Part shown: piece after piece, positions 1 to 64,000 of the stretch | Position numbering within the stretch: position 1 is the first letter of the stretch | Layout of the letters: every line of letters begins with the position of its first letter | NCBI GenBank assembly: GCA_037893245.1 | Contig: JBAIAA010000311.1 | Span: 372,001 to 436,000 of the forward strand | Length of the DNA stretch: 64,000 nucleotides | DNA from: Crossaster papposus | Taxonomy: Eukaryota; Echinodermata; Asteroidea; Velatida; Solasteridae | Reading direction: 5' to 3' | Notes under the pieces: generated by a model | What the model was told of the DNA's origin: nothing | The model's input: only the letters and a program-made list of their open reading frames with translations | Database searches by the model: none | Program-made: the position numbers and the translations under genes

Positions 1-81
1 CTTTTGCTGAATGTCTAGAATCATTTCTTAATAATTCGGTAGTAAATATTTTCGATATCTGCAAATGGTGTATAATGCACT
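1..81. mobile_element. piggyBac-type MITE, right end only
   Basis: This is the terminal segment of a TTAA-type MITE cut by the window edge. It closely matches the right end of the complete copy at 6814-7193: both share the stretch from TAATAATTCGGTAG to CAAATGGTGTAT. It stops at base 81 and is followed by TTAA at 82-85. The last 10 bases differ from the complete copy (ATAATGCACT instead of ATCCTACCT), so it is a related subfamily. The other end and any internal coding lie outside the window. Confidence 0.6.
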
Positions 82-127
82 TTAATTCCTAAACAAATTA
101 TCTATGTTTAAATTTTCGACTTGACAA

Positions 128-927
128 TTAGACTAGGAGCACGGACCAAAAAAAAAAGTGGGTGCTCAACTCTCACTACATCTAAGGTTCGATTGCTTTA
201 TCTGGTGGAATAGACCTAGTAGAACATCTCTAGGTAGTATGTGGACTCAAATTGTGGTATAAATTTAGCGCTGCTATCAAAAAATATTACAAAAAAATTA
301 ATTTGATAAAAAATAATTAAAAAAAAACAAATTTAAGATAACGGTTTGACACAATGAAAGCATATAAACATCACTTTTGTTCATGCAAATGATGCTGTTT
401 AATGAGTTCATGACTCAAATGTTCCTCATTGGCTAAAAAATAATAATTATGGTCTAAGGAGACAAAGGGGCGTGGCCACGCCCCTTTAAAAGATAACCTT
501 TAAAAAAAAAATTAAAAAAAAATATTGGGAAGTAGCCTCGTACAATTTTTCTTTTTTCTTATTTCAAAATTATTTCACATTTTAGTATGTACTTTATAAA
601 AATGAAATGTAAAAAATATTTAAATGATAGTTGTGATAATTTATATAAGATATTAAGATATATAAAAAATAAAATGCTTCATTTTCTTTTTTTTATATGA
701 ATATGACTAGACTGTTTACTAACAATTGGTGCCAAATTAAGAACAATGCCAACTTTTTACCCTCAAAAGTTTTTCTTAAAAAATGATACCACAATTTGAA
801 GCCACATACTACCTAGCAGTGTTCAGTAGGGTATGTTCTTCCATATTGTGAAGTCAAACCTTGGATGTAGAAGGTGTTGAGCAAAATTCTTATTTACAGG
901 GCTTTCACAACTTTGCTCCTAGTCTAA
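128..927. mobile_element. Long-TIR (fold-back) non-autonomous DNA transposon
   Basis: The two ends are imperfect inverted copies of each other over roughly 150 bp. The left arm starts TTAGACTAGGAGCA and continues through CTAGGTAGTATGTGG to AAATTGTGGTAT. The right arm reads the same blocks in reverse and ends TGCTCCTAGTCTAA. The middle (about 290-760) is AT-rich with no reading frame. No clear target duplication was found; weak inverted similarity continues a few bases outside both ends, so the true boundary may lie slightly further out. Superfamily not assigned. Confidence 0.6.
464..487. repeat. 24-bp perfect loopless palindrome
   Basis: AAAGGGGCGTGG followed directly by its reverse complement CCACGCCCCTTT. 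It is a GC-rich island in the AT-rich middle of the 128-927 element, near its centre. GGGGCGTGGC also resembles GC-box/KLF-type binding motifs. Function unknown. Confidence 0.7.
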
Positions 928-1542
928 ATTTGTTATCGAGTAAATAGGTATGTGCTAGAGTTAGGGGACCACTGCGCCCCGATGTAAACCACGGGGTTTT
1001 CTCGAGAACGGTAAAACATGAGGTTGGTTTCTTTTCAACCAGACATTTGAAATAGGATAAGTAAACAATCCAAAACATGAGATTTTCGAGGATTCCAAGA
1101 GTGCCCCTTTATATTAGGTCTTCGCAGGAAGACGCTCGCCGTCTGGGCTTGTCATAATTATGCTGGCCGCATGATATGCTGGCCGTGCCAACATCTCTTG
1201 TGCACTCGCGTTGACGTTTGTATAATGTGCAGGCTAAACCCCTCTAATAATTCTTGACTTCAGTAATGTCCCCCCCACATTTGAAATGGGATTGACGCCC
1301 CTGACGATGAGCCACACCAAATCCCCTCAATCAATTGTCAGATCATCCACTGCATGGAGTTAGAAATAGTTCGCTCATGTGCTTTCTCCACTTGTATGAA
1401 GTCATCAGAGCATGCGTGATACTTTTGTAATATTTCCCACGTTTCTTGAGGCAGTTCCCACTACAAGATACATCCGCGATTCAGGAAACTACACGTTCAA
1501 TAGTTGGCGTCCGATGACAACTCTGAACGTCACTCACATCTA
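928..1542. other. Non-repetitive stretch, no gene seen
   Basis: No reading frame, RNA gene or clear repeat is visible apart from a short near-duplication of ATGCTGGCCG at about 1160-1190. A short C run lies near 1270. The small frame at 1412-1609 runs into the ATTGGTT repeats and is not credible. Confidence 0.5.
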
Positions 1543-2634
1543 CACTCTAAAAACAGATTGGTTGAAAATAACCAATATATTGGTCGATTTCAACCAATCC
1601 AGTTGGTAGATATGTGGATAACCAAAATATTGGTTAAAATAACCAATATGACATTGGTTACCTATTTAACCAATCCATATTGGTTATAAAACCAACCAAT
1701 GCAATGTTGGTTAATTTAACCAATCCACAATGGTAGGACTCCAACCAATTTGTATTGGTTACCACGTAACCAATCCATATTGGTTATAGCACTAACCATA
1801 CATAATGGTAGGGCTGCAATCAATTCATATTGGTTAACACGCAACCAATTGCATTGGTTATAACAAATGCAAAAATACATTATTGGTTAATTCAACCAAT
1901 TTATAATGGTTAGGCTACAACCAATACTATTGGTTGTTTTTATGTATTGGTTCCTACGTGGACAAATTACGTAATTAAATAATACCAATGGAATTAACTT
2001 ATTACACACTGCAAATACACATAAATACAATAATAACCTATTACCTACTGAACACTTACTACAAACTTAGCTACTGCCGTTGTTAGTTTTATAGTTCGCT
2101 TTTTTTGTCCACGACGAAGTCACAGCTAGTTTTTTATGAATAATGTCAAAATTTGAATACAAAGGAAATGTAATGTGAATTGTTCACTATGTTTGTACAA
2201 AAATCTAAATTCAATCATGGAATCGTTTGAATAATTACATATTAAGGCCAAAAAAGTGCATTTTGGACTAAATACTACAATTTAACATCGACTATTGTCA
2301 AAACAAATGTTCTCACTTCTGATTGGTCAGTTGCTGTTTACAAGCTCAACCAATATGACTGGTTGAAGGCCAACCAATCTATTGGTTATGAATAACCAAT
2401 AGATTGGTTAATACCTTGGTTTCAAGCTCAACCAATATGACTGGTTGAAGGACAACCAACATATTGGTTATTAATGACCAATAGATTGGTTGATACCTTA
2501 GTTGCAAGCTCAACCAATATAACTGGTTGAAGGACAACCAATATATTGGTTATGAATAACCAATAGATTGGTTAATACAATTGGTTACAAGCTCAACCAA
2601 TATGACTGGTTGAAGGACAACCAACATATTGGTT
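1543..2634. mobile_element. CACT-ended MITE, ATTGGTT-repeat version (right end lost)
   Basis: The left end is TA + CACTCTAAAAAC, as in the copy at 5564-5723 and like the copy at 3820-4607. Both flanks (about 1555-1960 and 2345-2634) are packed with AACCAAT/ATTGGTT in both orientations. The core (about 1960-2330) holds no reading frame. It matches the reverse complement of the core at about 4040-4380, for example the motif AACATCGACTATTGT and a stretch with GTCCACGACGA. The right terminus is missing; the repeat field stops where the following minisatellite region begins. CACT termini with TA flanks suggest the CMC (CACTA/Mirage/Chapaev) group, tentatively. Confidence 0.6.
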
Positions 2635-2693
2635 CGCGACAAAAAAATTCACGACTTGCATGCATGTCATGAATAAAAAGTCGTGAACGAATT

Positions 2694-3044
2694 GTGTGAT
2701 GTCGTAAATGCAGTATGTGATGTCGTAAATGCAGTATGTGATGTCGTAAATGCAATATGTGATGTCGTAAATAAGTATGTGATGTCGTACATAAAAGTTT
2801 GTGATGTCGTGAATTTAATATGTGATGTCGTAAATAGAAAATTGTGATGTCGTAAACAAATATGTGATGTCATTAAAAAACATATGTGATGTCGTAAAAA
2901 AATATGTGATGTCGTAAACAAAACATATGTGATGTCGTAAACAAAAGTGTGATGTCGTAAAAAAAATGTGTGATGTCGTAAAAAAATATGTGATGTCGTA
3001 AACAAAATTATGTGATGTCGTAAAACAGTATGTGATGTCGTAAA
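2694..3044. repeat. Minisatellite, TGTGATGTCGTAAA units
   Basis: About 18 head-to-tail copies of TGTGATGTCGTAAA separated by 2-8 variable A-rich bases. Read on the minus strand it gives a 158-residue frame rich in FTTSH repeats, a by-product of the repeat. It directly follows the truncated end of the preceding element, with an inverted ATTCACGACTT / AAGTCGTGAAC just before it. Confidence 0.85.
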
Positions 3045-3325
3045 TGAAATTCGCGTCTTTGATGTCCCTTCAGTATACCACATATCGGAATGCACCGTAA
3101 ACACGTGTACACGTACGTAGCACACTCTGTACAAGTTGAACAAGGAGTTTTTTTTATAGATTGTAAACTAGTAAATAAACAGCCCAAGAACCCAGTTTAT
3201 AAATAAACTCTTTTCCGAAATTCAGGAAAAAATACTCGCATCTCTCCAAGGGAATTGGGACCCGCATCAAATTAGAGCTTATTTCCTCATCTTTCAATCT
3301 GTTCTTTAAATTTTTAGAGAGTGGT

Positions 3326-3345
3326 GGGGGGGGGGGGGGGGGGGG
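3326..3345 (+). repeat. Poly-G run (20 G)
   Basis: Uninterrupted G homopolymer three bases before the TTAA of the MITE at 3353. It could form G-quadruplexes and is prone to length error in sequencing. Confidence 0.9.
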
Positions 3346-3352
3346 TGGTTAA

Positions 3353-3588
3353 CCAGTTCGCGCCGGGATTATTTTAACATCGCCGAGCCGACGGGCGGGA
3401 TTATTTTTAACGAAACTCGATCCGAAGCGTGTTCAGGCTGATAGTGCCGAGAAGCACACCCACGCATTTCCGGCCTTGCGCGCTGCTGACATACATTTCC
3501 GAACTTGAACTTGGCGTGTTTAAATGCGTCATCCGTTTTCAATTTGGGGGAATTTTTGCGTTTATATTCGTCATCCGGCGCGAACTGG
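3353..3588 (+). mobile_element. TTAA-flanked MITE (CCAGTTCGCG family), copy A
   Basis: Terminal inverted repeat CCAGTTCGCGCCGG at the left and CCGGCGCGAACTGG at the right, flanked by TTAA on both sides (3349-3352 and 3589-3592). About 236 bp and no coding capacity. TTAA duplication and short TIRs fit a piggyBac-type non-autonomous element; Kolobok also uses TTAA. Three further copies are in this window. Confidence 0.85.
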
Positions 3589-3819
3589 TTAACAGATGAC
3601 TGGTTGGAGAAATGTCCATGATCGTCCGGTGTCGTATTATTTGCCTTTTTGAAAAATTATGCCTGCGCTTCATTGCAAAACAAATCATGTTTTCAGAGCC
3701 CAAATTCATTCAAATTTTACAGAATTCTCGGAGAGCCTATTTTGTGACAACGGTCGGGCGGGCTGAAGCTAGCTGCGAAATCATGTTGACTCGAGATAGT
3801 ATTCACGTTTACCTACGTA

Positions 3820-4607
3820 CACTGCAAAAACTGTGGTGTTAAAATTTTAACACCAATGTTTTTTAAATCTTTTGGAATGAAAATTGGTGTTAAAATGAAG
3901 TAAAATGATTCTTGAAGTATCAGTTTCAAATCAAGTACTGGTGTTACGTACTTTTGGTGTTAAATTTGACCTAGTGCGCATGCGTGTGTGAAATAAAGCC
4001 CTCTGATTGGTCGATAAGGAATTATGGGATATGTTAACAATAGTCGATGTTAAATTGTTGTATTTAGTCCCAAAATTCATTTTTTTTACCATAATATGTA
4101 ATTATTTAAACGATTCCATGATTGAATTTTGATTTTTGTGCAAACATAGTTAAAAATTCGCGTTACATTTTATTCGTTTTCAAATTTTGACATTATTCAT
4201 AAAAACTAGTTGTGACATCGTCGTGGACAAAAAAGCGTAGTATAAAACTAACAACGGCAATAGCTATGTGTGTAGTACGTATTCAGTAGGAATAGGTTAT
4301 TATTGTATACATATTATGTGTAATAAGTCAGTTCTTGGTAATATTTCATTACGTAATTTGTCCATGCAGTTAATATGTACAAAATTATAGTGTTAAAACA
4401 GTACATCCTTTCGCTAGAATGACGAGCAAATGACGTGATATCCATGTTAAATTTTGCTATCAGAGTGTACACCAAAATTGGTGTTAAAAAAATTTGATTC
4501 CCAAACTGGTGTTATTCAACACCCAAATCCCTGCCCAAAATAAACACCAGGAAATAATCAAATGTTACACCATTGGTGTACAATTTAACACCACAGTTTT
4601 TGCAGTG
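3820..4607. mobile_element. CACT-ended MITE, TTAACACC-repeat version
   Basis: Complete 788-bp element. The left end CACTGCAAAAACTGTGGTG is matched by its reverse complement at the right end, and TA lies on both sides. Many GGTGTTAAA/TTTAACACC motifs fill the ends (about 3830-3980 and 4475-4607). The core (about 4040-4380) is the inverted homologue of the core at 1960-2330. No reading frame. The flanking GTAC on both sides could alternatively be a 4-bp target duplication, so the exact boundary is ambiguous by one or two bases. Confidence 0.8.
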
Positions 4608-5320
4608 TACAACCAATTAATCGTGCTAGTGCAAACTCGCACAGAATAATCCCAATCAAACCAAATGAGCGCTTTAAATCATCGCATTAAAGTGTCAACG
4701 ATTGGAAATTACCGCCGTAGAAATAATTATTGGCGTGGTTTTTGTTGTGTATGAGATTGGACACTGTTTCACTAGGTGCCGCGCGCGGCTAGCCACCATA
4801 CACGAGCCCAGGCGCCGCCAGGGCGCCGCTTAGTCCGCCGCTGCCCAACTAACAGTTTTCCCCGGCGGCGCGCTGACATTTTAAAGCTGCGGAAGTCAAA
4901 CACAAAACCACGGCTACGGTATTTGTAGACATGGCTTGAATAATAAAATAAGAACAGAAAACACACCTTCGGGTCTGTTTATTGGAAGGATTTTCCCGTA
5001 CGGGAAAGAGGTCGCTAATTTTATTGGTTTTGTTTTCACCATATGCTTATAGTGATATTTATAGTTTAATTCAACCTGAATGCAAAGCGAATCTTTGAAT
5101 TTTGTCGGATTTTTACAAGGGGCCGAAATGTTTAATTGTTGGTGGACACATAGGGTCAACCTGCATTACTTATAGTACCCGTCACTGACTCTTTGACTGA
5201 CTTAACTTGACCGTCACTTGTGGTTTTATAAAAGTATGGTTGAAGGTCGGAGTCGGGCACTGTCCACTCGTATGGTACGACCAAATGCATTCAAAGATTG
5301 CCACTAAATAAACATGTTAA
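4608..5320. other. Non-repetitive stretch with a GC-rich patch
   Basis: No gene identified. A GC-rich block at about 4775-4885 (GCCGCGCGCGGC, GGCGCCGCCAGGGCGCC) stands out from AT-rich surroundings and could be a small CpG island or a decayed element end. The small frames on the minus strand here show no recognisable domain. Confidence 0.4.
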
Positions 5321-5521
5321 CCAGTTCGCGACTGATGACGTATATAAACGCAAAGTTTCCCCCAGATTCAAAACGGATGACGCATAAACACGCCACGAGC
5401 AAGACCGGAAATGTGTGTCAGCAGCAAGCAAGGCCGGAATTGCGTGGGTGTACTTCCCGGTACTATCGGCCTGAACCCGCTTTGGATCGAGTTTCGTTAA
5501 AATAATCCCGACGCGAACTGG
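5321..5521 (-). mobile_element. TTAA-flanked MITE (CCAGTTCGCG family), copy B
   Basis: A shorter, reversed member (201 bp). CCAGTTCGCG begins just after TTAA at 5317-5320, and the right end CGCGAACTGG stops at 5521. The right flank reads TTTTAA instead of TTAA, probably small decay. The interior matches copies A, C and D in reverse, for example the AAACTCGATCC block. Confidence 0.8.
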
Positions 5522-5563
5522 TTTTAAGGACAATTTGCATGCTATGGCACCAAATGATTTCTA

Positions 5564-5723
5564 CACTCTAAAAACTGTGTTTAGCGATCCATTATAGTAA
5601 ACATGTTTAGAAACAATGTTCAATGGCTAAATACTATCCGTCCTCATGCTAAACATAATATGCAAGGGTCGTAAATTGATAGCAAAAAGTGTTCACTGGC
5701 TAAACACAGTTCTTGATGCAGTG
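5564..5723. mobile_element. CACT-ended MITE, GTTTAG version (short)
   Basis: A 160-bp element with TA on each side (5562-5563 and 5724-5725). It begins CACTCTAAAAACTGTGTTTAG (21 bases, with one interruption relative to the other end) and ends CTAAACACAG...GCAGTG. GTTTAG/CTAAAC motifs recur inside. The first twelve bases are the same as in the 1543 element, but the repeated motif differs from both other copies and there is no shared core. Confidence 0.7.
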
Positions 5724-5725
5724 TA

Positions 5726-6731
5726 GGCCGGTTTCTGGATTTAAATTAAGCTCAACACTAGTGTTGTGGTTATAATTCAGATGTTCCTGTCTTTTCATCC
5801 CGTTTTTTGCTGTCATTTCAACAGCAGATCCGGTAATCCTCTGGGAGATTGGGATGTTTCCGTTGAGACTTTGTGGTTTTCTAACCCAGTCGTCTCCCGT
5901 GAACGTGGGACTCGAATCGCCACATTATCTGTGTAGTGGACTATAGTAAGAACGCATTATCCAACATCACATTATTATTTGCATGTTTCATTCGGGATTT
6001 ATGTTGTTCACACTGAGTGAACAACTGCACGCTATTGGGAGAATGAACGGACTCAAAAAAGGTGATAAAAACTGGTCGAGGAGGAAATTGAGAGTTATGC
6101 TCGACCTGTCCGATCGAGAGAAAACAAATGGATAAATAAGGCGATAGTTTTTAAAATTTGCAAAACAGTGTTTACCGCAATCAATGAAATTCCCTTGATT
6201 GTTTAATTTATATTTGACAACATAATAATTTATTCATTTTGTAACAACTTATATGCGACCCCTTCGCGTGAGCTGAAAAGATTTCAGCTTACATTTTTCG
6301 AATTTCTCCGGAGAATAAATTAGGAATCGAGGAAAGTCGTTAACCAATACAGCTCAGATGTGACGTGAATTAAAAAAAAAAAGAGGGGAAAATCTCTCCT
6401 CGCAAATCCGATTGCCGAGGGGGATCTTGTTTTATGTTTCGACTCGGGAATACATGAACGGGTGATTATTGGAAGTTTACGGGGCCGACACATGCTATAG
6501 CGTGTCACACGTGTCCATTCGCATGGCGTGTGTGTGTGTGTGCACCCAGCTTGCAATTAAGTGGCATAGCGTGTGAAGAACTGCCGGCTTACTAAGTATA
6601 ATTCCAAGAAGCCAGCGTATCATTAAAACAATCGCGAAATTCTATTAGCACCACGTGCTTATTCTATTTTATTGTTGATACATCAATAATTGTGCACTTG
6701 GAATAACCGGGAACACTTATTGTGCGAAGAG
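5726..6731. other. Non-repetitive stretch, no gene seen
   Basis: No reading frame with recognisable content. A short GT run lies at about 6525-6542. A segment at about 5900-5930 has a tRNA T-arm-like look but no matching D-arm or acceptor stem. Confidence 0.4.
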
Positions 6732-6732
6732 G

Positions 6733-6813
6733 AGTGTCGTGGCCGAGCGGTTAAGAGCTTGGTTTTCTGTTCCGCAGAGCGTGAGTTCGAGTCTAGGACA
6801 CGTGTGTCCTTAA
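6733..6813 (+). mobile_element. SINE head, tRNA-derived (5' part)
   Basis: Pol III internal promoter pieces are visible: a box A-like TGGCCGAGCGG near 6740 and a box B-like GTTCGAGTC near 6785. GTGTC at the start can pair with GACAC at about 6797-6801, as in a tRNA acceptor stem. The head resembles a Ser/Leu-type tRNA but is too degenerate to be a functional tRNA. The SINE is split by the MITE at 6814-7193 and continues at 7194. Confidence 0.75.
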
Positions 6814-7193
6814 AGGTAGGATACACCATTGGTAATTGCTTGAATTATCGTTAATGGGTAGATTAAGGGGATTGTATTTCATAGTAAATATCGTTTAACT
6901 GACCTGTCCGAAGTTTTACAATCATGGATGCAGAAAAAAGCACGAAAAACAGCGTTTGTTTTCAACCTGCGTCGAATAGTTATTCTTATGTTATCTTTGT
7001 TTTTTTCCCGATCGCCGTCCGGCGATCGCGAATTTTTCTTTATAAAATTATATTTTTCGGAATAATTACAGGATATTTAGCGCAATAATTTTTCTGGATG
7101 CCTAGAATCATCATTTACTTTCAAATGAGTAAGCTATTTATTAATAATTCGGTAGTAAATATTTTCGATATCTGCAAATGGTGTATCCTACCT
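6814..7193. mobile_element. piggyBac-type MITE nested inside the SINE
   Basis: A 380-bp element with perfect 17-bp terminal inverted repeats AGGTAGGATACACCATT, flanked on both sides by TTAA (6810-6813 and 7194-7197). Removing it and one TTAA restores GTGTCCTTAAGCAAGGCAATT, continuous SINE sequence. The interior is AT-rich with a small palindrome CGATCGCCGTCCGGCGATCG near 7010 and no coding. A related end lies at 1-81. Confidence 0.9.
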
Positions 7194-7463
7194 TTAAGCA
7201 AGGCAATTACTTCGTCCTTCGGATGGGACGTAAAGTTGTAGGTCCCGTGTGTTGTATAATTTATAATGTGTGTATATATCTTTCCCATTATAACATTATA
7301 AAATTGTATAATGCACGTAAAAGAACCCAGAACACTTATCGCTAAGAGAAGGGGTTTGCCCCGGTGTTCCTGGCTGACACAGCCTCTGTCTACGGGTTTC
7401 TTCAGGCTTACGAGCTACAGTGCCTTGAGCACTTTTGAAGGATCCTTGGTTTCATTACCAGAA

Positions 7464-7494
<31 letters not shown>
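7194..7494 (+). mobile_element. SINE body and tail (3' part)
   Basis: Continuation of the SINE: a conserved-looking segment from GCAAGGCAATTACTTCG through GGGACGTAAAG and AAGAACCCAG to AGAGAAGGGG, then a unique tail ending in (AAT)n at about 7467-7494. From memory this body is of a type common in marine invertebrate SINEs. I cannot name the family with confidence. Confidence 0.7.
7467..7494 (+). repeat. (AAT)n microsatellite at SINE tail
   Basis: About nine AAT units, the usual kind of simple repeat at a SINE 3' end. Confidence 0.9.
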
Positions 7495-7495
<1 letters not shown>

Positions 7496-7898
7496 GACGA
7501 TTTTAATATGGGCATTGAAATAGATCGAGGATCGCATGTGCTCTATAGTCGGGATTAAAATAGAAAACAAACATAATTGTGCAAACAAATTCTGTTTAGG
7601 TTTAGCCACGAGTGTAACTTGGATCAGTTTATCAAAACACCTACTAGAAAAGTTATAAGACATGTTTAGTTATGTGTGAGCGATTTGTTTAAGGAAGTGT
7701 ACAAGGAAGTGGCTAAAATCAGCCTCGCCACCATGGCGCGTGTGCGTTCTTTCACCAACCCCCGGCTAACTAGCTATTGCGTATTGCGCGCATATTTCGA
7801 AATATCTCGCGCGTTCTTCAACGTCTCGTCATGTATGAAACATTTTTTAAAAACGTGTATCTTACGTTGTAGAGGGACAACAGAGGTACGTACTATGG

Positions 7899-8617
7899 GG
7901 GGACGAAAAGTGGACATCTGCTTTTCTGCTGTCAGAATGGCAGAAAAGCAGATTTAACGTTTTTGTGAAAAGAATTTTTCGACTTTTTGACTTTTCTGCT
8001 ATCTAAAAAACAGATTGAACGTTTGGTGGAAAGCATTTTTCTACTTTTTAGCTTTTCTGGTACCTGAAAATTAGATTTTACTTTACCTCCTTAGGCTAGC
8101 GGACGAAAAGTGGACATGTGCTTTTCTCTTGCTCGATGAGCAGAAAATTCGATTGAACGTTTCGACTTTTTTATTTTCTGCCTTTATGTCACCTGAAAAG
8201 CAGATTTTACACAGGCGGCCAAAAAGTGGCCATCTGCTTTTCTGCTTCCAGAATAGCAGAAAAGCCGATCAAACGTTTGACAATAACTGTGTGGTTGACA
8301 ATTCTGCTTTTCGGAAACTTGAAAAGCAGATTTTACTAAAGCGGCCGAAAAGTGGCCATTTGCTTTTCTGCTTTCAGCAGAACATTTTGGTTACAACCAT
8401 TTTTGTCTGGCGGCCAAACACAATAGGTTCACCCTATAGATTTTGTAATGAAAGATTCCAACGTTTTCATGGAAGGCGGCAGCTGGCAAACGTGTGGTTT
8501 TTCATTGATATGCCGCCGGCAAAGCTTTGTGCTCGGGGCGGATCGATGACCGGGTTAGTCTTTGCCAAAGACCGCTCCATTCGACCCTAACGACACGATT
8601 TGTATTCGTATCAGCTC
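7899..8617. mobile_element. Fold-back element, left inverted arm
   Basis: This arm (about 720 bp) is repeated in reverse at 9903-10634 with very few differences. It is built from about five imperfect subunits of about 110 bp, each carrying AAAAGTGG followed by CTGCTTTTCTGC and a matching GCAGAAAAGCAG, so each subunit can also fold on itself. The 153-residue frame at 8129-8590 reads through the subrepeats and reappears in the other arm, so it is not evidence of a gene. Confidence 0.8.
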
Positions 8618-9902
8618 ACTTGACCAATGAGTCAGCGATTATGCGATTACGTCACGGAATTATACACGCAAGAGTCACGCGCGCAAGCACATGCAACACA
8701 ATTCTGTTCGGAATTTTTCGAGCGATTATGTCAGTTACCATTAGGACGTCTTGTAACCAAGACTAGCAATGGACTTGCTATGGACTTGCAAGGACTCGAA
8801 TACAACTCTGCGATGACACGAAAAGGAAATATAAAAATGTGGTTGGGCACCTCCGAGCAGCCGGATATTGGACTTGTAGGTGTGGTTGATTTTGTTTTCT
8901 ATAATACTTTGTTTTTACGACGATTGGAACCATAAAACGGCCATAAATATGGATGATAAATTCAAAATTGACTTTACAATATATTAAAACATGCATGGCT
9001 GTCTACATTTATTATTGAACTTTATTAAAGGAAATAGTCCAGTCAATTTACATTAAGACCCAGAATTAATTGCAATAGAAACCGTTCAAGCGTCAAATAA
9101 CTTTAAATATTAAATAAATAAAAAACCACGTGAACAATCTACTGTTTTCTATTGAGTGGAAGGTTGCTTTTTCAGGCACTTTTTAGAGATTAACATGTCC
9201 TCGAACAATTCGCCTGGTGACTTGCTTCGATCGACATGCCTGTGTAATTTAATGTTTAGGATTATTAACCAAATGTCTGAAACTTATAGGCCGTTTTAAA
9301 AACCCTATCCGGCTCCATCCTTGTTGCCATACTGCACGAAAAAGGTCCGATGCAGTCGAAGTCGGGGTTTGGGAAACGGCCCTAACAAATAAAAAGCATG
9401 TTAACGTTTGAAAACACTCCACTCCTTTTTGTTTTTCGTTGTTCTTTTACATAAACGTGTACACTACGTTATATATTAAGAGTAATAGGCCTACATGTTT
9501 TTAACTTGTTTACAACTCTGCAATAATGACGAAAAAAATGGAATTTTTTTTAAAGTCATAATTTCATTCACGGTCCGAGTCGCTACTGGCAGAGTAGATG
9601 ACTTTCCACCAAACAGCGCGCAAGAAAATACTCGGAGTACGCGGAAAAAATCAGTTTAGGAAGAAACTGGGGAAAAAAATTAAAGCCCGGGATAAGCTAT
9701 AAGCCTCACCTGCCTTTTCAACGGCCAACTATCCCGCTACTCACACTAAAGAATGAACGTTTTTTTAACGGCATAAAAGTCGTATAATTACGGTCTTATC
9801 GCGTCAGTCAAGCGGGTGCACGAAAAGTAAAACAAAGCCAATGTTACAGCCAATTCGTCAACCCGGTCATAGTCTTTGCCAAAGACCACTGCGTGATCGA
9901 GG
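8618..9902. other. Spacer of the fold-back element
   Basis: About 1.3 kb between the arms. There is no transposase-like reading frame, so the 7899-10634 element is non-autonomous or the spacer is trapped host DNA. A 98-bp MITE lies at 9287-9384. The right part (about 9855-9900) repeats ACCCGGTCAT and CTTTGCCAAAGACC from the arms. Confidence 0.6.
9287..9384. mobile_element. Small MITE (TAGGCCGTTT ends)
   Basis: About 98 bp. The left end reads TAGGCCGTTTTAAAAACCC and the right end reads GGGGTTTGGGAAACGGCCCTA, imperfect inverted repeats. It lies inside the spacer of the fold-back element. No coding. Confidence 0.55.
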
Positions 9903-10634
9903 GAGCTGATACGAATACAAATCGTGTCGTTAGGGTCGAATGGAGCGGTCTTTGGCAAAGACTAACCCGGTCATCGATCCGCCCCGAGCACAAAGCTTTG
10001 CCGGCGGCATATCAATGAAAAACCACACGTTTGCCAGCTGCCGCGTCGTCCAATAGACTTCCATGAAAACGTTGGAATCTTTCATTACAAAATCTATAGG
10101 GTGAACCTATTGTGTTTGGCCGCCAGACAAAAATGGTTGTAACCAAAATGTTCTGCTGAAAGCAGAAAAGCAAATGGCCACTTTTCGGCCGCTTTAGTAA
10201 AATCTGCTTTTCAAGTTTCCGAAAAGCAGAATTGTCAACCACACAGTTATTGTCAAACGTTTGATCGGCTTTTCTGCTATTCTGGAAGCAGAAAAGCAGA
10301 TGGCCACTTTTTGGCCGCCTGTGTAAAATCTGCTTTTCAGGTGACATAAAGGCAGAAAATAAAAAAGTCGAAACGTTCAATCGAATTTTCTGCTCATCGA
10401 GCAAGAGAAAAGCACATGTCCACTTTTCGTCCGCTAGCCTAAGGAGGTAAAGTAAAATCTAATTTTCAGGTACCAGAAAAGCTAAAAAGTAGAAAAAAGC
10501 TTTCCACCAAACGTTCAATCTGTTTTTTAGATAGCAGAAAAGTCGAAAAGTCGAAAAATTCTTTTCACAAAAACGTTAAATCTGCTTTTCTGCCATTCTG
10601 ACAGCAGAAAAGCAGATGTCCACTTTTCGTCCTC
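9903..10634. mobile_element. Fold-back element, right inverted arm
   Basis: Reverse copy of 7899-8617. The main difference is about 15 extra bases near 10045-10060 (GTCGTCCAATAGACT). Outside both ends lie similar TACGTAC stretches, a possible but palindromic and therefore ambiguous target duplication. Arm divergence is low, suggesting recent formation or gene conversion. Confidence 0.8.
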
Positions 10635-10876
10635 CATATACGTACGTACATTTAATATAAATCCTTGCTAACGCGACGTTGAAATGTCAGCTTTGAAAGG
10701 ATTGGTTCTACATAATAACAATTACAAAATGCTAAACATGACGTCGGGCGTTAAATGCATCGACTGCAGTCATAATTTAAATGTGCCAATATAAGGCACA
10801 TTTTAAATTAGACAATTCCAGTGGCTAAGATCGCGCAAACTCGCAGCCATGGTAACGAGGTTGGGCAGTGGCTTAT

Positions 10877-11140
10877 GCTGCGTTCCAATCGCATCGTGTT
10901 TATCGTGTTCACGAGTTCACCAGTCGTATAATGGCGTTCTAATCGCCTGGTAACTCGTGTTCACCAGTGGTGAACTCGAGGTGGATTTTTTTTCTCCATG
11001 TTCACGACTTCATAAACGAATGAATACTCGCGCATGCGTGTTGGTTCATGAACGAGTTCCTAAGCGATAAAGTATGTCCTTACCGCCCGACTAACTCGAC
11101 TGTGCGCGTGCGTCTTGGTGAGTAGCGTTTAGAATGCAAC
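10877..11140. mobile_element. MITE with GCTGCGTTCC-type ends
   Basis: The left end GCTGCGTTCCAATCGC matches the right end read in reverse (GTTGCATTCTAAACGC). The inside has further paired blocks GTGTTCACGAGTTCACC / AACTCGTGTTCACC. About 264 bp, non-coding. Possibly hAT-like from its terminus, but no clear 8-bp target duplication was found. Confidence 0.5.
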
Positions 11141-11331
11141 CCACTCGTGAAAATGGAGAAAGCTACCGAGCTCTGAGAGTTTAAAGGACTTCTGGCCGCG
11201 GTTCAAGATGCTACCCAGGGTAGCAAATTTGTCTCCCAGGTCGTTGCCGCCAAACCGCATGTAACTCGACTTCTTGTTGATGACTGTAATGTTACGAAAT
11301 GGGTACACAATCGAAGATGAAGTCTAAAATA

Positions 11332-11503
11332 TGTTATACATTATTGTTGACTGTTGTGTTGTGGGATGTGACGTTTTGAACGCCTGAGGGCCAGGGACGC
11401 ATAGCACCCGAGGAGAAGCCGGGGGTGCTATATATGCTCCCCCGAAAGTGTTCAAAACATTATATCCCACATCACAACAGTCAACAATTGTTTTTGTTAT
11501 ACC
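11332..11503. mobile_element. Hairpin MITE
   Basis: A 172-bp near-palindrome. The left half has GTTGACTGTTGTG...GGGATGTGACGTTTTGAAC and the right half carries its reverse complement with a few changes. The apex holds AGCACCCGAGG...CGGGGGTGCT. The minus-strand 90-residue frame across it is a by-product. Superfamily not assigned. Confidence 0.65.
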
Positions 11504-11748
11504 TCTGTCTTGAAGCTCAGCTGACATTATGAGGACTGAAGGTACGAAACGTTCAAGTAAACATTCAACGCAAACGAAATGAACTCGACGTATCACGTAC
11601 AGCTGATCGTCTGCTCGTTCGCTGTTCCATACAGTTTACTATCGTCAATAGTGTGTAGGTGAAAATTACGCGGGTACCAATGATATATATCTCACAGAAT
11701 TAGAACAGCAGCCGTGGGATATTACGCCCTGATGTGATATCACACGCT

Positions 11749-11773
11749 GGGGGGGGGGGGGGGGGGGGGGGGG
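11749..11773 (+). repeat. Poly-G run (25 G)
   Basis: Uninterrupted G homopolymer with G-quadruplex potential, between ATCACACGCT and ATGTGTTGTG. Confidence 0.9.
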
Positions 11774-12150
11774 ATGTGTTGTGTTACACAAGGGACACGT
11801 GACCATTCAGTATGCAGTATCCAAGACAGAAGTATATTACAACACAAGTCTTGTTTAATTCCAGCATAGAGCAAGGCTCTATGATTCCAGGAACCAATAA
11901 CATACACACAAATGTTTGTTGATGTTCGAAAAGCTTTACTTTGAGACTTGCGATGACTGATGTTGGGCTTGTCAGGACTGGATGAATATTGCATTATTGT
12001 GAGGTGTTGAGGGGATAGACCGGTGAGGAAGGATTTTTAAGGAATTGTGATGGAACGCTCGGGTCCATAGGAGTCATTATAAACAACATTAATTAGCTGA
12101 TTTTCATGTCGGCAGACGGCTTCAGATACTTTGGCCTATATTACTCATTA

Positions 12151-12362
12151 TGTGACCTGCTCCCACAAAACCATAAGTGTTTTTGTTGAAAGGTGATATA
12201 TTGTTATTTCCTTTTTTTGATTCCCATAGAATCGCGTGTTGGTACCAAATGAAAGCTGAAGATGTTCCTTCTTATTCCTCCATGTGTGTACTAAATGGAA
12301 ATAACAATATCTCACTTTTACAAAAAACACACTTATGTCTGGTTTCGTGGGAGCGGGTCACA
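12151..12362. mobile_element. TA-flanked hairpin MITE (TGTGACC ends)
   Basis: A 212-bp element. TGTGACCTGCTCCCAC at the left matches the right end GTGGGAGCGGGTCACA in reverse, with TA on both outer sides (12149-12150 and 12363-12364). The arms continue with AAGTGTTTTTGTTG and GATATATTGTTATTTCC against their counterparts, so most of the element folds into one hairpin. TA duplication fits a Tc1/mariner-type MITE. The overlapping small frames are shadows. Confidence 0.75.
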
Positions 12363-12732
12363 TATACCCGAAACTTGATAACACCCCGTCCAAGCCATGG
12401 TTTGTAGGTAATTTTAATAAATGCAAAACGATGTCACTTGATTTGAAGTTGGGAACTCTCAATGCTGACACATGCTGGGGTTTTAAGGCATACACCAAAC
12501 TATGGTGGAACTGACTGCTTTTCTTGTGACGAGTGGTTTATATATCGTACATTAAAACAATTTGATGAATTTTGGTACTTTCGGAAATGGTGAAATATGT
12601 CGTACCTTGTTTTTATATTAACATTACATGTATAATGACATTTACACATGAGCTATACTTACACATTTTATATATTCTGAGCTTTTTGCAATGGGTAGTG
12701 TTTTTCTTTGCAATTTTATTTTAAACATTTTA

Positions 12733-15700
12733 CAGATTTAAGATTTTAGCAGACTACGGTCAGTATCGAGTGAGAAAAACAAAATTGAAGTTTTTAACAG
12801 AATAGGCCTACGTACCCAAATTCTGACCAAAAAATCAAACTTCTCAAAATGTTCTCAAATGCTCACATGAGTCACCCAGACTACAGATAATTTTTAGCAG
12901 ACTACGGTCCGTCAGTATCGAGTGAGAAAAACAATATTGAAGTTTTTAACGCAATACCCCAAATTGTGAAAAAGTTTGCCTATCCGGCATCATAAAAAGA
13001 GTCAATTTTGGACCCAAAAAAACAAACGTCTCCAAATGTTCTCCAATGCTCACATGAGTCACCCAGACTACAGATTCAAGATTTTAGCAGACAGTATCGA
13101 GTGAGAAAAATAATATTGAAGTTTTTAAGGGAATACCCCCAATTCGGAAAAAGTTTGCCTATTCGGCATCATCAAAAAAGTCAATTTTGGACCAAAAAAT
13201 TAAACGCATCCAAATGTTCTCAAATGCTCACATGAGTCACCCAGACTACAGATTTAAGATTTTAGCAGACTAGTATCTAGTGAGAAAAACAAAATTGAAG
13301 TTTTTAACAGAATACGTACCCAAATTCTGATCAAAAAATCAAACTTCTCCAAATGTTCTCAAATGCTCACATGAGTCACCCAGACTATAGATTTAAGATT
13401 TTAGCAGACTACGGTCAGTATCGAGTGAGAAAAACAATATTGAAGTTTTTAACGGAATACCCCAAATTCTGAAAAAGTTTGCCTATACGGCATCAGAAAA
13501 AAAGTCAATTTTGGACCCAAAAATTAAACGTATCCAAATGTTCTCAAATGCTCACATGAGTCACCCACACTACAGAATCAAGATTTTAGCAGACAACAGT
13601 CAGTATCGAGTGAGAAAAACGATATTGAAGTTTTTAACGCAATACCCCAAATTGTGAAAAAGTTTGCCTATCCGGCATCATAAAAAGAGTCAATTTTGGA
13701 CCCAAAAATCAAACGTCTCCAAATGTTCTCAAAGGCTCACATAAGTCACCCAGACTACAGATTTAAGATTTTAGCAGACTACGGTCAGTATCGAGTGAGA
13801 AAAACAAAATTGAAGTTTTTAACAGAATACGTAGGCCTACCCAAATTCTGACCAAAAAATAAAACTTCTCCAAATGTTCTCAAATGCTCACATGAGTCAC
13901 CCAGACTACAGATTCAAGATTTTAGCAGACTACGGTCAGTATCGAGTGAGAAAAACAATATTGAAGTTTTTAACGGAATACCCCAAATTCTGAAAAAGTT
14001 TGCCTATCCGCGCATCATAAAAAAAAGTCAATTTTGGACCCAAAAATCAAACGTCTCCAAATGTTCTCAAATGCTCACATGAGTCACCCAGACTACAGAT
14101 TTAAGATTTTAGCAGACTACGGTCAGTATCGAGTGAGAAAAACAAAATTCTGACCAAAAAATCAAACTTCTCAAAATGTTCTCAAATGCTCACATGAGTC
14201 ACCCAGACTACAGATTCAAGATTTTAGCAGACTACGGTCAGTATCGAGTGAGAAAAACAATATTGAAGTTTTTAACGGAATACCCCAAATTCTGAAAAAG
14301 TTTGCCTAGTATCCGGCATCATAAAAAAGTCAATTTTGAACCCAAAAATTAAACATATCCAAATGTTCTCAAATGCTCACATGAGTCACCCAGACTACAG
14401 ATTTAAGATTTTAGCAGACAACAGTCAGTATCGAGTGAGAAAAACGATATTGAAGTTTTTAACGCAATACCCCAAATTGTGAAAAAGTTTGCCTATCCGG
14501 CATCATAAAAAGAGTCAATTCTGACCCAAAAATCAAACGTCTCTAAATGTTGTCAAATGCTCACATGAGTCACCCACACTACGGATTCAAGATTTTAGCA
14601 GACAACGGTCAGTATCGAGTGAGAAAAACAATATTGAAGTTTTTAACGGAATACCCCAAATTCTGAAAAAGTTTGCCTATCCGGCACCATCAAAAAAGTC
14701 AATTTTGGACCCAAAAATCAAACGTCTCTAAATGTTGTCAAATGCTCACATGAGTCACCCAGACTACAGATTTAAGATTTTAGCGGACTACGGTCAGTAT
14801 CGAGTGAGAAAAACAATATTGAAGTTTTTAACAGAATACCCAAAATTATGACCAAAAAATCAAAATTTTCAAAATGTTCTCAAATGCTCACATGAGTCAC
14901 CCAGACTACAGATTCAAGATTTTAGCAGACTACGGTCAGTATCGAGTGAGAAAAACAATATTGAAGTTTTTAACGGAATACCCCAAATTCTGAAAAAGTT
15001 TGCCTATCCGGCATCATAAAAAAAGTCAATTTTGGACCCAAAAATTAAACGTATAAAATGCTCACATGAGTCACCCACACTACAGAATCAAGATTTTAGC
15101 AGACTACGGTCAGTATCGAGTGAGAAAAACAATATTGAAGTTTTTAACAGAATACGTACCCAAATTCTGATCAAAAAATCAAACTTCTCCAAATGTTCTC
15201 AAATGCTCACATGAGTCACCCAGACTATAGATTTAAGATTTTAGCAGACTACGGTCAGTATCGAGTGAGAAAAACAAAATTGAAGTTTTTAACAGAATAC
15301 GTACCCAAATTCTGACCAAAAAATCAAACTTCTCCAAATGTTCTCAAATGCTCACATGAGTCACCCAGACTGCAGATTCAAGATTTTAGCAGACTACGGT
15401 CAGTATCGAGTGAGAAAAACAATATTGAAGTTTTTAACGGAATACCCCAAATTCTGAAAAAGTTTGCCTATACGGCATCAGAAAAAAAGTCAATTTTGGA
15501 CCCAAAAATTTAACGTATCCAAATGTTCTCAAATGCTCACATGAGTCACCCACACTACAGAATCAAGATTTTAGCAGACAACAGTCAGTATCGAGTGAGA
15601 AAAACGATATTGAAGTTTTTAACGCAATACCCCAAATTGTGAAAAAGTTTGCCTATCCGGCATCATAAAAAGAGTCAATTTTGGACCCAAAAATCAAACG

Positions 15701-18028
15701 TCTCCAAATGTTCTCAAATGCTCACATGAGTCACCCAGACTACAGATTTAAGATTTTAGCAGACTACGGTCAGTATCGAGTGAGAAAAACAAAATTGAAG
15801 TTTTTAACAGAATACGTAGGCCTACCCAAATTCTGACCAAAAAATAAAACTTCTCCAAATGTTCTCAAATGCTCACATGAGTCACCCAGACTACAGATTC
15901 AAGATTTTAGCAGACTACGGTCAGTATCGAGTGAGAAAAACAATATTGAAGTTTTTAACGGAATACCCCAAATTCTGAAAAAGTTTGCCTATCCGCGCAT
16001 CATAAAAAAAAGTCAATTTTGGACCCAAAAATCAAACGTCTCCAAATGTTCTCAAATGCTCACATGAGTCACCCAGACTACAGATTTAAGATTTTAGCAG
16101 ACTACGGTCAGTATCGAGTGAGAAAAACAAAATTGAAGTTTTTAACAGAATACGTACCCAAATTCTGACCAAAAAATCAAACTTCTCAAAATGTTCTCAA
16201 ATGCTCACATGAGTCACCCAGACTACAGATTCAAGATTTTAGCAGACTACGGTCAGTATCGAGTGAGAAAAACAATATTGAAGTTTTTAACGGAATACCC
16301 CAAATTCTGAAAAAGTTTGCCTATCCGGCATCATAAAAAAGTCAATTTTGAACCCAAAAATTAAACATATCCAAATGTTCTCAAATGCTCACATGAGTCA
16401 CCCAGACTACAGATTTAAGATTTTAGCAGACAACAGTCAGTATCGAGTGAGAAAAACGATATTGAAGTTTTTAACGCAATACCCCAAATTGTGAAAAAGT
16501 TTGCCTATCCGGCATCATAAAAAGAGTCAATTCTGACCCAAAAATCAAACGTCTCTAAATGTTGTCAAATGCTCACATGAGTCACCCACACTACGGATTC
16601 AAGATTTTAGCAGACAACGGTCAGTATCGAGTGAGAAAAACAATATTGAAGTTTTTAACGGAATACCCCAAATTCTGAAAAAGTTTGCCTATCCGGCACC
16701 ATCAAAAAAGTCAATTTTGGACCCAAAAATCAAACGTCTCTGTTGTCAAATGCTCACATGAGTCACCCAGACTACAGATTTAAGATTTTAGCGGACTACG
16801 GTCAGTATCGAGTGAGAAAAACAATATTGAAGTTTTTAACAGAATACCCAAAATTATGACCAAAAAATCAAAATTTTCAAAATGTTCTCAAATGCTCACA
16901 TGAGTCACCCAGACTACAGATTCAAGATTTTAGCAGACTACGGTCAGTATCGAGTGAGAAAAACAATATTGAAGTTTTTAACGGAATACCCCAAATTCTG
17001 AAAAAGTTTGCCTATCCGGCATCATAAAAAAAGTCAATTTTGGACCCAAAAATTAAACGTATAAAATGCTCACATGAGTCACCCACACTACAGAATCAAG
17101 ATTTTAGCAGACTACGGTCAGTATCGAGTTAGAAAAACAATGTTGAAGTTTTCAACGGAATACCCCAAATTGTGAAAAAGTTTGCCTATCCGGCATCATA
17201 AAAAGAGTCAATTTTGGACCCAAAAATCAAACGTCTCCAAATGTTCTCAAATGCTCACATGAGTCACCCAGACTACAGATTTAAGATTTTAGCAGACTAA
17301 GGTCAGTATCGAGTGAGAAAAACAAAATTGAAGTTTTTAACAGAATACGTACCCAAATTCTGACCAAAAAATCAAACTTCTCAAAATGTTCTCAAATGCT
17401 CACATGAGTCACCCAGACTACAGATTCAAGATTTTAGCAGACTACGGTCAGTATCGAGTGAGAAAAACAATATTGAAGTTTTTAACGGAATACCCCAAAT
17501 TCTGAAAAAGTTTGCCTATCCGGCATCATAAAAAAGTCAATTTTGGACCCAAAAATTAAACATATCCAAATGTTCTCAAATGCTCACATGAGTCACCCAC
17601 ACTGTAGAATCAAGATTTTAGCAGACAACAGTCAGTATCGAGTGAGAAAAACGATATTGAAGTTTTTAACGCAATACCCCAAATTGTGAAAAAGTTTGCC
17701 TATCCGGCATCATAAAAAGAGTCAATTCTGACCCAAAAATCAAACGTCTCTAAATGTTGTCAAATGCTCACATGAGTCACCCAGACTACTACGGTCAGTA
17801 TCGAGTGAGAAAAACGATATTGAAGTTTTTAACGCAATACCCCAAATTCTGAAAAAGTTTGCCTATATCCGCGCATCATCAAAAAAGTCAATTTTGGACC
17901 CAAAAATCAAACGTCTCTAAATGTTGTCAAATGCTCACATGAGTCACCCAGACTACAGATTCAAGATTTTAGCAGACTACGGTCAGTATCGAGTGAGAAA
18001 AATAATATTGAAGTTTTTAACGGAATAC
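12733..18028 (+). repeat. Satellite array, about 30 monomers of about 140-185 bp
   Basis: Head-to-tail array in which nearly every monomer contains AAGATTTTAGCAGACTACGG, CAGTATCGAGTGAGAAAAAC and GCTCACATGAGTCACCCA. Two main monomer types are mixed. A longer one has CCCCAAATTCTGAAAAAG and a TTTGCCTATCCGGCATCA block. A shorter one has AACAGAATACGTACCC and goes straight to ACCAAAAAATCAAACTTC. No coding. The array ends abruptly at about 18028 in unrelated sequence. Confidence 0.95.
13390..17135 (+). repeat. Higher-order duplication inside the satellite
   Basis: The block at about 13390-15130 recurs at about 15375-17135. Rare variants recur at a fixed offset: CCTATACGGCATCAGAAA (13482/15467), GTAGGCCTACCC (13831/15816) and CCTATCCGCGCATC (14002/15987), all 1985 bp apart. 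After a 27-bp gap in the first block (near 14148, between two AAAATT repeats) the offset becomes 2012. After a 4-bp gap in the second (near 16740) it is 2008. This is one recent duplication of about eleven monomers. Confidence 0.85.
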
Positions 18029-18717
18029 GTACAGCCCTAGCCCTACGGACCTTTTGTGCAATTTGGGGACCAGCATTTGGGCAAGTATAAAACATACATG
18101 TGGGGACTAGTATGTGTTCTTACAGCAAATTAAGGACCGATTTTTTTAATATAGGAATTTACATAGGAATTAACAATTATATTTAAAATTAAGGAATATT
18201 TACAATCGACGGACGGTATTTTACCATATAGTGTGAAAATGGCAGCATAATTCTTAACCAGTGGATAATTTTTTAAGTTTTCCCTAACTGACTCCAAAGC
18301 ATGGGTGTGTGTGCGTGTGGGGGGGGGGGGGGGGGGGGGGGGGGGGGTGTATATGCAGGTTTTATTTTACAAGCAGGTGATATAAGGGCCAAATGCGACA
18401 TTTTGGAGGTCAAACATAATTATGTGTATTGTGTGCAATTCGGAGACCAAACAAACATGCATGGTTGGTGCAATTTGGAGACCTTACACAACATGTGTAA
18501 TGTGCGCAATTTAGGGACCAAACAAGCATGCGTGGTTGATGCAATTAGAGGACCTAACAAATATTGTGTGTATTGTGTTCAATTCCAGACCAAAAACTAT
18601 ATGTGTACAATCCATAATAATTATATGCATTAATTTTATTCAAATAAATGGAACTTTTAAAATTTCCGAAGTTGTCCGAAACTTAAAAAGTGACGATTTA
18701 ACCATTATGGCCATTAA
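18029..18717 (+). repeat. Degenerate GTGCAATTTGGGGACC repeats
   Basis: Imperfect repeats of about 60-75 bp with GTGCAATTTGGGGACCAAACAAGCATG-type content at about 18055-18110 and 18425-18610, plus unrelated AT-rich filler. It includes a 29-G run at 18319-18347. Small frames here are repeat by-products. A diverged second copy is at about 19770-19985. Confidence 0.6.
18319..18347 (+). repeat. Poly-G run (29 G)
   Basis: Homopolymer preceded by GTGTGTGTGCGTGTG. Potential G-quadruplex. Confidence 0.9.
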
Positions 18718-18951
18718 CCAGTTCGCGCCGGGATTATTTTAACATCGCCGAGCCCACGGGCGGGATTATTTTTAACGAAACTCGATCCGAAGCGGGTTCA
18801 GGCTGATAGTGCCGGGAAGCACACCCACGCATTTCCGGCCTTGCTCGCTGCTGACATACATTTCCGAACTTGAACTTGGCGTGTTTATGCGTCATCCGTT
18901 TTGAATTTGGGGAAATTTTTGCGTTTATATACGTCATCCGGCGCGAACTGG
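18718..18951 (+). mobile_element. TTAA-flanked MITE (CCAGTTCGCG family), copy C
   Basis: A 234-bp copy with TTAA at 18714-18717 and 18952-18955 and TIRs CCAGTTCGCGCCGG. The surrounding sequence (ACCATTATGGCC before, AAGAAAACATTATAAATTG after) occurs without the insert at about 20093-20127, an empty-site paralogue. Confidence 0.9.
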
Positions 18952-18955
18952 TTAA

Positions 18956-20820
18956 GAAAACATTATAAATTGAAAAAAATGCAAATTTATTGTTCAAGTA
19001 ATTTCTATGTTCTCATGTTTAACTCGCCGAAATTGCAAGTCGTCATAATTATGGTTCACAGGGCCGACTGGCTTATTATTTCTTATCCCTTTATTGATAA
19101 TCAATTGATATTTTTTGTATATGAATACAATTCACCCAATGGATTTGAATAATTAGTGGCGAGATGTAAGGGACTTTTTCAAAACAGAATAAACTGTGAT
19201 AGTCTCGATCGCGGCGCGATATGCTGCTCATAATTACATTATTAAGAAAATAAGAAGAACAACTGGTGCTCTTTTGTTGGCAAAAATCCATCGTAGTACT
19301 TCAATAAAGTTGATAATTAAATCCCACGAATCTTCCCTGAATAAGCAAACTGTAAAAGCTACTATAATGGAGATATACAGATTAAGTTTGTTTCAAAATT
19401 ACAAAAACATTGTTGGTGTCGGGGTCAGTACCGGCGCTCTCAGGATTCGTTAATAGAAAGGGGTCACAAGCAAATTGCACACAGAACCCTCGGACAGGTC
19501 TGTCTGCAGGCGATTGAGTGAGGTGGAGGCAGGTAACATTTTACGGGGGGGGGGGGGGGGGGGGGGGGGGGGAGGGGGGGGGGGAGGGGGGGGGGGGGGG
19601 GGGTAGGGTTAGGTCAAACATGGCCCCTTCAAAAATAAATATTTCTCTGATGTTTTCTCTTTTCGCATTTTTATTCATTTCCCCCCACGATAAAACAAAC
19701 ACCAATAAACAACAGAATAGTTGGGGTTGGGCGTGGCTCGCCCCCAAGGAACCCACCATTTGGTAAGTGCAATTGTAGATCAAACAAACATAATTATGTG
19801 TACCGGTATAGTGTACATTGGGGACCAAACAAACATACATTGTTGGTGCAATTTGGAGACCTTACAAATTATATGTGTATTGTGTGCAATTTGGGGACCA
19901 AACAAGCATGCGTGGTTGATGCAATTAGAGGACCTAACAAATATTATGTGTAATGTGTGCAATTCCGGGACCAAATGTTAACGCCCTCTCGCGATTGCCG
20001 TGTTGAACACAAATATATGCATTCTTTATTATTCGATTAAATTGAAATTTAAATATTTCCGAAGTTGTCCGAAACTTTCAAACTGATGATTTAACCATTT
20101 ATGGCCGCAAAGAAAACATTATAAATTGGAAAAAATGCGATCAGCTAATATTTATTTGTCAAGTCAATTCCATTTTCTGTGTAAATCGCGGCAAAAACAC
20201 CATGTATACAACGATTCTTCATGTTTGTCAGAGGGGTTCGCAATGCCGCCTGGCTCATTCATTCTCGCCCTTAAAATGATAATTAATGACTATTTTTCTT
20301 TATGGAATGTTCATTTACTAAAACAATAATAAAGTGGAAGTAGGCCTAAAAAAAAAATCAGTAATAAATACATAATATTATTATTGTTGTATTTGCGGAA
20401 ACGCAACATGCAATAGCTCTCCCGGCATTAGTCTGTGGAGGCGACTCACACTTATTCATAACCAGACAGGTGTCTGGATGTAATAGGGGGAGGGGGAGGG
20501 GGTATTTTATGGGGTTTTAGGGGTTGGTCAAACATGCACCCCCTCAACAATGTTCATGGGCCGGTGGGGAGGGTTGGTGGCGATTTCAAATTACAAAATA
20601 GGGAAAAACCCATTATGTGACTTGGGGGAAAAGATGTTTCCCCCAAAATACTGTGTCCTTTCCACAGATCTGAAAATTAACATAGAACAGGGCTGTTATA
20701 GATGGATGTGTGTCATATTACCAAGTTCATAAACAAAAGAAGTCTCTTGCTAGAAGCATTTTTTTCCTATAGAAATCTCAATGGAACGACCAGGGGGAGG
20801 GGGGGGGGGGACTTTCGGTG
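18956..20820 (+). repeat. Degenerate duplicated block with G-rich tracts
   Basis: Parts of this stretch are diverged repeats of each other. AAAACATTATAAATTG occurs at about 18957 and 20113. A G-rich tract followed by GGTCAAACATG occurs at about 19545-19620 and 20490-20535. GTGCAATTTGGAGACC repeats at about 19770-19985 match 18425-18610. No gene is recognised. Probably an old duplicated transposon remnant. Confidence 0.45.
19545..19603 (+). repeat. G tract, 59 bases almost all G
   Basis: Long G tract interrupted only by two A residues. Strong G-quadruplex potential. Both frames that read through it (poly-Gly and poly-Pro) are artefacts. Confidence 0.9.
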
Positions 20821-21015
20821 TCACAATACGGCTATTTCAACTCTCCGAACAAAATCAATTTGAAGCACATACAACGTATTCAATTAAAAGCAAATCAAAA
20901 GTTTTTCATTTATTTACTTTTTAAAATCAAGTTTTGCAATGAACAACCCAACTGTACTTGCAATGCATTACTTTATTCCACAAAACAGAAAAAATACCAT
21001 ACTCTGGAGTTAAAA

Positions 21016-21388
21016 CTAGTGCTGCTTCTTTACGATTAATTTTGTAACAGAGTAACCGTATTATTCTATGTTCGATTAATAAGTTACCCGAACCGAAATA
21101 CCTAACATATATATTTGCGTAATGGCACACCAGCCATCAAATTTTAAGACATTTCTCACTGAGTTGTTCGGTACATATACTTCAGCGGGCCCGCGGCCAT
21201 CTTGCAATGCGACGACAATTTAAAACTATCATCGTCCGAGGTACACTTTGTATGTAGCCATCGCAAGCTTTTATAAAAAAACCGGAAGCTTCAAATTTTT
21301 CAAAGTCGTTTACGGATAACTGAACTGAAAAAAAACCCAGAGTAATGGTATTGTTTTTCGGTTAACCGAATAATCGTTGCAGCACTAG
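21016..21388. mobile_element. MITE with CTAGTGCTGC ends (hAT-like)
   Basis: CTAGTGCTGC...TACGATTAAT at the left is inverted at the right as AATAATCGTTGCAGCACTAG. About 373 bp without coding. TAGTGCTGCAACGATTA-type termini are typical of hAT MITEs from general knowledge, but an exact 8-bp target duplication is not evident. It lies just before the first Helitron-like element. Confidence 0.55.
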
Positions 21389-21414
21389 AAAACAATAGTA
21401 AAAATAATATAAAA

Positions 21415-22125
21415 CTAGACATGTGTTTGTGGACAAACACAGAGCTGTTTCGAGTGTCTTACATTACTTTCAATATGTGTGTGTGATGGTCTATGTGTGT
21501 GCCAAGTCTCAAGTCGATCGGATTGACCAAACTGTCAAAGTCAATAGTCTAAAGAAAAACGTGTACAAAACCTATGGGGGAAAAATTGAACCTTTAACGT
21601 GAGGTCACATGACCTTGAATGACGCAATCGTGCCGAATTTCTTCCAGAACCATATGTGAGTGATGTTCTAAAGGTATGCCAAGTCTCAAGTCGATCGGAT
21701 TTACCAAAGTGCCAAAGTCAATAGTCTGAAGAAAAACGTGTACAAAATCTATGGGGAAATAATTTGCACCTTTAACGTCACGTCACGTGACCTTGAATGA
21801 CGCAATCGTACCGAATTTCTTCAAGAGCCATCTATGGGTGGTGTTCTAAGTATATGCCAAGTTTCAAGCCCGTCGGATATACCAAAGTGTCAAAGTCAAT
21901 AGTCTGAAGAAAAACGTGTACAAAACCTATGGGGAAATTTTTACCTTTAACATGACGTCACGTGACCTTGAATGACGTAATCGCGACGAATTTCTTCTAG
22001 GACCGTCCTTGGGTGGTTGTCTAAATGTATGCCAAGTCTCAAGTCGATCGGATTCATTAAAGTGTCAAAGTGTATTGGCTGAAAAAACGTGTACAAATCC
22101 TATGGGGAAAAGTCTGAAAGTGGGA
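21415..22125 (-). mobile_element. Helitron-like element L1 (family A)
   Basis: Reverse-strand element. Its 3' end on the plus strand reads CTAGACATGTGTTTGTGG and contains the hairpin TGTTTGTGGACAAACA about 8 bases inside the CTAG. Its 5' end reads TCCCACTTTCAGAC on the minus strand. Between lie four core units of about 178 bp, each with CGTGTACAAA...CCTATGGGG and CACGTGACCTTGAATGACG. No Rep/helicase coding is present, so it is non-autonomous. Confidence 0.75.
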
Positions 22126-22146
22126 AAAAAAAAAAAAAAAAAAAAA

Positions 22147-25112
22147 CTAGACATGTGTTTGTGGACAAACACAGAGCTGTTTCGAGTGTCTAAAATTACT
22201 TTCAATGTGTGTGTGGTGGTCTTTTGTGTGTGCCAAGTCTCAAGTCGATCAGATTTACTAAAGTGTCAAAGGCAATAGTCTAAAGAAAAACGTGTACAAA
22301 ACCTATGGGAAAAAAATGAAAATATAACGTGACGCCTCGTGACCTTGAATGACGTAATCGTGCCGAATTTCTTCTAGGACCGTCTGTGGATGGTGGTCTA
22401 AGTGTGTGCCAAGTCTCAAGTCGATCAGATTTACTAAAGTGTCAAAGTCAATAGTCTAAAGAAAAACGTGTACAAAACCAATGGGAGAAAAATGTGAACC
22501 TTTAATGTGACGTCACGTGACCTTGAATGAGGCAATTGTGCCGAATTTCTTTCAGAAATATCTGGGGGTGGTGTTCTAAGTGTATGCCAAGTTTCAAGTC
22601 GGTCGGATTTACCGAAGTGCCAAAGTCAATAGTCTGAAGAAAAACGTGTACAAAAACTAGGGGGGAAATTAAACCTTTAACGCGACGTCACGTGACTTTG
22701 AATGACACAATCGAGCCAAATTTCTTCTAGGACCATCTGTGGGTGGAGGTGTAAGTGTATACCAAGTCTCAAGTCGATTGGATTTACTAAAGTGTCAAAG
22801 TCAATAGTCTAAAGAAAAACGTGTACAAAACCTATGGGGGAAAATTGAACCTTTAACGTGACACCCCGTAACCTTGAATGACGTAATCGTGCCAAATTTC
22901 TCCTACGACCGTCTGTGGATGGTGGTCTATGTGTGTGCCAAGTCTCAAGTCGATCGGATTAACTAAGTGTCAAAGTCAAGAGTCTAAAGAAAAACGTGTA
23001 CAAAACCTATGGGGGACAAATTAAACCTTTAACTTGACGTCACGTGACCTTGAATGACGCAATCGTGCCAAATTTCTTTCAGAAACATCTGGTGGTGGTG
23101 TTCTGAGTGTATGGCAAGTTTCAAGTCGGTCGGATTGACCAAAGTGTCAAATTCAATAGTTTCGTATATAACACATCCCGGAATACCTGTATACCAAGTT
23201 TGACACTAATCGGACTTGTACTTCCAGAGAAAGAGGGTCCTAAAAACCGAACCTTTAATATGACGTCACATGACCCCCGATGACGTCATCATGCCGATTT
23301 TCACATTGGCCCTTCTGAGGATGGTGGTTGAGGTGTGTGCTAACTTTTAGGTCAATCGGATTTATTAAAGTGTTAAAGTCAATAGTCTGGATGAAAACGT
23401 GTACAAAACCTATGGGGGAAAATTGCACCTTTAACGTGACGTCACGTGACCATGAATGACGTAATCGTGACGAATTTCTTCTAGAATCATCCATGGGTAG
23501 TATGCTAAGAGTAGCTAGCCAAGTCTGAAGTCGATCGGATTTACCAAAGTGCCAAATATATATCGGGTGAAAAAACGTGTACAAATCTTATGGGGAAAAC
23601 TACACCTTTAATGTGACGTCACATGACGTCGTTATGACATCATTATGACGTCACCTTAATCTTCGTATATAACACATCCCGGAATACCTGTATACCAAGT
23701 TTGACACTAATCGGACTTGTACTTCCAGAGATAGGGGGTCCTAAAAACTGAACCTTTAATGTGACGTCACATGACCCACGAAGACGTCATCATGGCGATT
23801 TTTATCTTGGCCCTCCTGGGGATGGTGATCGAAGTGTGTGCTAAGTCGGAAGTCGATCGGATTTACCAAAGTGTCAAAGTCAATAGTCTGAAGAAAAACG
23901 TGTACAAAACCTATGGGGAAAAAACTGCACCTTTAACGTGATGTCACGTGACCACGAATGACGTAATCGTGACGAATTTATTCTAGAATCATCCGTGGGT
24001 AGTATGCTAAGAGTAGCTAGCCAAGTCTGAAGTCGATCGGATTTACCAAAGTGCCAAATATATATCGGGTGAAAAAACGTGTACAAATCTTATGGGGAAA
24101 ACTACACCTTTAATGTGACGTCACACGACGTCGTTATGACGTCATTATGACGTCACCTTAATTTTCGTATATAACACATCCCGGAATACCTGTATACCAA
24201 GTTTGACACTAATCGGACTTGTACTTCCAGAGATAGAGGGTCCTAAAAACTGACCTTTAATGTGACGTCACATGACACCCGATGACGTCATCATGGCGAT
24301 TTTCATATTGGCCCTTCTGAGGATGGTGGTTGAGGTGTGCGCTAACTTTTAGGTCAATCGGATTTACTAAAGTGTCGAAGTCAATAGTCTTGATGAAAAC
24401 GTGTACAAAACCTAAGGGGGAAAACTGAACCTTTAACGTGACGTCACGTGACCATGAATGACGTAATCGTGACGAATTTCTTCTAGAATCATCCGTGGGT
24501 AGTATGCTAAGAGTAGCTAGCCAAGTCTGAAGTCGATCGGATTTACCAAAGTGCCAAATATATATCGGGTGAAAAAACGTGTACAAATCGTATGGGGAAA
24601 ACTACACCTTTAATGTGACGTCACATGACGTCGTTATGACGTCATTACGACGTCACCTTAATTTTCGTATATAACACATCCCGGAATACCTGTATACCAA
24701 GTTTGACACTAATCGGACTTGTACTTCCAGAGTTAGAGGCTCCTAAAAACTGAACCTTTAATGTGACGTCACATGACCCCCGATGACGTCATCATGGCGA
24801 TTTTCATATTGGCCCTTCTGAGGATGGTGGTTGAGGTGTGTGCTAACTTTTAGGTCAATCGGATTTACTAAAGTGTCAAAGTCAATAGTCTGGATGAAAA
24901 CGTGTACAAAACCTATGGGGAAAAATTGCACCTTTAACGTGACGTCACGTGACCATGAATGACGTAATCGCGACGAATTTCTTCTAGGACCGTCCTTGCG
25001 TGGTTGTCTAAATGTATGCCAAGTCTAAAGTCGATCGGATCTACCAAAGTGTCAAAGTGTATTGGCTGAACGAAACGTGTACAAATCCTATGAGAAAAAG
25101 TCTGAAAGTGGA
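22147..25112 (-). mobile_element. Helitron-like element L2 (family A, long)
   Basis: CTAG + hairpin at the low-coordinate end and TCCACTTTCAGAC (minus strand) at the high end. About 3 kb of mixed core units. The 178-bp type alternates with a second type containing ACACATCCCGGAATACC and GATGACGTCATCATGG. A block carrying GCTAGCCAAGTCTGAAGTCG repeats three times at about 500-bp spacing (about 23,510, 24,010 and 24,510). The related 109- and 68-residue minus-strand frames come from this block and are repeated wherever it occurs, so they are not treated as genes. Confidence 0.75.
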
Positions 25113-25129
25113 AAAAAAAACAAAAAAAA

Positions 25130-25832
25130 CTAGACATGTGTTTGTGGACAAACACAGAGCTGTTTCGAGTGTCTAAAGCTACTTTCAATGTGTATGTGGT
25201 GGTTTTTTGTGTGTGCCAAGTCTCAAGTCGATCAGATTTACTAGTGTCAAAGTCAATAGTCTAAAGAAAAACGTGTACAAAACCTATGGAGGAAAATTGA
25301 ACTTTTAACGTGACGCCCCGTGACCTTGAATGACGTAATCGTGCCAAATTTCTCCAACGACTGTCTGTGGATAGTGGTCTATGTGTGTGCCAAGTCTCAA
25401 GTCGATCGGATTTACTAGTGTCAAGGTCAATAGTCTAAAGAAAAATGTGTACAAAACCTACGGGGGACAAATTAAACCTTTAACTTGACGTCACGTGACC
25501 TTGAATAACGCAATCGTGCTGAATTTCTTTCAGAAACATCTGGTGGTACTGTTCTGAGTGTATGGCAAGTTTCAAGTCGGTTGGATTTACCAAAGTGTCA
25601 AATTCAACAGTCTGAAGAAAAACGTGTACAAAACCTATGGGGAAAATGTCACCTTTAACGCGAAGTCACGTGACCGTGAATGACGTAATCGCGACGAATT
25701 TCTTCTAGGACCGTCCTTGGGTGGTTGTCTAAGTATATGCCAAGTCTCAAGTCCATCGGATTTACCAAAGTGTCAAAGTGTATTGGCTGAACAAACGTGT
25801 ACAAATCCTATGGGAAAAAGTCTGAAAGTGGA
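25130..25832 (-). mobile_element. Helitron-like element L3 (family A)
   Basis: Complete short copy of about 700 bp: CTAG + hairpin end at 25130, TCCACTTTCAGAC end at about 25832, with about four core units between. It is followed by about 28 A residues. Confidence 0.7.
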
Positions 25833-25860
25833 AAAAAAAAAAAAAAAAAAAAAAAAAAAA

Positions 25861-26426
25861 CGTGTACAAAACCTATGGGGGACAAAATGAACCTTTAACG
25901 TGACGTCACATGACCTTGAATGACGCAATCGTGCCGAATTTCTTCCAGAACCATATATGAGTGATGTTCTAAGTGTGTGCCAAGTCTCAAGTCGATCAAA
26001 TTTACGAAAGTGTCGAAGTCATAGTCTAAAGAAAAACGTGTACAAAACCTATGGGGGAAAAAATTGAAACTTTAACTTGACGTTACGTGACCTTGAATGA
26101 CGCAATCGTGCCGAATTTCTTCCAAGACCATCTGTGGGTGATGTTCTAAGTATATGCCAAGTTTCAAGTCGGTCGGATGTATCAAAGTGTCAAAGTCAAT
26201 AGTCTGGATGAAAACGTGTACAAAACCTATGGGGAAAAATTGCACCTTTAACGTGACGTCACGTGACCATGAATGACGTAATCGCGACGAATTTCTTCTA
26301 GGACCGTCCTTGCGTGGTTGTCTAAATGTATGCCAAGTCTAAAGTCGATCGGATCTACCAAAGTGTCAAAGTGTATTGGCTGAACGAAACGTGTACAAAT
26401 CCTATGAGAAAAAGTCTGAAAGTGGA
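25861..26426 (-). mobile_element. Helitron-like element L4, 3' end missing
   Basis: It starts abruptly after poly-A in the middle of a core unit (CGTGTACAAAACC) with no CTAG hairpin, but has a normal TCCACTTTCAGAC 5' end at 26426. Probably a deletion or an interrupted copy. Confidence 0.65.
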
Positions 26427-26443
26427 AAAAAAAAAAAAAAAAA

Positions 26444-27878
26444 CTAGATGTGTTTGTGGACAAACACTAGCTGTTTCGGCAGTGTTAAATGATTCTATGA
26501 CACCATCACAACATACTTTCATTGATAACAAATGTGACAAAAATGACAAAAACATTCATCTAAAACTATAACAAATACACCTTTAATGTGACATCTCATT
26601 ACACCCGATGACATAATCATGACGTGACCCCAATTAATACCTATAACACATCCCGAAATACTTGCGTACCAAGTTTGACCCAAATCGGACTTGTACTTTC
26701 AGAGATAGAGGGTCTTGAAAACTGCACATTTAATGTGACGTCACGTGACCCACGATGTCGTTATCATTACGTCAGTTCAATTTATACCTATAACACATCC
26801 CGGAATACTTGCATACCAAGTTTGACGCCAATCGGACATGTACTTCTAGAGATAGAGGGTCTTAACAACTACACCTTTAAGGTGACGCCACATTACACCC
26901 GATGACGTCATCATGTCATCACCTCCATTTATATCTATAGCATATCCCGGAATACCTGTAAACCAAGTTTGAGCACAATCGAACCTGTACTTCCAGAGAT
27001 AGAGGGTCCAAAAAACTGCACCTTTAATGTGACGTCACATGACCCACGATGACGTCATCGTGACGATTTTTATCTTGGCCCTCCTGGGGATGGTGATCGA
27101 AGTGTGTGCTAAGTCGGAAGTCGTTCGGATTTACCAAAGTGGCAAAGTCAATAGTCTGGAGGAAAACGTGTACGAAACCTATAGGGAAAAATGTAACCTT
27201 TAACGTGACGTCACGTGACCACGAATGACGTAATCGTGACGAATTTTTTCTAGGATCATCTGTGGGTAGTGGTCTAAGAGTAGGTAGCTAAGTCTGAAGT
27301 CGATCGGATTTACCAAAGTGCCAAATATATATTGGTTGAAAAAACGTGTACAAATGTTATGGGGAAAACTACACCTTTAATGTGACATCACATAACACCC
27401 GATGACGTCATTATGACGTCACCTTAATTTTCGTATATAACACATCCCGGAATACCTGAATACCAAGTTTGACACTAATCGGACTTGTACTTCCAGAGAT
27501 AGAGGGTTCTAAAAACTGAATCTTTAATGTGACGTCACATGACCCCCGATGACGTCACCATGGCGATTTTCATATTGGCCCTTCTGAGGATGGTGGTTGA
27601 GGTGTGTGCTAACTTTCAGGTCAATCGGATTTACTAAACTGTCAAAGTCAATAGTCTGAAGGAAAACGTGTACAAAACCTATGGGGAAAAATTGCACCTT
27701 TAACGTGACGTCACGTGACCATGAATGACGTAATCGCGACGAATTTCTTCTAGGACCATCTGTGGGTGGTGTTCTTATTGTATGCCAATTTTCAAGTCGA
27801 TCGGATTTACCAAAATGTCAAAGTGTATTGGCTGAACGAAACGTGTACAAATCCTATGAGAAAAAGTCTGAAAGTGGA
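26444..27878 (-). mobile_element. Helitron-like element L5 (family A, variant 3' end)
   Basis: The 3' end is a variant: CTAGATGTGTTTGTGGAC, then ACTAGCTGTTTCGGCAGTG, with the same hairpin. The core begins with a different stretch (TTGATAACAAATGTGACAAAAATG) before ACACATCCCGGAATAC-type units and then 178-bp units. Its complete mirror counterpart is the forward element R12 (57402-59337). Confidence 0.7.
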
Positions 27879-27917
27879 AAAAAAAAAAAAAAAAAAAAAA
27901 AAAAAGAATAAAAAAAA

Positions 27918-28035
27918 CTTTAACGATTACAATAGCTGTTTCGGTGAAAAACCGAAACAGCTAAAAAAAAAAAAAAAGAATAAAAAAAACTTTAACGAAA
28001 ACAATAGCTGTTTCGGCTGAAATGCCGAAACAGCT
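27918..28035 (-). repeat. Two stem-loop cassettes (family A type)
   Basis: Two units of about 45 bp: AACTTTAACGA(A/T)(A/T)ACAATAGCTG, then an AGCTGTTTCGG stem, a short loop and CCGAAACAGCT. The first has the GTGAAAAAC loop version and the second the CTGAAATG version. The second touches the CTAG of L6 (AGCTAA then CTAG). Confidence 0.85.
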
Positions 28036-28037
28036 AA

Positions 28038-28740
28038 CTAGACATGTGTTTGTGGACAAACACAGAGCTGTTTCGAGTGTCCAAGGTTACTTTCAATGTG
28101 TATGTGGTGGTCTTTTGTGTGTGCCGAATCTCAAGTCGATCAGACTTACTAGTGTCAAAGTCAATAGTCTAAAGAAAAACGTGTACAAAACCTATGGGGG
28201 AAAATTGAACCTTTAACGTGACGCCCCGTGACCTTGAATGACGTAATCGTGCCAAATTTCTCCTACGGCCGTCTGTGGATAGTGGTCTATGTGTGTGCCA
28301 AGTCTCAAGTCGATCGGATTTACTAAGTGTCGAAGTCAATAGTCTAAAGAAAAACGTGTACAAAACCTATGGAGGACAAATTAAACCTTTAACTTGACGT
28401 CACGTGACTTTGAATGACGCAATCGTGCTGAATTTCTGTCAGGAACATCTGGTGGTGGTTTTCTGAGTGTATGGCAAGTTTCAAGTCGGTCGGATTTACC
28501 AAAGTGTCAAATTCAATAGTCTTAAGAAAAACGTGTACAAAACCTATGGGGAACATTTCACGTTTAACGTGACGCCCCGTGACCTTGAATGACGTAATCG
28601 TGCCGAATTTCTTCTAGGACCGTCCTTGGGTGGTTGTCTAAATGTATGCCAAGTCTCGAGTCGATCGGATTTATCAAAGTACCTAAGTGACCTGTCTGAA
28701 CAAACGTGTACAAATCCTATGGAGAAAAGTCTGAAAAAGA
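28038..28740 (-). mobile_element. Helitron-like element L6 (family A)
   Basis: CTAG + hairpin end directly after the stem-loop cassettes. The 5' end is a variant, TCTTTTTCAGACTTTTC on the minus strand. About four 178-bp units. Confidence 0.7.
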
Positions 28741-28763
28741 AAAAAAAAAAAAAGAAAAAAAAA

Positions 28764-28810
28764 AACTTTAACGATTACAAAAGCTGTTTCGGTGAAAAAC
28801 CGAAACAGCT
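28764..28810 (-). repeat. Stem-loop cassette (family A type)
   Basis: One AACTTTAACGATTACAAAAG unit with an AGCTGTTTCGG / CCGAAACAGCT stem and GTGAAAAAC loop, in poly-A between L6 and L7. Confidence 0.85.
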
Positions 28811-28833
28811 AAAAAAAAAAAAAAAGAATAAAA

Positions 28834-30202
28834 CTAGACATGTGTTTGTGGACAAACACAGAGCTGTTTCGCTTGTCTAAAATGACTTTGAATATGTGAG
28901 AGGTGGTCTAAGTATGTACCAAATCTGAAGTCGATCGGATTTACCAAAGTGCCAAATATATATATGTTCCAAAAAACGTGTACAAATCCTACGGGGAAAA
29001 CTACACCTTTAATGTGACGTCACATGACACCCGATGACGTCATCATGACGTCAACTTACTTGACGTCAACTTACTTTTCGTCTATAACACATCCCGGAAT
29101 ACCCGAATACCGAGTTTGACCCTAATTGGAATTGTACTTTCAGAGATAGAGGGTCTTAAAAACTACACCTTTAATGTGACGTCACATGACCCACGATGAT
29201 GTTATCATGACGTTACCCTGATTTTCGTCTATAACACATCCTGGAATACTTGCATACCAAGTTTGACCCCAATCGGGCCTGTACTTCCAGAGATAGAGGG
29301 GCCTAACAACTGCACCTTTAATGTGACGTCACATGACCCACGATGACGTCATCATGACGATTTTTCCCTTGGCCTTCCTGGGGATGGTGGTTGAAGTGTG
29401 TGCTAAGTCTGAAGTCGATCAAATTTACGAAAGTGTCAAAGTTAAGTCTAAAGAAAAACGTGTACAAAACCTATGGGGGAATAATTTGCACATTTAACGT
29501 GACGTCACTTGACCTTGAAAGACGCAATCGTGCCGAATTTCTTCCAATATCATTTGTGGGTGGTGTTCTAAGTGTATGCTAAGTCTCAAGTCGGTCGGAT
29601 GTACCAAAGTGTTAAAGTCAATAGTGTGAAGAAAAACGTGTACAAAACCTATGGGGGAATAATTTGCACATTTAACGTGACGTCACGTGACCTTGAATGA
29701 CGTAATCGTGCCGAATGTCTTCTAGGACCGTCTGTGGATGGTGGTCTAAGTGTGTGCCAAGTCTCAAGTCGATCAAATTTCCGAAAGTGTCGAAGTCTTA
29801 GTCTAAAGAAAAACGTGTACAAAACCTATGGGGGAAAAAATTGAAACTTTAACGTGACGTTACGTGACCTTGAATGACGCAATCGTGCCGAATTTCTTCC
29901 AGGACCATCTGTGGGTGATGTTCTAAGTGTATGCCAAGTTTCAAGTCGGTCGGATGTACCAAAGTGTTAAATTCAATAGTGTGAAGAAAAACGTGTACAA
30001 AACCTATGGGGAAAATTTCACCTTTAACGCGAAGTCACGTGACCTTGAGTGACGTAATCACGACGGATTTCTTCTAGGACCGTCCTTGGGTGGTTGTCTA
30101 AATGTATGCCAAGTCTCAAGTCGATTGGATTTACCAAAGTGCCAAAGTGTATTGGCAGAACAAACGTGTGTAAATCCTATGGGTAAAAACACTGAAAGTG
30201 GA
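28834..30202 (-). mobile_element. Helitron-like element L7 (family A)
   Basis: CTAG + hairpin end, then ACACATCCCGGAATACC-type units and 178-bp units, and a TCCACTTTCAGTG 5' end on the minus strand. It is separated from L8 by only 11 A-rich bases. Confidence 0.7.
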
Positions 30203-30213
30203 AAAAGAAAAAA

Positions 30214-30743
30214 CTAGACATGTGTTTGTGGACAAACACGGAGCTGTTTCGAGTGTCTAAAATTACTTTCAATATGTGTGTGGTGGTCTTTAGTGTGTGC
30301 CAAGTCTCAAGTCGATCAGACTTACTAAAGTGTCAAAGTCAATATCCTAAAGAAAAACGTGTACAAAACCTATGGGGGAAAAATTGAACCTTTAACGTGA
30401 CGTCACGTGACCTTGAATGACGCAATCGTGCCGAATTTCTTTCAGGAACCTTTGGGGGTGGTGTTCTAAGTGTATGCCAAGTTTCAAGTCGGTCGGATTC
30501 ACCAAAGTGTCAAAGACAAAAGTCTTAAGAAAAACGTGTACAAAACCTATGGGAAAAATTTCACCTTTAACGCGAAGTCACGTGACCTTGAGTGACGTAA
30601 TCGCGGCGAATTTCTTCTAGGACCGTCCTTGTGTGGATGTCTAAATGTATGCCAAGTCTCAAGTCGATCGGATTTACCAAAGTACCTAAGTGACCTGTCT
30701 GAACAAACGTGTACAAATCCTATGGAGAAAATTCTGAAAAAGA
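30214..30743 (-). mobile_element. Helitron-like element L8 (family A, short)
   Basis: About 530 bp: CTAG + hairpin end, three core units, and a TCTTTTTCAGAATTTTC 5' end on the minus strand. Confidence 0.7.
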
Positions 30744-30759
30744 AAAAAAAAAAAAAGAA

Positions 30760-31296
30760 ACTAGACATGTGTTTGTGGACAAACACGGAGCTGTTTCGAG
30801 TGTCTAAAATTACTTTCAATATGTGTGTGGTGGTCTTTTGTGTGTGCCAATTAAGTCTCAAGTCGATCAGATTTACTAAAGTGTCAAAGTCAATAGTCTA
30901 AAGAAAAACGTGTACAAAACCTATAGGGGGAAACAATTTTCCCTTTAACGTGACGTCACGTGACCTTGAATGACGCAATCGTGCCAATTTTTTTTTAGGA
31001 ACATCTGGGGGTGGTGTTCTAAGAGTATGCTAAGTTTCCAGTCGGTCGAATTCACCAAAGTGTCAAAGACAATAGTCTTAAGAAAAACGTGTACAAAACC
31101 TATGGGAAAAATTTCACCTTTAACGCGAAGTCACGTGACCTTGAGTGACGTAATCGCGGTGAATTTCTTCTAGGACCGTCCTTGTGTGGTTGTCTAAATG
31201 TATGCCAAGTCTCATGTCGATCGGATTTACCAAAGTACCTAAGTGACCTGTCTGAACAAACGTGTACAAATCCTATGGAGAAAAATCTGAAAAAGA
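30760..31296 (-). mobile_element. Helitron-like element L9 (family A, short)
   Basis: Nearly the same layout and length as L8, which it follows after about 16 A-rich bases. The pair may be a tandem duplication rather than two insertions. Confidence 0.7.
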
Positions 31297-31319
31297 AAAA
31301 AAAAAAAAAGAAAAAAAAA

Positions 31320-31422
31320 AACTTTAACGATTACAAAAGCTGTTTCGGTGAAAAACCGAAACAGCTAAAAAAAAAACTTTAACGATTACAAAAGCTGTTT
31401 CGGTGAAAAACCGAAACAGCTA
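31320..31422 (-). repeat. Two stem-loop cassettes (family A type)
   Basis: Two near-identical units with the AGCTGTTTCGG / CCGAAACAGCT stem and GTGAAAAAC loop, each led by ACTTTAACGATTACAAAAG, in poly-A between L9 and L10. Confidence 0.85.
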
Positions 31423-31431
31423 AAAAAAAAA

Positions 31432-32131
31432 CTAGACATGTGTTTGTGGACAAACACAGAGCTGTTTCGAGTGTCTTTCAATATGTGTGTGATGGTCTTT
31501 TGTGTGTGCCAAGTCTCAAGTCGATCAGATTTGCTAAAGTGTCCAAGTCAATAGTCTAAAGAAAAACGTGTACAAAACCTATGGGGGAAAATTGAACCTT
31601 TAATGTGACGCCCCGTGACCTTGAATGACGTAATCGTGCCGAATTTCTTCTAGGGCCGTCTGTGGATGGTGGTCTAAGTGTGTGCCAAGTCTCAAGTCGA
31701 TCGGATTTACTAAAGTGTCAAAGTCAATAGTCTAAACAAAAACGTGTACAAAACCAATGGGAGAAAAATGTGAACCTTTAATGTGACGTCACGCAACCTT
31801 GAATGACGCAATCGTGCCGAATTTTTTTCAGAAACATGTGGGGGTGGTATTCTAAGTGTATGCCAAGTTTTAAGTCGGTCGGATTTACCGAAGTGCCAAA
31901 GTCAATAGTCTGAAGAAAAACGTGTACAAAACCTATGGGGAAAATTAAACCTTTAACGTGACGTCACGTGACCTTGAATGACGCAATCGAGCCAAATTTC
32001 TTCTAGGACCATCTGTGGGTGGAGGTCTAAGTGTATACCAAGTCTCAAGTCGATTGGATTTACCAAAGTGCCAAAGTGGACTGGCAGAACAAACGTGTGT
32101 AAATCCTATGGGTAAAAACACTGAAAGTGGA
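31432..32131 (-). mobile_element. Helitron-like element L10 (family A)
   Basis: CTAG + hairpin end at 31432 and TCCACTTTCAGTG 5' end at 32131, with about four 178-bp units between. It is the last family A element of the reverse-oriented arm; poly-A then leads into family B. Confidence 0.7.
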
Positions 32132-33050
32132 AAAAAAAAAAAAAAAACTAGAGATATGTCTGTTCAAGGAACAGAGCATATGGCTTTTTCGCATTTTTTT
32201 TTGTGTTGTTCATTACATTTATGATTTCATTTAATAAATTTCTGTATTTAATTTTTTCAAAACTGCAAATTTTAAATTATTAATTGGATTATATCTCTCG
32301 CGGTTAATTTTTAGAAATGTTTAAAGGTCTTTTAATTGTAATTTCCGGTCTAGTGACGTCATATTATTTTGTTTTTATCCGCCAACTTGTTCCTAACAAG
32401 ATGCTGATTATAAATACCAATTATAAAGCGATTTGAGCAAACTGATCTCCACGAAAATGAACTGATTATTCATTTTAAACATTTTTCAACCTGCCACTAG
32501 AGGGCGTTATAACAATTTATGACGTCACCGGTAACTTTGTTTGTAGAGTGCAGGCTACCTAGAGACTATCATCGTTGAAAGTAAATTCATATCATTTTCA
32601 ACTTTCAAATTATAAGGCACTTCCGGTTTGGACCGGAAGGAAGGGTCAAGTCATTTTGCATGTAATACGAATATGAAGACCCTGGATTATTCTATCAATT
32701 CCCGTTAAAATCTAAATCAGATCTGTTACATTTGATTTGATATTGATTTTCAAAGATTAAATCTACAAATCATTAGTTGCTTGCAATCTGATACTTGATG
32801 ACGTCATCGTGACGTCATTAACATACAGCTCGAGAGCTGTCTGAACTTGTCTATTTAAAGCAAAAAAAAGAATTATATCTATCGCGGTTGATTTTTCAGC
32901 AATTATTTAAGGTTTAAAGGTCTTTTCATTGTAACTTTCGGTCTAGTGACGTCATATTTGTTTGTCTTCGCCAACTTGTTCCTAACAAGATGTTGATTAT
33001 ATAAACCAGTTATACAGTGATTTGAGCAAACTTCGCAAAACAAATCAACT

Positions 33051-33324
33051 GGGCCCAATTTCATAGCGCTGCTTATCAGTTAGCGGAAAAGTTGTGCTAA
33101 CTTTAGCAGAAAAATTTGCTAACCTTAAGCGCTATTTCACGGCGTTTTTGTGCTAACGTTTGCGCGCGCATGGAGATTCTATTGTTACGTCACTGATTTA
33201 AGCAAATATTTCCGCTAGGTTAAGCGTGCCTTTTGCTGTGCTTACTGCTTACGGTCCCCATGAAATAGACGGAGGCTCGGTTAGCAGAAAAGCGTGTGCT
33301 TAGCAGCGCTATGAAATTGGGCCC
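33051..33324. mobile_element. MITE with GGGCCCAATTTCATAG ends, nested in B1
   Basis: A 274-bp element whose ends are GGGCCCAATTTCATAGCGCT and its reverse complement, extending inward through GCTTA. The insertion interrupts the unit between AAATCAACT and TTATTCATTG; the uninterrupted version (ATCAACTGATTATTCATT) is at about 39497 and 40078. No coding. This MITE type is, from general knowledge, common in echinoderm and other marine invertebrate DNA. Confidence 0.8.
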
Positions 33325-35199
33325 AGGTTATTCATTGTTAACAGTTTTCAAACTGCCGCTAGAGGGCGCTGTAACATGTTATGGTGTTACCGGTATTTTT
33401 GTGTGAAAAGCACTACTAGCCAGAGACTAACATCGTTGAAACTAAGTTCACATTATGGTCCACTTTTAAATTATAAGCCACTTCCGGTTTCGACCGGAAA
33501 GAAGGGTCACGGGATTTCACGCACACGAGATAAAATGAAGATCATGGATTTAATATTATATCAATTCCCACAAACTTCAAGTTCCGATCATACGCGGTTG
33601 ATTTTTTTTATTAATTTTTAAACATTAAATCTATTGCACGTTTAAAACGACGTCACGTGACCCATGGTAACGTCATCACAACGTCTGTCCGCAAGGCACG
33701 AGTGCACTATAGAGTATTTACGGAGGTTAAGTTTGATGGGAATACCAATTTGTTTTCTGTTAAAAGTACTTGTGCAAAAGTTCGCGTACATCTATTATAT
33801 GGTACAGTCAGTCCGCAGCGCACTGAAAAGCCGTTTCTTTTATGTGCGATTTATGCATGGCACTTTGTGCGTGACCTCGTTTTTGAATACTTAATGAGCT
33901 GGCGACAACGCCTGGAATTTGGTCTGAAACATCCGTTTTATTCACTGGCTGTCAATATTATGTATATTTTCTTTTGGATAAGGAAACATTTTGTTATATT
34001 ATCAAATCAGATTGGAAATTATATGACATTTAGAGGGTGAAATTTATAACGTAAAAAAAGATCCCGAACCAACAAATTGACCTTTAAAAAAAGACGAATT
34101 TTGTCCATCTTCTGGCAGCGGCCACAACCCAATTTTACACTGATGTTAAAGATAATTTCATATTCTATCACAAAACTGTAGTTTTGGGGTTGATTTAACT
34201 TAGTCCAGTCAGGGCGCAGAAAATTATAACCTTCTCAATAAATTAACAAACGGAACATCCCGCCATGACAGTCCATAGTCTTCCTGCGCCCTCATTGGTC
34301 GAAAATGACGTCATTGAAAAAGGCTTCGTGGTAACGTGTAGTTCATGCACATTTCAATACGCAGTTGTTTTTTGTGTATTTTTTTAATTGTAAGCTCGAG
34401 CGAAAAGGATTTATCTGCTATTCAGGGTTTTTTTCTTTTTAACAGTGGACTGATTAAAAAATAATATTATTGCCTGCATAATACAATGTATACAGCCAAA
34501 TAAACAAAAAACAAGCGACAAATGAAGTCGTTGTTTAAAATGTATTGATAACAATAACATTGATAAATACAAATGTTTACAACAATTTATATCTGTATTG
34601 TGAGGTTGGTTTATAAAAGAAACTGCACTTTTTATCTGAAACTTGAATTTTATCGCTTACATTAACATACCCTGTTGATGTTATATGGCTTGAATAAAAT
34701 TGTTAAATTAAACCCTGAAATTGTTAAAACTTATTCATCTTTGGCATAATGTTCAATGTGCAAACCATTGAGATTTATTATAAAAGTAAATAAAGCTTGT
34801 TTTATCTTTGCTTGATGTTTTTGGCATAGTTTCTTTGGCATTAAGTTATTGTAAATATTAAATTACAATGTATGCCCGCTTCTAACATTGCAAAAACAAA
34901 ATATTTTAAATAAGACATAAATTTTGCTAATATAAATGTTAATGCACATAAATTATATCACTGATAATAGAAATAATACAATCTGCATTAATAAAGTTAT
35001 ATGCCGTTTGTGTCAAATTTACATTGTAGCTCAAAACTTTGTTGGCATAGTTTGGGGCATTATTATTTTGACAAACTGACCCGACTCGGCCAGACTCGGT
35101 TTTGATCTGTTTTAGCTGCATTGCGTTTGCACAACACTGACACAAAGTCATGTATATTATTTAAAACTAAAATACAAAACCTTTAAATCTACATGTACA

Positions 35200-35558
35200 A
35201 AGCACGTGCTGCATATCCACCAGTACATTTAAATCTTCAACTATTTTCAACACTTCTTTGGAAACCCAACTCTAGATCATTTGTCCCAACATGAATCATT
35301 ACAAATACAATGTCAGGCCATGGAGGAATAAGAGCAGATGTCATGCTGATGAAGCAGATACTTTCTAAGGTCAGAAATTGTAGTACCGCGATGAGTCACT
35401 ACCTGCAAATCAACCAACTTTAGTAGTGATGTTCTCTTTGAGATACTTTGTGAGAGAATATCCAAGGACAAGAGTTGCCTTTGGCCTTCTGTAGAGGCTC
35501 CTGACATGCTGGCAATGGCTGCGATGGCTGCGGTGGGCATGGTGGTGGGCATGGCCAT
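35200..35558 (-). pseudogene. Broken SGNH/GDSL hydrolase-like domain
   Basis: Minus strand. Three frame segments read together like an SGNH (GDSL-type) esterase. A degenerate block I region (LLSLDILSQSI) is followed by VVTHRGTTISDLRKYL. After a one-base frameshift near 35333 comes PDIVFVMIHVGTNDLELG, whose HVGTND at 35276-35293 is the block III signature (GxND). After a second shift near 35255 comes SKEVLKIVEDLNVLV. The GDS serine motif is not intact and the catalytic His block is not seen, so the fragment cannot be active as written. SGNH domains are carried by some retrotransposon ORF1 proteins and other mobile elements, so this may be transposon cargo. Frameshifts could also be assembly errors. 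Confidence 0.6.
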
Positions 35559-36147
35559 GGTGGTGGACGAGTGCTACCTAGTATAAGAAACATATTGGAA
35601 GACAGAAATAGGAACTATGAAGTTTAGCACAATAATAGTAGTAACTAAATGTATTATTATTAAACAATTTGTTATAATTTTGAACAAAAACAAAGGCCTA
35701 AGTCGTTTTTATACATGAAAGAAACCTAACTTTATCATATAAATAAGGCTACTGTGCAATCACCATCGCATCTAGTGCATATCCAGCACATGTACACATG
35801 TGCTTGTGTGCATAATGAAATACATGTTCTGCGTACATGTATGTAAAGCCGAAAGACATGGCCAAAAAAGTTGAAATCGCGCGCACGAAAATCGTCGCAA
35901 AATACATGAAAAAAATGTCGCCACAGGCTAAATTGTATATCAAACGAAAGATCATTGCTTCTTTTATCAATGTGTAGTGATCATTTTTGGTAATATTTGT
36001 TAGTCCAGTCAGGGCGCAGAAACTAAACACACGACAAAAACATTTCTTGAAATTATACTCTAACTTCGAGTGAACAAAATTCTGCCCAAAACACACTGAA
36101 TCTCGTCATATTTTATATCATTCGATTCAGAAAATCGTTCGCTTTCC

Positions 36148-36172
36148 ACTTACCACGCCATCTTGGAAAATT
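36148..36172 (-). promoter_or_regulatory. Possible start exon with YY1-like motif and splice donor
   Basis: The minus strand reads CCAAGATGGCGTGGTAAGTGG. AAGATGGCG matches the YY1 core that often overlaps start codons in TATA-less promoters, and GTAAGT is a perfect splice donor seven bases later. It lies about 150 bp inside the right end of the 33805-36322 element and points toward the SGNH-like fragment. I could not connect it in frame to any downstream exon, so this stays a suggestion. Confidence 0.3.
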
Positions 36173-37392
36173 ACTGCTTCGTTTGCAACGTGTAGCTCGT
36201 GAAAACAAAGCGGTCGAACTCCTGCAATTACTCGCGTAAATCTCGTGGCCGATTTGCGACGCCGGCCCTGCAAATAAAGTTCGGGATATGACCTTATTAA
36301 CGCGTGCGCTGCGGACTGACTGTGGTACGTGTATAATTCACGCGTAGTAGTTCTGCGTTGCCGAAGGCACGTTTACCTACCTGCCATAAGCGGCGCCCTT
36401 CCTCGTGGCCTATGTTGATGACTCTCGTGTTTCACATGTCACCGTACAAATGGATACCAGTGTCCCGCCTTCCCTTCTCTATTGTACAATGTGGGGAGCG
36501 TACTGACATCGTACGTGCAAGTACGCTCAATACTATGTACACGTATACTGGCGCCGTGCAATCAAGGACATAAAACATGAAATTTCAAGGGTGTCTCAGG
36601 GTATGTCCAAGTTCGCCTTTTGCTACAAAACACAGGGAAGTTTGAGAAGTACTTTTACATTAACCTTTAGAGCAAAAAACAAGATTATATCTGTCTGGGT
36701 TAATTTTTTAGGAATTTTTAAAGGAAAAGAGGTAATTTCATTATAACTTCCGGTCTGGTGACGTCATATTTTTTTCTTTCCGTCAACCTGTTCCTATCAT
36801 GAAGCTGATTATATACATCAGTTATAAAGTGATTTGAACAAACTTCGCCACACACATCAACAGATTGTTCATTTCAAACATTTTTCAACCTGCCGCTAGA
36901 GGGCGCTAAAACAATTTATGATGTCACCGATCACTTTTTTGTAGAGCGCAGCCTAGCTAGAGACTAACATCGTTGAAAGTAAGTTCAAATCATTTTCCAC
37001 TTTTAAATTATAAGCCACTTCCGGTTTGGACCGGAAGGAAGGGTCACGTGATTTTACGCACACGAGATAAAATGAAGACCCTTAATTATTCTATCGATTC
37101 CCACAAACATCTAGTTTCGGTCTTTCGCGGTTGATTTTGTATTGATTTTCAAAGATTAAATTATTAAAACTTTAAGATGACGTCACATGTCACGTGGTGA
37201 CGTCATGATGACATCCGAGTTTTAGGCACTAGCTCAGTATGAGTTCCGAGTATGTGCAAAGTTTCAATGACATTGAAGTCTGTTTAATGACAAAAGTGAC
37301 TGGCAGAATGAAACGTGTACAAAGTCTATGCGATTTATTGACGGAAGAACAAGAAGAAGAAGAAGAAATAAAACAAACAGAACGAAAAGAAA

Positions 37393-37419
37393 GGGTTTTT
37401 CGCTTTTAAGCGAAAAACC

Positions 37420-37452
<33 letters not shown>

Positions 37453-37831
37453 TTAACGAAAACAAAAGCTGTTTCGGTGAAAAACCGAAACAGCTAAAAA
37501 ACTTTAACGAAAACAATAGCTGTTTCGGCTGAAATGCCGAAACAGCTAAAAAAAAAAAAGAATAAAAAAAACTTTAACGATTACAATAGCTGTTTCGGCT
37601 GAAATGCCGAAACAGCTAAAAAGAAAAAAAAAAACTTTAACGAAAACAAAAGCTGTTTCGGTGAAAAACCGAAACAGCTAAAAAAAAAAAAAAAAAAAAG
37701 AAAAAAAAGAAAAAAAAAAACTTTAACGAAAACAAAAGCTGTTTCGGTGGAAAACCGAAACAGCTAAAAAAAAAAAAAAAAAAAATCAGAAGGAATACAA
37801 TAGCTGTTTCGGCTGTAGTGCCGAAACAGCT
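37393..37831 (-). repeat. Cluster of seven stem-loop cassettes in poly-A
   Basis: The first hairpin (37393-37420) is GGGTTTTTCGCTTT with its inverted partner AAGCGAAAAACCC and relates to the family B end motif. Six family A-type cassettes follow (AGCTGTTTCGG / CCGAAACAGCT) with three loop versions. The sixth abuts CTAG of element B2. This is the junction between B1 and B2. Confidence 0.85.
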
Positions 37832-37833
37832 AA

Positions 37834-39175
37834 CTAGAACTACGTCTGTTCAAGGAACAGAACATAGGGCTTTTTCGCTTTCGCATTTTTTTAGAGTATT
37901 TGTTTTAAAAAAATCCGAATTTAAGTTAATTTAAACAGATTAAAATAAATTCAAACTGATTAAAACAATGACGTCACACGTTTCTGAACTTTTTGTGCAA
38001 CTATCTATCACCTAACAACACAAAATGAGGTGTTATGTTAACACGATCCTTTGCTGAGATATGCCTTCAACGTCTAAAAACGTAATAATTCAAATATAAT
38101 CGTAATATGACGTAACATTTGTCAACATGACGCTAGAGGGCGCTTTAACATTTTATGAAGTCACTGTTAACATTTTTGTTACTTACAATCTAGCCAGCTC
38201 CTAACATCGTTGAAAGTAAGTTCACATCGTTTTATACTTTTAAATTATAAGAAACTTCCGGTTTGGACCGGAAGGAAGTGTCAGGTCTTTTTGCATGTAA
38301 TACAAATTATGAAGACCATGGATTAATCTATCAATCCCCCTTAAAATCTAAATCAGATCTCTTACAGTTGATTTTATATTGATTTTCAAAGATTAAATTT
38401 ATAAATATTTGGTTGCTTGTAATCTGACACTTGATGACGTCATCGTGACGTAATTAACAGAAAGCTCGAGAGCTGTCTTAACTTTGCTATTTCAAGCAAA
38501 AATCTGGATTATATCTATCGCGGTTTTTTTAAGCGACGTTTTAAGGTTTTAAGGTCTTTTCATTGTAACTTCCGGTTTGGTGACGTCATCAATAAATCTC
38601 TTTCTCAATATGTTCTTAGCACGAAGCTGATTATATACACCGGTTATAAAGTGATTTCAGCAAACTTCGCTACACACATCAACAGATTATTCATTTTAAC
38701 AATTTTTCAACCTGCCGCTAGAGGGCGCTATAACGTGTTATGACGTCGCCGGTAATTATTTGGAAAAGTTTATTCTAGCCAGACACTAACATCGTTGAAA
38801 GTAAGTTCATATCATTTTTCAGTTTTAAATTATAAGGCACTTCCGGTTTGGACCGGAAGGAAGGGTCACGCGATTTCACGCACGCGAGATAAAATTAAGA
38901 TCCTGGATTATCCTATCTATTGCCACAAAAAATAAGTTTCGGTCTTTTGCGGTTGATTTGTTATTGATTTTCAAAGATTAAATCAATTGCACCTTTAAGA
39001 TGACGTCACGTGACCCCTGATGACGTAACCATGACGTATTTCTGCGAGACACGAGTTCACTATAGGGTCTTCACCTGGGTTAAGTTTTATCGAAATATGA
39101 CTTTGTTTTCTGGTAAAAGTGACGGGCAGAAAATACGTGTACAAAGTCTATGGGGTTTAGGTTACTAAAAGAAAA
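37834..39175 (-). mobile_element. Helitron-like element B2 (family B)
   Basis: 3' end CTAGAACTACGTCTGTTC with hairpin TGTTCAAGGAACA and then AGGGCTTTTTCGC. Two core units with CTCF-type motifs at 38130 and 38715. 5' end CGTGTACAAAGTCTATGGGG then TTTAGGTTACTAAAAG. Confidence 0.65.
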
Positions 39176-39186
39176 AAGAAAAAAAA

Positions 39187-40575
39187 CTAGAAATATGTCT
39201 GTTCTATGAACAGAGCATATGGCTTTTTCGAATTTTTGTTCATTGTTCATTACATTTATGATTTTATTTGTAAAATTTCCTTAGCATTCAATTTTTAAAA
39301 ATGAAAATTGAAAAACATTAATTGGATTATATCTCACGCGGTTTATTTTAAGCAATGTTTAAATGTTTAAAGGTCTTTGCATTGTAACTTCCGGTCTAGT
39401 GACGTCATATTTGTTTCTCTTCGCCAACTTGTTGCTGACAAGATGCTGATTATAAATACCAGTTACAAAGCGATTTGAGCAAACTCCGGCACACACATCA
39501 ACTGATTATTCATTTTAAACATGTTTCAACCTTCCACTAGAGGGCGCCGTGACAATTTATGACGTCACCGGTAACTTTTGTGTAGAGTGTAGCTAGACAG
39601 AGACTATCATAGTTGAAAGTAAGTTTATATCATTTTCAACTTTTAAATTATAAGGCACTTCCGGTTTGGACCGGAAGGAAGGGTCAAGTCATTTTGCATG
39701 TAATACAAAATATGAAGACCCTGGATTATTCTATCAATTCCCGTTAAAATCTAAATCAGATCTCTTACAGTTGATTTTATATTGATTTTTAAAGATTAAA
39801 TCTAGAAATCATTAGTTGCTTGTTATCTGATACTTGATGACGTCATCGTGACGTCATTAACATAAAGCTCGAGAGCTGTCTGAACTTGTCTATTTAAAGC
39901 AAAAAAAAGAATTATATCTATCGCGGTTGATTTTTCAGCGATTATTTAAGGTTTAAAGGTCTTTTCATTGTAACTTCCGGTCTAGTGACGTCATATTTTT
40001 TTCTCTCCGCCAACTTGTTCCTAACATGAAGTTGATTATATACACCAGGAGTGATTTGGGCAAACTTCGCCACACACATCAACTGATTATTCATTTTTAA
40101 CAGTTTTCAACCTGCCGCTAGAGGGCGCTGTAACATGTTATGACGTCACCGGTAATTTTTTTGAGAAGCACGATCTAACCAGAGACTAACATCGTTGAAA
40201 ATAAGTTCGCATCATTTTCCACTTTCAAATTATGAGGCACTTCCGGTTTAGACCGGAAGGAAGGGTCACGTGATTTCCCGCACACGAGATAAAATTAAGA
40301 TCCTGAATTATTCTATCTATTGCCACAAAAATTTAGTTTCGGTCTTTTGCGGTTGATTTGTTATTGATTTTCAAAGATTAAATCAATTGCACCTTTAAGA
40401 TGACGTCACGTGACCCCTGATGACGTAACCATGACGTATTTCTGCGAGACACGAGTTCACTATAGGGTCTTCACCTGGGTTAAGTTTTATGGAAATACGA
40501 CTTTGTTTTCTGGTAAAAGTGACGGGCAGAAAATACGTGTACAAAGTCAATGGGGTTTAGGTTACTAAAAGAAAA
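39187..40575 (-). mobile_element. Helitron-like element B3 (family B)
   Basis: 3' end CTAGAAATATGTCTGTTC with the hairpin now TGTTCTATGAACA: the stem is preserved while the loop differs from B1. It is followed by GGCTTTTTCG. Two core units; same 5' end as B2. Confidence 0.65.
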
Positions 40576-40584
40576 AAGAAAAAA

Positions 40585-43005
40585 CTAGAACTACGTCTGT
40601 TCGAGGAACAGAACATAGGGCTTTTTCGCTTTCGCAATTTTTTACATTAATTTTTTCAAAAATTGAACTTTTATACCATCAAAATAATTTAAAATCATCG
40701 AAAACGAATTTAAGTTAATTTAAACAGATTAAAATGCATCCAAACTGATTAAAACGATGACGTCACACGTTTGTGAACTTTTTGTGCAACTATCTATCAC
40801 CTAACAATACAAACGTATGTTATGTTAGCACGTTCCGTTGCTGAGATATGACTTAAATGTCGAAAAACGTAATAATTCAAATATAATCGTAATATGACGT
40901 AACATTTGTCAACATGCCGCTAGAGGGCGCTATAACATTTTAAGAAGTCACCGTTAACTTGTTTGTTACTTACAACCTAGCCAGCGCCTAACATCGTTGA
41001 AAGTAAGTTCACATCGTTTTCCACTTTTAAATTATAATGCACTTCCGGTTTGGACCGGAAGGAAGGGTCAGGTTTTTTGCATGTAATACAAATTATGAAG
41101 ACCATGGATTAATCTATCAATTCCCTTAAAAATCTAAATCATATCTCTTACAGTTGATTTTATATTGATTTTCAAAGATTAAATCTATAAATATTTGGTT
41201 GCTTGTAATCTGACATTTGATGACGTCATCGTGACGTAATTAACATAAAGCTCGAGAGCTGTCTTTACTTTGCTATCTGATGCAAAAATCTGGATTATAT
41301 CTATAGCGGGTGATTTTTAAGCGATTGTTTAAGGTTTAAAGGATTTTTCATTGTAACTTCCGGTTTGGTGACGTCATAAATATTTCTCCTTCCCAATATG
41401 GTCTAAGCATGAAGCTGATTATATACACCGGTTATAAAGTGGTTTCAGCAAACTTCGCCACACACATCAACAGATTATTCATTTTAACCATTTTTCAACC
41501 TGCCGCTAGAGGGCGCTATAACATATTATGACGTCGCCTGATTTTTTTTGGAAAAGTTTATTCTAGCCAGAAACTAACATCGTTGAAAGTAAGTTCATAT
41601 CATTTTTCAGTTTCAAATTATGAGGCACTTCCGGTTTGGACCGGAAGGAAGGGTCACGTGATTTTAGCACACGAGATAAAATGAAGATTCTGGATTATTC
41701 TATCTATTGCCACAAAAATCAAGTTTCGGTCTTTTGTGGTTGATTTGTTATTTATTTTTAAAGATTAAATCAATTACACCTTTAAGATAAGGTCACGTGG
41801 CCCTGATGACGTCTTCCTCGTGGTGTCTGTCGGCGAGACTGGAGTTCACTATTGGGTCTTCACCTGGGTCAAGTTTATGGGAATACGACTTTGTTTTTCC
41901 GTTAAAAGTGCTTTGAATTGTGCAAGCAACGTTTACAAAGTCTACGGGGTTGGATTCTGCGTAGCCGAAAGCGTGTTTACCTACCTGTCGTACGCGGCGC
42001 CCTTCCCCATGGGCAATTTGTTGACGTCATCCTGTTTCACAGGTTGGCGGCTAGTGTCCTCTTGGGTAAGCGTACATGTGCTTGCACGAACGATGTCAGT
42101 GGTGATACATTCGCTCAATACATAATACACTATCAGTGTATACGTACATGTACTAGCATGTATATTATACGTGTGCCATACACACGTACGTAAGGGGTCA
42201 ATGCTTTTTGCACCTAGGCCAAAACGATTACATTTCAAGGGTGCCGCAGGGTATGTTCAAGTTCGTTTTTTGCCCCAAAACACAGGGAAGTTCGAGAACT
42301 ACTTTTACATTAACCTTTAGAGCAAAAATCAAGATTGTATCTGTCAGGATTAATTTTTTAGGAATTTTCAAAGGAAAAGGAGTCTTTTCATTCTAACTTC
42401 CGGTCTGGTGACGTCATAATTTTTTCTTCCCGTCAACTTGTTCCTACCATGAAGCTGATTAAATACACCGGTTATAAAGTGATTTCAGCAAACTTCGCCA
42501 CACACATCAACAGATTATTCATTTTAACAATTTTTTTAACTGCCGCTAGAGGGCGCTATAACATGTTATGACGTCACCAATATTTTTTTTGAAAAATACA
42601 TTGTAGCCAGACACTAACATAGTTGAAAGTAAGTTCATATCATTTTTCACTTTCAAATTATGAGGCACTTCCGGTTTAGACCGGAAGGAAGGGTCACGTG
42701 ATTTCACGCACACGAGATAAAATTAAGATCCTGGATTATTCTATCTATTGCCACAAAAATTAAGTTTCGGTCTTTTGCGGTTGATTTGTTATTGATTTTC
42801 AAATATTAAATCAATTACACCTTTAAGATGACGTCACGTGACCCCTGATGACGTCACCATTACGTTTTTCGGCGAGACACGAGTTCACTATAGGGTCTTC
42901 ACCTGGGTTAAGTTTTATGGAAATACGACTTTGTTTTCTATTAAAAGTGACTGGCAGAAAAAACGTGTACAAAGTCTATGGGGTTTAGGTTACTAAAAGA
43001 AAAAA
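40585..43005 (-). mobile_element. Helitron-like element B4 (family B)
   Basis: 3' end as B2. Three core units with CTCF-type motifs at 40917, 41503 and 42543. The stretch at about 41,900-42,300 is the uninterrupted counterpart of the B1 region split by the TIR transposon. It ends in TTTAGGTTACTAAAAG and an (AAG)n tail. Confidence 0.65.
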
Positions 43006-43039
43006 AGAAGAAGAAGAAGAAGAAGAAGAAAAAAAAAAA

Positions 43040-43252
43040 TCAGAACAGAAACAAAGGCTTTTTCGCAAAATTTGCGAAAAAGCCAAAAAATCAGAACAAA
43101 AACAAAGGCTTTTTCGCAAAATTTGCGAAAAAGCCAAAAATCAGAACAAAAACAAAGGCTTTTTCGCAAAATTTGCGAAAAAGCCAAAAAAAAAAGAAAA
43201 AAAAAAACTTTAACGAAAACAAAAGCTGTTTCGGTGAAAAACCGAAACAGCT
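43040..43252 (-). repeat. Four stem-loop cassettes (three family B type, one family A type)
   Basis: Three near-identical units (stems at 43056-43084, 43107-43135 and 43157-43185) have GGCTTTTTCGC, an AAAATTT-type loop and GCGAAAAAGCC, led by AGAACAAAAACAAA. One family A unit (AGCTGTTTCGG stem, 43224-43252) follows. The overlapping lysine-rich and phenylalanine-rich frames are artefacts. Confidence 0.85.
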
Positions 43253-43741
43253 AATAAAATGTCACCATGAAAAGAGGTTGGTTGAGAACATGCAATATCA
43301 GATATGTTAAGTTCTTTATGGGAAAATATAGGTATTGGTTATCATCAACAAGAATAATCTACTCGCAGCCGAGTGTGTATTAAATTTCTTTGGTGAATAT
43401 GCATATATAGATCTTACAATACATGTATAATTTTCAAGATGTGTCAAAGCAAGAATGCATTCCATATCAGATGCTATCATAAATATTTAACTATAAATCA
43501 TAAACAGGCGACAACGCAGATTACAGTGGGTTAACCGGCACCAGGTGTTGCATTTCCTTTTTGACTAGCAAAGTTTACATATCAATAACCTCTTGCTAAA
43601 GAAATAATATATATGACCTTATGACCAGAGTGTTTATTCAATTAAAACAAAGTAATAAAGTCTTTTTCACTTCAACCTCTTACTTCTTAGAATACAGCTG
43701 TATAGGAAAGCATATTTTAAACCAATGTTCTTCATATTATT
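43253..43741. other. Non-repetitive hinge between opposite arms
   Basis: About 485 bp with no family A or B sequence, no reading frame and no inverted repeat at its edges. On its left all Helitron-like elements run on the minus strand; on its right they run on the plus strand. It probably represents original host DNA. Confidence 0.6.
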
Positions 43742-43890
43742 AGCTGTTTCGGCATTTCAGCCGAAACAGCTATTGTAATCGTTAAAGTTTTTTTAGCTGT
43801 TTCGGCATTTCAGCCGAAACAGCTATTGTTTTCGTTAAAGTTTTTTTAGCTGTTTCGGTTTTTCACCGAAACAGCTTTTGTTTTCGTTAA

Positions 43891-43893
<3 letters not shown>
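43742..43893 (+). repeat. Three stem-loop cassettes (family A type)
   Basis: Plus-strand order is AGCTGTTTCGG stem, loop, CCGAAACAGCT, then ATTGTTTTCGTTAAAG and poly-T. Two have the GCATTTCAGC apex and one the GTTTTTCAC apex. They open the forward-oriented arm. Confidence 0.85.
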
Positions 43894-43937
<44 letters not shown>

Positions 43938-43938
<1 letters not shown>

Positions 43939-44636
43939 CCACTTTCAGACTTTTTCCCATAGGATTTGTACACGTTTTTTCAGCCAATACACTTTGACAC
44001 TTTGGTAAATCCGATCGACTTAAGACTTGGCATACACTTAGACAACCACCCAAGGACGGTCCTAGAAGAAATTCGTCGCGATTCCGTCATTCAAGGTCAC
44101 GTGACTTCGCGTTAAAGGTGAAATTTTCCCCATAGGTTTTGTACACGTTTTTCCTCAGACTATTGAATTTGACACTTTGGTAAATCCAACCGACTTGAAA
44201 CTTGCCATATACTCAGAACACCACCACCAGATGTTTCTGAAAAAAATTCAGCACGATTGCATCATTCAAAGTCACGTGACGTCAAGTTAAAGGTTTAATT
44301 TGTCTCCCCATAGGATTTGTACACGTTTTTCTTTAGACTATTGACTTTGACACTTAGTAAATCCGATCGACTTGAGACTTGGCACACACATAGACCACTA
44401 TCCACAGACGGTCGTAGGAGAAATTTGGCACGATTACGTCATTCAAGGTCACGGGGCGTCACGTTAAAGGTTCAATTTTCCCCCATAGGTTTTGTACACG
44501 TTTTTCTTTAGACTATTGACACTAGTAAATCTGATCGACTTGAGACTTGGCACACACAAAAGACCACCACATACACATTGAAAGTAACTTTGGACACTCG
44601 AAACAGCTCTGTGTTTGTCCACAAACACATGTCTAG
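43938..44636 (+). mobile_element. Helitron-like element R1 (family A)
   Basis: 5' end TCCACTTTCAGACTTTTT after a long poly-T. Four core units. 3' end with hairpin TGTTTGTCCACAAACA then CATGTCTAG and T. About 700 bp, non-coding. The T residues on both flanks would fit T-T insertion as described for Helentron/HINE elements, while CTAG matches the canonical Helitron CTRR end. Confidence 0.75.
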
Positions 44637-44651
44637 TTTATTCTTTTTTTT

Positions 44652-44752
44652 AGCTGTTTCGGCATTTCAGCCGAAACAGCTATTGTTTTCGTTAAAGTTT
44701 TTTTAGCTGTTTCGGCATTTCAGCCGAAACAGCTATTGTTTTCGTTAAAGTT
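44652..44752 (+). repeat. Two stem-loop cassettes (family A type)
   Basis: Two units with the GCATTTCAGC apex and ATTGTTTTCGTTAAAG tail in poly-T between R1 and R2. Confidence 0.85.
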
Positions 44753-44760
44753 TTTTTTAT

Positions 44761-44792
<32 letters not shown>

Positions 44793-44793
<1 letters not shown>

Positions 44794-45493
44794 CCACTTT
44801 CAGACTTTTTCTCATAGGATTTGTACACGTTTCGTTCAGCCAATACACTTTGACACTTTGGTAGATCCGATCGACTTTAGACTTGGCATACATTTAGACA
44901 ACCACGCAAGGACGGTCCTAGAAGAAATTCGTCGCGATTACGTCATTCATGGTCACGTGACGTCACGTTAAAGGTGCAATTTTTCCCCATAGGTTTTGTA
45001 CACGTTTTCATTCAGACTATTGACTTTGACACTTTGATACATCCGACCGACTTGAAACTTGGCATATACTTAGAACATCACCCACAGATGGTCTTGGAAG
45101 AAATTCGGCACGATTGCGTCATTCAAGGTCACGTAACGTCAAGTTAAAGTTTCAATTTTTTCCCCCATAGGTTTTGTACACGTTTTTCTTTAGACTATGA
45201 CTTCGACACTTTCGTAAATTTGATCGACTTGAGACTTGGCACACACTTAGAACATCACTCATATATGGTTCTGGAAGAAATTCGGCACGATTGCGTCATT
45301 CAAGGTCATGTGACGTCACGTTAAAGGTTCATTTTGTCCCCCATAGGTTTTGTACACGTTTTTCTTTAGACTATTGCCTTTGACACTTTAGTAAATCTGA
45401 TCGACTTAAGACTTGGCACACACACAAGCCCATCACACACATATTGAAAGACACTCGAAACAGCTCTGTGTTTGTCCACAAACACATGTCTAG
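44793..45493 (+). mobile_element. Helitron-like element R2 (family A)
   Basis: Complete copy of about 700 bp, TCCACTTTCAGAC to CATGTCTAG, with four units. Confidence 0.75.
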
Positions 45494-45505
45494 TTTATTC
45501 TTTTT

Positions 45506-45602
45506 AGCTGTTTCGGCATTTCAGCCGAAACAGCTATTGTTTTCGTTAAAGTTTTTAGCTGTTTCGGCATTTCAGCCGAAACAGCTATTGTTTTCGTTAA
45601 AG
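45506..45602 (+). repeat. Two stem-loop cassettes (family A type)
   Basis: Same units as at 44652-44752, separated only by TTTTT, between R2 and R3. Confidence 0.85.
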
Positions 45603-45638
45603 TTTTTTTTATTCTTTTTTTTTTTTTTTTTTTTTTTT

Positions 45639-47493
45639 TCCACTTTCAGACTTTTTCTCATAGGATTTGTACACGTTTCGTTCAGCCAATACACTTTGAC
45701 ACTTTGGTAGATCCGATCGACTTGAAACTTGGCATACAATAAGAACACCACCCACGGATGGTCCTAGAAGAAATTCGTCGCGATTACGTCATTCATGGTC
45801 ACGTGACGTCACGTTAAAGGTGCAATTTTTCCCCATAGGTTTTGTACACGTTTTCATCCAGACTATTGACTTTGACACTTTAGTAAATCCGATTGACCTA
45901 AAAGTTAGCACACACCTCAACCACCATCCTCAGAAGGGCCAATATGAAAATCGCCATGATGACGTCATCGGGGGTCATGTGACGTCACATTAAAGGTTCA
46001 GTTTTTAGGAGCCTCTAACTCTGGAAGTACAAGTCCGATTAGTGTCAAACTTGGTATACAGGTATTCCGGGATGTGTTATATACGAAAATTAAGGTGACG
46101 TCATAATGACGTCATAACGACGTCATGTGACGTCACATTAAAGGTGAGTTTTCCCCATACGATTTGTACACGTTTTTTCACCCGATATATATTTGGCACT
46201 TTGGTAAATCCGATCGACTTCAGACTTGGCTAGCTACTCTTAGCATACTACCCACGGATGATTCTAGAAGAAATTCGTCACGATTACGTCATTCATGGTC
46301 ACGTGACGTCACGTTAAAGGTTCAGTTTTCCCCCTTAGGTTTTGTACACGTTTTCATCAAGACTATTGACTTCGACACTTTAGTAAATCCGATTGACCTA
46401 AAAGTTAGCGCACACCTCAACCACCATCCTCAGAAGGGCCAATATGAAAATCGCCATGATGACGTCATCGGGGGTCATGTGACGTCACATTAAAGGTCAG
46501 TTTTTAGGACCCTCTATCTCTGGAAGTACAAGTCCGATTAGTGTCAAACTTGGTATACAGGTATTCCGGGATGTGTTATATACGAAAATTAAGGTGACGT
46601 CATAATGACGTCATAACGACGTCGTGTGACGTCACATTAAAGGTGTAGTTTTCCCCATAAGATTTGTACACGTTTTTTCACCCGATATATATTTGGCACT
46701 TTGGTAAATCCGATCGACTTCAGACTTGGCTAGCTACTCTTAGCATACTACCCACAGATGATTCTAGAATAAATTCGTCACGATTACGTCATTCGTGGTC
46801 ACGTGACATCACGTTAAAGGTGCAGTTTTTTCCCCATAGGTTTTGTACACGTTTTTCTTCAGACTATTGACTTTGACACTTTGGTAAATCCGATCGACTT
46901 CCGACTTAGCACACACTTCGATCACCATCCCCAGGAGGGCCAAGATAAAAATCGTCATGATGACGTCTTCGTGGGTCATGTGACGTCACATTAAAGGTGC
47001 ATTTTTTTGGACCCTCTATCTCTGGAAGTACAGGTCCGATTGTGCTCAAACTTGGTTTACAGGTATTCCGGGATGTGCTATAAATATAAATGGAGGTGAT
47101 GGCATGATGACGTCATCGGGTGTAATGTGGCGTCACCTTAAAGGTGTAGTTGTTAAGACCCTCTATCTCTAGAAGTACAGGTCCGATTGGGGTCAAACTT
47201 GGTATGCACGTATTCCGGGATGTGTTATAGGTATACATTGAGCTGACGTAATGATAACGACATCGGGTGTCATGTGACGTCACATTAAAGGTGAGTTTTC
47301 AAGACCATCTATCTCTGAAAGTACAAGTCCGATTTGGGTCAACATTGATACGCAAGTATTTCGGGATGTGTTATAGGTATTAATTGGGGTCACGTCATGA
47401 TTATGTCATCGGGTGTAATGAGATGTCACATTAAAGGTGTATTTGTTATAGTTTTAGATGAATGTTTTTGTCATTTTTGTCACATTTGTTATC
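45639..47493 (+). mobile_element. Helitron-like element R3, 3' end lost
   Basis: 5' TCCACTTTCAGAC at 45639, then about 1.85 kb of units including the GGCTAGCTACTC block and ACACATCCCGGAATACC-type units. It stops at GTTATCAATAA, where the complete version R12 continues for about 75 bp to CTAG. Poly-T and the 5' end of R4 follow directly. Its 109- and 68-residue frames are the repeated unit, not genes. Confidence 0.7.
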
Positions 47494-47515
47494 AATAATT
47501 TTTTTTTTTTTTTTT

Positions 47516-49358
47516 TCCACTTTCAGACTTTTTCTCATAGGATTTGTACACGTTTCGTTCAGCCAATACACTTTGACACTTTGGTAGATCCGATCGACTT
47601 TAGACTTGGCATACATTTAGACAACCACACAAGGACGGTCCTAGAAGAAATTCGTCGCGATTACGTCATTCATGGTCACGTGACGTCACGTTAAAGGTGC
47701 AATTTTTCCCCATAGGTTTTGTACACGTTTTCATCCAGACTATTGACTTTGACACTTTAGTAAATCCGATTGACCTAAAAGTTAGCACACACCTCAACCA
47801 CCATCCTCAGAAGGGCCAATATGAAAATCGCCATGATGACGTCATCGGGGGTCATGTGACGTCACATTAAAGGTTCAGTTTTTAGGAGCCTCTAACTCTG
47901 GAAGTACAAGTCCGATTAGTGTCAAACTTGGTATACAGGTATTCCGGGATGTGTTATATACGAAAATTAAGGTGACGTCGTAATGACGTCATAACGACGT
48001 CATGTGACGTCACATTAAAGGTGTAGTTTTCCCCATACGATTTGTACACGTTTTTTCACCCGATATATATTTGGCACTTTGGTAAATCCGATCGACTTCA
48101 GACTTGGCTAGCTACTCTTAGCATACTACCCACGGATGATTCTAGAAGAAATTCGTCACGATTACGTCATTCATGGTCACGTGACGTCACGTTAAAGGTT
48201 CAGTTTTCCCCCTTAGGTTTTGTACACGTTTTCATCAAGACTATTGACTTCGACACTTTAGTAAATCCGATTGACCTAAAAGTTAGCGCACACCTCAACC
48301 ACCATCCTCAGAAGGGCCAATATGAAAATCGCCATGATGACGTCATCGGGGGTCATGTGACGTCACATTAAAGGTCAGTTTTTAGGACCCTCTATCTCTG
48401 GAAGTACAAGTCCGATTAGTGTCAAACTTGGTATACAGGTATTCCGGGATGTGTTATATACGAAAATTAAGGTGACGTCATAATGACGTCATAACGACGT
48501 CGTGTGACGTCACATTAAAGGTGTAGTTTTCCCCATAAGATTTGTACACGTTTTTTCACCCGATATATATTTGGCACTTTGGTAAATCCGATCGACTTCA
48601 GACTTGGCTAGCTACTCTTAGCATACTACCCACGGATGATTCTAGAATAAATTCGTCACGATTACGTCATTCGTGGTCACGTGACATCACGTTAAAGGTG
48701 CAGTTTTTTCCCCATAGGTTTTGTACACGTTTTTCTTCAGACTATTGACTTTGACACTTTGGTAAATCCGATCGACTTCCGACTTAGCACACACTTCGAT
48801 CGCCATCCCCAGGAGGGCCAAGATAAAAATCGTCATTATGACGTCTTCGTGGGTCATGTGACGTCACATTAAAGGTGCATTTTTTTGGACCCTCTATCTC
48901 TGGAAGTACAGGTCCGATTGTGCTCAAACTTGGTTTACAAGTATTCCGGGATGTGCTATAAATATAAATGGAGGTGATGGCATGATGACGTCATCGGGTG
49001 TAATGTGGCGTCACCTTAAAGGTGTAGTTGTTAAGACCCTCTATCTCTAGAAGTACAGGTCCGATTGGGGTCAAACTTGGTATGCACGTATTCCGGGATG
49101 TGTTATAGGTATACATTGAGCTGACGTAATGATAACGACATCGGGTGTCATGTGACGTCACATTAAAGGTGAGTTTTCAAGACCATCTATCTCTGAAAGT
49201 ACAAGTCCGATTTGGGTCAACATTGATACGCAAGTATTTCGGGATGTGTTATAGGTATTAATTGGGGTCACGTCATGATTATGTCATCGGGTGTAATGAG
49301 ATGTCACATTAAAGGTGTATTTGTTATAGTTTTAGATGAATGTTTTTGTCATTTTTGT
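47516..49358 (+). mobile_element. Helitron-like element R4, fused to R5
   Basis: Very similar to R3 and R12. It ends in TTTTGTCATTTTTGTCAC, where it joins the ACTTTCAGAC of R5 with no CTAG and no poly-T between them. The same fusion recurs at R8/R9. Confidence 0.7.
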
Positions 49359-49888
49359 CACTTTCAGACTTTTTCCCATAGGATTTGTACACGTTTTTTC
49401 AGCCAATACACTTTGACACTTTGATAAATTCGATCGACTTGAGACTTGGTATGCATTTAGACAACCACCCAAAGACGGTCCTAGAAGAAAGTCGTCGCGA
49501 TTACGTCATTCAAGGTCACGTGACTTCGCGTCAAAGTTGAAATTTTCCCCATAGGTTTTGTACACGTTTTTCTTCAGACTATTGACTTTGGCACTTTGGT
49601 AAATCCGATCGACTTGAAACTTGGCATACCTTTAGAACATCACTCACAGATGGTTCTGGAAGAAATTCGGCACGATTGCGTCATTCAAGGTCATGTGACG
49701 TCACGTTAAAGGTTCAATTTGGCCCCCATAGGTTTTGTACACGTTTTTCGTTAGACTATTGACTTTGACACTTTCTTAAATTTAATCGACTTGAGACTTT
49801 GCACACACATAGACCACCACACACACATATTGAAAATAATGTAAGACACTCGAAACAGCTCTGTGTTTGTCCACAAACACATGTCTAG
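49359..49888 (+). mobile_element. Helitron-like element R5 (family A)
   Basis: It begins at the fusion point with ACTTTCAGACTTTTTCCC, has about three units, and ends with hairpin + CATGTCTAG. Confidence 0.7.
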
Positions 49889-49895
49889 TTTTTAT

Positions 49896-49927
<32 letters not shown>

Positions 49928-49928
<1 letters not shown>

Positions 49929-52496
49929 CCACTTTCAGACTTTTTCTCATAGGATTTGTACACGTTTCGTTCAGCCAATACACTTTGACACTTTGGTAGA
50001 TCCGATCGACTTTAGACTTGGCATACATTTAGACAACCACGCAAGGACGGTCCTAGAAGAAATTCGTCGCGATTACGTCATTCATGGTCACGTGACGTCA
50101 CGTTAAAGGTGCAATTTTTCCCCCATAGGTTTTGTACACGTTTTCATCCAGACTATTGACTTTGACACTTTAGTAAATCCGATTGACCTAAAAGTTAGCA
50201 CACGTACACCTCAACCACCATCCTCAGAAGGGCCAATATGAAAATCGCCATGATGACGTCATCGGGGGTCATGTGACGTCACATTAAAGGTTCAGTTTTT
50301 AGGAGCCTCTAACTCTGGAAGTACAAATCCGATTAGTGTCAAACTTGGTATACAGGTATTCCGGGATGTGTTATATACGAAAATTAAGGTGACGTCATAA
50401 CGACGTCATAACGACGTCATGTGACGTCACATTAACCAGTTCGCGCCGGGATTATTTTAACATCGCCGAGCCGACGGGCGGGATTATTTTTAACGAAACT
50501 CGATCCGAAGCGTGTTCAGGCCGATAGTGCTGGGTAGCACACCCACGCATTTCCGGCCTTGCGCGCTGCTGACATACATTTCCGAACTTGAACTTGGCGT
50601 GTTTATTCGTCATCCGTTTTGAATTTGGGGAAATTTTTGCGTTTATATACGTCATCCGGCGCGAACTGGTTAAAGGTGTAGTTTTCCCCATACGATTTGT
50701 ACACGTTTTTTCACCCGATATATATTTGGCACTTTGGTAAATCCGATCGACTTCAGACTTGGCTAGCTACTCTTAGCATACTACCCACGGATGATTCTAG
50801 AAGAAATTCGTCACGATTACGTCATTCATGGTCACGTGACGTCACGTTAAAGGTTTAGTTTTCCCCCTTAGGTTTTGTACACGTTTTCATCAAGACTATT
50901 GACTTCGACACTTTAGTAAATCCGATTGACCTAAAAGTTAGCGCACACCTCAACCACCATCCTCAGAAGGGCCAATATGAAAATCGCCATGATGACGTCA
51001 TCGGGGGTCATGTGACGTCACATTAAAGGTTCAGTTTTTAGGAGCCTCTAACTCTGGAAGTACAAGTCCGATTAGTGTCAAACTTGGTATACAGGTATTC
51101 CGGGATGTGTTATATACGAAAATTAAGGTGACGTCATAATGACGTCATAACGACGTCATGTGACGTCACATTAAAGGTGTAGTTTTCCCCATACGATTTG
51201 TACACGTTTTTTCACCCGATATATATTTGGCACTTTGGTAAATCCGATCGACTTCAGACTTGGCTAGCTACTCTTAGCATACTACCCACGGATGATTCTA
51301 GAAGAAATTCGTCACGATTACGTCATTCGTGGTCACGTGACGTCACGTTAAAGGTTTAGTTTTCCCCCTTAGGTTTTGTACACGTTTTCATCAAGACTAT
51401 TGACTTCGACACTTTAGTAAATCCGATTGACCTAAAAGTTAGCGCACACCTCAACCACCATCCTCAGAAGGGCCAATATGAAAATCGCCATGATGACGTC
51501 ATCGGGGGTCATGTGACGTCACATTAAAGGTCAGTTTTTAGGACCCTCTATCTCTGGAAGTACAAGTCCGATTAGTGTCAAACTTGGTATACAGGTATTC
51601 CGGGATGTGTTATATACGAAAATTAAGGTGACGTCATAATGACGTCATAACGACGTCGTGTGACGTCACATTAAAGGTGTAGTTTTCCCCATAAGATTTG
51701 TACACGTTTTTTCACCCGATATATATTTGGCACTTTGGTAAATCCGATCGACTTCAGACTTGGCTAGCTACTCTTAGCATACTACCCACAGATGATTCTA
51801 GAATAAATTCGTCACGATTACGTCATTCGTGGTCACGTGACATCACGTTAAAGGTGCAGTTTTTTCCCCATAGGTTTTGTACACGTTTTTCTTCAGACTA
51901 TTGACTTTGACACTTTGGTAAATCCGATCGACTTCCGACTTAGCACACACTTCGATCACCATCCCCAGGAGGGCCAAGATAAAAATCGTCATGATGACGT
52001 CTTCGTGGGTCATGTGACGTCACATTAAAGGTGCATTTTTTTGGACCCTCTATCTCTGGAAGTACAGGTCCGATTGTGCTCAAACTTGGTTTACAGGTAT
52101 TCCGGGATGTGCTATAAATATAAATGGAGGTGATGGCATGATGACATCATCGGGTGTAATGTGGCGTCACCTTAAAGGTGTAGTTGTTAAGACCCTCTAT
52201 CTCTAGAAGTACAGGTCCGATTGGGGTCAAACTTGGTACGCAAGTATTCCAGGATGTGTTACAGACGAAAATTAAGATGACATCATGATGACATCATTGG
52301 GTGTCATGTGACGTCGCATTAAAGTTTCAATTTTCCCCATAGGATTTGTACACGTTTTTTCAACTAATATATCTTTGGCACTTGTGTAAATCCATCGACT
52401 TCAGACTTGGCACACACAAAAGACCACCACACACATATTGAAAGTAATTTTAGACACTCGAAACAGCTCTGTGTTTGTCCACAAACACATGTCTAG
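49928..52496 (+). mobile_element. Helitron-like element R6 (family A) with MITE insertion
   Basis: TCCACTTTCAGAC to CATGTCTAG, about 2.57 kb. The GGCTAGCTACTC block occurs three times (about 50,760, 51,260 and 51,750). The CCAGTTCGCG-family MITE copy D interrupts one unit at 50436-50669. Confidence 0.75.
50436..50669 (+). mobile_element. TTAA-flanked MITE (CCAGTTCGCG family), copy D
   Basis: 234 bp with TTAA at 50432-50435 and 50670-50673. The unit reads GACGTCACA-TTAA-[MITE]-TTAA-AGGTGTAG. Uninterrupted GACGTCACATTAAAGGTGTAG is present in sister units, for example near 51160 and 51660, which shows insertion at a single TTAA. Its position inside the array makes it younger than that array segment. 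Confidence 0.95.
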
Positions 52497-52503
52497 TTTT
52501 TTT

Positions 52504-52547
52504 AGCTGTTTCGGCATTTCAGCCGAAACAGCTTTTGTTTTCGTTAA

Positions 52548-52549
<2 letters not shown>
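52504..52549 (+). repeat. Stem-loop cassette (family A type)
   Basis: One unit with the GCATTTCAGC apex, just after R6's CTAG. Confidence 0.85.
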
Positions 52550-52587
<38 letters not shown>

Positions 52588-52588
<1 letters not shown>

Positions 52589-53435
52589 CCTCTTTCAGAC
52601 TTTTTCCCATAGGATTTGTACACGTTTGTTCTGGCATAGCACTTTGACACTTTGGTAAATCCGATCGACTTGAAACTTGGCATATATTTAGACAACCACC
52701 CAAGGACGGTCCTAGAAGAAATTCGTCGCGATTACGTCATTCAAGGTCACGTGACTTCGCGTTAAAGGTTAAATTTTCCCCATAGGTTTTGTACACGTTT
52801 TTCTTCAGACTATTGATTTTGACACTTTGGTAAATCCGACCGACTTGAAACTTGGCATACACTTAGAACACCAGCCCCAGATGTTTCTGAAAGAAATTCG
52901 GCGCGATTGCGTCATTCAAGGTCACGTGACGTGACGTTAAAGGTCCAATTTTTTTCCCCATAGGGTTTGTACACGTTTTTCTTTAGACTATTGACTTTGA
53001 CACTTTCGTAAATTTGATCGACTTCAGACTTAGCGCATACCTCGACCACCATCCCCAGGAAGGCCAAGGGAAAAATCGTAATAATGACGTCATCGTGGGT
53101 CATGTGAGGTCACATTAAAGGTTCAGTTTTAAGGACCCTCTATCTCTAGAAGTACATGTTCGATTGGGGTCAAACTTGGTATGCAAGTATTCCAGGATGT
53201 GTTACAGACGAAAATTAAGATGACATCATGATGACATAATCGGGTATCATGTGACGTCACATTAAAGGTTCAATTTTCCCCATAGCATTTGTACACGTTT
53301 TTTTCAACCAATTTATCTTTGGCACTAAATTCGATCGACTTTAGACTTGGCACACACTTAGACCACCACACAAATATTGAAAGGCATTTTAGACATGCGA
53401 AACAGCTCTGTGTTTGTCCACAAACACATTTCTAG
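52588..53435 (+). mobile_element. Helitron-like element R7 (family A)
   Basis: 5' end variant TCCTCTTTCAGAC. The 3' end has the hairpin and CATTTCTAG (one base different from the usual CATGTCTAG). Five or so units, including two of the CCAGGATGTGTTACAGACG type. Confidence 0.7.
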
Positions 53436-53457
53436 TTTTTTTTTTTTTTTTTTTTTT

Positions 53458-55301
53458 TCCACTTTCAGACTTTTTCTCATAGGATTTGTACACGTTTCGT
53501 TCAGCCAATACACTTTGACACTTTGGTAGATCCGATCGACTTTAGACTTGGCATACATTTAGACAACCACGCAAGGACGGTCCTAGAAGAAATTCGTCGC
53601 GATTACGTCATTCATGGTCACGTGACGTCACGTTAAAGGTGCAATTTTTCCCCATAGGTTTTGTACACGTTTTCATCCAGACTATTGACTTTGACACTTT
53701 AGTAAATCCGATTGACCTAAAAGTTAGCACACACCTCAACCACCATCCTCAAAAGGGCCAATATGAAAATCGCCATGATGACGTCATCGGGGGTCATGTG
53801 ACGTCACATTAAAGGTTCAGTTTTTAGGAGCCTCTAACTCTGGAAGTACAAGTCCGATTAGTGTCAAACTTGGTATACAGGTATTCCGGGATGTGTTATA
53901 TACGAAAATTAAGGTGACGTCGTAATGACATCATAACGACGTCATGTGACGTCACATTAAAGGTGTAGTTTTCCCCATACGATTTGTACACGTTTTTTCA
54001 CCCGATATATATTTGGCACTTTGGTAAATCCGATCGACTTCAGACTTGGCTAGCTACTCTTAGCATACTACCCACGGATGATTCTAGAAGAAATTCGTCA
54101 CGATTACGTCATTCATGGTCACGTGACGTCACGTTAAAGGTTCAGTTTTCCCCCTTAGGTTTTGTACACGTTTTCATCAAGACTATTGACTTCGACACTT
54201 TAGTAAATCCGATTGACCTAAAAGTTAGCGCACACCTCAACCACCATCCTCAGAAGGGCCAATATGAAAATCGCCATGATGACGTCATCGGGTGTCATGT
54301 GACGTCACATTAAAGGTCAGTTTTTAGGACCCTCTATCTCTGGAAGTACAAGTCCGATTAGTGTCAAACTTGGTATACAGGTATTCCGGGATGTGTTATA
54401 TACGAAAATTAAGGTGACGTCATAATGACGTCATAACGACGTCGTGTGACGTCACATTAAAGGTGTAGTTTTCCCCATAAGATTTGTACACGTTTTTTCA
54501 CCCGATATATATTTGGCACTTTGGTAAATCCGATCGACTTCAGACTTGGCTAGCTACTCTTAGCATACTACCCACGGATGATTCTAGAATAAATTCGTCA
54601 CGATTACGTCATTCGTGGTCACGTGACATCACGTTAAAGGTGCAGTTTTTTCCCCATAGGTTTTGTACACGTTTTTCTTCAGACTATTGACTTTGACACT
54701 TTGGTAAATCCGATCGACTTCCGACTTAGCACACACTTCGATCACCATCCCCAGGAGGGCCAAGATAAAAATCGTCATGATGACGTCTTCGTGGGTCATG
54801 TGACGTCACATTAAAGGTGCATTTTTTTGGACCCTCTATCTCTGGAAGTACAGGTCCGATTGTGCTCAAACTTGGTTTACAGGTATTCCGGGATGTGCTA
54901 TAAATATAAATGGAGGTGATGGCATGATGACGTCATCGGGTGTAATGTGGCGTCACCTTAAAGGTGTAGTTGTTAAGACCCTCTATCTCTAGAAGTACAG
55001 GTCCGATTGGGGTCAAACTTGGTATGCACGTATTCCGGGATGTGTTATAGGTATACATTGAGCTGACGTAATGATAACGACATCGGGTGTCATGTGACGT
55101 CACATTAAAGGTGAGTTTTCAAGACCATCTATCTCTGAAAGTACAAGTCCGATTTGGGTCAACATTGATACGCAAGTATTTCGGGATGTGTTATAGGTAT
55201 TAATTGGGGTCACGTCATGATTATGTCATCGGGTGTAATGAGATGTCACATTAAAGGTGTATTTGTTATAGTTTTAGATGAATGTTTTTGTAATTTTTGT
55301 C
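53458..55301 (+). mobile_element. Helitron-like element R8, fused to R9
   Basis: Near-copy of R4. R8 plus R9 spans the same length (2373 bp) as R4 plus R5 and has the same CTAG-less fusion, so the pair was duplicated as a block. Confidence 0.7.
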
Positions 55302-55830
55302 ACTTTCAGACTTTTTCCCATAGGATTTGTACACGTTTTTTCAGCCAATACACTTTGACACTTTGATAAATCCGATCGACTTGAGACTTGGTATGCATTT
55401 AGACAACCACCCAAAGACGGTCCTAGAAGAAATTCGTCGCGATTACGTCATTCAAGGTCACGTGACTTCGCGTCAAAGTTGAAATTTTCCCCATAGGTTT
55501 TGTACACGTTTTTCTTCAGACTATTGACTTTGGCACTTTGGTAAATCCGATCGACTTGAAACTTGGCATACCTTTAGAACATCACTCACAGATGGTTCTG
55601 GAAGAAATTCGGCACGATTGCGTCATTCAAGGTCATGTGACGTCACGTTAAAGGTTCAATTTGGCCCCCATAGGTTTTGTACACGTTTTTCTTTAGACTA
55701 TTGACTTTGACACTTTCTTAAATTTAATCGACTTGAGACTTTGCACACACATAGACCACCACACACACATATTGAAAATAATGTAAGACACTCGAAACAG
55801 CTCTGTGTTTGTCCACAAACACATGTCTAG
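55302..55830 (+). mobile_element. Helitron-like element R9 (family A)
   Basis: Near-copy of R5, ending hairpin + CATGTCTAG at 55830. Two stem-loop cassettes follow here, whereas R5 is followed by plain poly-T. Confidence 0.7.
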
Positions 55831-55835
55831 TTTTT

Positions 55836-55941
55836 AGCTGTTTCGGTTTTTCACCGAAACAGCTATTGTTTTCGTTAAAGTTTTTTTTTTTTTTTTAGCT
55901 GTTTCGGTTTTTCACCGAAACAGCTTTTGTAATCGTTAAAG
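55836..55941 (+). repeat. Two stem-loop cassettes (family A type)
   Basis: Both have the GTTTTTCAC apex. The tails differ (ATTGTTTTCGTTAAAG and TTTGTAATCGTTAAAG). Confidence 0.85.
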
Positions 55942-55966
55942 TTTTTTTTTTTCTTTTTTTTTTTTT

Positions 55967-56662
55967 TCTTTTTCAGATTTTTCTCCATAGGATTTGTACA
56001 CGTTTGTTCAGACAGGTCACTTAGGTACTTTGGTCAATTCGATCGACTTGAGACTTGGCATACATTTAGACAACCACACAAGGACGGTCCTAGAAGAAAT
56101 TCGCCGCGATTACGTCACTCAAGGTCACGTGACTTCGCGTTAAAGGTGAAATTTTTCCCATAGGTTTTGTACACGTTTTTCTTAAGACTATTGTCTTTGA
56201 CACTTTGGTGAATCCGACCGACTTGAAACTTAGCATACACTTAGAACACCACACCCAGATGTTCCTGAAAGAAATTTGGCACGATTGCGTCATTCAAGGT
56301 CACGTGACGTCACGTTAAAGGTTCAATTTGTCCCCCATAGGTTTTGTACACGTTTTTCTTTAGACTATTGACTTTGACACTTTAGTGAATCCGATCGACT
56401 TCAGACTTGGCACACACCTAGACCACCGTCCACAGACGGTCCTAGGAGAAATTTGGCACGATTACGTCATTCAAGGTCACGGGGCGTCACGTTAAAGGTT
56501 CAATTTTCCCCCATAGGTTTTGTACACGTTTTTCTTTAGACTATTGACTTTGACACTTTAGTAAATCTGATCGACTTGAGACTTGGCACACACAAAAGAC
56601 CATAAACACATATTGAAAGACACTCGAAACAGCTCTGTGTTTGTCCACAAACACATGTCTAG
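55967..56662 (+). mobile_element. Helitron-like element R10 (family A)
   Basis: Variant 5' end TCTTTTTCAGATTTTTC (compare L6, L8 and L9 in reverse). Four units; ends hairpin + CATGTCTAG. Confidence 0.7.
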
Positions 56663-56684
56663 TTTTTTTTTTTTTTTTTTTTTT

Positions 56685-57383
56685 GCCTTTTGTTCTCCAT
56701 AGGATTTGTACACGTTTGTTCAGACAATACACTTTGACACTTTGGTAAATCCGATCGATTTGAGACTTGGCATACATTTAGACAACCACCCAAGGACGGT
56801 CCTAGAAGAAATTCGTCGCGATTACGTCACTCAAGGTCACGTGACTTTGCGTTAAAGGTAAAATTTTCCCCATAGGTTTTGTACACGTTTTTCTTCACAC
56901 TATTGACTTTGACACTTTGGTACATCCGACCAACTTGAAACTTGGCATACACTTAGAACATCACCCACAGATGGTCCTGGAACAAATTCGGCACGATTGC
57001 GTCATTCAAGGTCACGTAACGTCACGTTAAAGTTTAAATTGTTTCCCCCATAGGTTTTGTACACGTTTTTCTTTAGTCTATGACTTAGACACTTTCGTAA
57101 ATTTGATGGACTTGAGACTTGGCACACACTTAGACCACCATCCACAGACGGTCCTAGAAGACATTCGGCACAATTACGTCATTCAAGGTCACGGGGCGTC
57201 ACGTTAAAGCCTCAATTTCCCCCATAGGTTTTGTACATGTTTTTCTTTAGGCTATTGACTTTGACACTTTAGTAAATCCGATCGGCTTGAGACTTGCCAC
57301 ACACAGAAGACCACCGCACACATATTGAAAGTAATTTTAGACACTCGAAACAGCTCTGTGTTTGTCCACAAACGCATGTCTAG
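56685..57383 (+). mobile_element. Helitron-like element R11 (family A)
   Basis: Atypical 5' end GCCTTTTGTTCTCCATAGG after poly-T, shared with R14. Four units; 3' hairpin then GCATGTCTAG. Confidence 0.65.
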
Positions 57384-57401
57384 TTTTTTTTTTTTTTTTT
57401 T

Positions 57402-59337
57402 TCCACTTTCAGACTTTTTCTCATAGGATTTGTACACGTTTCGTTCAGCCAATACACTTTGACACTTTGGTAGATCCGATCGACTTGAAACTTGGCATAC
57501 AATAAGAACACCACCCACGGATGGTCCTAGAAGAAATTCGTCGCGATTACGTCATTCATGGTCACGTGACGTCACGTTAAAGGTGCAATTTTTCCCCATA
57601 GGTTTTGTACACGTTTTCATCCAGACTATTGACTTTGACACTTTAGTAAATCCGATTGACCTAAAAGTTAGCACACACCTCAACCACCATCCTCAGAAGG
57701 GCCAATATGAAAATCGCCATGATGACGTCATCGGGGGTCATGTGACGTCACATTAAAGGTTCAGTTTTTAGGAGCCTCTAACTCTGGAAGTACAAGTCCG
57801 ATTAGTGTCAAACTTGGTATACAGGTATTCCGGGATGTGTTATATACGAAAATTAAGGTGACGTCATAATGACGTCATAACGACGTCATGTGACGTCACA
57901 TTAAAGGTGTAGTTTTCCCCATACGATTTGTACACGTTTTTTCACCCGATATATATTTGGCACTTTGGTAAATCCGATCGACTTCAGACTTGGCTAGCTA
58001 CTCTTAGCATACTACCCACGGATGATTCTAGAAGAAATTCGTCACGATTACGTCATTCATGGTCACGTGACGTCACGTTAAAGGTTCAGTTTTCCCCCTT
58101 AGGTTTTGTACACGTTTTCATCAAGACTATTGACTTCGACACTTTAGTAAATCCGATTGACCTAAAAGTTGGCGCACACCTCAACCACCATCCTCAGAAG
58201 GGCCAATATGAAAATCGCCATGATGACGTCATCGGGGGTCATGTGACGTCACATTAAAGGTCAGTTTTTAGGACCCTCTATCTCTGGAAGTACAAGTCCG
58301 ATTAGTGTCAAACTTGGTATACAGGTATTCCGGGATGTGTTATATACGAAAATTAAGGTGACGTCATAATGACGTCATAACGACGTCGTGTGACGTCACA
58401 TTAAAGGTGTAGTTTTCCCCATAAGATTTGTACACGTTTTTTCACCCGATATATATTTGGCACTTTGGTAAATCCGATCGACTTCAGACTTGGCTAGCTA
58501 CTCTTAGCATACTACCCACAGATGATTCTAGAATAAATTCGTCACGATTACGTCATTCGTGGTCACGTGACATCACGTTAAAGGTGCAGTTTTTTCCCCA
58601 TAGGTTTTGTACACGTTTTTCTTCAGACTATTGACTTTGACACTTTGGTAAATCCGATCGACTTCCGACTTAGCACACACTTCGATCACCATCCCCAGGA
58701 GGGCCAAGATAAAAATCGTCATGATGACGTCTTCGTGGGTCATGTGACGTCACATTAAAGGTGCATTTTTTTGGACCCTCTATCTCTGGAAGTACAGGTC
58801 CGATTGTGCTCAAACTTGGTTTACAGGTATTCCGGGATGTGCTATAAATATAAATGGAGGTGATGGCATGATGACGTCATCGGGTGTAATGTGGCGTCAC
58901 CTTAAAGGTGTAGTTGTTAAGACCCTCTATCTCTAGAAGTACAGGTCCGATTGGGGTCAAACTTGGTATGCACGTATTCCGGGATGTGTTATAGGTATAC
59001 ATTGAGCTGACGTAATGATAACGACATCGGGTGTCATGTGACGTCACATTAAAGGTGAGTTTTTAAGACCATCTATCTCTGAAAGTACAAGTCCGATTTG
59101 GGTCAACATTGATACGCAAGTATTTCGGGATGTGTTATAGGTATTAATTGGGGTCACGTCATGATTATGTCATCGGGTGTAATGAGATGTCACATTAAAG
59201 GTGTATTTGTTATAGTTTTAGATGAATGTTTTTGTCATTTTTGTCACATTTGTTATCAATAAAAGTATGTTGTGATGGTGTCATTGAATCATTTAACACT
59301 GCCGAAACAGCTAGTGTTTGTCCACAAACACATCTAG
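57402..59337 (+). mobile_element. Helitron-like element R12 (family A, complete variant)
   Basis: The reference complete copy for R3, R4 and R8: TCCACTTTCAGAC to the variant 3' end GCCGAAACAGCTAGTGTTTG, hairpin and CATCTAG, about 1.94 kb. Its 3' end matches L5 in reverse. Confidence 0.75.
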
Positions 59338-59360
59338 TTTATTCTTTTTTTTTTTTTTTT

Positions 59361-59475
59361 AGCTGTTTCGGCATTTCAGCCGAAACAGCTATTGTTTTCG
59401 TTAAAGTTTTTTTTATTCTTTTTTTTTTTTTTAGCTGTTTCGGTTTTTCACCGAAACAGCTTTTGTTTTCGTTCT

Positions 59476-59506
<31 letters not shown>

Positions 59507-59550
59507 GCTGTTTCGGTTTTTCACCGAAACAGCTTTTGTTTTCGTTAAAG
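59361..59550 (+). repeat. Three stem-loop cassettes (family A type)
   Basis: One GCATTTCAGC apex and two GTTTTTCAC apexes. The middle one has a changed tail (TTTTCGTTCTGG) before a long poly-T. The poly-Phe and poly-Lys frames over it are artefacts. Confidence 0.85.
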
Positions 59551-59580
59551 TTTTTTTTTTTCTTTTTTTTTTTCTTTTTT

Positions 59581-60580
59581 GTCACGTTTTTTCTGCCAAT
59601 ACACTTTGACACTTTGGTAAATCCGATCGACTTGAGACTTGGCATACATTCAGACAACCACCCAAGGACGGTCCTAGAAGAAATTCGTCGCGATTACGTT
59701 ATTCAAGGTCACGTGACGTCATGTTAAAGGTAAAATTTTCCCCATAGGTTTTGTACACGTTTTTCTTCAGACTTTTGACTTTGACACTTTGGTGAATCCG
59801 TCCGACTTGAAACTTGACATACACTTAGAACACCACCCACAGATGGCCATTGAAGAAATTCGGCACGATTGCGTCATTCAAGGTCACGTGACGTGACGTT
59901 AAACGTCTAATTGTTTTCCCCATAGGGTTTGTACACGTTTTTCTTCAGACTCTTGACTTTGACACTTTGGTATATCCGACCGACTTGAAACTTGGTGAAT
60001 ACTTAGAACACCACCCACAGATGGCTCTTGAAGAAATTCGGTACGATTGCGTCATTCAAGGTCACGTGACGTGACGTTAAAGGTGCAATTTGTTTCCCCA
60101 TAGGGTTTGTACACGTTTTTCTTCAGACTATTGACTTTGACACTTTCGTAGACTTGATCGACTTGAGACTTAGCACACACCTCGACCACCATCTCTAGGA
60201 GGGCCAAGTGTAAAATCGTCATGATGACGTCATCGGGGGTCATGTGACGTCACATTAAAGGTGTAGTTTTTAAGACTCTATATCTCTGGAAGTACAAGTC
60301 CAATTAGGGTCAAACTTGGTATTCAGGTATTCCGGGATGTGTTATAGACGACAATTAAGTTGACGTCATGATGGCGTCATCAGGTGTCATGTGACGTCAC
60401 ATTAAAGGTGTAGTTTTCCCCATAGGATTTGTACACGTTTTTTGCAACCAAGATATATTTGGCACTTTGGTAAATCCGATCGACTTCAGATTTGGTACAC
60501 ACATAGACCACCACTCACATATTCAAAGTCATTTTAGACAAGCGAAACAGCTCTGTGTTTGTCCACAAACACATGTCTAG
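59581..60580 (+). mobile_element. Helitron-like element R13 (5' end trimmed)
   Basis: It begins GTCACGTTTTTTCTGCC after poly-T, lacking the TCCACTTTCAGAC and CATAGGATTTG part. About five units; ends hairpin + CATGTCTAG. Confidence 0.65.
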
Positions 60581-60596
60581 TTTTTTTTTTTTTTTT

Positions 60597-62205
60597 GCCT
60601 TTTGTTTTCCATAGGATTTGTACACGTTTGTTCAGACAATACACTTTGACACTTTGGTAAATCCGATAGACTTGAGACTTGGCATACACTTAGACAACCA
60701 CCCAAGGACGGTCCTAGAAGAAATTCGTCGCGATTACGTCATTCAAGGTCACGTGACTTAGCGTTAAAGGTGAAATTTTCCCCATAGGTTTTGTACACGT
60801 TTTTCTTCAGACTATTGAATTTGACACTTTGGTCAATCCGACCGACTTGAAACTTGCCATACACTCAGAACACCACCACCAGATGTTTCTGAAAGAAATT
60901 CAGCACGATTGCGTCATTCAAGGTCACGTGACGTCAAGTTAAAGGTTTAATTTGTCCCCCATAGGTTTTGTACACGTTTTTCTTTAGACTCTTGACTTTG
61001 ACACTTAGTAAATCCGATAGACTTGAGACTTGGCACACACATAGACCACCATCCACAGACGGTCGTAGGAGAAATTTGGCACGATTACGTCATTCAAGGT
61101 TACGGGGTGTCACGTTAAAGGTTCAATTTTCCCCCATAGGTTTTGTACACGTTTTTCTTTAGACTATTGACTTTGACACTTTGGTACATCCGACCGACTT
61201 GAAACTTGGCATACACTTAGAACATCACCCACAGATGGTCCTGGAAGAAATTCGGCACGATTGCGTCATTCAAGGTCACGTAACGTCACGTTAAAGTTTC
61301 AATTATTTCCCCCATAGGTTTTGTACACGTTTTTCTTTAGTCTATGACTTAGACACTTTCGTAAATTTGATGGACTTGAGACTTGGCACACACTTAGACC
61401 ACCATCCACAGACGGTCCTAGAAGACATTCGGCACAATTACGTCATTCAAGGTCACGGGGCGTCACGTTAAAGCCTCAATTTCCCCCATAGGTTTTGTAC
61501 ATGTTTTTCTTTAGGCTATTGACTTTGAAACTTTAGTAAATCCGATCGACTTGAGACTTGGCACACACATAGACCACCATCCACAGACGGTCGTAGGAGA
61601 AATTTGGCACGATTACGTCATTCAAGGTCACGGGGTGTCACGTTAAAGGTTAAATTTTTCCCCATAGGTTTTGTACACGTTTTTCTTTAGACTATTGACT
61701 TTGACACTTTAGTAAATCCGATCGACTTGAGACTTCGTATACACTTAGAACACCACCCACAGATGGTCTTGAAAGAAATTTGGCACTATTGCGTCATTCA
61801 AGGTCACGTGACGTCACGTTAAAGGTTCAAATTTTCCCCCCTTAGGTTTTGTACACGTTTTTTTTTAGACTAATGACTGACACTTTCGTAAATTTGATCG
61901 ACTTCAGACTTAGCACACATCTCGACCACCATCCTTAGGAGGGCCAAGAGAAAAATCGTCATGATGACCTCATCGGGGGTCATGTGACGTCACGTTAAAG
62001 GTGCCGTTTTTAGGACCCTCTATCTCTGAAAGTACAGGTCCAATTTGGGTAAAACTTGGTATTCAGGTATTACAGGATGTTATAGAAGAAAATTAATATG
62101 ACATCATGATGACGTCATCGGGTGTCATGTGACGTCACATTAAAGGTTCAATTTTCTCGATAGGTTTTGTACACGTTTTTCTTCAGACTATTGAAGTTGA
62201 CACTT
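60597..62205 (+). mobile_element. Helitron-like element R14 (3' end not seen)
   Basis: GCCTTTTGTTTTCCATAGG 5' end as R11, then about nine units. No CTAG hairpin end is found; it runs into a different tandem repeat at about 62206. Confidence 0.6.
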
Positions 62206-62465
62206 TGGTAAATCCGATCGAATTCGTGTAACTGTTAAAGTGGTTTGCTGCCCTGATTGTTTGATTTGTTCAGACTATTGAATTTGACACATTGGTAAAT
62301 CCGATCGACTTTGTGTATTTGACACTGGTAAATCCGATCGACTTCGTGTAACTGTTAAAGTTGTTTGCTGCCCTCATTGTTTGTTTTGTTCAGACTATTG
62401 AATTTGACACTTTGGTTAATCCGATCGACTTCGTGTAACTGTTAAAGTTGTTTGCCGCCCTCATT
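62206..62465 (+). repeat. Tandem repeat derived from family A unit
   Basis: Three copies, the middle one shorter, of GGTAAATCCGATCGA + TTCGTGTAACTGTTAAAG + TTGTTTGCTGCCCTCATTG + TTCAGACTATTGAATTTGACAC. The CAGACTATTGA and AATCCGATCGA parts are family A; the middle part is new. Confidence 0.75.
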
Positions 62466-62531
62466 TGTTCAAGTTATCGATTTTACCTGAGATGAAACAA
62501 AGTGATATTTTTTCAACATGTAGTTTAACTT

Positions 62532-62548
62532 CCCCCCCCCCCCCCCCC
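62532..62548 (+). repeat. Poly-C run inside a short duplication
   Basis: 17 C residues. The flanking AGTGATATTTTTTCAACATG...AACTTCCCC is repeated with changes just downstream (about 62555-62590). Confidence 0.85.
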
Positions 62549-63020
62549 GTATAGTGATAATTTTTCAAACATGTTGTTCAACTTCCCCCCATATGAAATT
62601 GATCTTTGTTGGGGGAATTGTTTTACACAATGAAAGAATCGTGTTACCACTAGTAATAAAACTGCCTAAACTCCCTAATCCTGGGGTCTATGGGGCAAAG
62701 TTAGGTATCAAAATGAAGCTAACAATATGAAAAATGTGATTGTGAAATCAAAGGAACTGTTTAATTTAATATTCACATTTACTGGCATGTCAAATATGAA
62801 AATTAATAATGAAAATATGAAATATGAATAAAATACTGCTCATATTTATTAGTAAAACGTGTTTATTGTAGTTCAAAAATTCTTTTCCAATGCAGAAAAT
62901 TTTGCTGGTGATCCTGAAAACAATATGTCAAAATAAATCCCCAATATGAATAAGTTTGGGCGAGCTATGATATTTTTCCTAAAACTACTAGAAAACGAGA
63001 TTCAGCACAAATCACAGGCT
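62549..63020. other. AT-rich stretch, no gene seen
   Basis: Repeated AATATGAAAA-type motifs and several AATAAA-like hexamers, but no reading frame or recognisable element. It could be the 3' flank of the minus-strand frame at 63024-63464. Confidence 0.4.
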
Positions 63021-63023
63021 TTC

Positions 63024-63464
63024 TTATCGCAGTGCATGTAAATGTACAATGTAAATGGATGAAGTTTTGTTTGGCATGAATCGAAATGAATGTCCGGGTT
63101 CATCTTTTTTTCGATTTGGAGACATCTTGCCATTTGATTTGTGCCGCAGTGTTGGCCGCCGTAGCAATGCCCTGATCTCGTGGACGCTTGTGTGGCCGAC
63201 CGTTTTGTTGTCGTTGCCTAGGCGGTGCCGGTGGAAGGCCCACATTGTCATCGGAATCAAGCTCGAAATCCTCCGAATCTTCACTGGCTTGCTTGACTGG
63301 CTCTCTTCTTTATTGTAGTCTGATTCTTCGCTACTTTCTTGGTCGCTTTCCTCGTTAGAAATGCAGTGGGAAAGCAGATTCATGGCTTGCTGCGATGACA
63401 TTCTACGGGGTCGCAGGACCGATGAATCCGCCATGTTTGTTGTGGTTACACATGTCGCGCGCAT
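63024..63464 (-). pseudogene. Frameshifted piggyBac-type transposase N-terminus (tentative)
   Basis: The minus-strand frame starts near a MADSSVLRPRRMSSQQAMN-type N-terminus and runs into a very acidic, serine-rich stretch (NEESDQESSEESDYNKEES). At about 63295 the best continuation switches frame: VKQASEDSEDFELDSDDNVG, then a proline/arginine-rich basic part (PRQRQQNGRPHKRPRDQG) and IKWQDVSKSKKR before a stop. An acidic N-terminal region followed by a basic linker and a W-containing motif is what many piggyBac-derived transposases show before the catalytic domain. The catalytic DDD domain is not in the window, so this is an N-terminal fragment. It could instead be an exon of an unrelated acidic nuclear protein. 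Confidence 0.4.
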
Positions 63465-63930
63465 CGTACGCGCCGCATCGATTTATGGATGCACTATTAG
63501 CTAGCCTAATTCAAGTCCCGTTGAAAACAGTGTAAAATCAACAATGTTCAGTACCAAGTTTCATGCACACCGACATCACTGGGGTTTCTCAAACAACAAT
63601 TAGATTATTGTCTTGGTTTTAATATTCACACCAAAAGAAACTCACCTCCCGAAAAGTGATACTTCCCGAGACTGAAAACAGCCATTTTACAAATGGCATC
63701 CCTCCACGTTTTAGGGCAATTAGGACCCATTTTTTAACCGTGATTTTATCAAGTCTGCCCTCAGATTGAAGCTCAAAAACCAGGGAGTTGATCCCATGCT
63801 ATTTTTACACAATCCAATAATTTTTTTATACCAAACGGTCTCCTTTTTCAAAAGAAACTGTGGGGGCACATTTCATGCTAATGAGTTCGCGTAGAAATTC
63901 TCCTTTCAATTAGAGTGGTGCACCCTTTGG
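63465..63930. other. Non-repetitive stretch, no gene seen
   Basis: No reading frame or repeat recognised. If the minus-strand frame above is a gene, this would be its upstream region. Confidence 0.4.
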
Positions 63931-64000
63931 TACACTCCATTAAACTTGGTATGCAATTCACGTGACGTCACAATAAAGGTGCAGGTTTTCCCCATATGAT
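63931..64000 (+). repeat. Family A core unit resumes at window end
   Basis: ACACTCCATTAAACTTGGTATGC... then CACGTGACGTCACAATAAAGG and TTTTCCCCATA match the forward family A unit. The array therefore probably continues beyond the window, and 62.5-63.9 kb is an island within it. Confidence 0.7.

Follow-up and report, generated by a model that had tools for sequence, protein, structure and literature searches.

Stem-loop cassettes in a Crossaster papposus locus are the 5′ ends of Helentron-like elements nested on the same strand

The paper on the Helitron2 group is reportedly by Bao and Jurka. In the sections of the Helitron2 description used here, these elements have asymmetric terminal inverted repeats, the 5′ one lying 0-2 bases from the 5′ end and pairing downstream to form a 5′ hairpin, and the 3′ one, at roughly 20-30 bases from the 3′ end, immediately preceding a second hairpin (PMC3627910). 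The HINE elements, including Cg_HINE of the Pacific oyster, are treated in the passages cited as non-autonomous Helentrons (PMC4067079, PMC7492417), and the multiple 5′ termini of FoHeli in Fusarium oxysporum are attributed, in the part cited, to self-insertion (PMC5148889). The 64,000-nucleotide stretch of Crossaster papposus DNA analyzed here (the window) very probably holds two opposed arrays of Helentron-like elements of the Helitron2/HINE type that lack long reading frames, begin with a stem-loop cassette and have been nested by same-strand insertion. The cassettes are the 5′ termini of these elements, not accessories beside element ends as the initial annotation had it.

Exact searches of the plus strand of the window found AGCTGTTTCGG and CCGAAACAGCT 26 times each, giving 25 family-A stem-loops; the unpaired A arms at 26469 and 59302 are part of the 3′ end of an element variant. 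Family-B stem-loops (GGCTTTTTCGC/GCGAAAAAGCC) occur three times, at 43056, 43107 and 43157, and a B-variant stem-loop (GGGTTTTTCGC) once, at 37393, which agrees with the roughly 25 plus four cassettes first counted; the two families of Helitron-like elements also stand, as Helentron-like. A scan of the window allowing up to two mismatches per arm gave no extra arm pairs outside the two arrays, which extend from 21415 to at least 60580, wider than first reported (Table 1). Cassettes are oriented with their arm, as had been claimed, on the minus strand at 21-43 kb and on the plus strand at 43.7-60.6 kb, and comparison of the two arms revealed no mirror copy, blocks at least 95% alike reaching 1.7 kb only. 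Folded as single-stranded DNA, three cassettes gave -13.4, -14.2 and -14.8 kcal/mol, and none of 200 shuffles was as good. The genome-wide search for both stems that the initial annotation had suggested returned 9256 stems of family A and 2719 of family B; a reversed-pattern control gave none.

Table 1. Cassettes, 3′ ends and leaders of the two arrays, in window coordinates.
Feature	Position	Strand
A cassette, outermost 5′ end of left array, adjoins central spacer	43224..43252	-
Three stacked family-B cassettes (5′ ends)	43056..43185	-
Family-B 3′ end (3′ inverted repeat, hairpin, CTAG)	40585..40629	-
Family-B 3′ end	39187..39230	-
Family-B 3′ end; then TT and A cassette	37834..37878	-
Six stacked A cassettes (5′ ends) with leaders	37467..37831	-
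B-variant cassette (GGGTTTTTCGC)	37393..37420	-
Family-B 3′ end	32148..32192	-
A 3′ end	31432..31469	-
Two A cassettes; inner element 31366-30761 splits outer leader	31338..31421	-
A 3′ end	30761..30798	-
A 3′ end	30214..30251	-
A 3′ end; then T4-ATTC, split-leader remainder	28834..28871	-
A cassette	28782..28810	-
A 3′ end; then TT and A cassette	28038..28075	-
Two A cassettes	27934..28035	-
Variant A 3′ end (motif GCCGAAACAGCT, hairpin, CTAG)	26444..26480	-
A 3′ end	25130..25167	-
A 3′ end	22147..22184	-
A 3′ end, outermost 3′ end of left array	21415..21452	-
489-bp spacer between 5′ ends of opposed arrays	43253..43741	.
Three stacked A cassettes, right array's outermost 5′ end	43742..43876	+
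A 3′ end; then T3-ATTC, leader remainder of element 43795	44599..44636	+
Two A cassettes	44652..44734	+
Intact leader ATTGTTTTCGTTAAAG-T8-ATTC-T31	44735..44793	+
A 3′ end; then T3-ATTC, leader remainder of element 44652	45456..45493	+
Two A cassettes	45506..45586	+
A 3′ end; then T5-ATTC, leader remainder of element 45506	49851..49888	+
A 3′ end	52459..52496	+
A cassette	52504..52533	+
A 3′ end (one mismatch)	53398..53435	+
A 3′ end	55793..55830	+
Two A cassettes	55836..55925	+
A 3′ end	56625..56662	+
A 3′ end (one mismatch)	57346..57383	+
Variant A 3′ end	59301..59337	+
Three stacked A cassettes	59361..59534	+
A 3′ end, last seen in window	60543..60580	+

Each element runs from the 5′ hairpin (AGCTGTTTCGG-loop-CCGAAACAGCT in family A, GGCTTTTTCGC-loop-GCGAAAAAGCC in family B) through a short leader, a poly-T tract and a repeat body to the 3′ inverted-repeat motif, a second hairpin and a terminal CTAG. 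The single copy L004 reads TT/hairpin-leader-poly-T-body-3′ motif-hairpin-CTAG/TT, the slashes marking its boundaries, and elements in the window have the poly-T leader and repeated body units (the latter judged by eye); no stop-to-stop frame of at least 200 codons was found in the window. In both families the 3′ inverted repeat matching the cassette arm sits just upstream of the 3′ hairpin, and in the variant A end the motif is GCCGAAACAGCT, followed by hairpin and CTAG. Folding is weaker at the 3′ hairpins than at those of the 5′ end, three of 200 shuffles being as good for each of the two 3′ hairpins folded. Stem arm and subterminal 3′ motif are equal because both are the asymmetric inverted repeats known, in the sections cited, from Helitron2 (PMC3627910) and oyster HINEs (PMC7492417); with the anatomy known, the original stem-loop finding is explained, and the statement that no such Helitron accessory had been described gives way to the comparable 5′ hairpin already reported in those sections. 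Cassettes as independent mini-elements were rejected, since the intact leader, of constant length in one subtype, joins cassette to body. An RNA function of the stem-loop was also dropped; an Rfam scan of the window gave no family reaching its gathering score.

The cassette occupies the 5′ end, insertion takes place at TT and adds two bases net, and elements insert on the same strand into older poly-T leaders. In all seven elements or small arrays picked for exact A ends listed at both sides, L004 among them, the outer junctions are TT/AGCTG and CTAG/TT. Outermost cassettes have TT directly before the 5′ end at 12 of 12 junctions to non-element DNA, and at four more, and do not lie behind CTAG; among 15 further outermost ones, four on contig C5 have no TT before them, all four in copies of one other repeat. 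No direct repeat was seen by eye beyond the TT in six of the seven flank pairs, the exception (C5:4138525) having a 16-base direct repeat at both flanks, and at the junction near 25860 the copy seems to be truncated. One of the seven, C3:1697137, has a flank that is itself repeated, and 11 of 11 uninterrupted copies have five bases against 2+5 Ts at the filled site, the five bases being compared by length and not by their letters. As these 11 paralogous empty sites lack the whole unit, the cassette must belong to what was inserted, and two bases are gained. A search for an empty site of L004 found none.

Cassettes are stacked because new copies land on the same strand in the poly-T leader of older ones, and such insertion piles up 5′ ends, after which the bodies and their CTAG ends come in bracket order. 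Each cassette opens, and each CTAG closes, one copy, and the shared strand may reflect a preference for the leader's T strand as target. Removal of inserts restores the A leaders at 43795 and 44652 (three inserts each) and at 45506 and 31393 (one each), three of them reading T10-ATTC against an intact T8-ATTC and one T13 against an intact T11. The six intact T8-ATTC-type leaders in the window have eight Ts in every case, as do 100 of 100 listed of 129 such places genome-wide. Split-leader pairs, drawn from 100 listed of 114 places and 39 of 48 (the scan behind the 48 gave one match in a reversed control), have T counts summing to ten in 13 of the 14 pairs no more than 5 kb apart, in 16 of the 17 up to 10 kb apart and in 18 of the 21 up to 30 kb apart, numbers reached by 90, 0 and 3 per 100,000 shuffles, respectively; the pairs are partly non-independent, with one first half used three times at 30 kb, where three pairs do not sum to ten. 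Given eight Ts when intact and ten when split, each insertion adds two. A CTAG followed within 7 bases by a TTTTTCA-loop cassette occurs at 442 places on the same strand and at none inverted, with a spacing that is never 0 or 1 among 100 listed junctions. The rejoined B leaders at 43107 and 43157 are unbroken, yet against the one intact B leader they have T12 and T13 rather than T11, and no CTT run.

The suggestion that cassettes serve as docking sites comes close in effect, in that the poly-T behind the cassette receives new copies. It is rather doubtful that the leader has been selected as a self-landing site, with new copies preferring their relatives' leader over other T runs and with nested, same-strand, order-readable arrays, spared host genes and composites with several 5′ ends as the outcome; the leader is used often as a target, and the data show no preference beyond its T content.

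Parsing the left arm as brackets typed A or B matched 13 of 13 closings by type (32 of 200,000 shuffles were as good) and left three A cassettes unclosed. Stack pairing there conflicts with the leader test, in which the T4-ATTC that follows 28837 goes with the T6 leader of 37518, a pairing for which the arm is one opening end short. No error arose in parsing the right arm, where three are still open at the window edge, but its order alone is unremarkable (57,200 of 200,000 shuffles), and in the array on C1 the expected third closing end was located at C1:1041391. Across the genome the 9256 A cassettes exceed the 7447 exact 38-base ends by about a quarter, exact matching missing worn ends, and the 2719 B cassettes compare with 3021 ends (B hairpin and CTAG, with some free positions). 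Some surplus A cassettes may stem from composites with more than one 5′ end that terminate at the first CTAG, as proposed in the part of the Fusarium account cited (PMC5148889). On contigs C1-C16, 42 clusters comprise nine with cassettes only, ten with ends only and 23 with both, 14 of these 23 being exactly balanced. Among these 23, an A end is present in 12 of 12 clusters whose cassettes are all A and a B end in nine of nine whose cassettes are all B, bearing out the claim that each family's cassette arm equals its own subterminal motif. Cassettes far from any Helitron-like end, named at the outset as contrary evidence, were found to a limited extent, nine of the 42 clusters having cassettes but no exact end within 5 kb.

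That the cassettes are copies of the subterminal motif made at the end of rolling-circle replication and left as spare terminators beside the 3′ end is very improbable. Their arm does equal that motif, and many lie close behind CTAG (the 442 places for one loop type), but the seven copies read at both ends all have a 5′ cassette and none directly after the outer CTAG, TT and then a cassette is found in the 12 outermost cassettes adjoining non-element DNA, the cassette has a tail and leader of its own (CGTTAAAG-T8-ATTC in one subtype) while the outer CTAG is followed by flank, and the 11 insert-free sites have no cassette, so this account is already contradicted. The 5′ position after TT leaves both end duplication at rolling-circle termination and spare terminators, as first proposed, unsupported and unneeded; the cassette number is also close to the 3′-end number. 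Most of the stacks could instead have come from 5′ ends duplicated in tandem or by slippage, or from rolling-circle concatemers, an explanation we consider unlikely. It would suit the surplus of A cassettes relative to exact ends, adjacent cassettes that are nearly identical (31338/31393, for example), the 27 of 100 listed CTAG-cassette junctions with exactly two bases between (none has three), the run of eight such junctions on C80, a few kb apart, which resemble head-to-tail copies, and the plant arrays described in the part cited of PMC12628747, in which many 5′ ends go with a single 3′ end. Duplication, however, predicts no split-leader second halves, which here follow a downstream CTAG with T sums of intact plus two, and in the left arm closing ends agree in family with the cassettes that open them; the evidence already speaks against duplication as the chief source of the arrays in the window.

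Read from the other strand, the units run CTAG, body, poly-A and hairpin, as if poly-A-tailed retroposons had inserted into one another's tails, and serial insertion into tails is common for such retroposons. This origin is nevertheless highly improbable: the unit does not end in poly-A, the hairpin lying beyond it at a fixed boundary, six of seven flank pairs have no direct repeat beyond the TT by eye, and terminal inverted repeats with two hairpins fit Helitron2 in the sections cited (PMC3627910).

Judging from the literature, the elements would be moved by an autonomous Helentron through rolling-circle transposition, and the inverted repeats of the two ends may pair when replication finishes, as proposed in the part cited of PMC3627910. 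No autonomous element with family-A or family-B ends was found in 20 kb around each of ten Helitron_like_N loci. These ten were searched for hairpins before CTRR and for matching hairpin and inverted-repeat ends, of which no pair was found, and four also for any hairpin of at least 7 pairs. A GC-rich palindrome ending in CTAG lies beside two of the loci, no tie to an element or to families A or B being established. Two long frames were scanned, one with Helitron_like_N, PIF1, OTU and endonuclease domains and the other with no OTU or endonuclease match. Because two of the ten loci, L035/36 and L037/38, are 99.9% alike over 18.9 kb, boundaries are not resolvable by comparing them.

The anatomy and its parts were already known, and the interest lies in self-nesting that can be read. 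Nested insertion is a written record, each insertion splitting a fixed-length leader and adding two Ts, so that insertion order and 5′/3′ pairing are readable in large arrays. The arrays are a natural test of Helentron target choice, and bear on any joint travel of stacked 5′ ends and on the growth of satellite-like arrays from such elements.

Canonical Helitrons (Helitron1) begin with 5′ TC without a 5′ hairpin and insert between A and T, whereas we found (TT)AGCTG with a hairpin, and TT on both sides in seven of seven; they share the 3′ CTRR with a hairpin shortly upstream, here CTAG preceded by a hairpin. As in the Helitron2 sections cited, two Ts, if the element's own, precede the 5′ stem and 28 bases follow the family-A 3′ motif, but the elements end in CTAG, the CTRR form given there for Helitron1 (PMC3627910). 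The proto-Helentron of Phytophthora, in the passage cited, likewise has 5′ TT and 3′ CTAG but inserts between A and T and encodes proteins, whereas the elements here lie at TT without long frames; that passage gives no 5′ hairpin or inverted repeats, and both are present here (PMC4067079). Likeness to HINEs, as the passages cited describe them, extends to a 5′ subTIR with an adjacent complementary repeat (here the 5′ hairpin formed by the 5′-end inverted repeat), a microsatellite, central repeats (here in tandem), a 3′ subTIR with a palindrome (here the matching inverted repeat upstream of the 3′ hairpin), a TT target in T-rich DNA, Ts at the boundaries and no coding capacity; unlike in HINEs, the microsatellite consists of a long run of Ts that follows the 5′ hairpin and its short tail, and is a target for further copies (PMC4067079, PMC7492417). 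FoHeli shares, in the part cited, asymmetric inverted repeats, a 5′ hairpin and several 5′ termini per 3′ terminus, with 63 Helitrons there against thousands of ends here, where split-leader T counts locate the insertion point (PMC5148889). Nesting in the leader is absent from the Helitron2 passages compared (PMC3627910) and present here.

Several observations identify the cassette as an integral part of the mobile unit. A single element copy on contig C1 reads, in order, ATTATT, the cassette, TTTGTTTTCGTTAAAG, a T run, TCCACTTTCAG with the repeat body, CGAAACAGCT, the hairpin, CTAG and TTATTT. Both outer junctions were read in seven elements or small arrays, this copy included, selected for having an exact A end listed at either side, and in 7/7 the cassette directly followed TT and CTAG directly preceded TT. 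Fifteen further outermost cassettes were taken from the first listed places: five adjoin DNA other than these elements, all with TT in front; three come after T runs, preceded in two cases by a CTAG end and in one by a further cassette; three, identical to one another, lie at a TT within a family-B 3' end; and the remaining four, found on contig C5 in copies of a single different repeat, are without TT. The outermost cassettes of both window arrays and of two facing arrays on another genomic segment (L056) also have TT ahead of them. The repeated flank of the copy at C3:1697137 occurs uninterrupted in 11 copies, and in 11/11 the gap is five bases long, a figure taken from the length of the place rather than from its bases, against 2 + 5 Ts in the filled site. 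These empty sites and the TT junctions together indicate that the cassette is the 5' end of the inserted unit, and the lengths indicate that insertion gains two bases.

The initial annotation had counted about 25 AGCTGTTTCGG stems, three GGCTTTTTCGC stems and one GGGTTTTTCGC stem in the window, each oriented with its arm, and both counts (25, three and one) and orientation were confirmed; three cassettes folded as single strands gave strong structures. The genome-wide search it called for (1.02 Gb) returned 9256 A stems and 2719 B stems, with 0 matches for the reversed-pattern control. Set against 7447 exact A ends and 3021 B ends, these totals do not depart greatly from a 1:1 ratio. Coordinates of the arrays and of other features are collected in the table.

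Arrays and other features in the window and elsewhere in the genome (L, genomic segments; C, contigs)
Feature	Location	Detail
Minus-strand array	window 43252 down to 21415	
Plus-strand array	window 43742 to at least 60580	
Spacer between facing 5' ends of opposite-strand arrays	window 43253-43741	489 bp
Spacer between facing 5' ends of opposite-strand arrays	L056 105-326, in C3:1761290-1761900	222 bp
Hybrid 5' ends	window 37781-37831, 59433-59482; L059	family-A hairpin, family-B-like tail (TTCTGA or TTCTGG ahead of T run)
TT-less cassettes on C5	L065-L068, L075	in one read further, worn leader and part of family-B 5' arm follow
Copy with direct repeat	L051/L052 (C5:4138525)	16 bases, TTGTCTTAGATGTTAT, at both flanks
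Consecutive CTAG-two bases-cassette junctions	C80, ~870-895 kb	eight, spacing ~2.1 to 7.2 kb; possible head-to-tail array
Large inverted repeat	window 7898-10635	578-base arms 99% and 151-base arms 98% complementary, about 1.3-1.6 kb apart
G runs, 11 to 29 bases	window 3326-3345, 11749-11773, 18319-18347, 19545-19603, 20799-20810	stretch at 19545 has two single interruptions

Cassettes form stacks because younger copies insert, on the same strand, into the T run behind an older copy's cassette, so that cassettes act as opening and CTAG ends as closing brackets. In the plus arm 10/10 closings fit, and the rest of the split leader stands after the correct CTAG. Removing the inserts restores the A leaders of elements 43795 (three inserts), 44652 (three) and 45506 (one), as well as 31393 (one) in the minus arm, and the bounded restored tracts equal the intact tract plus two Ts (T10-ATTC versus T8-ATTC in three, T13 versus T11 in one). 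The pieces of B elements 43107 and 43157 likewise join into continuous leaders; these prove less, as they have T12 and T13 against T11 in the only intact B leader and are without its CTT run. A and B brackets of the minus arm match by type in 13/13 closings, and shuffles did equally well in 32 of 200,000 trials; for the plus arm, with a single type, 57,200 of 200,000 were as good, and its order by itself is therefore no proof of nesting. In the minus arm, no closing end matches three of the A cassettes, and the stack pairing of 37518 with 28837 clashes with the leader test. Such misfits could reflect slippage, deletion between repeat copies or, as proposed for Fusarium elements (PMC5148889), composite elements with more than one 5' end whose 3' limit is the first CTAG.

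Genome-wide, the intact tract of one leader subtype was eight bases long in 100/100 among the matches listed (of 129), under a pattern permitting 4 to 13. For split leaders, first halves (100 of 114, among the matches listed) were matched to the closest second half lying downstream on their own strand. Of 48 second halves, 39 entered the pairing; nine, on contigs from C1094 onward where the first-half list had already stopped, were left out, and the reversed control for second halves gave 1 match. The Ts total ten in 13/14 pairs within 5 kb, 16/17 within 10 kb and 18/21 within 30 kb, these pairs from the matches listed coming partly from common arrays and hence not all independent; shuffled pairs reached the observed values 90, 0 and 3 times per 100,000, respectively. 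Across contigs C1 to C16, 14 of the 23 clusters holding both cassettes and ends balance exactly. The annotated rule that cassettes occur only next to CTAG ends survives in part, since those 23 are accompanied, among 42 clusters of exact features, by nine with cassettes only and ten with ends only. The proposed family match held: among the 23, every cluster whose cassettes were of a single family had an end of that family (12/12 A, 9/9 B).

Cassettes with the TTTTTCA loop lie within seven bases after a CTAG end 442 times on the same strand and 0 times inverted. Among 100 matches listed, the spacing was 2 (27), 4 (5), 5 (35), 6 (9) or 7 (24) bases, and none was 0, 1 or 3. The two-base class may consist of head-to-tail copies derived from circles, not insertions; Helraiser is known to form exact circles of this head-to-tail kind (PMC4778049). 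The data demonstrate the termini, the TT target, the two added bases and same-strand nesting in the leader, and an autonomous Helentron would move these elements by rolling circle. Two long frames were scanned, and one, of 3142 codons, contains Rep, PIF1 helicase, OTU and endonuclease domains, which PMC4067079 lists as Helentron features; in 20 kb around ten Helitron_like_N loci, no ends linking Helentron-type genes to families A or B were found. Two contigs around the 3142-codon frame (L035/L036 versus L037/L038) are 99.9% identical over 18.9 kb and are perhaps uncollapsed haplotypes.

The nesting record is best regarded as a useful tool, not a new system. Published work already describes a 5' hairpin, a TT target and self-insertion that leaves several 5' ends, and no report of leader restoration or T counting as proof of nesting was found in the open-access full texts searched. 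The stem arm equals the 3' motif because the two form asymmetric terminal inverted repeats of the type described for Helitron2 (PMC3627910). For the final stage of replication that paper proposes a switch between the 5' hairpin and 5'-3' pairing, and the 16-base direct repeat at L051/L052 resembles the variable target-site duplications reported there for some Helitron2 elements. Oyster HINEs, as presented in PMC7492417, possess a 5' subTIR with a complementary repeat, a microsatellite, a 3' subTIR, a palindrome and a TT target, and families A and B each match this feature set.
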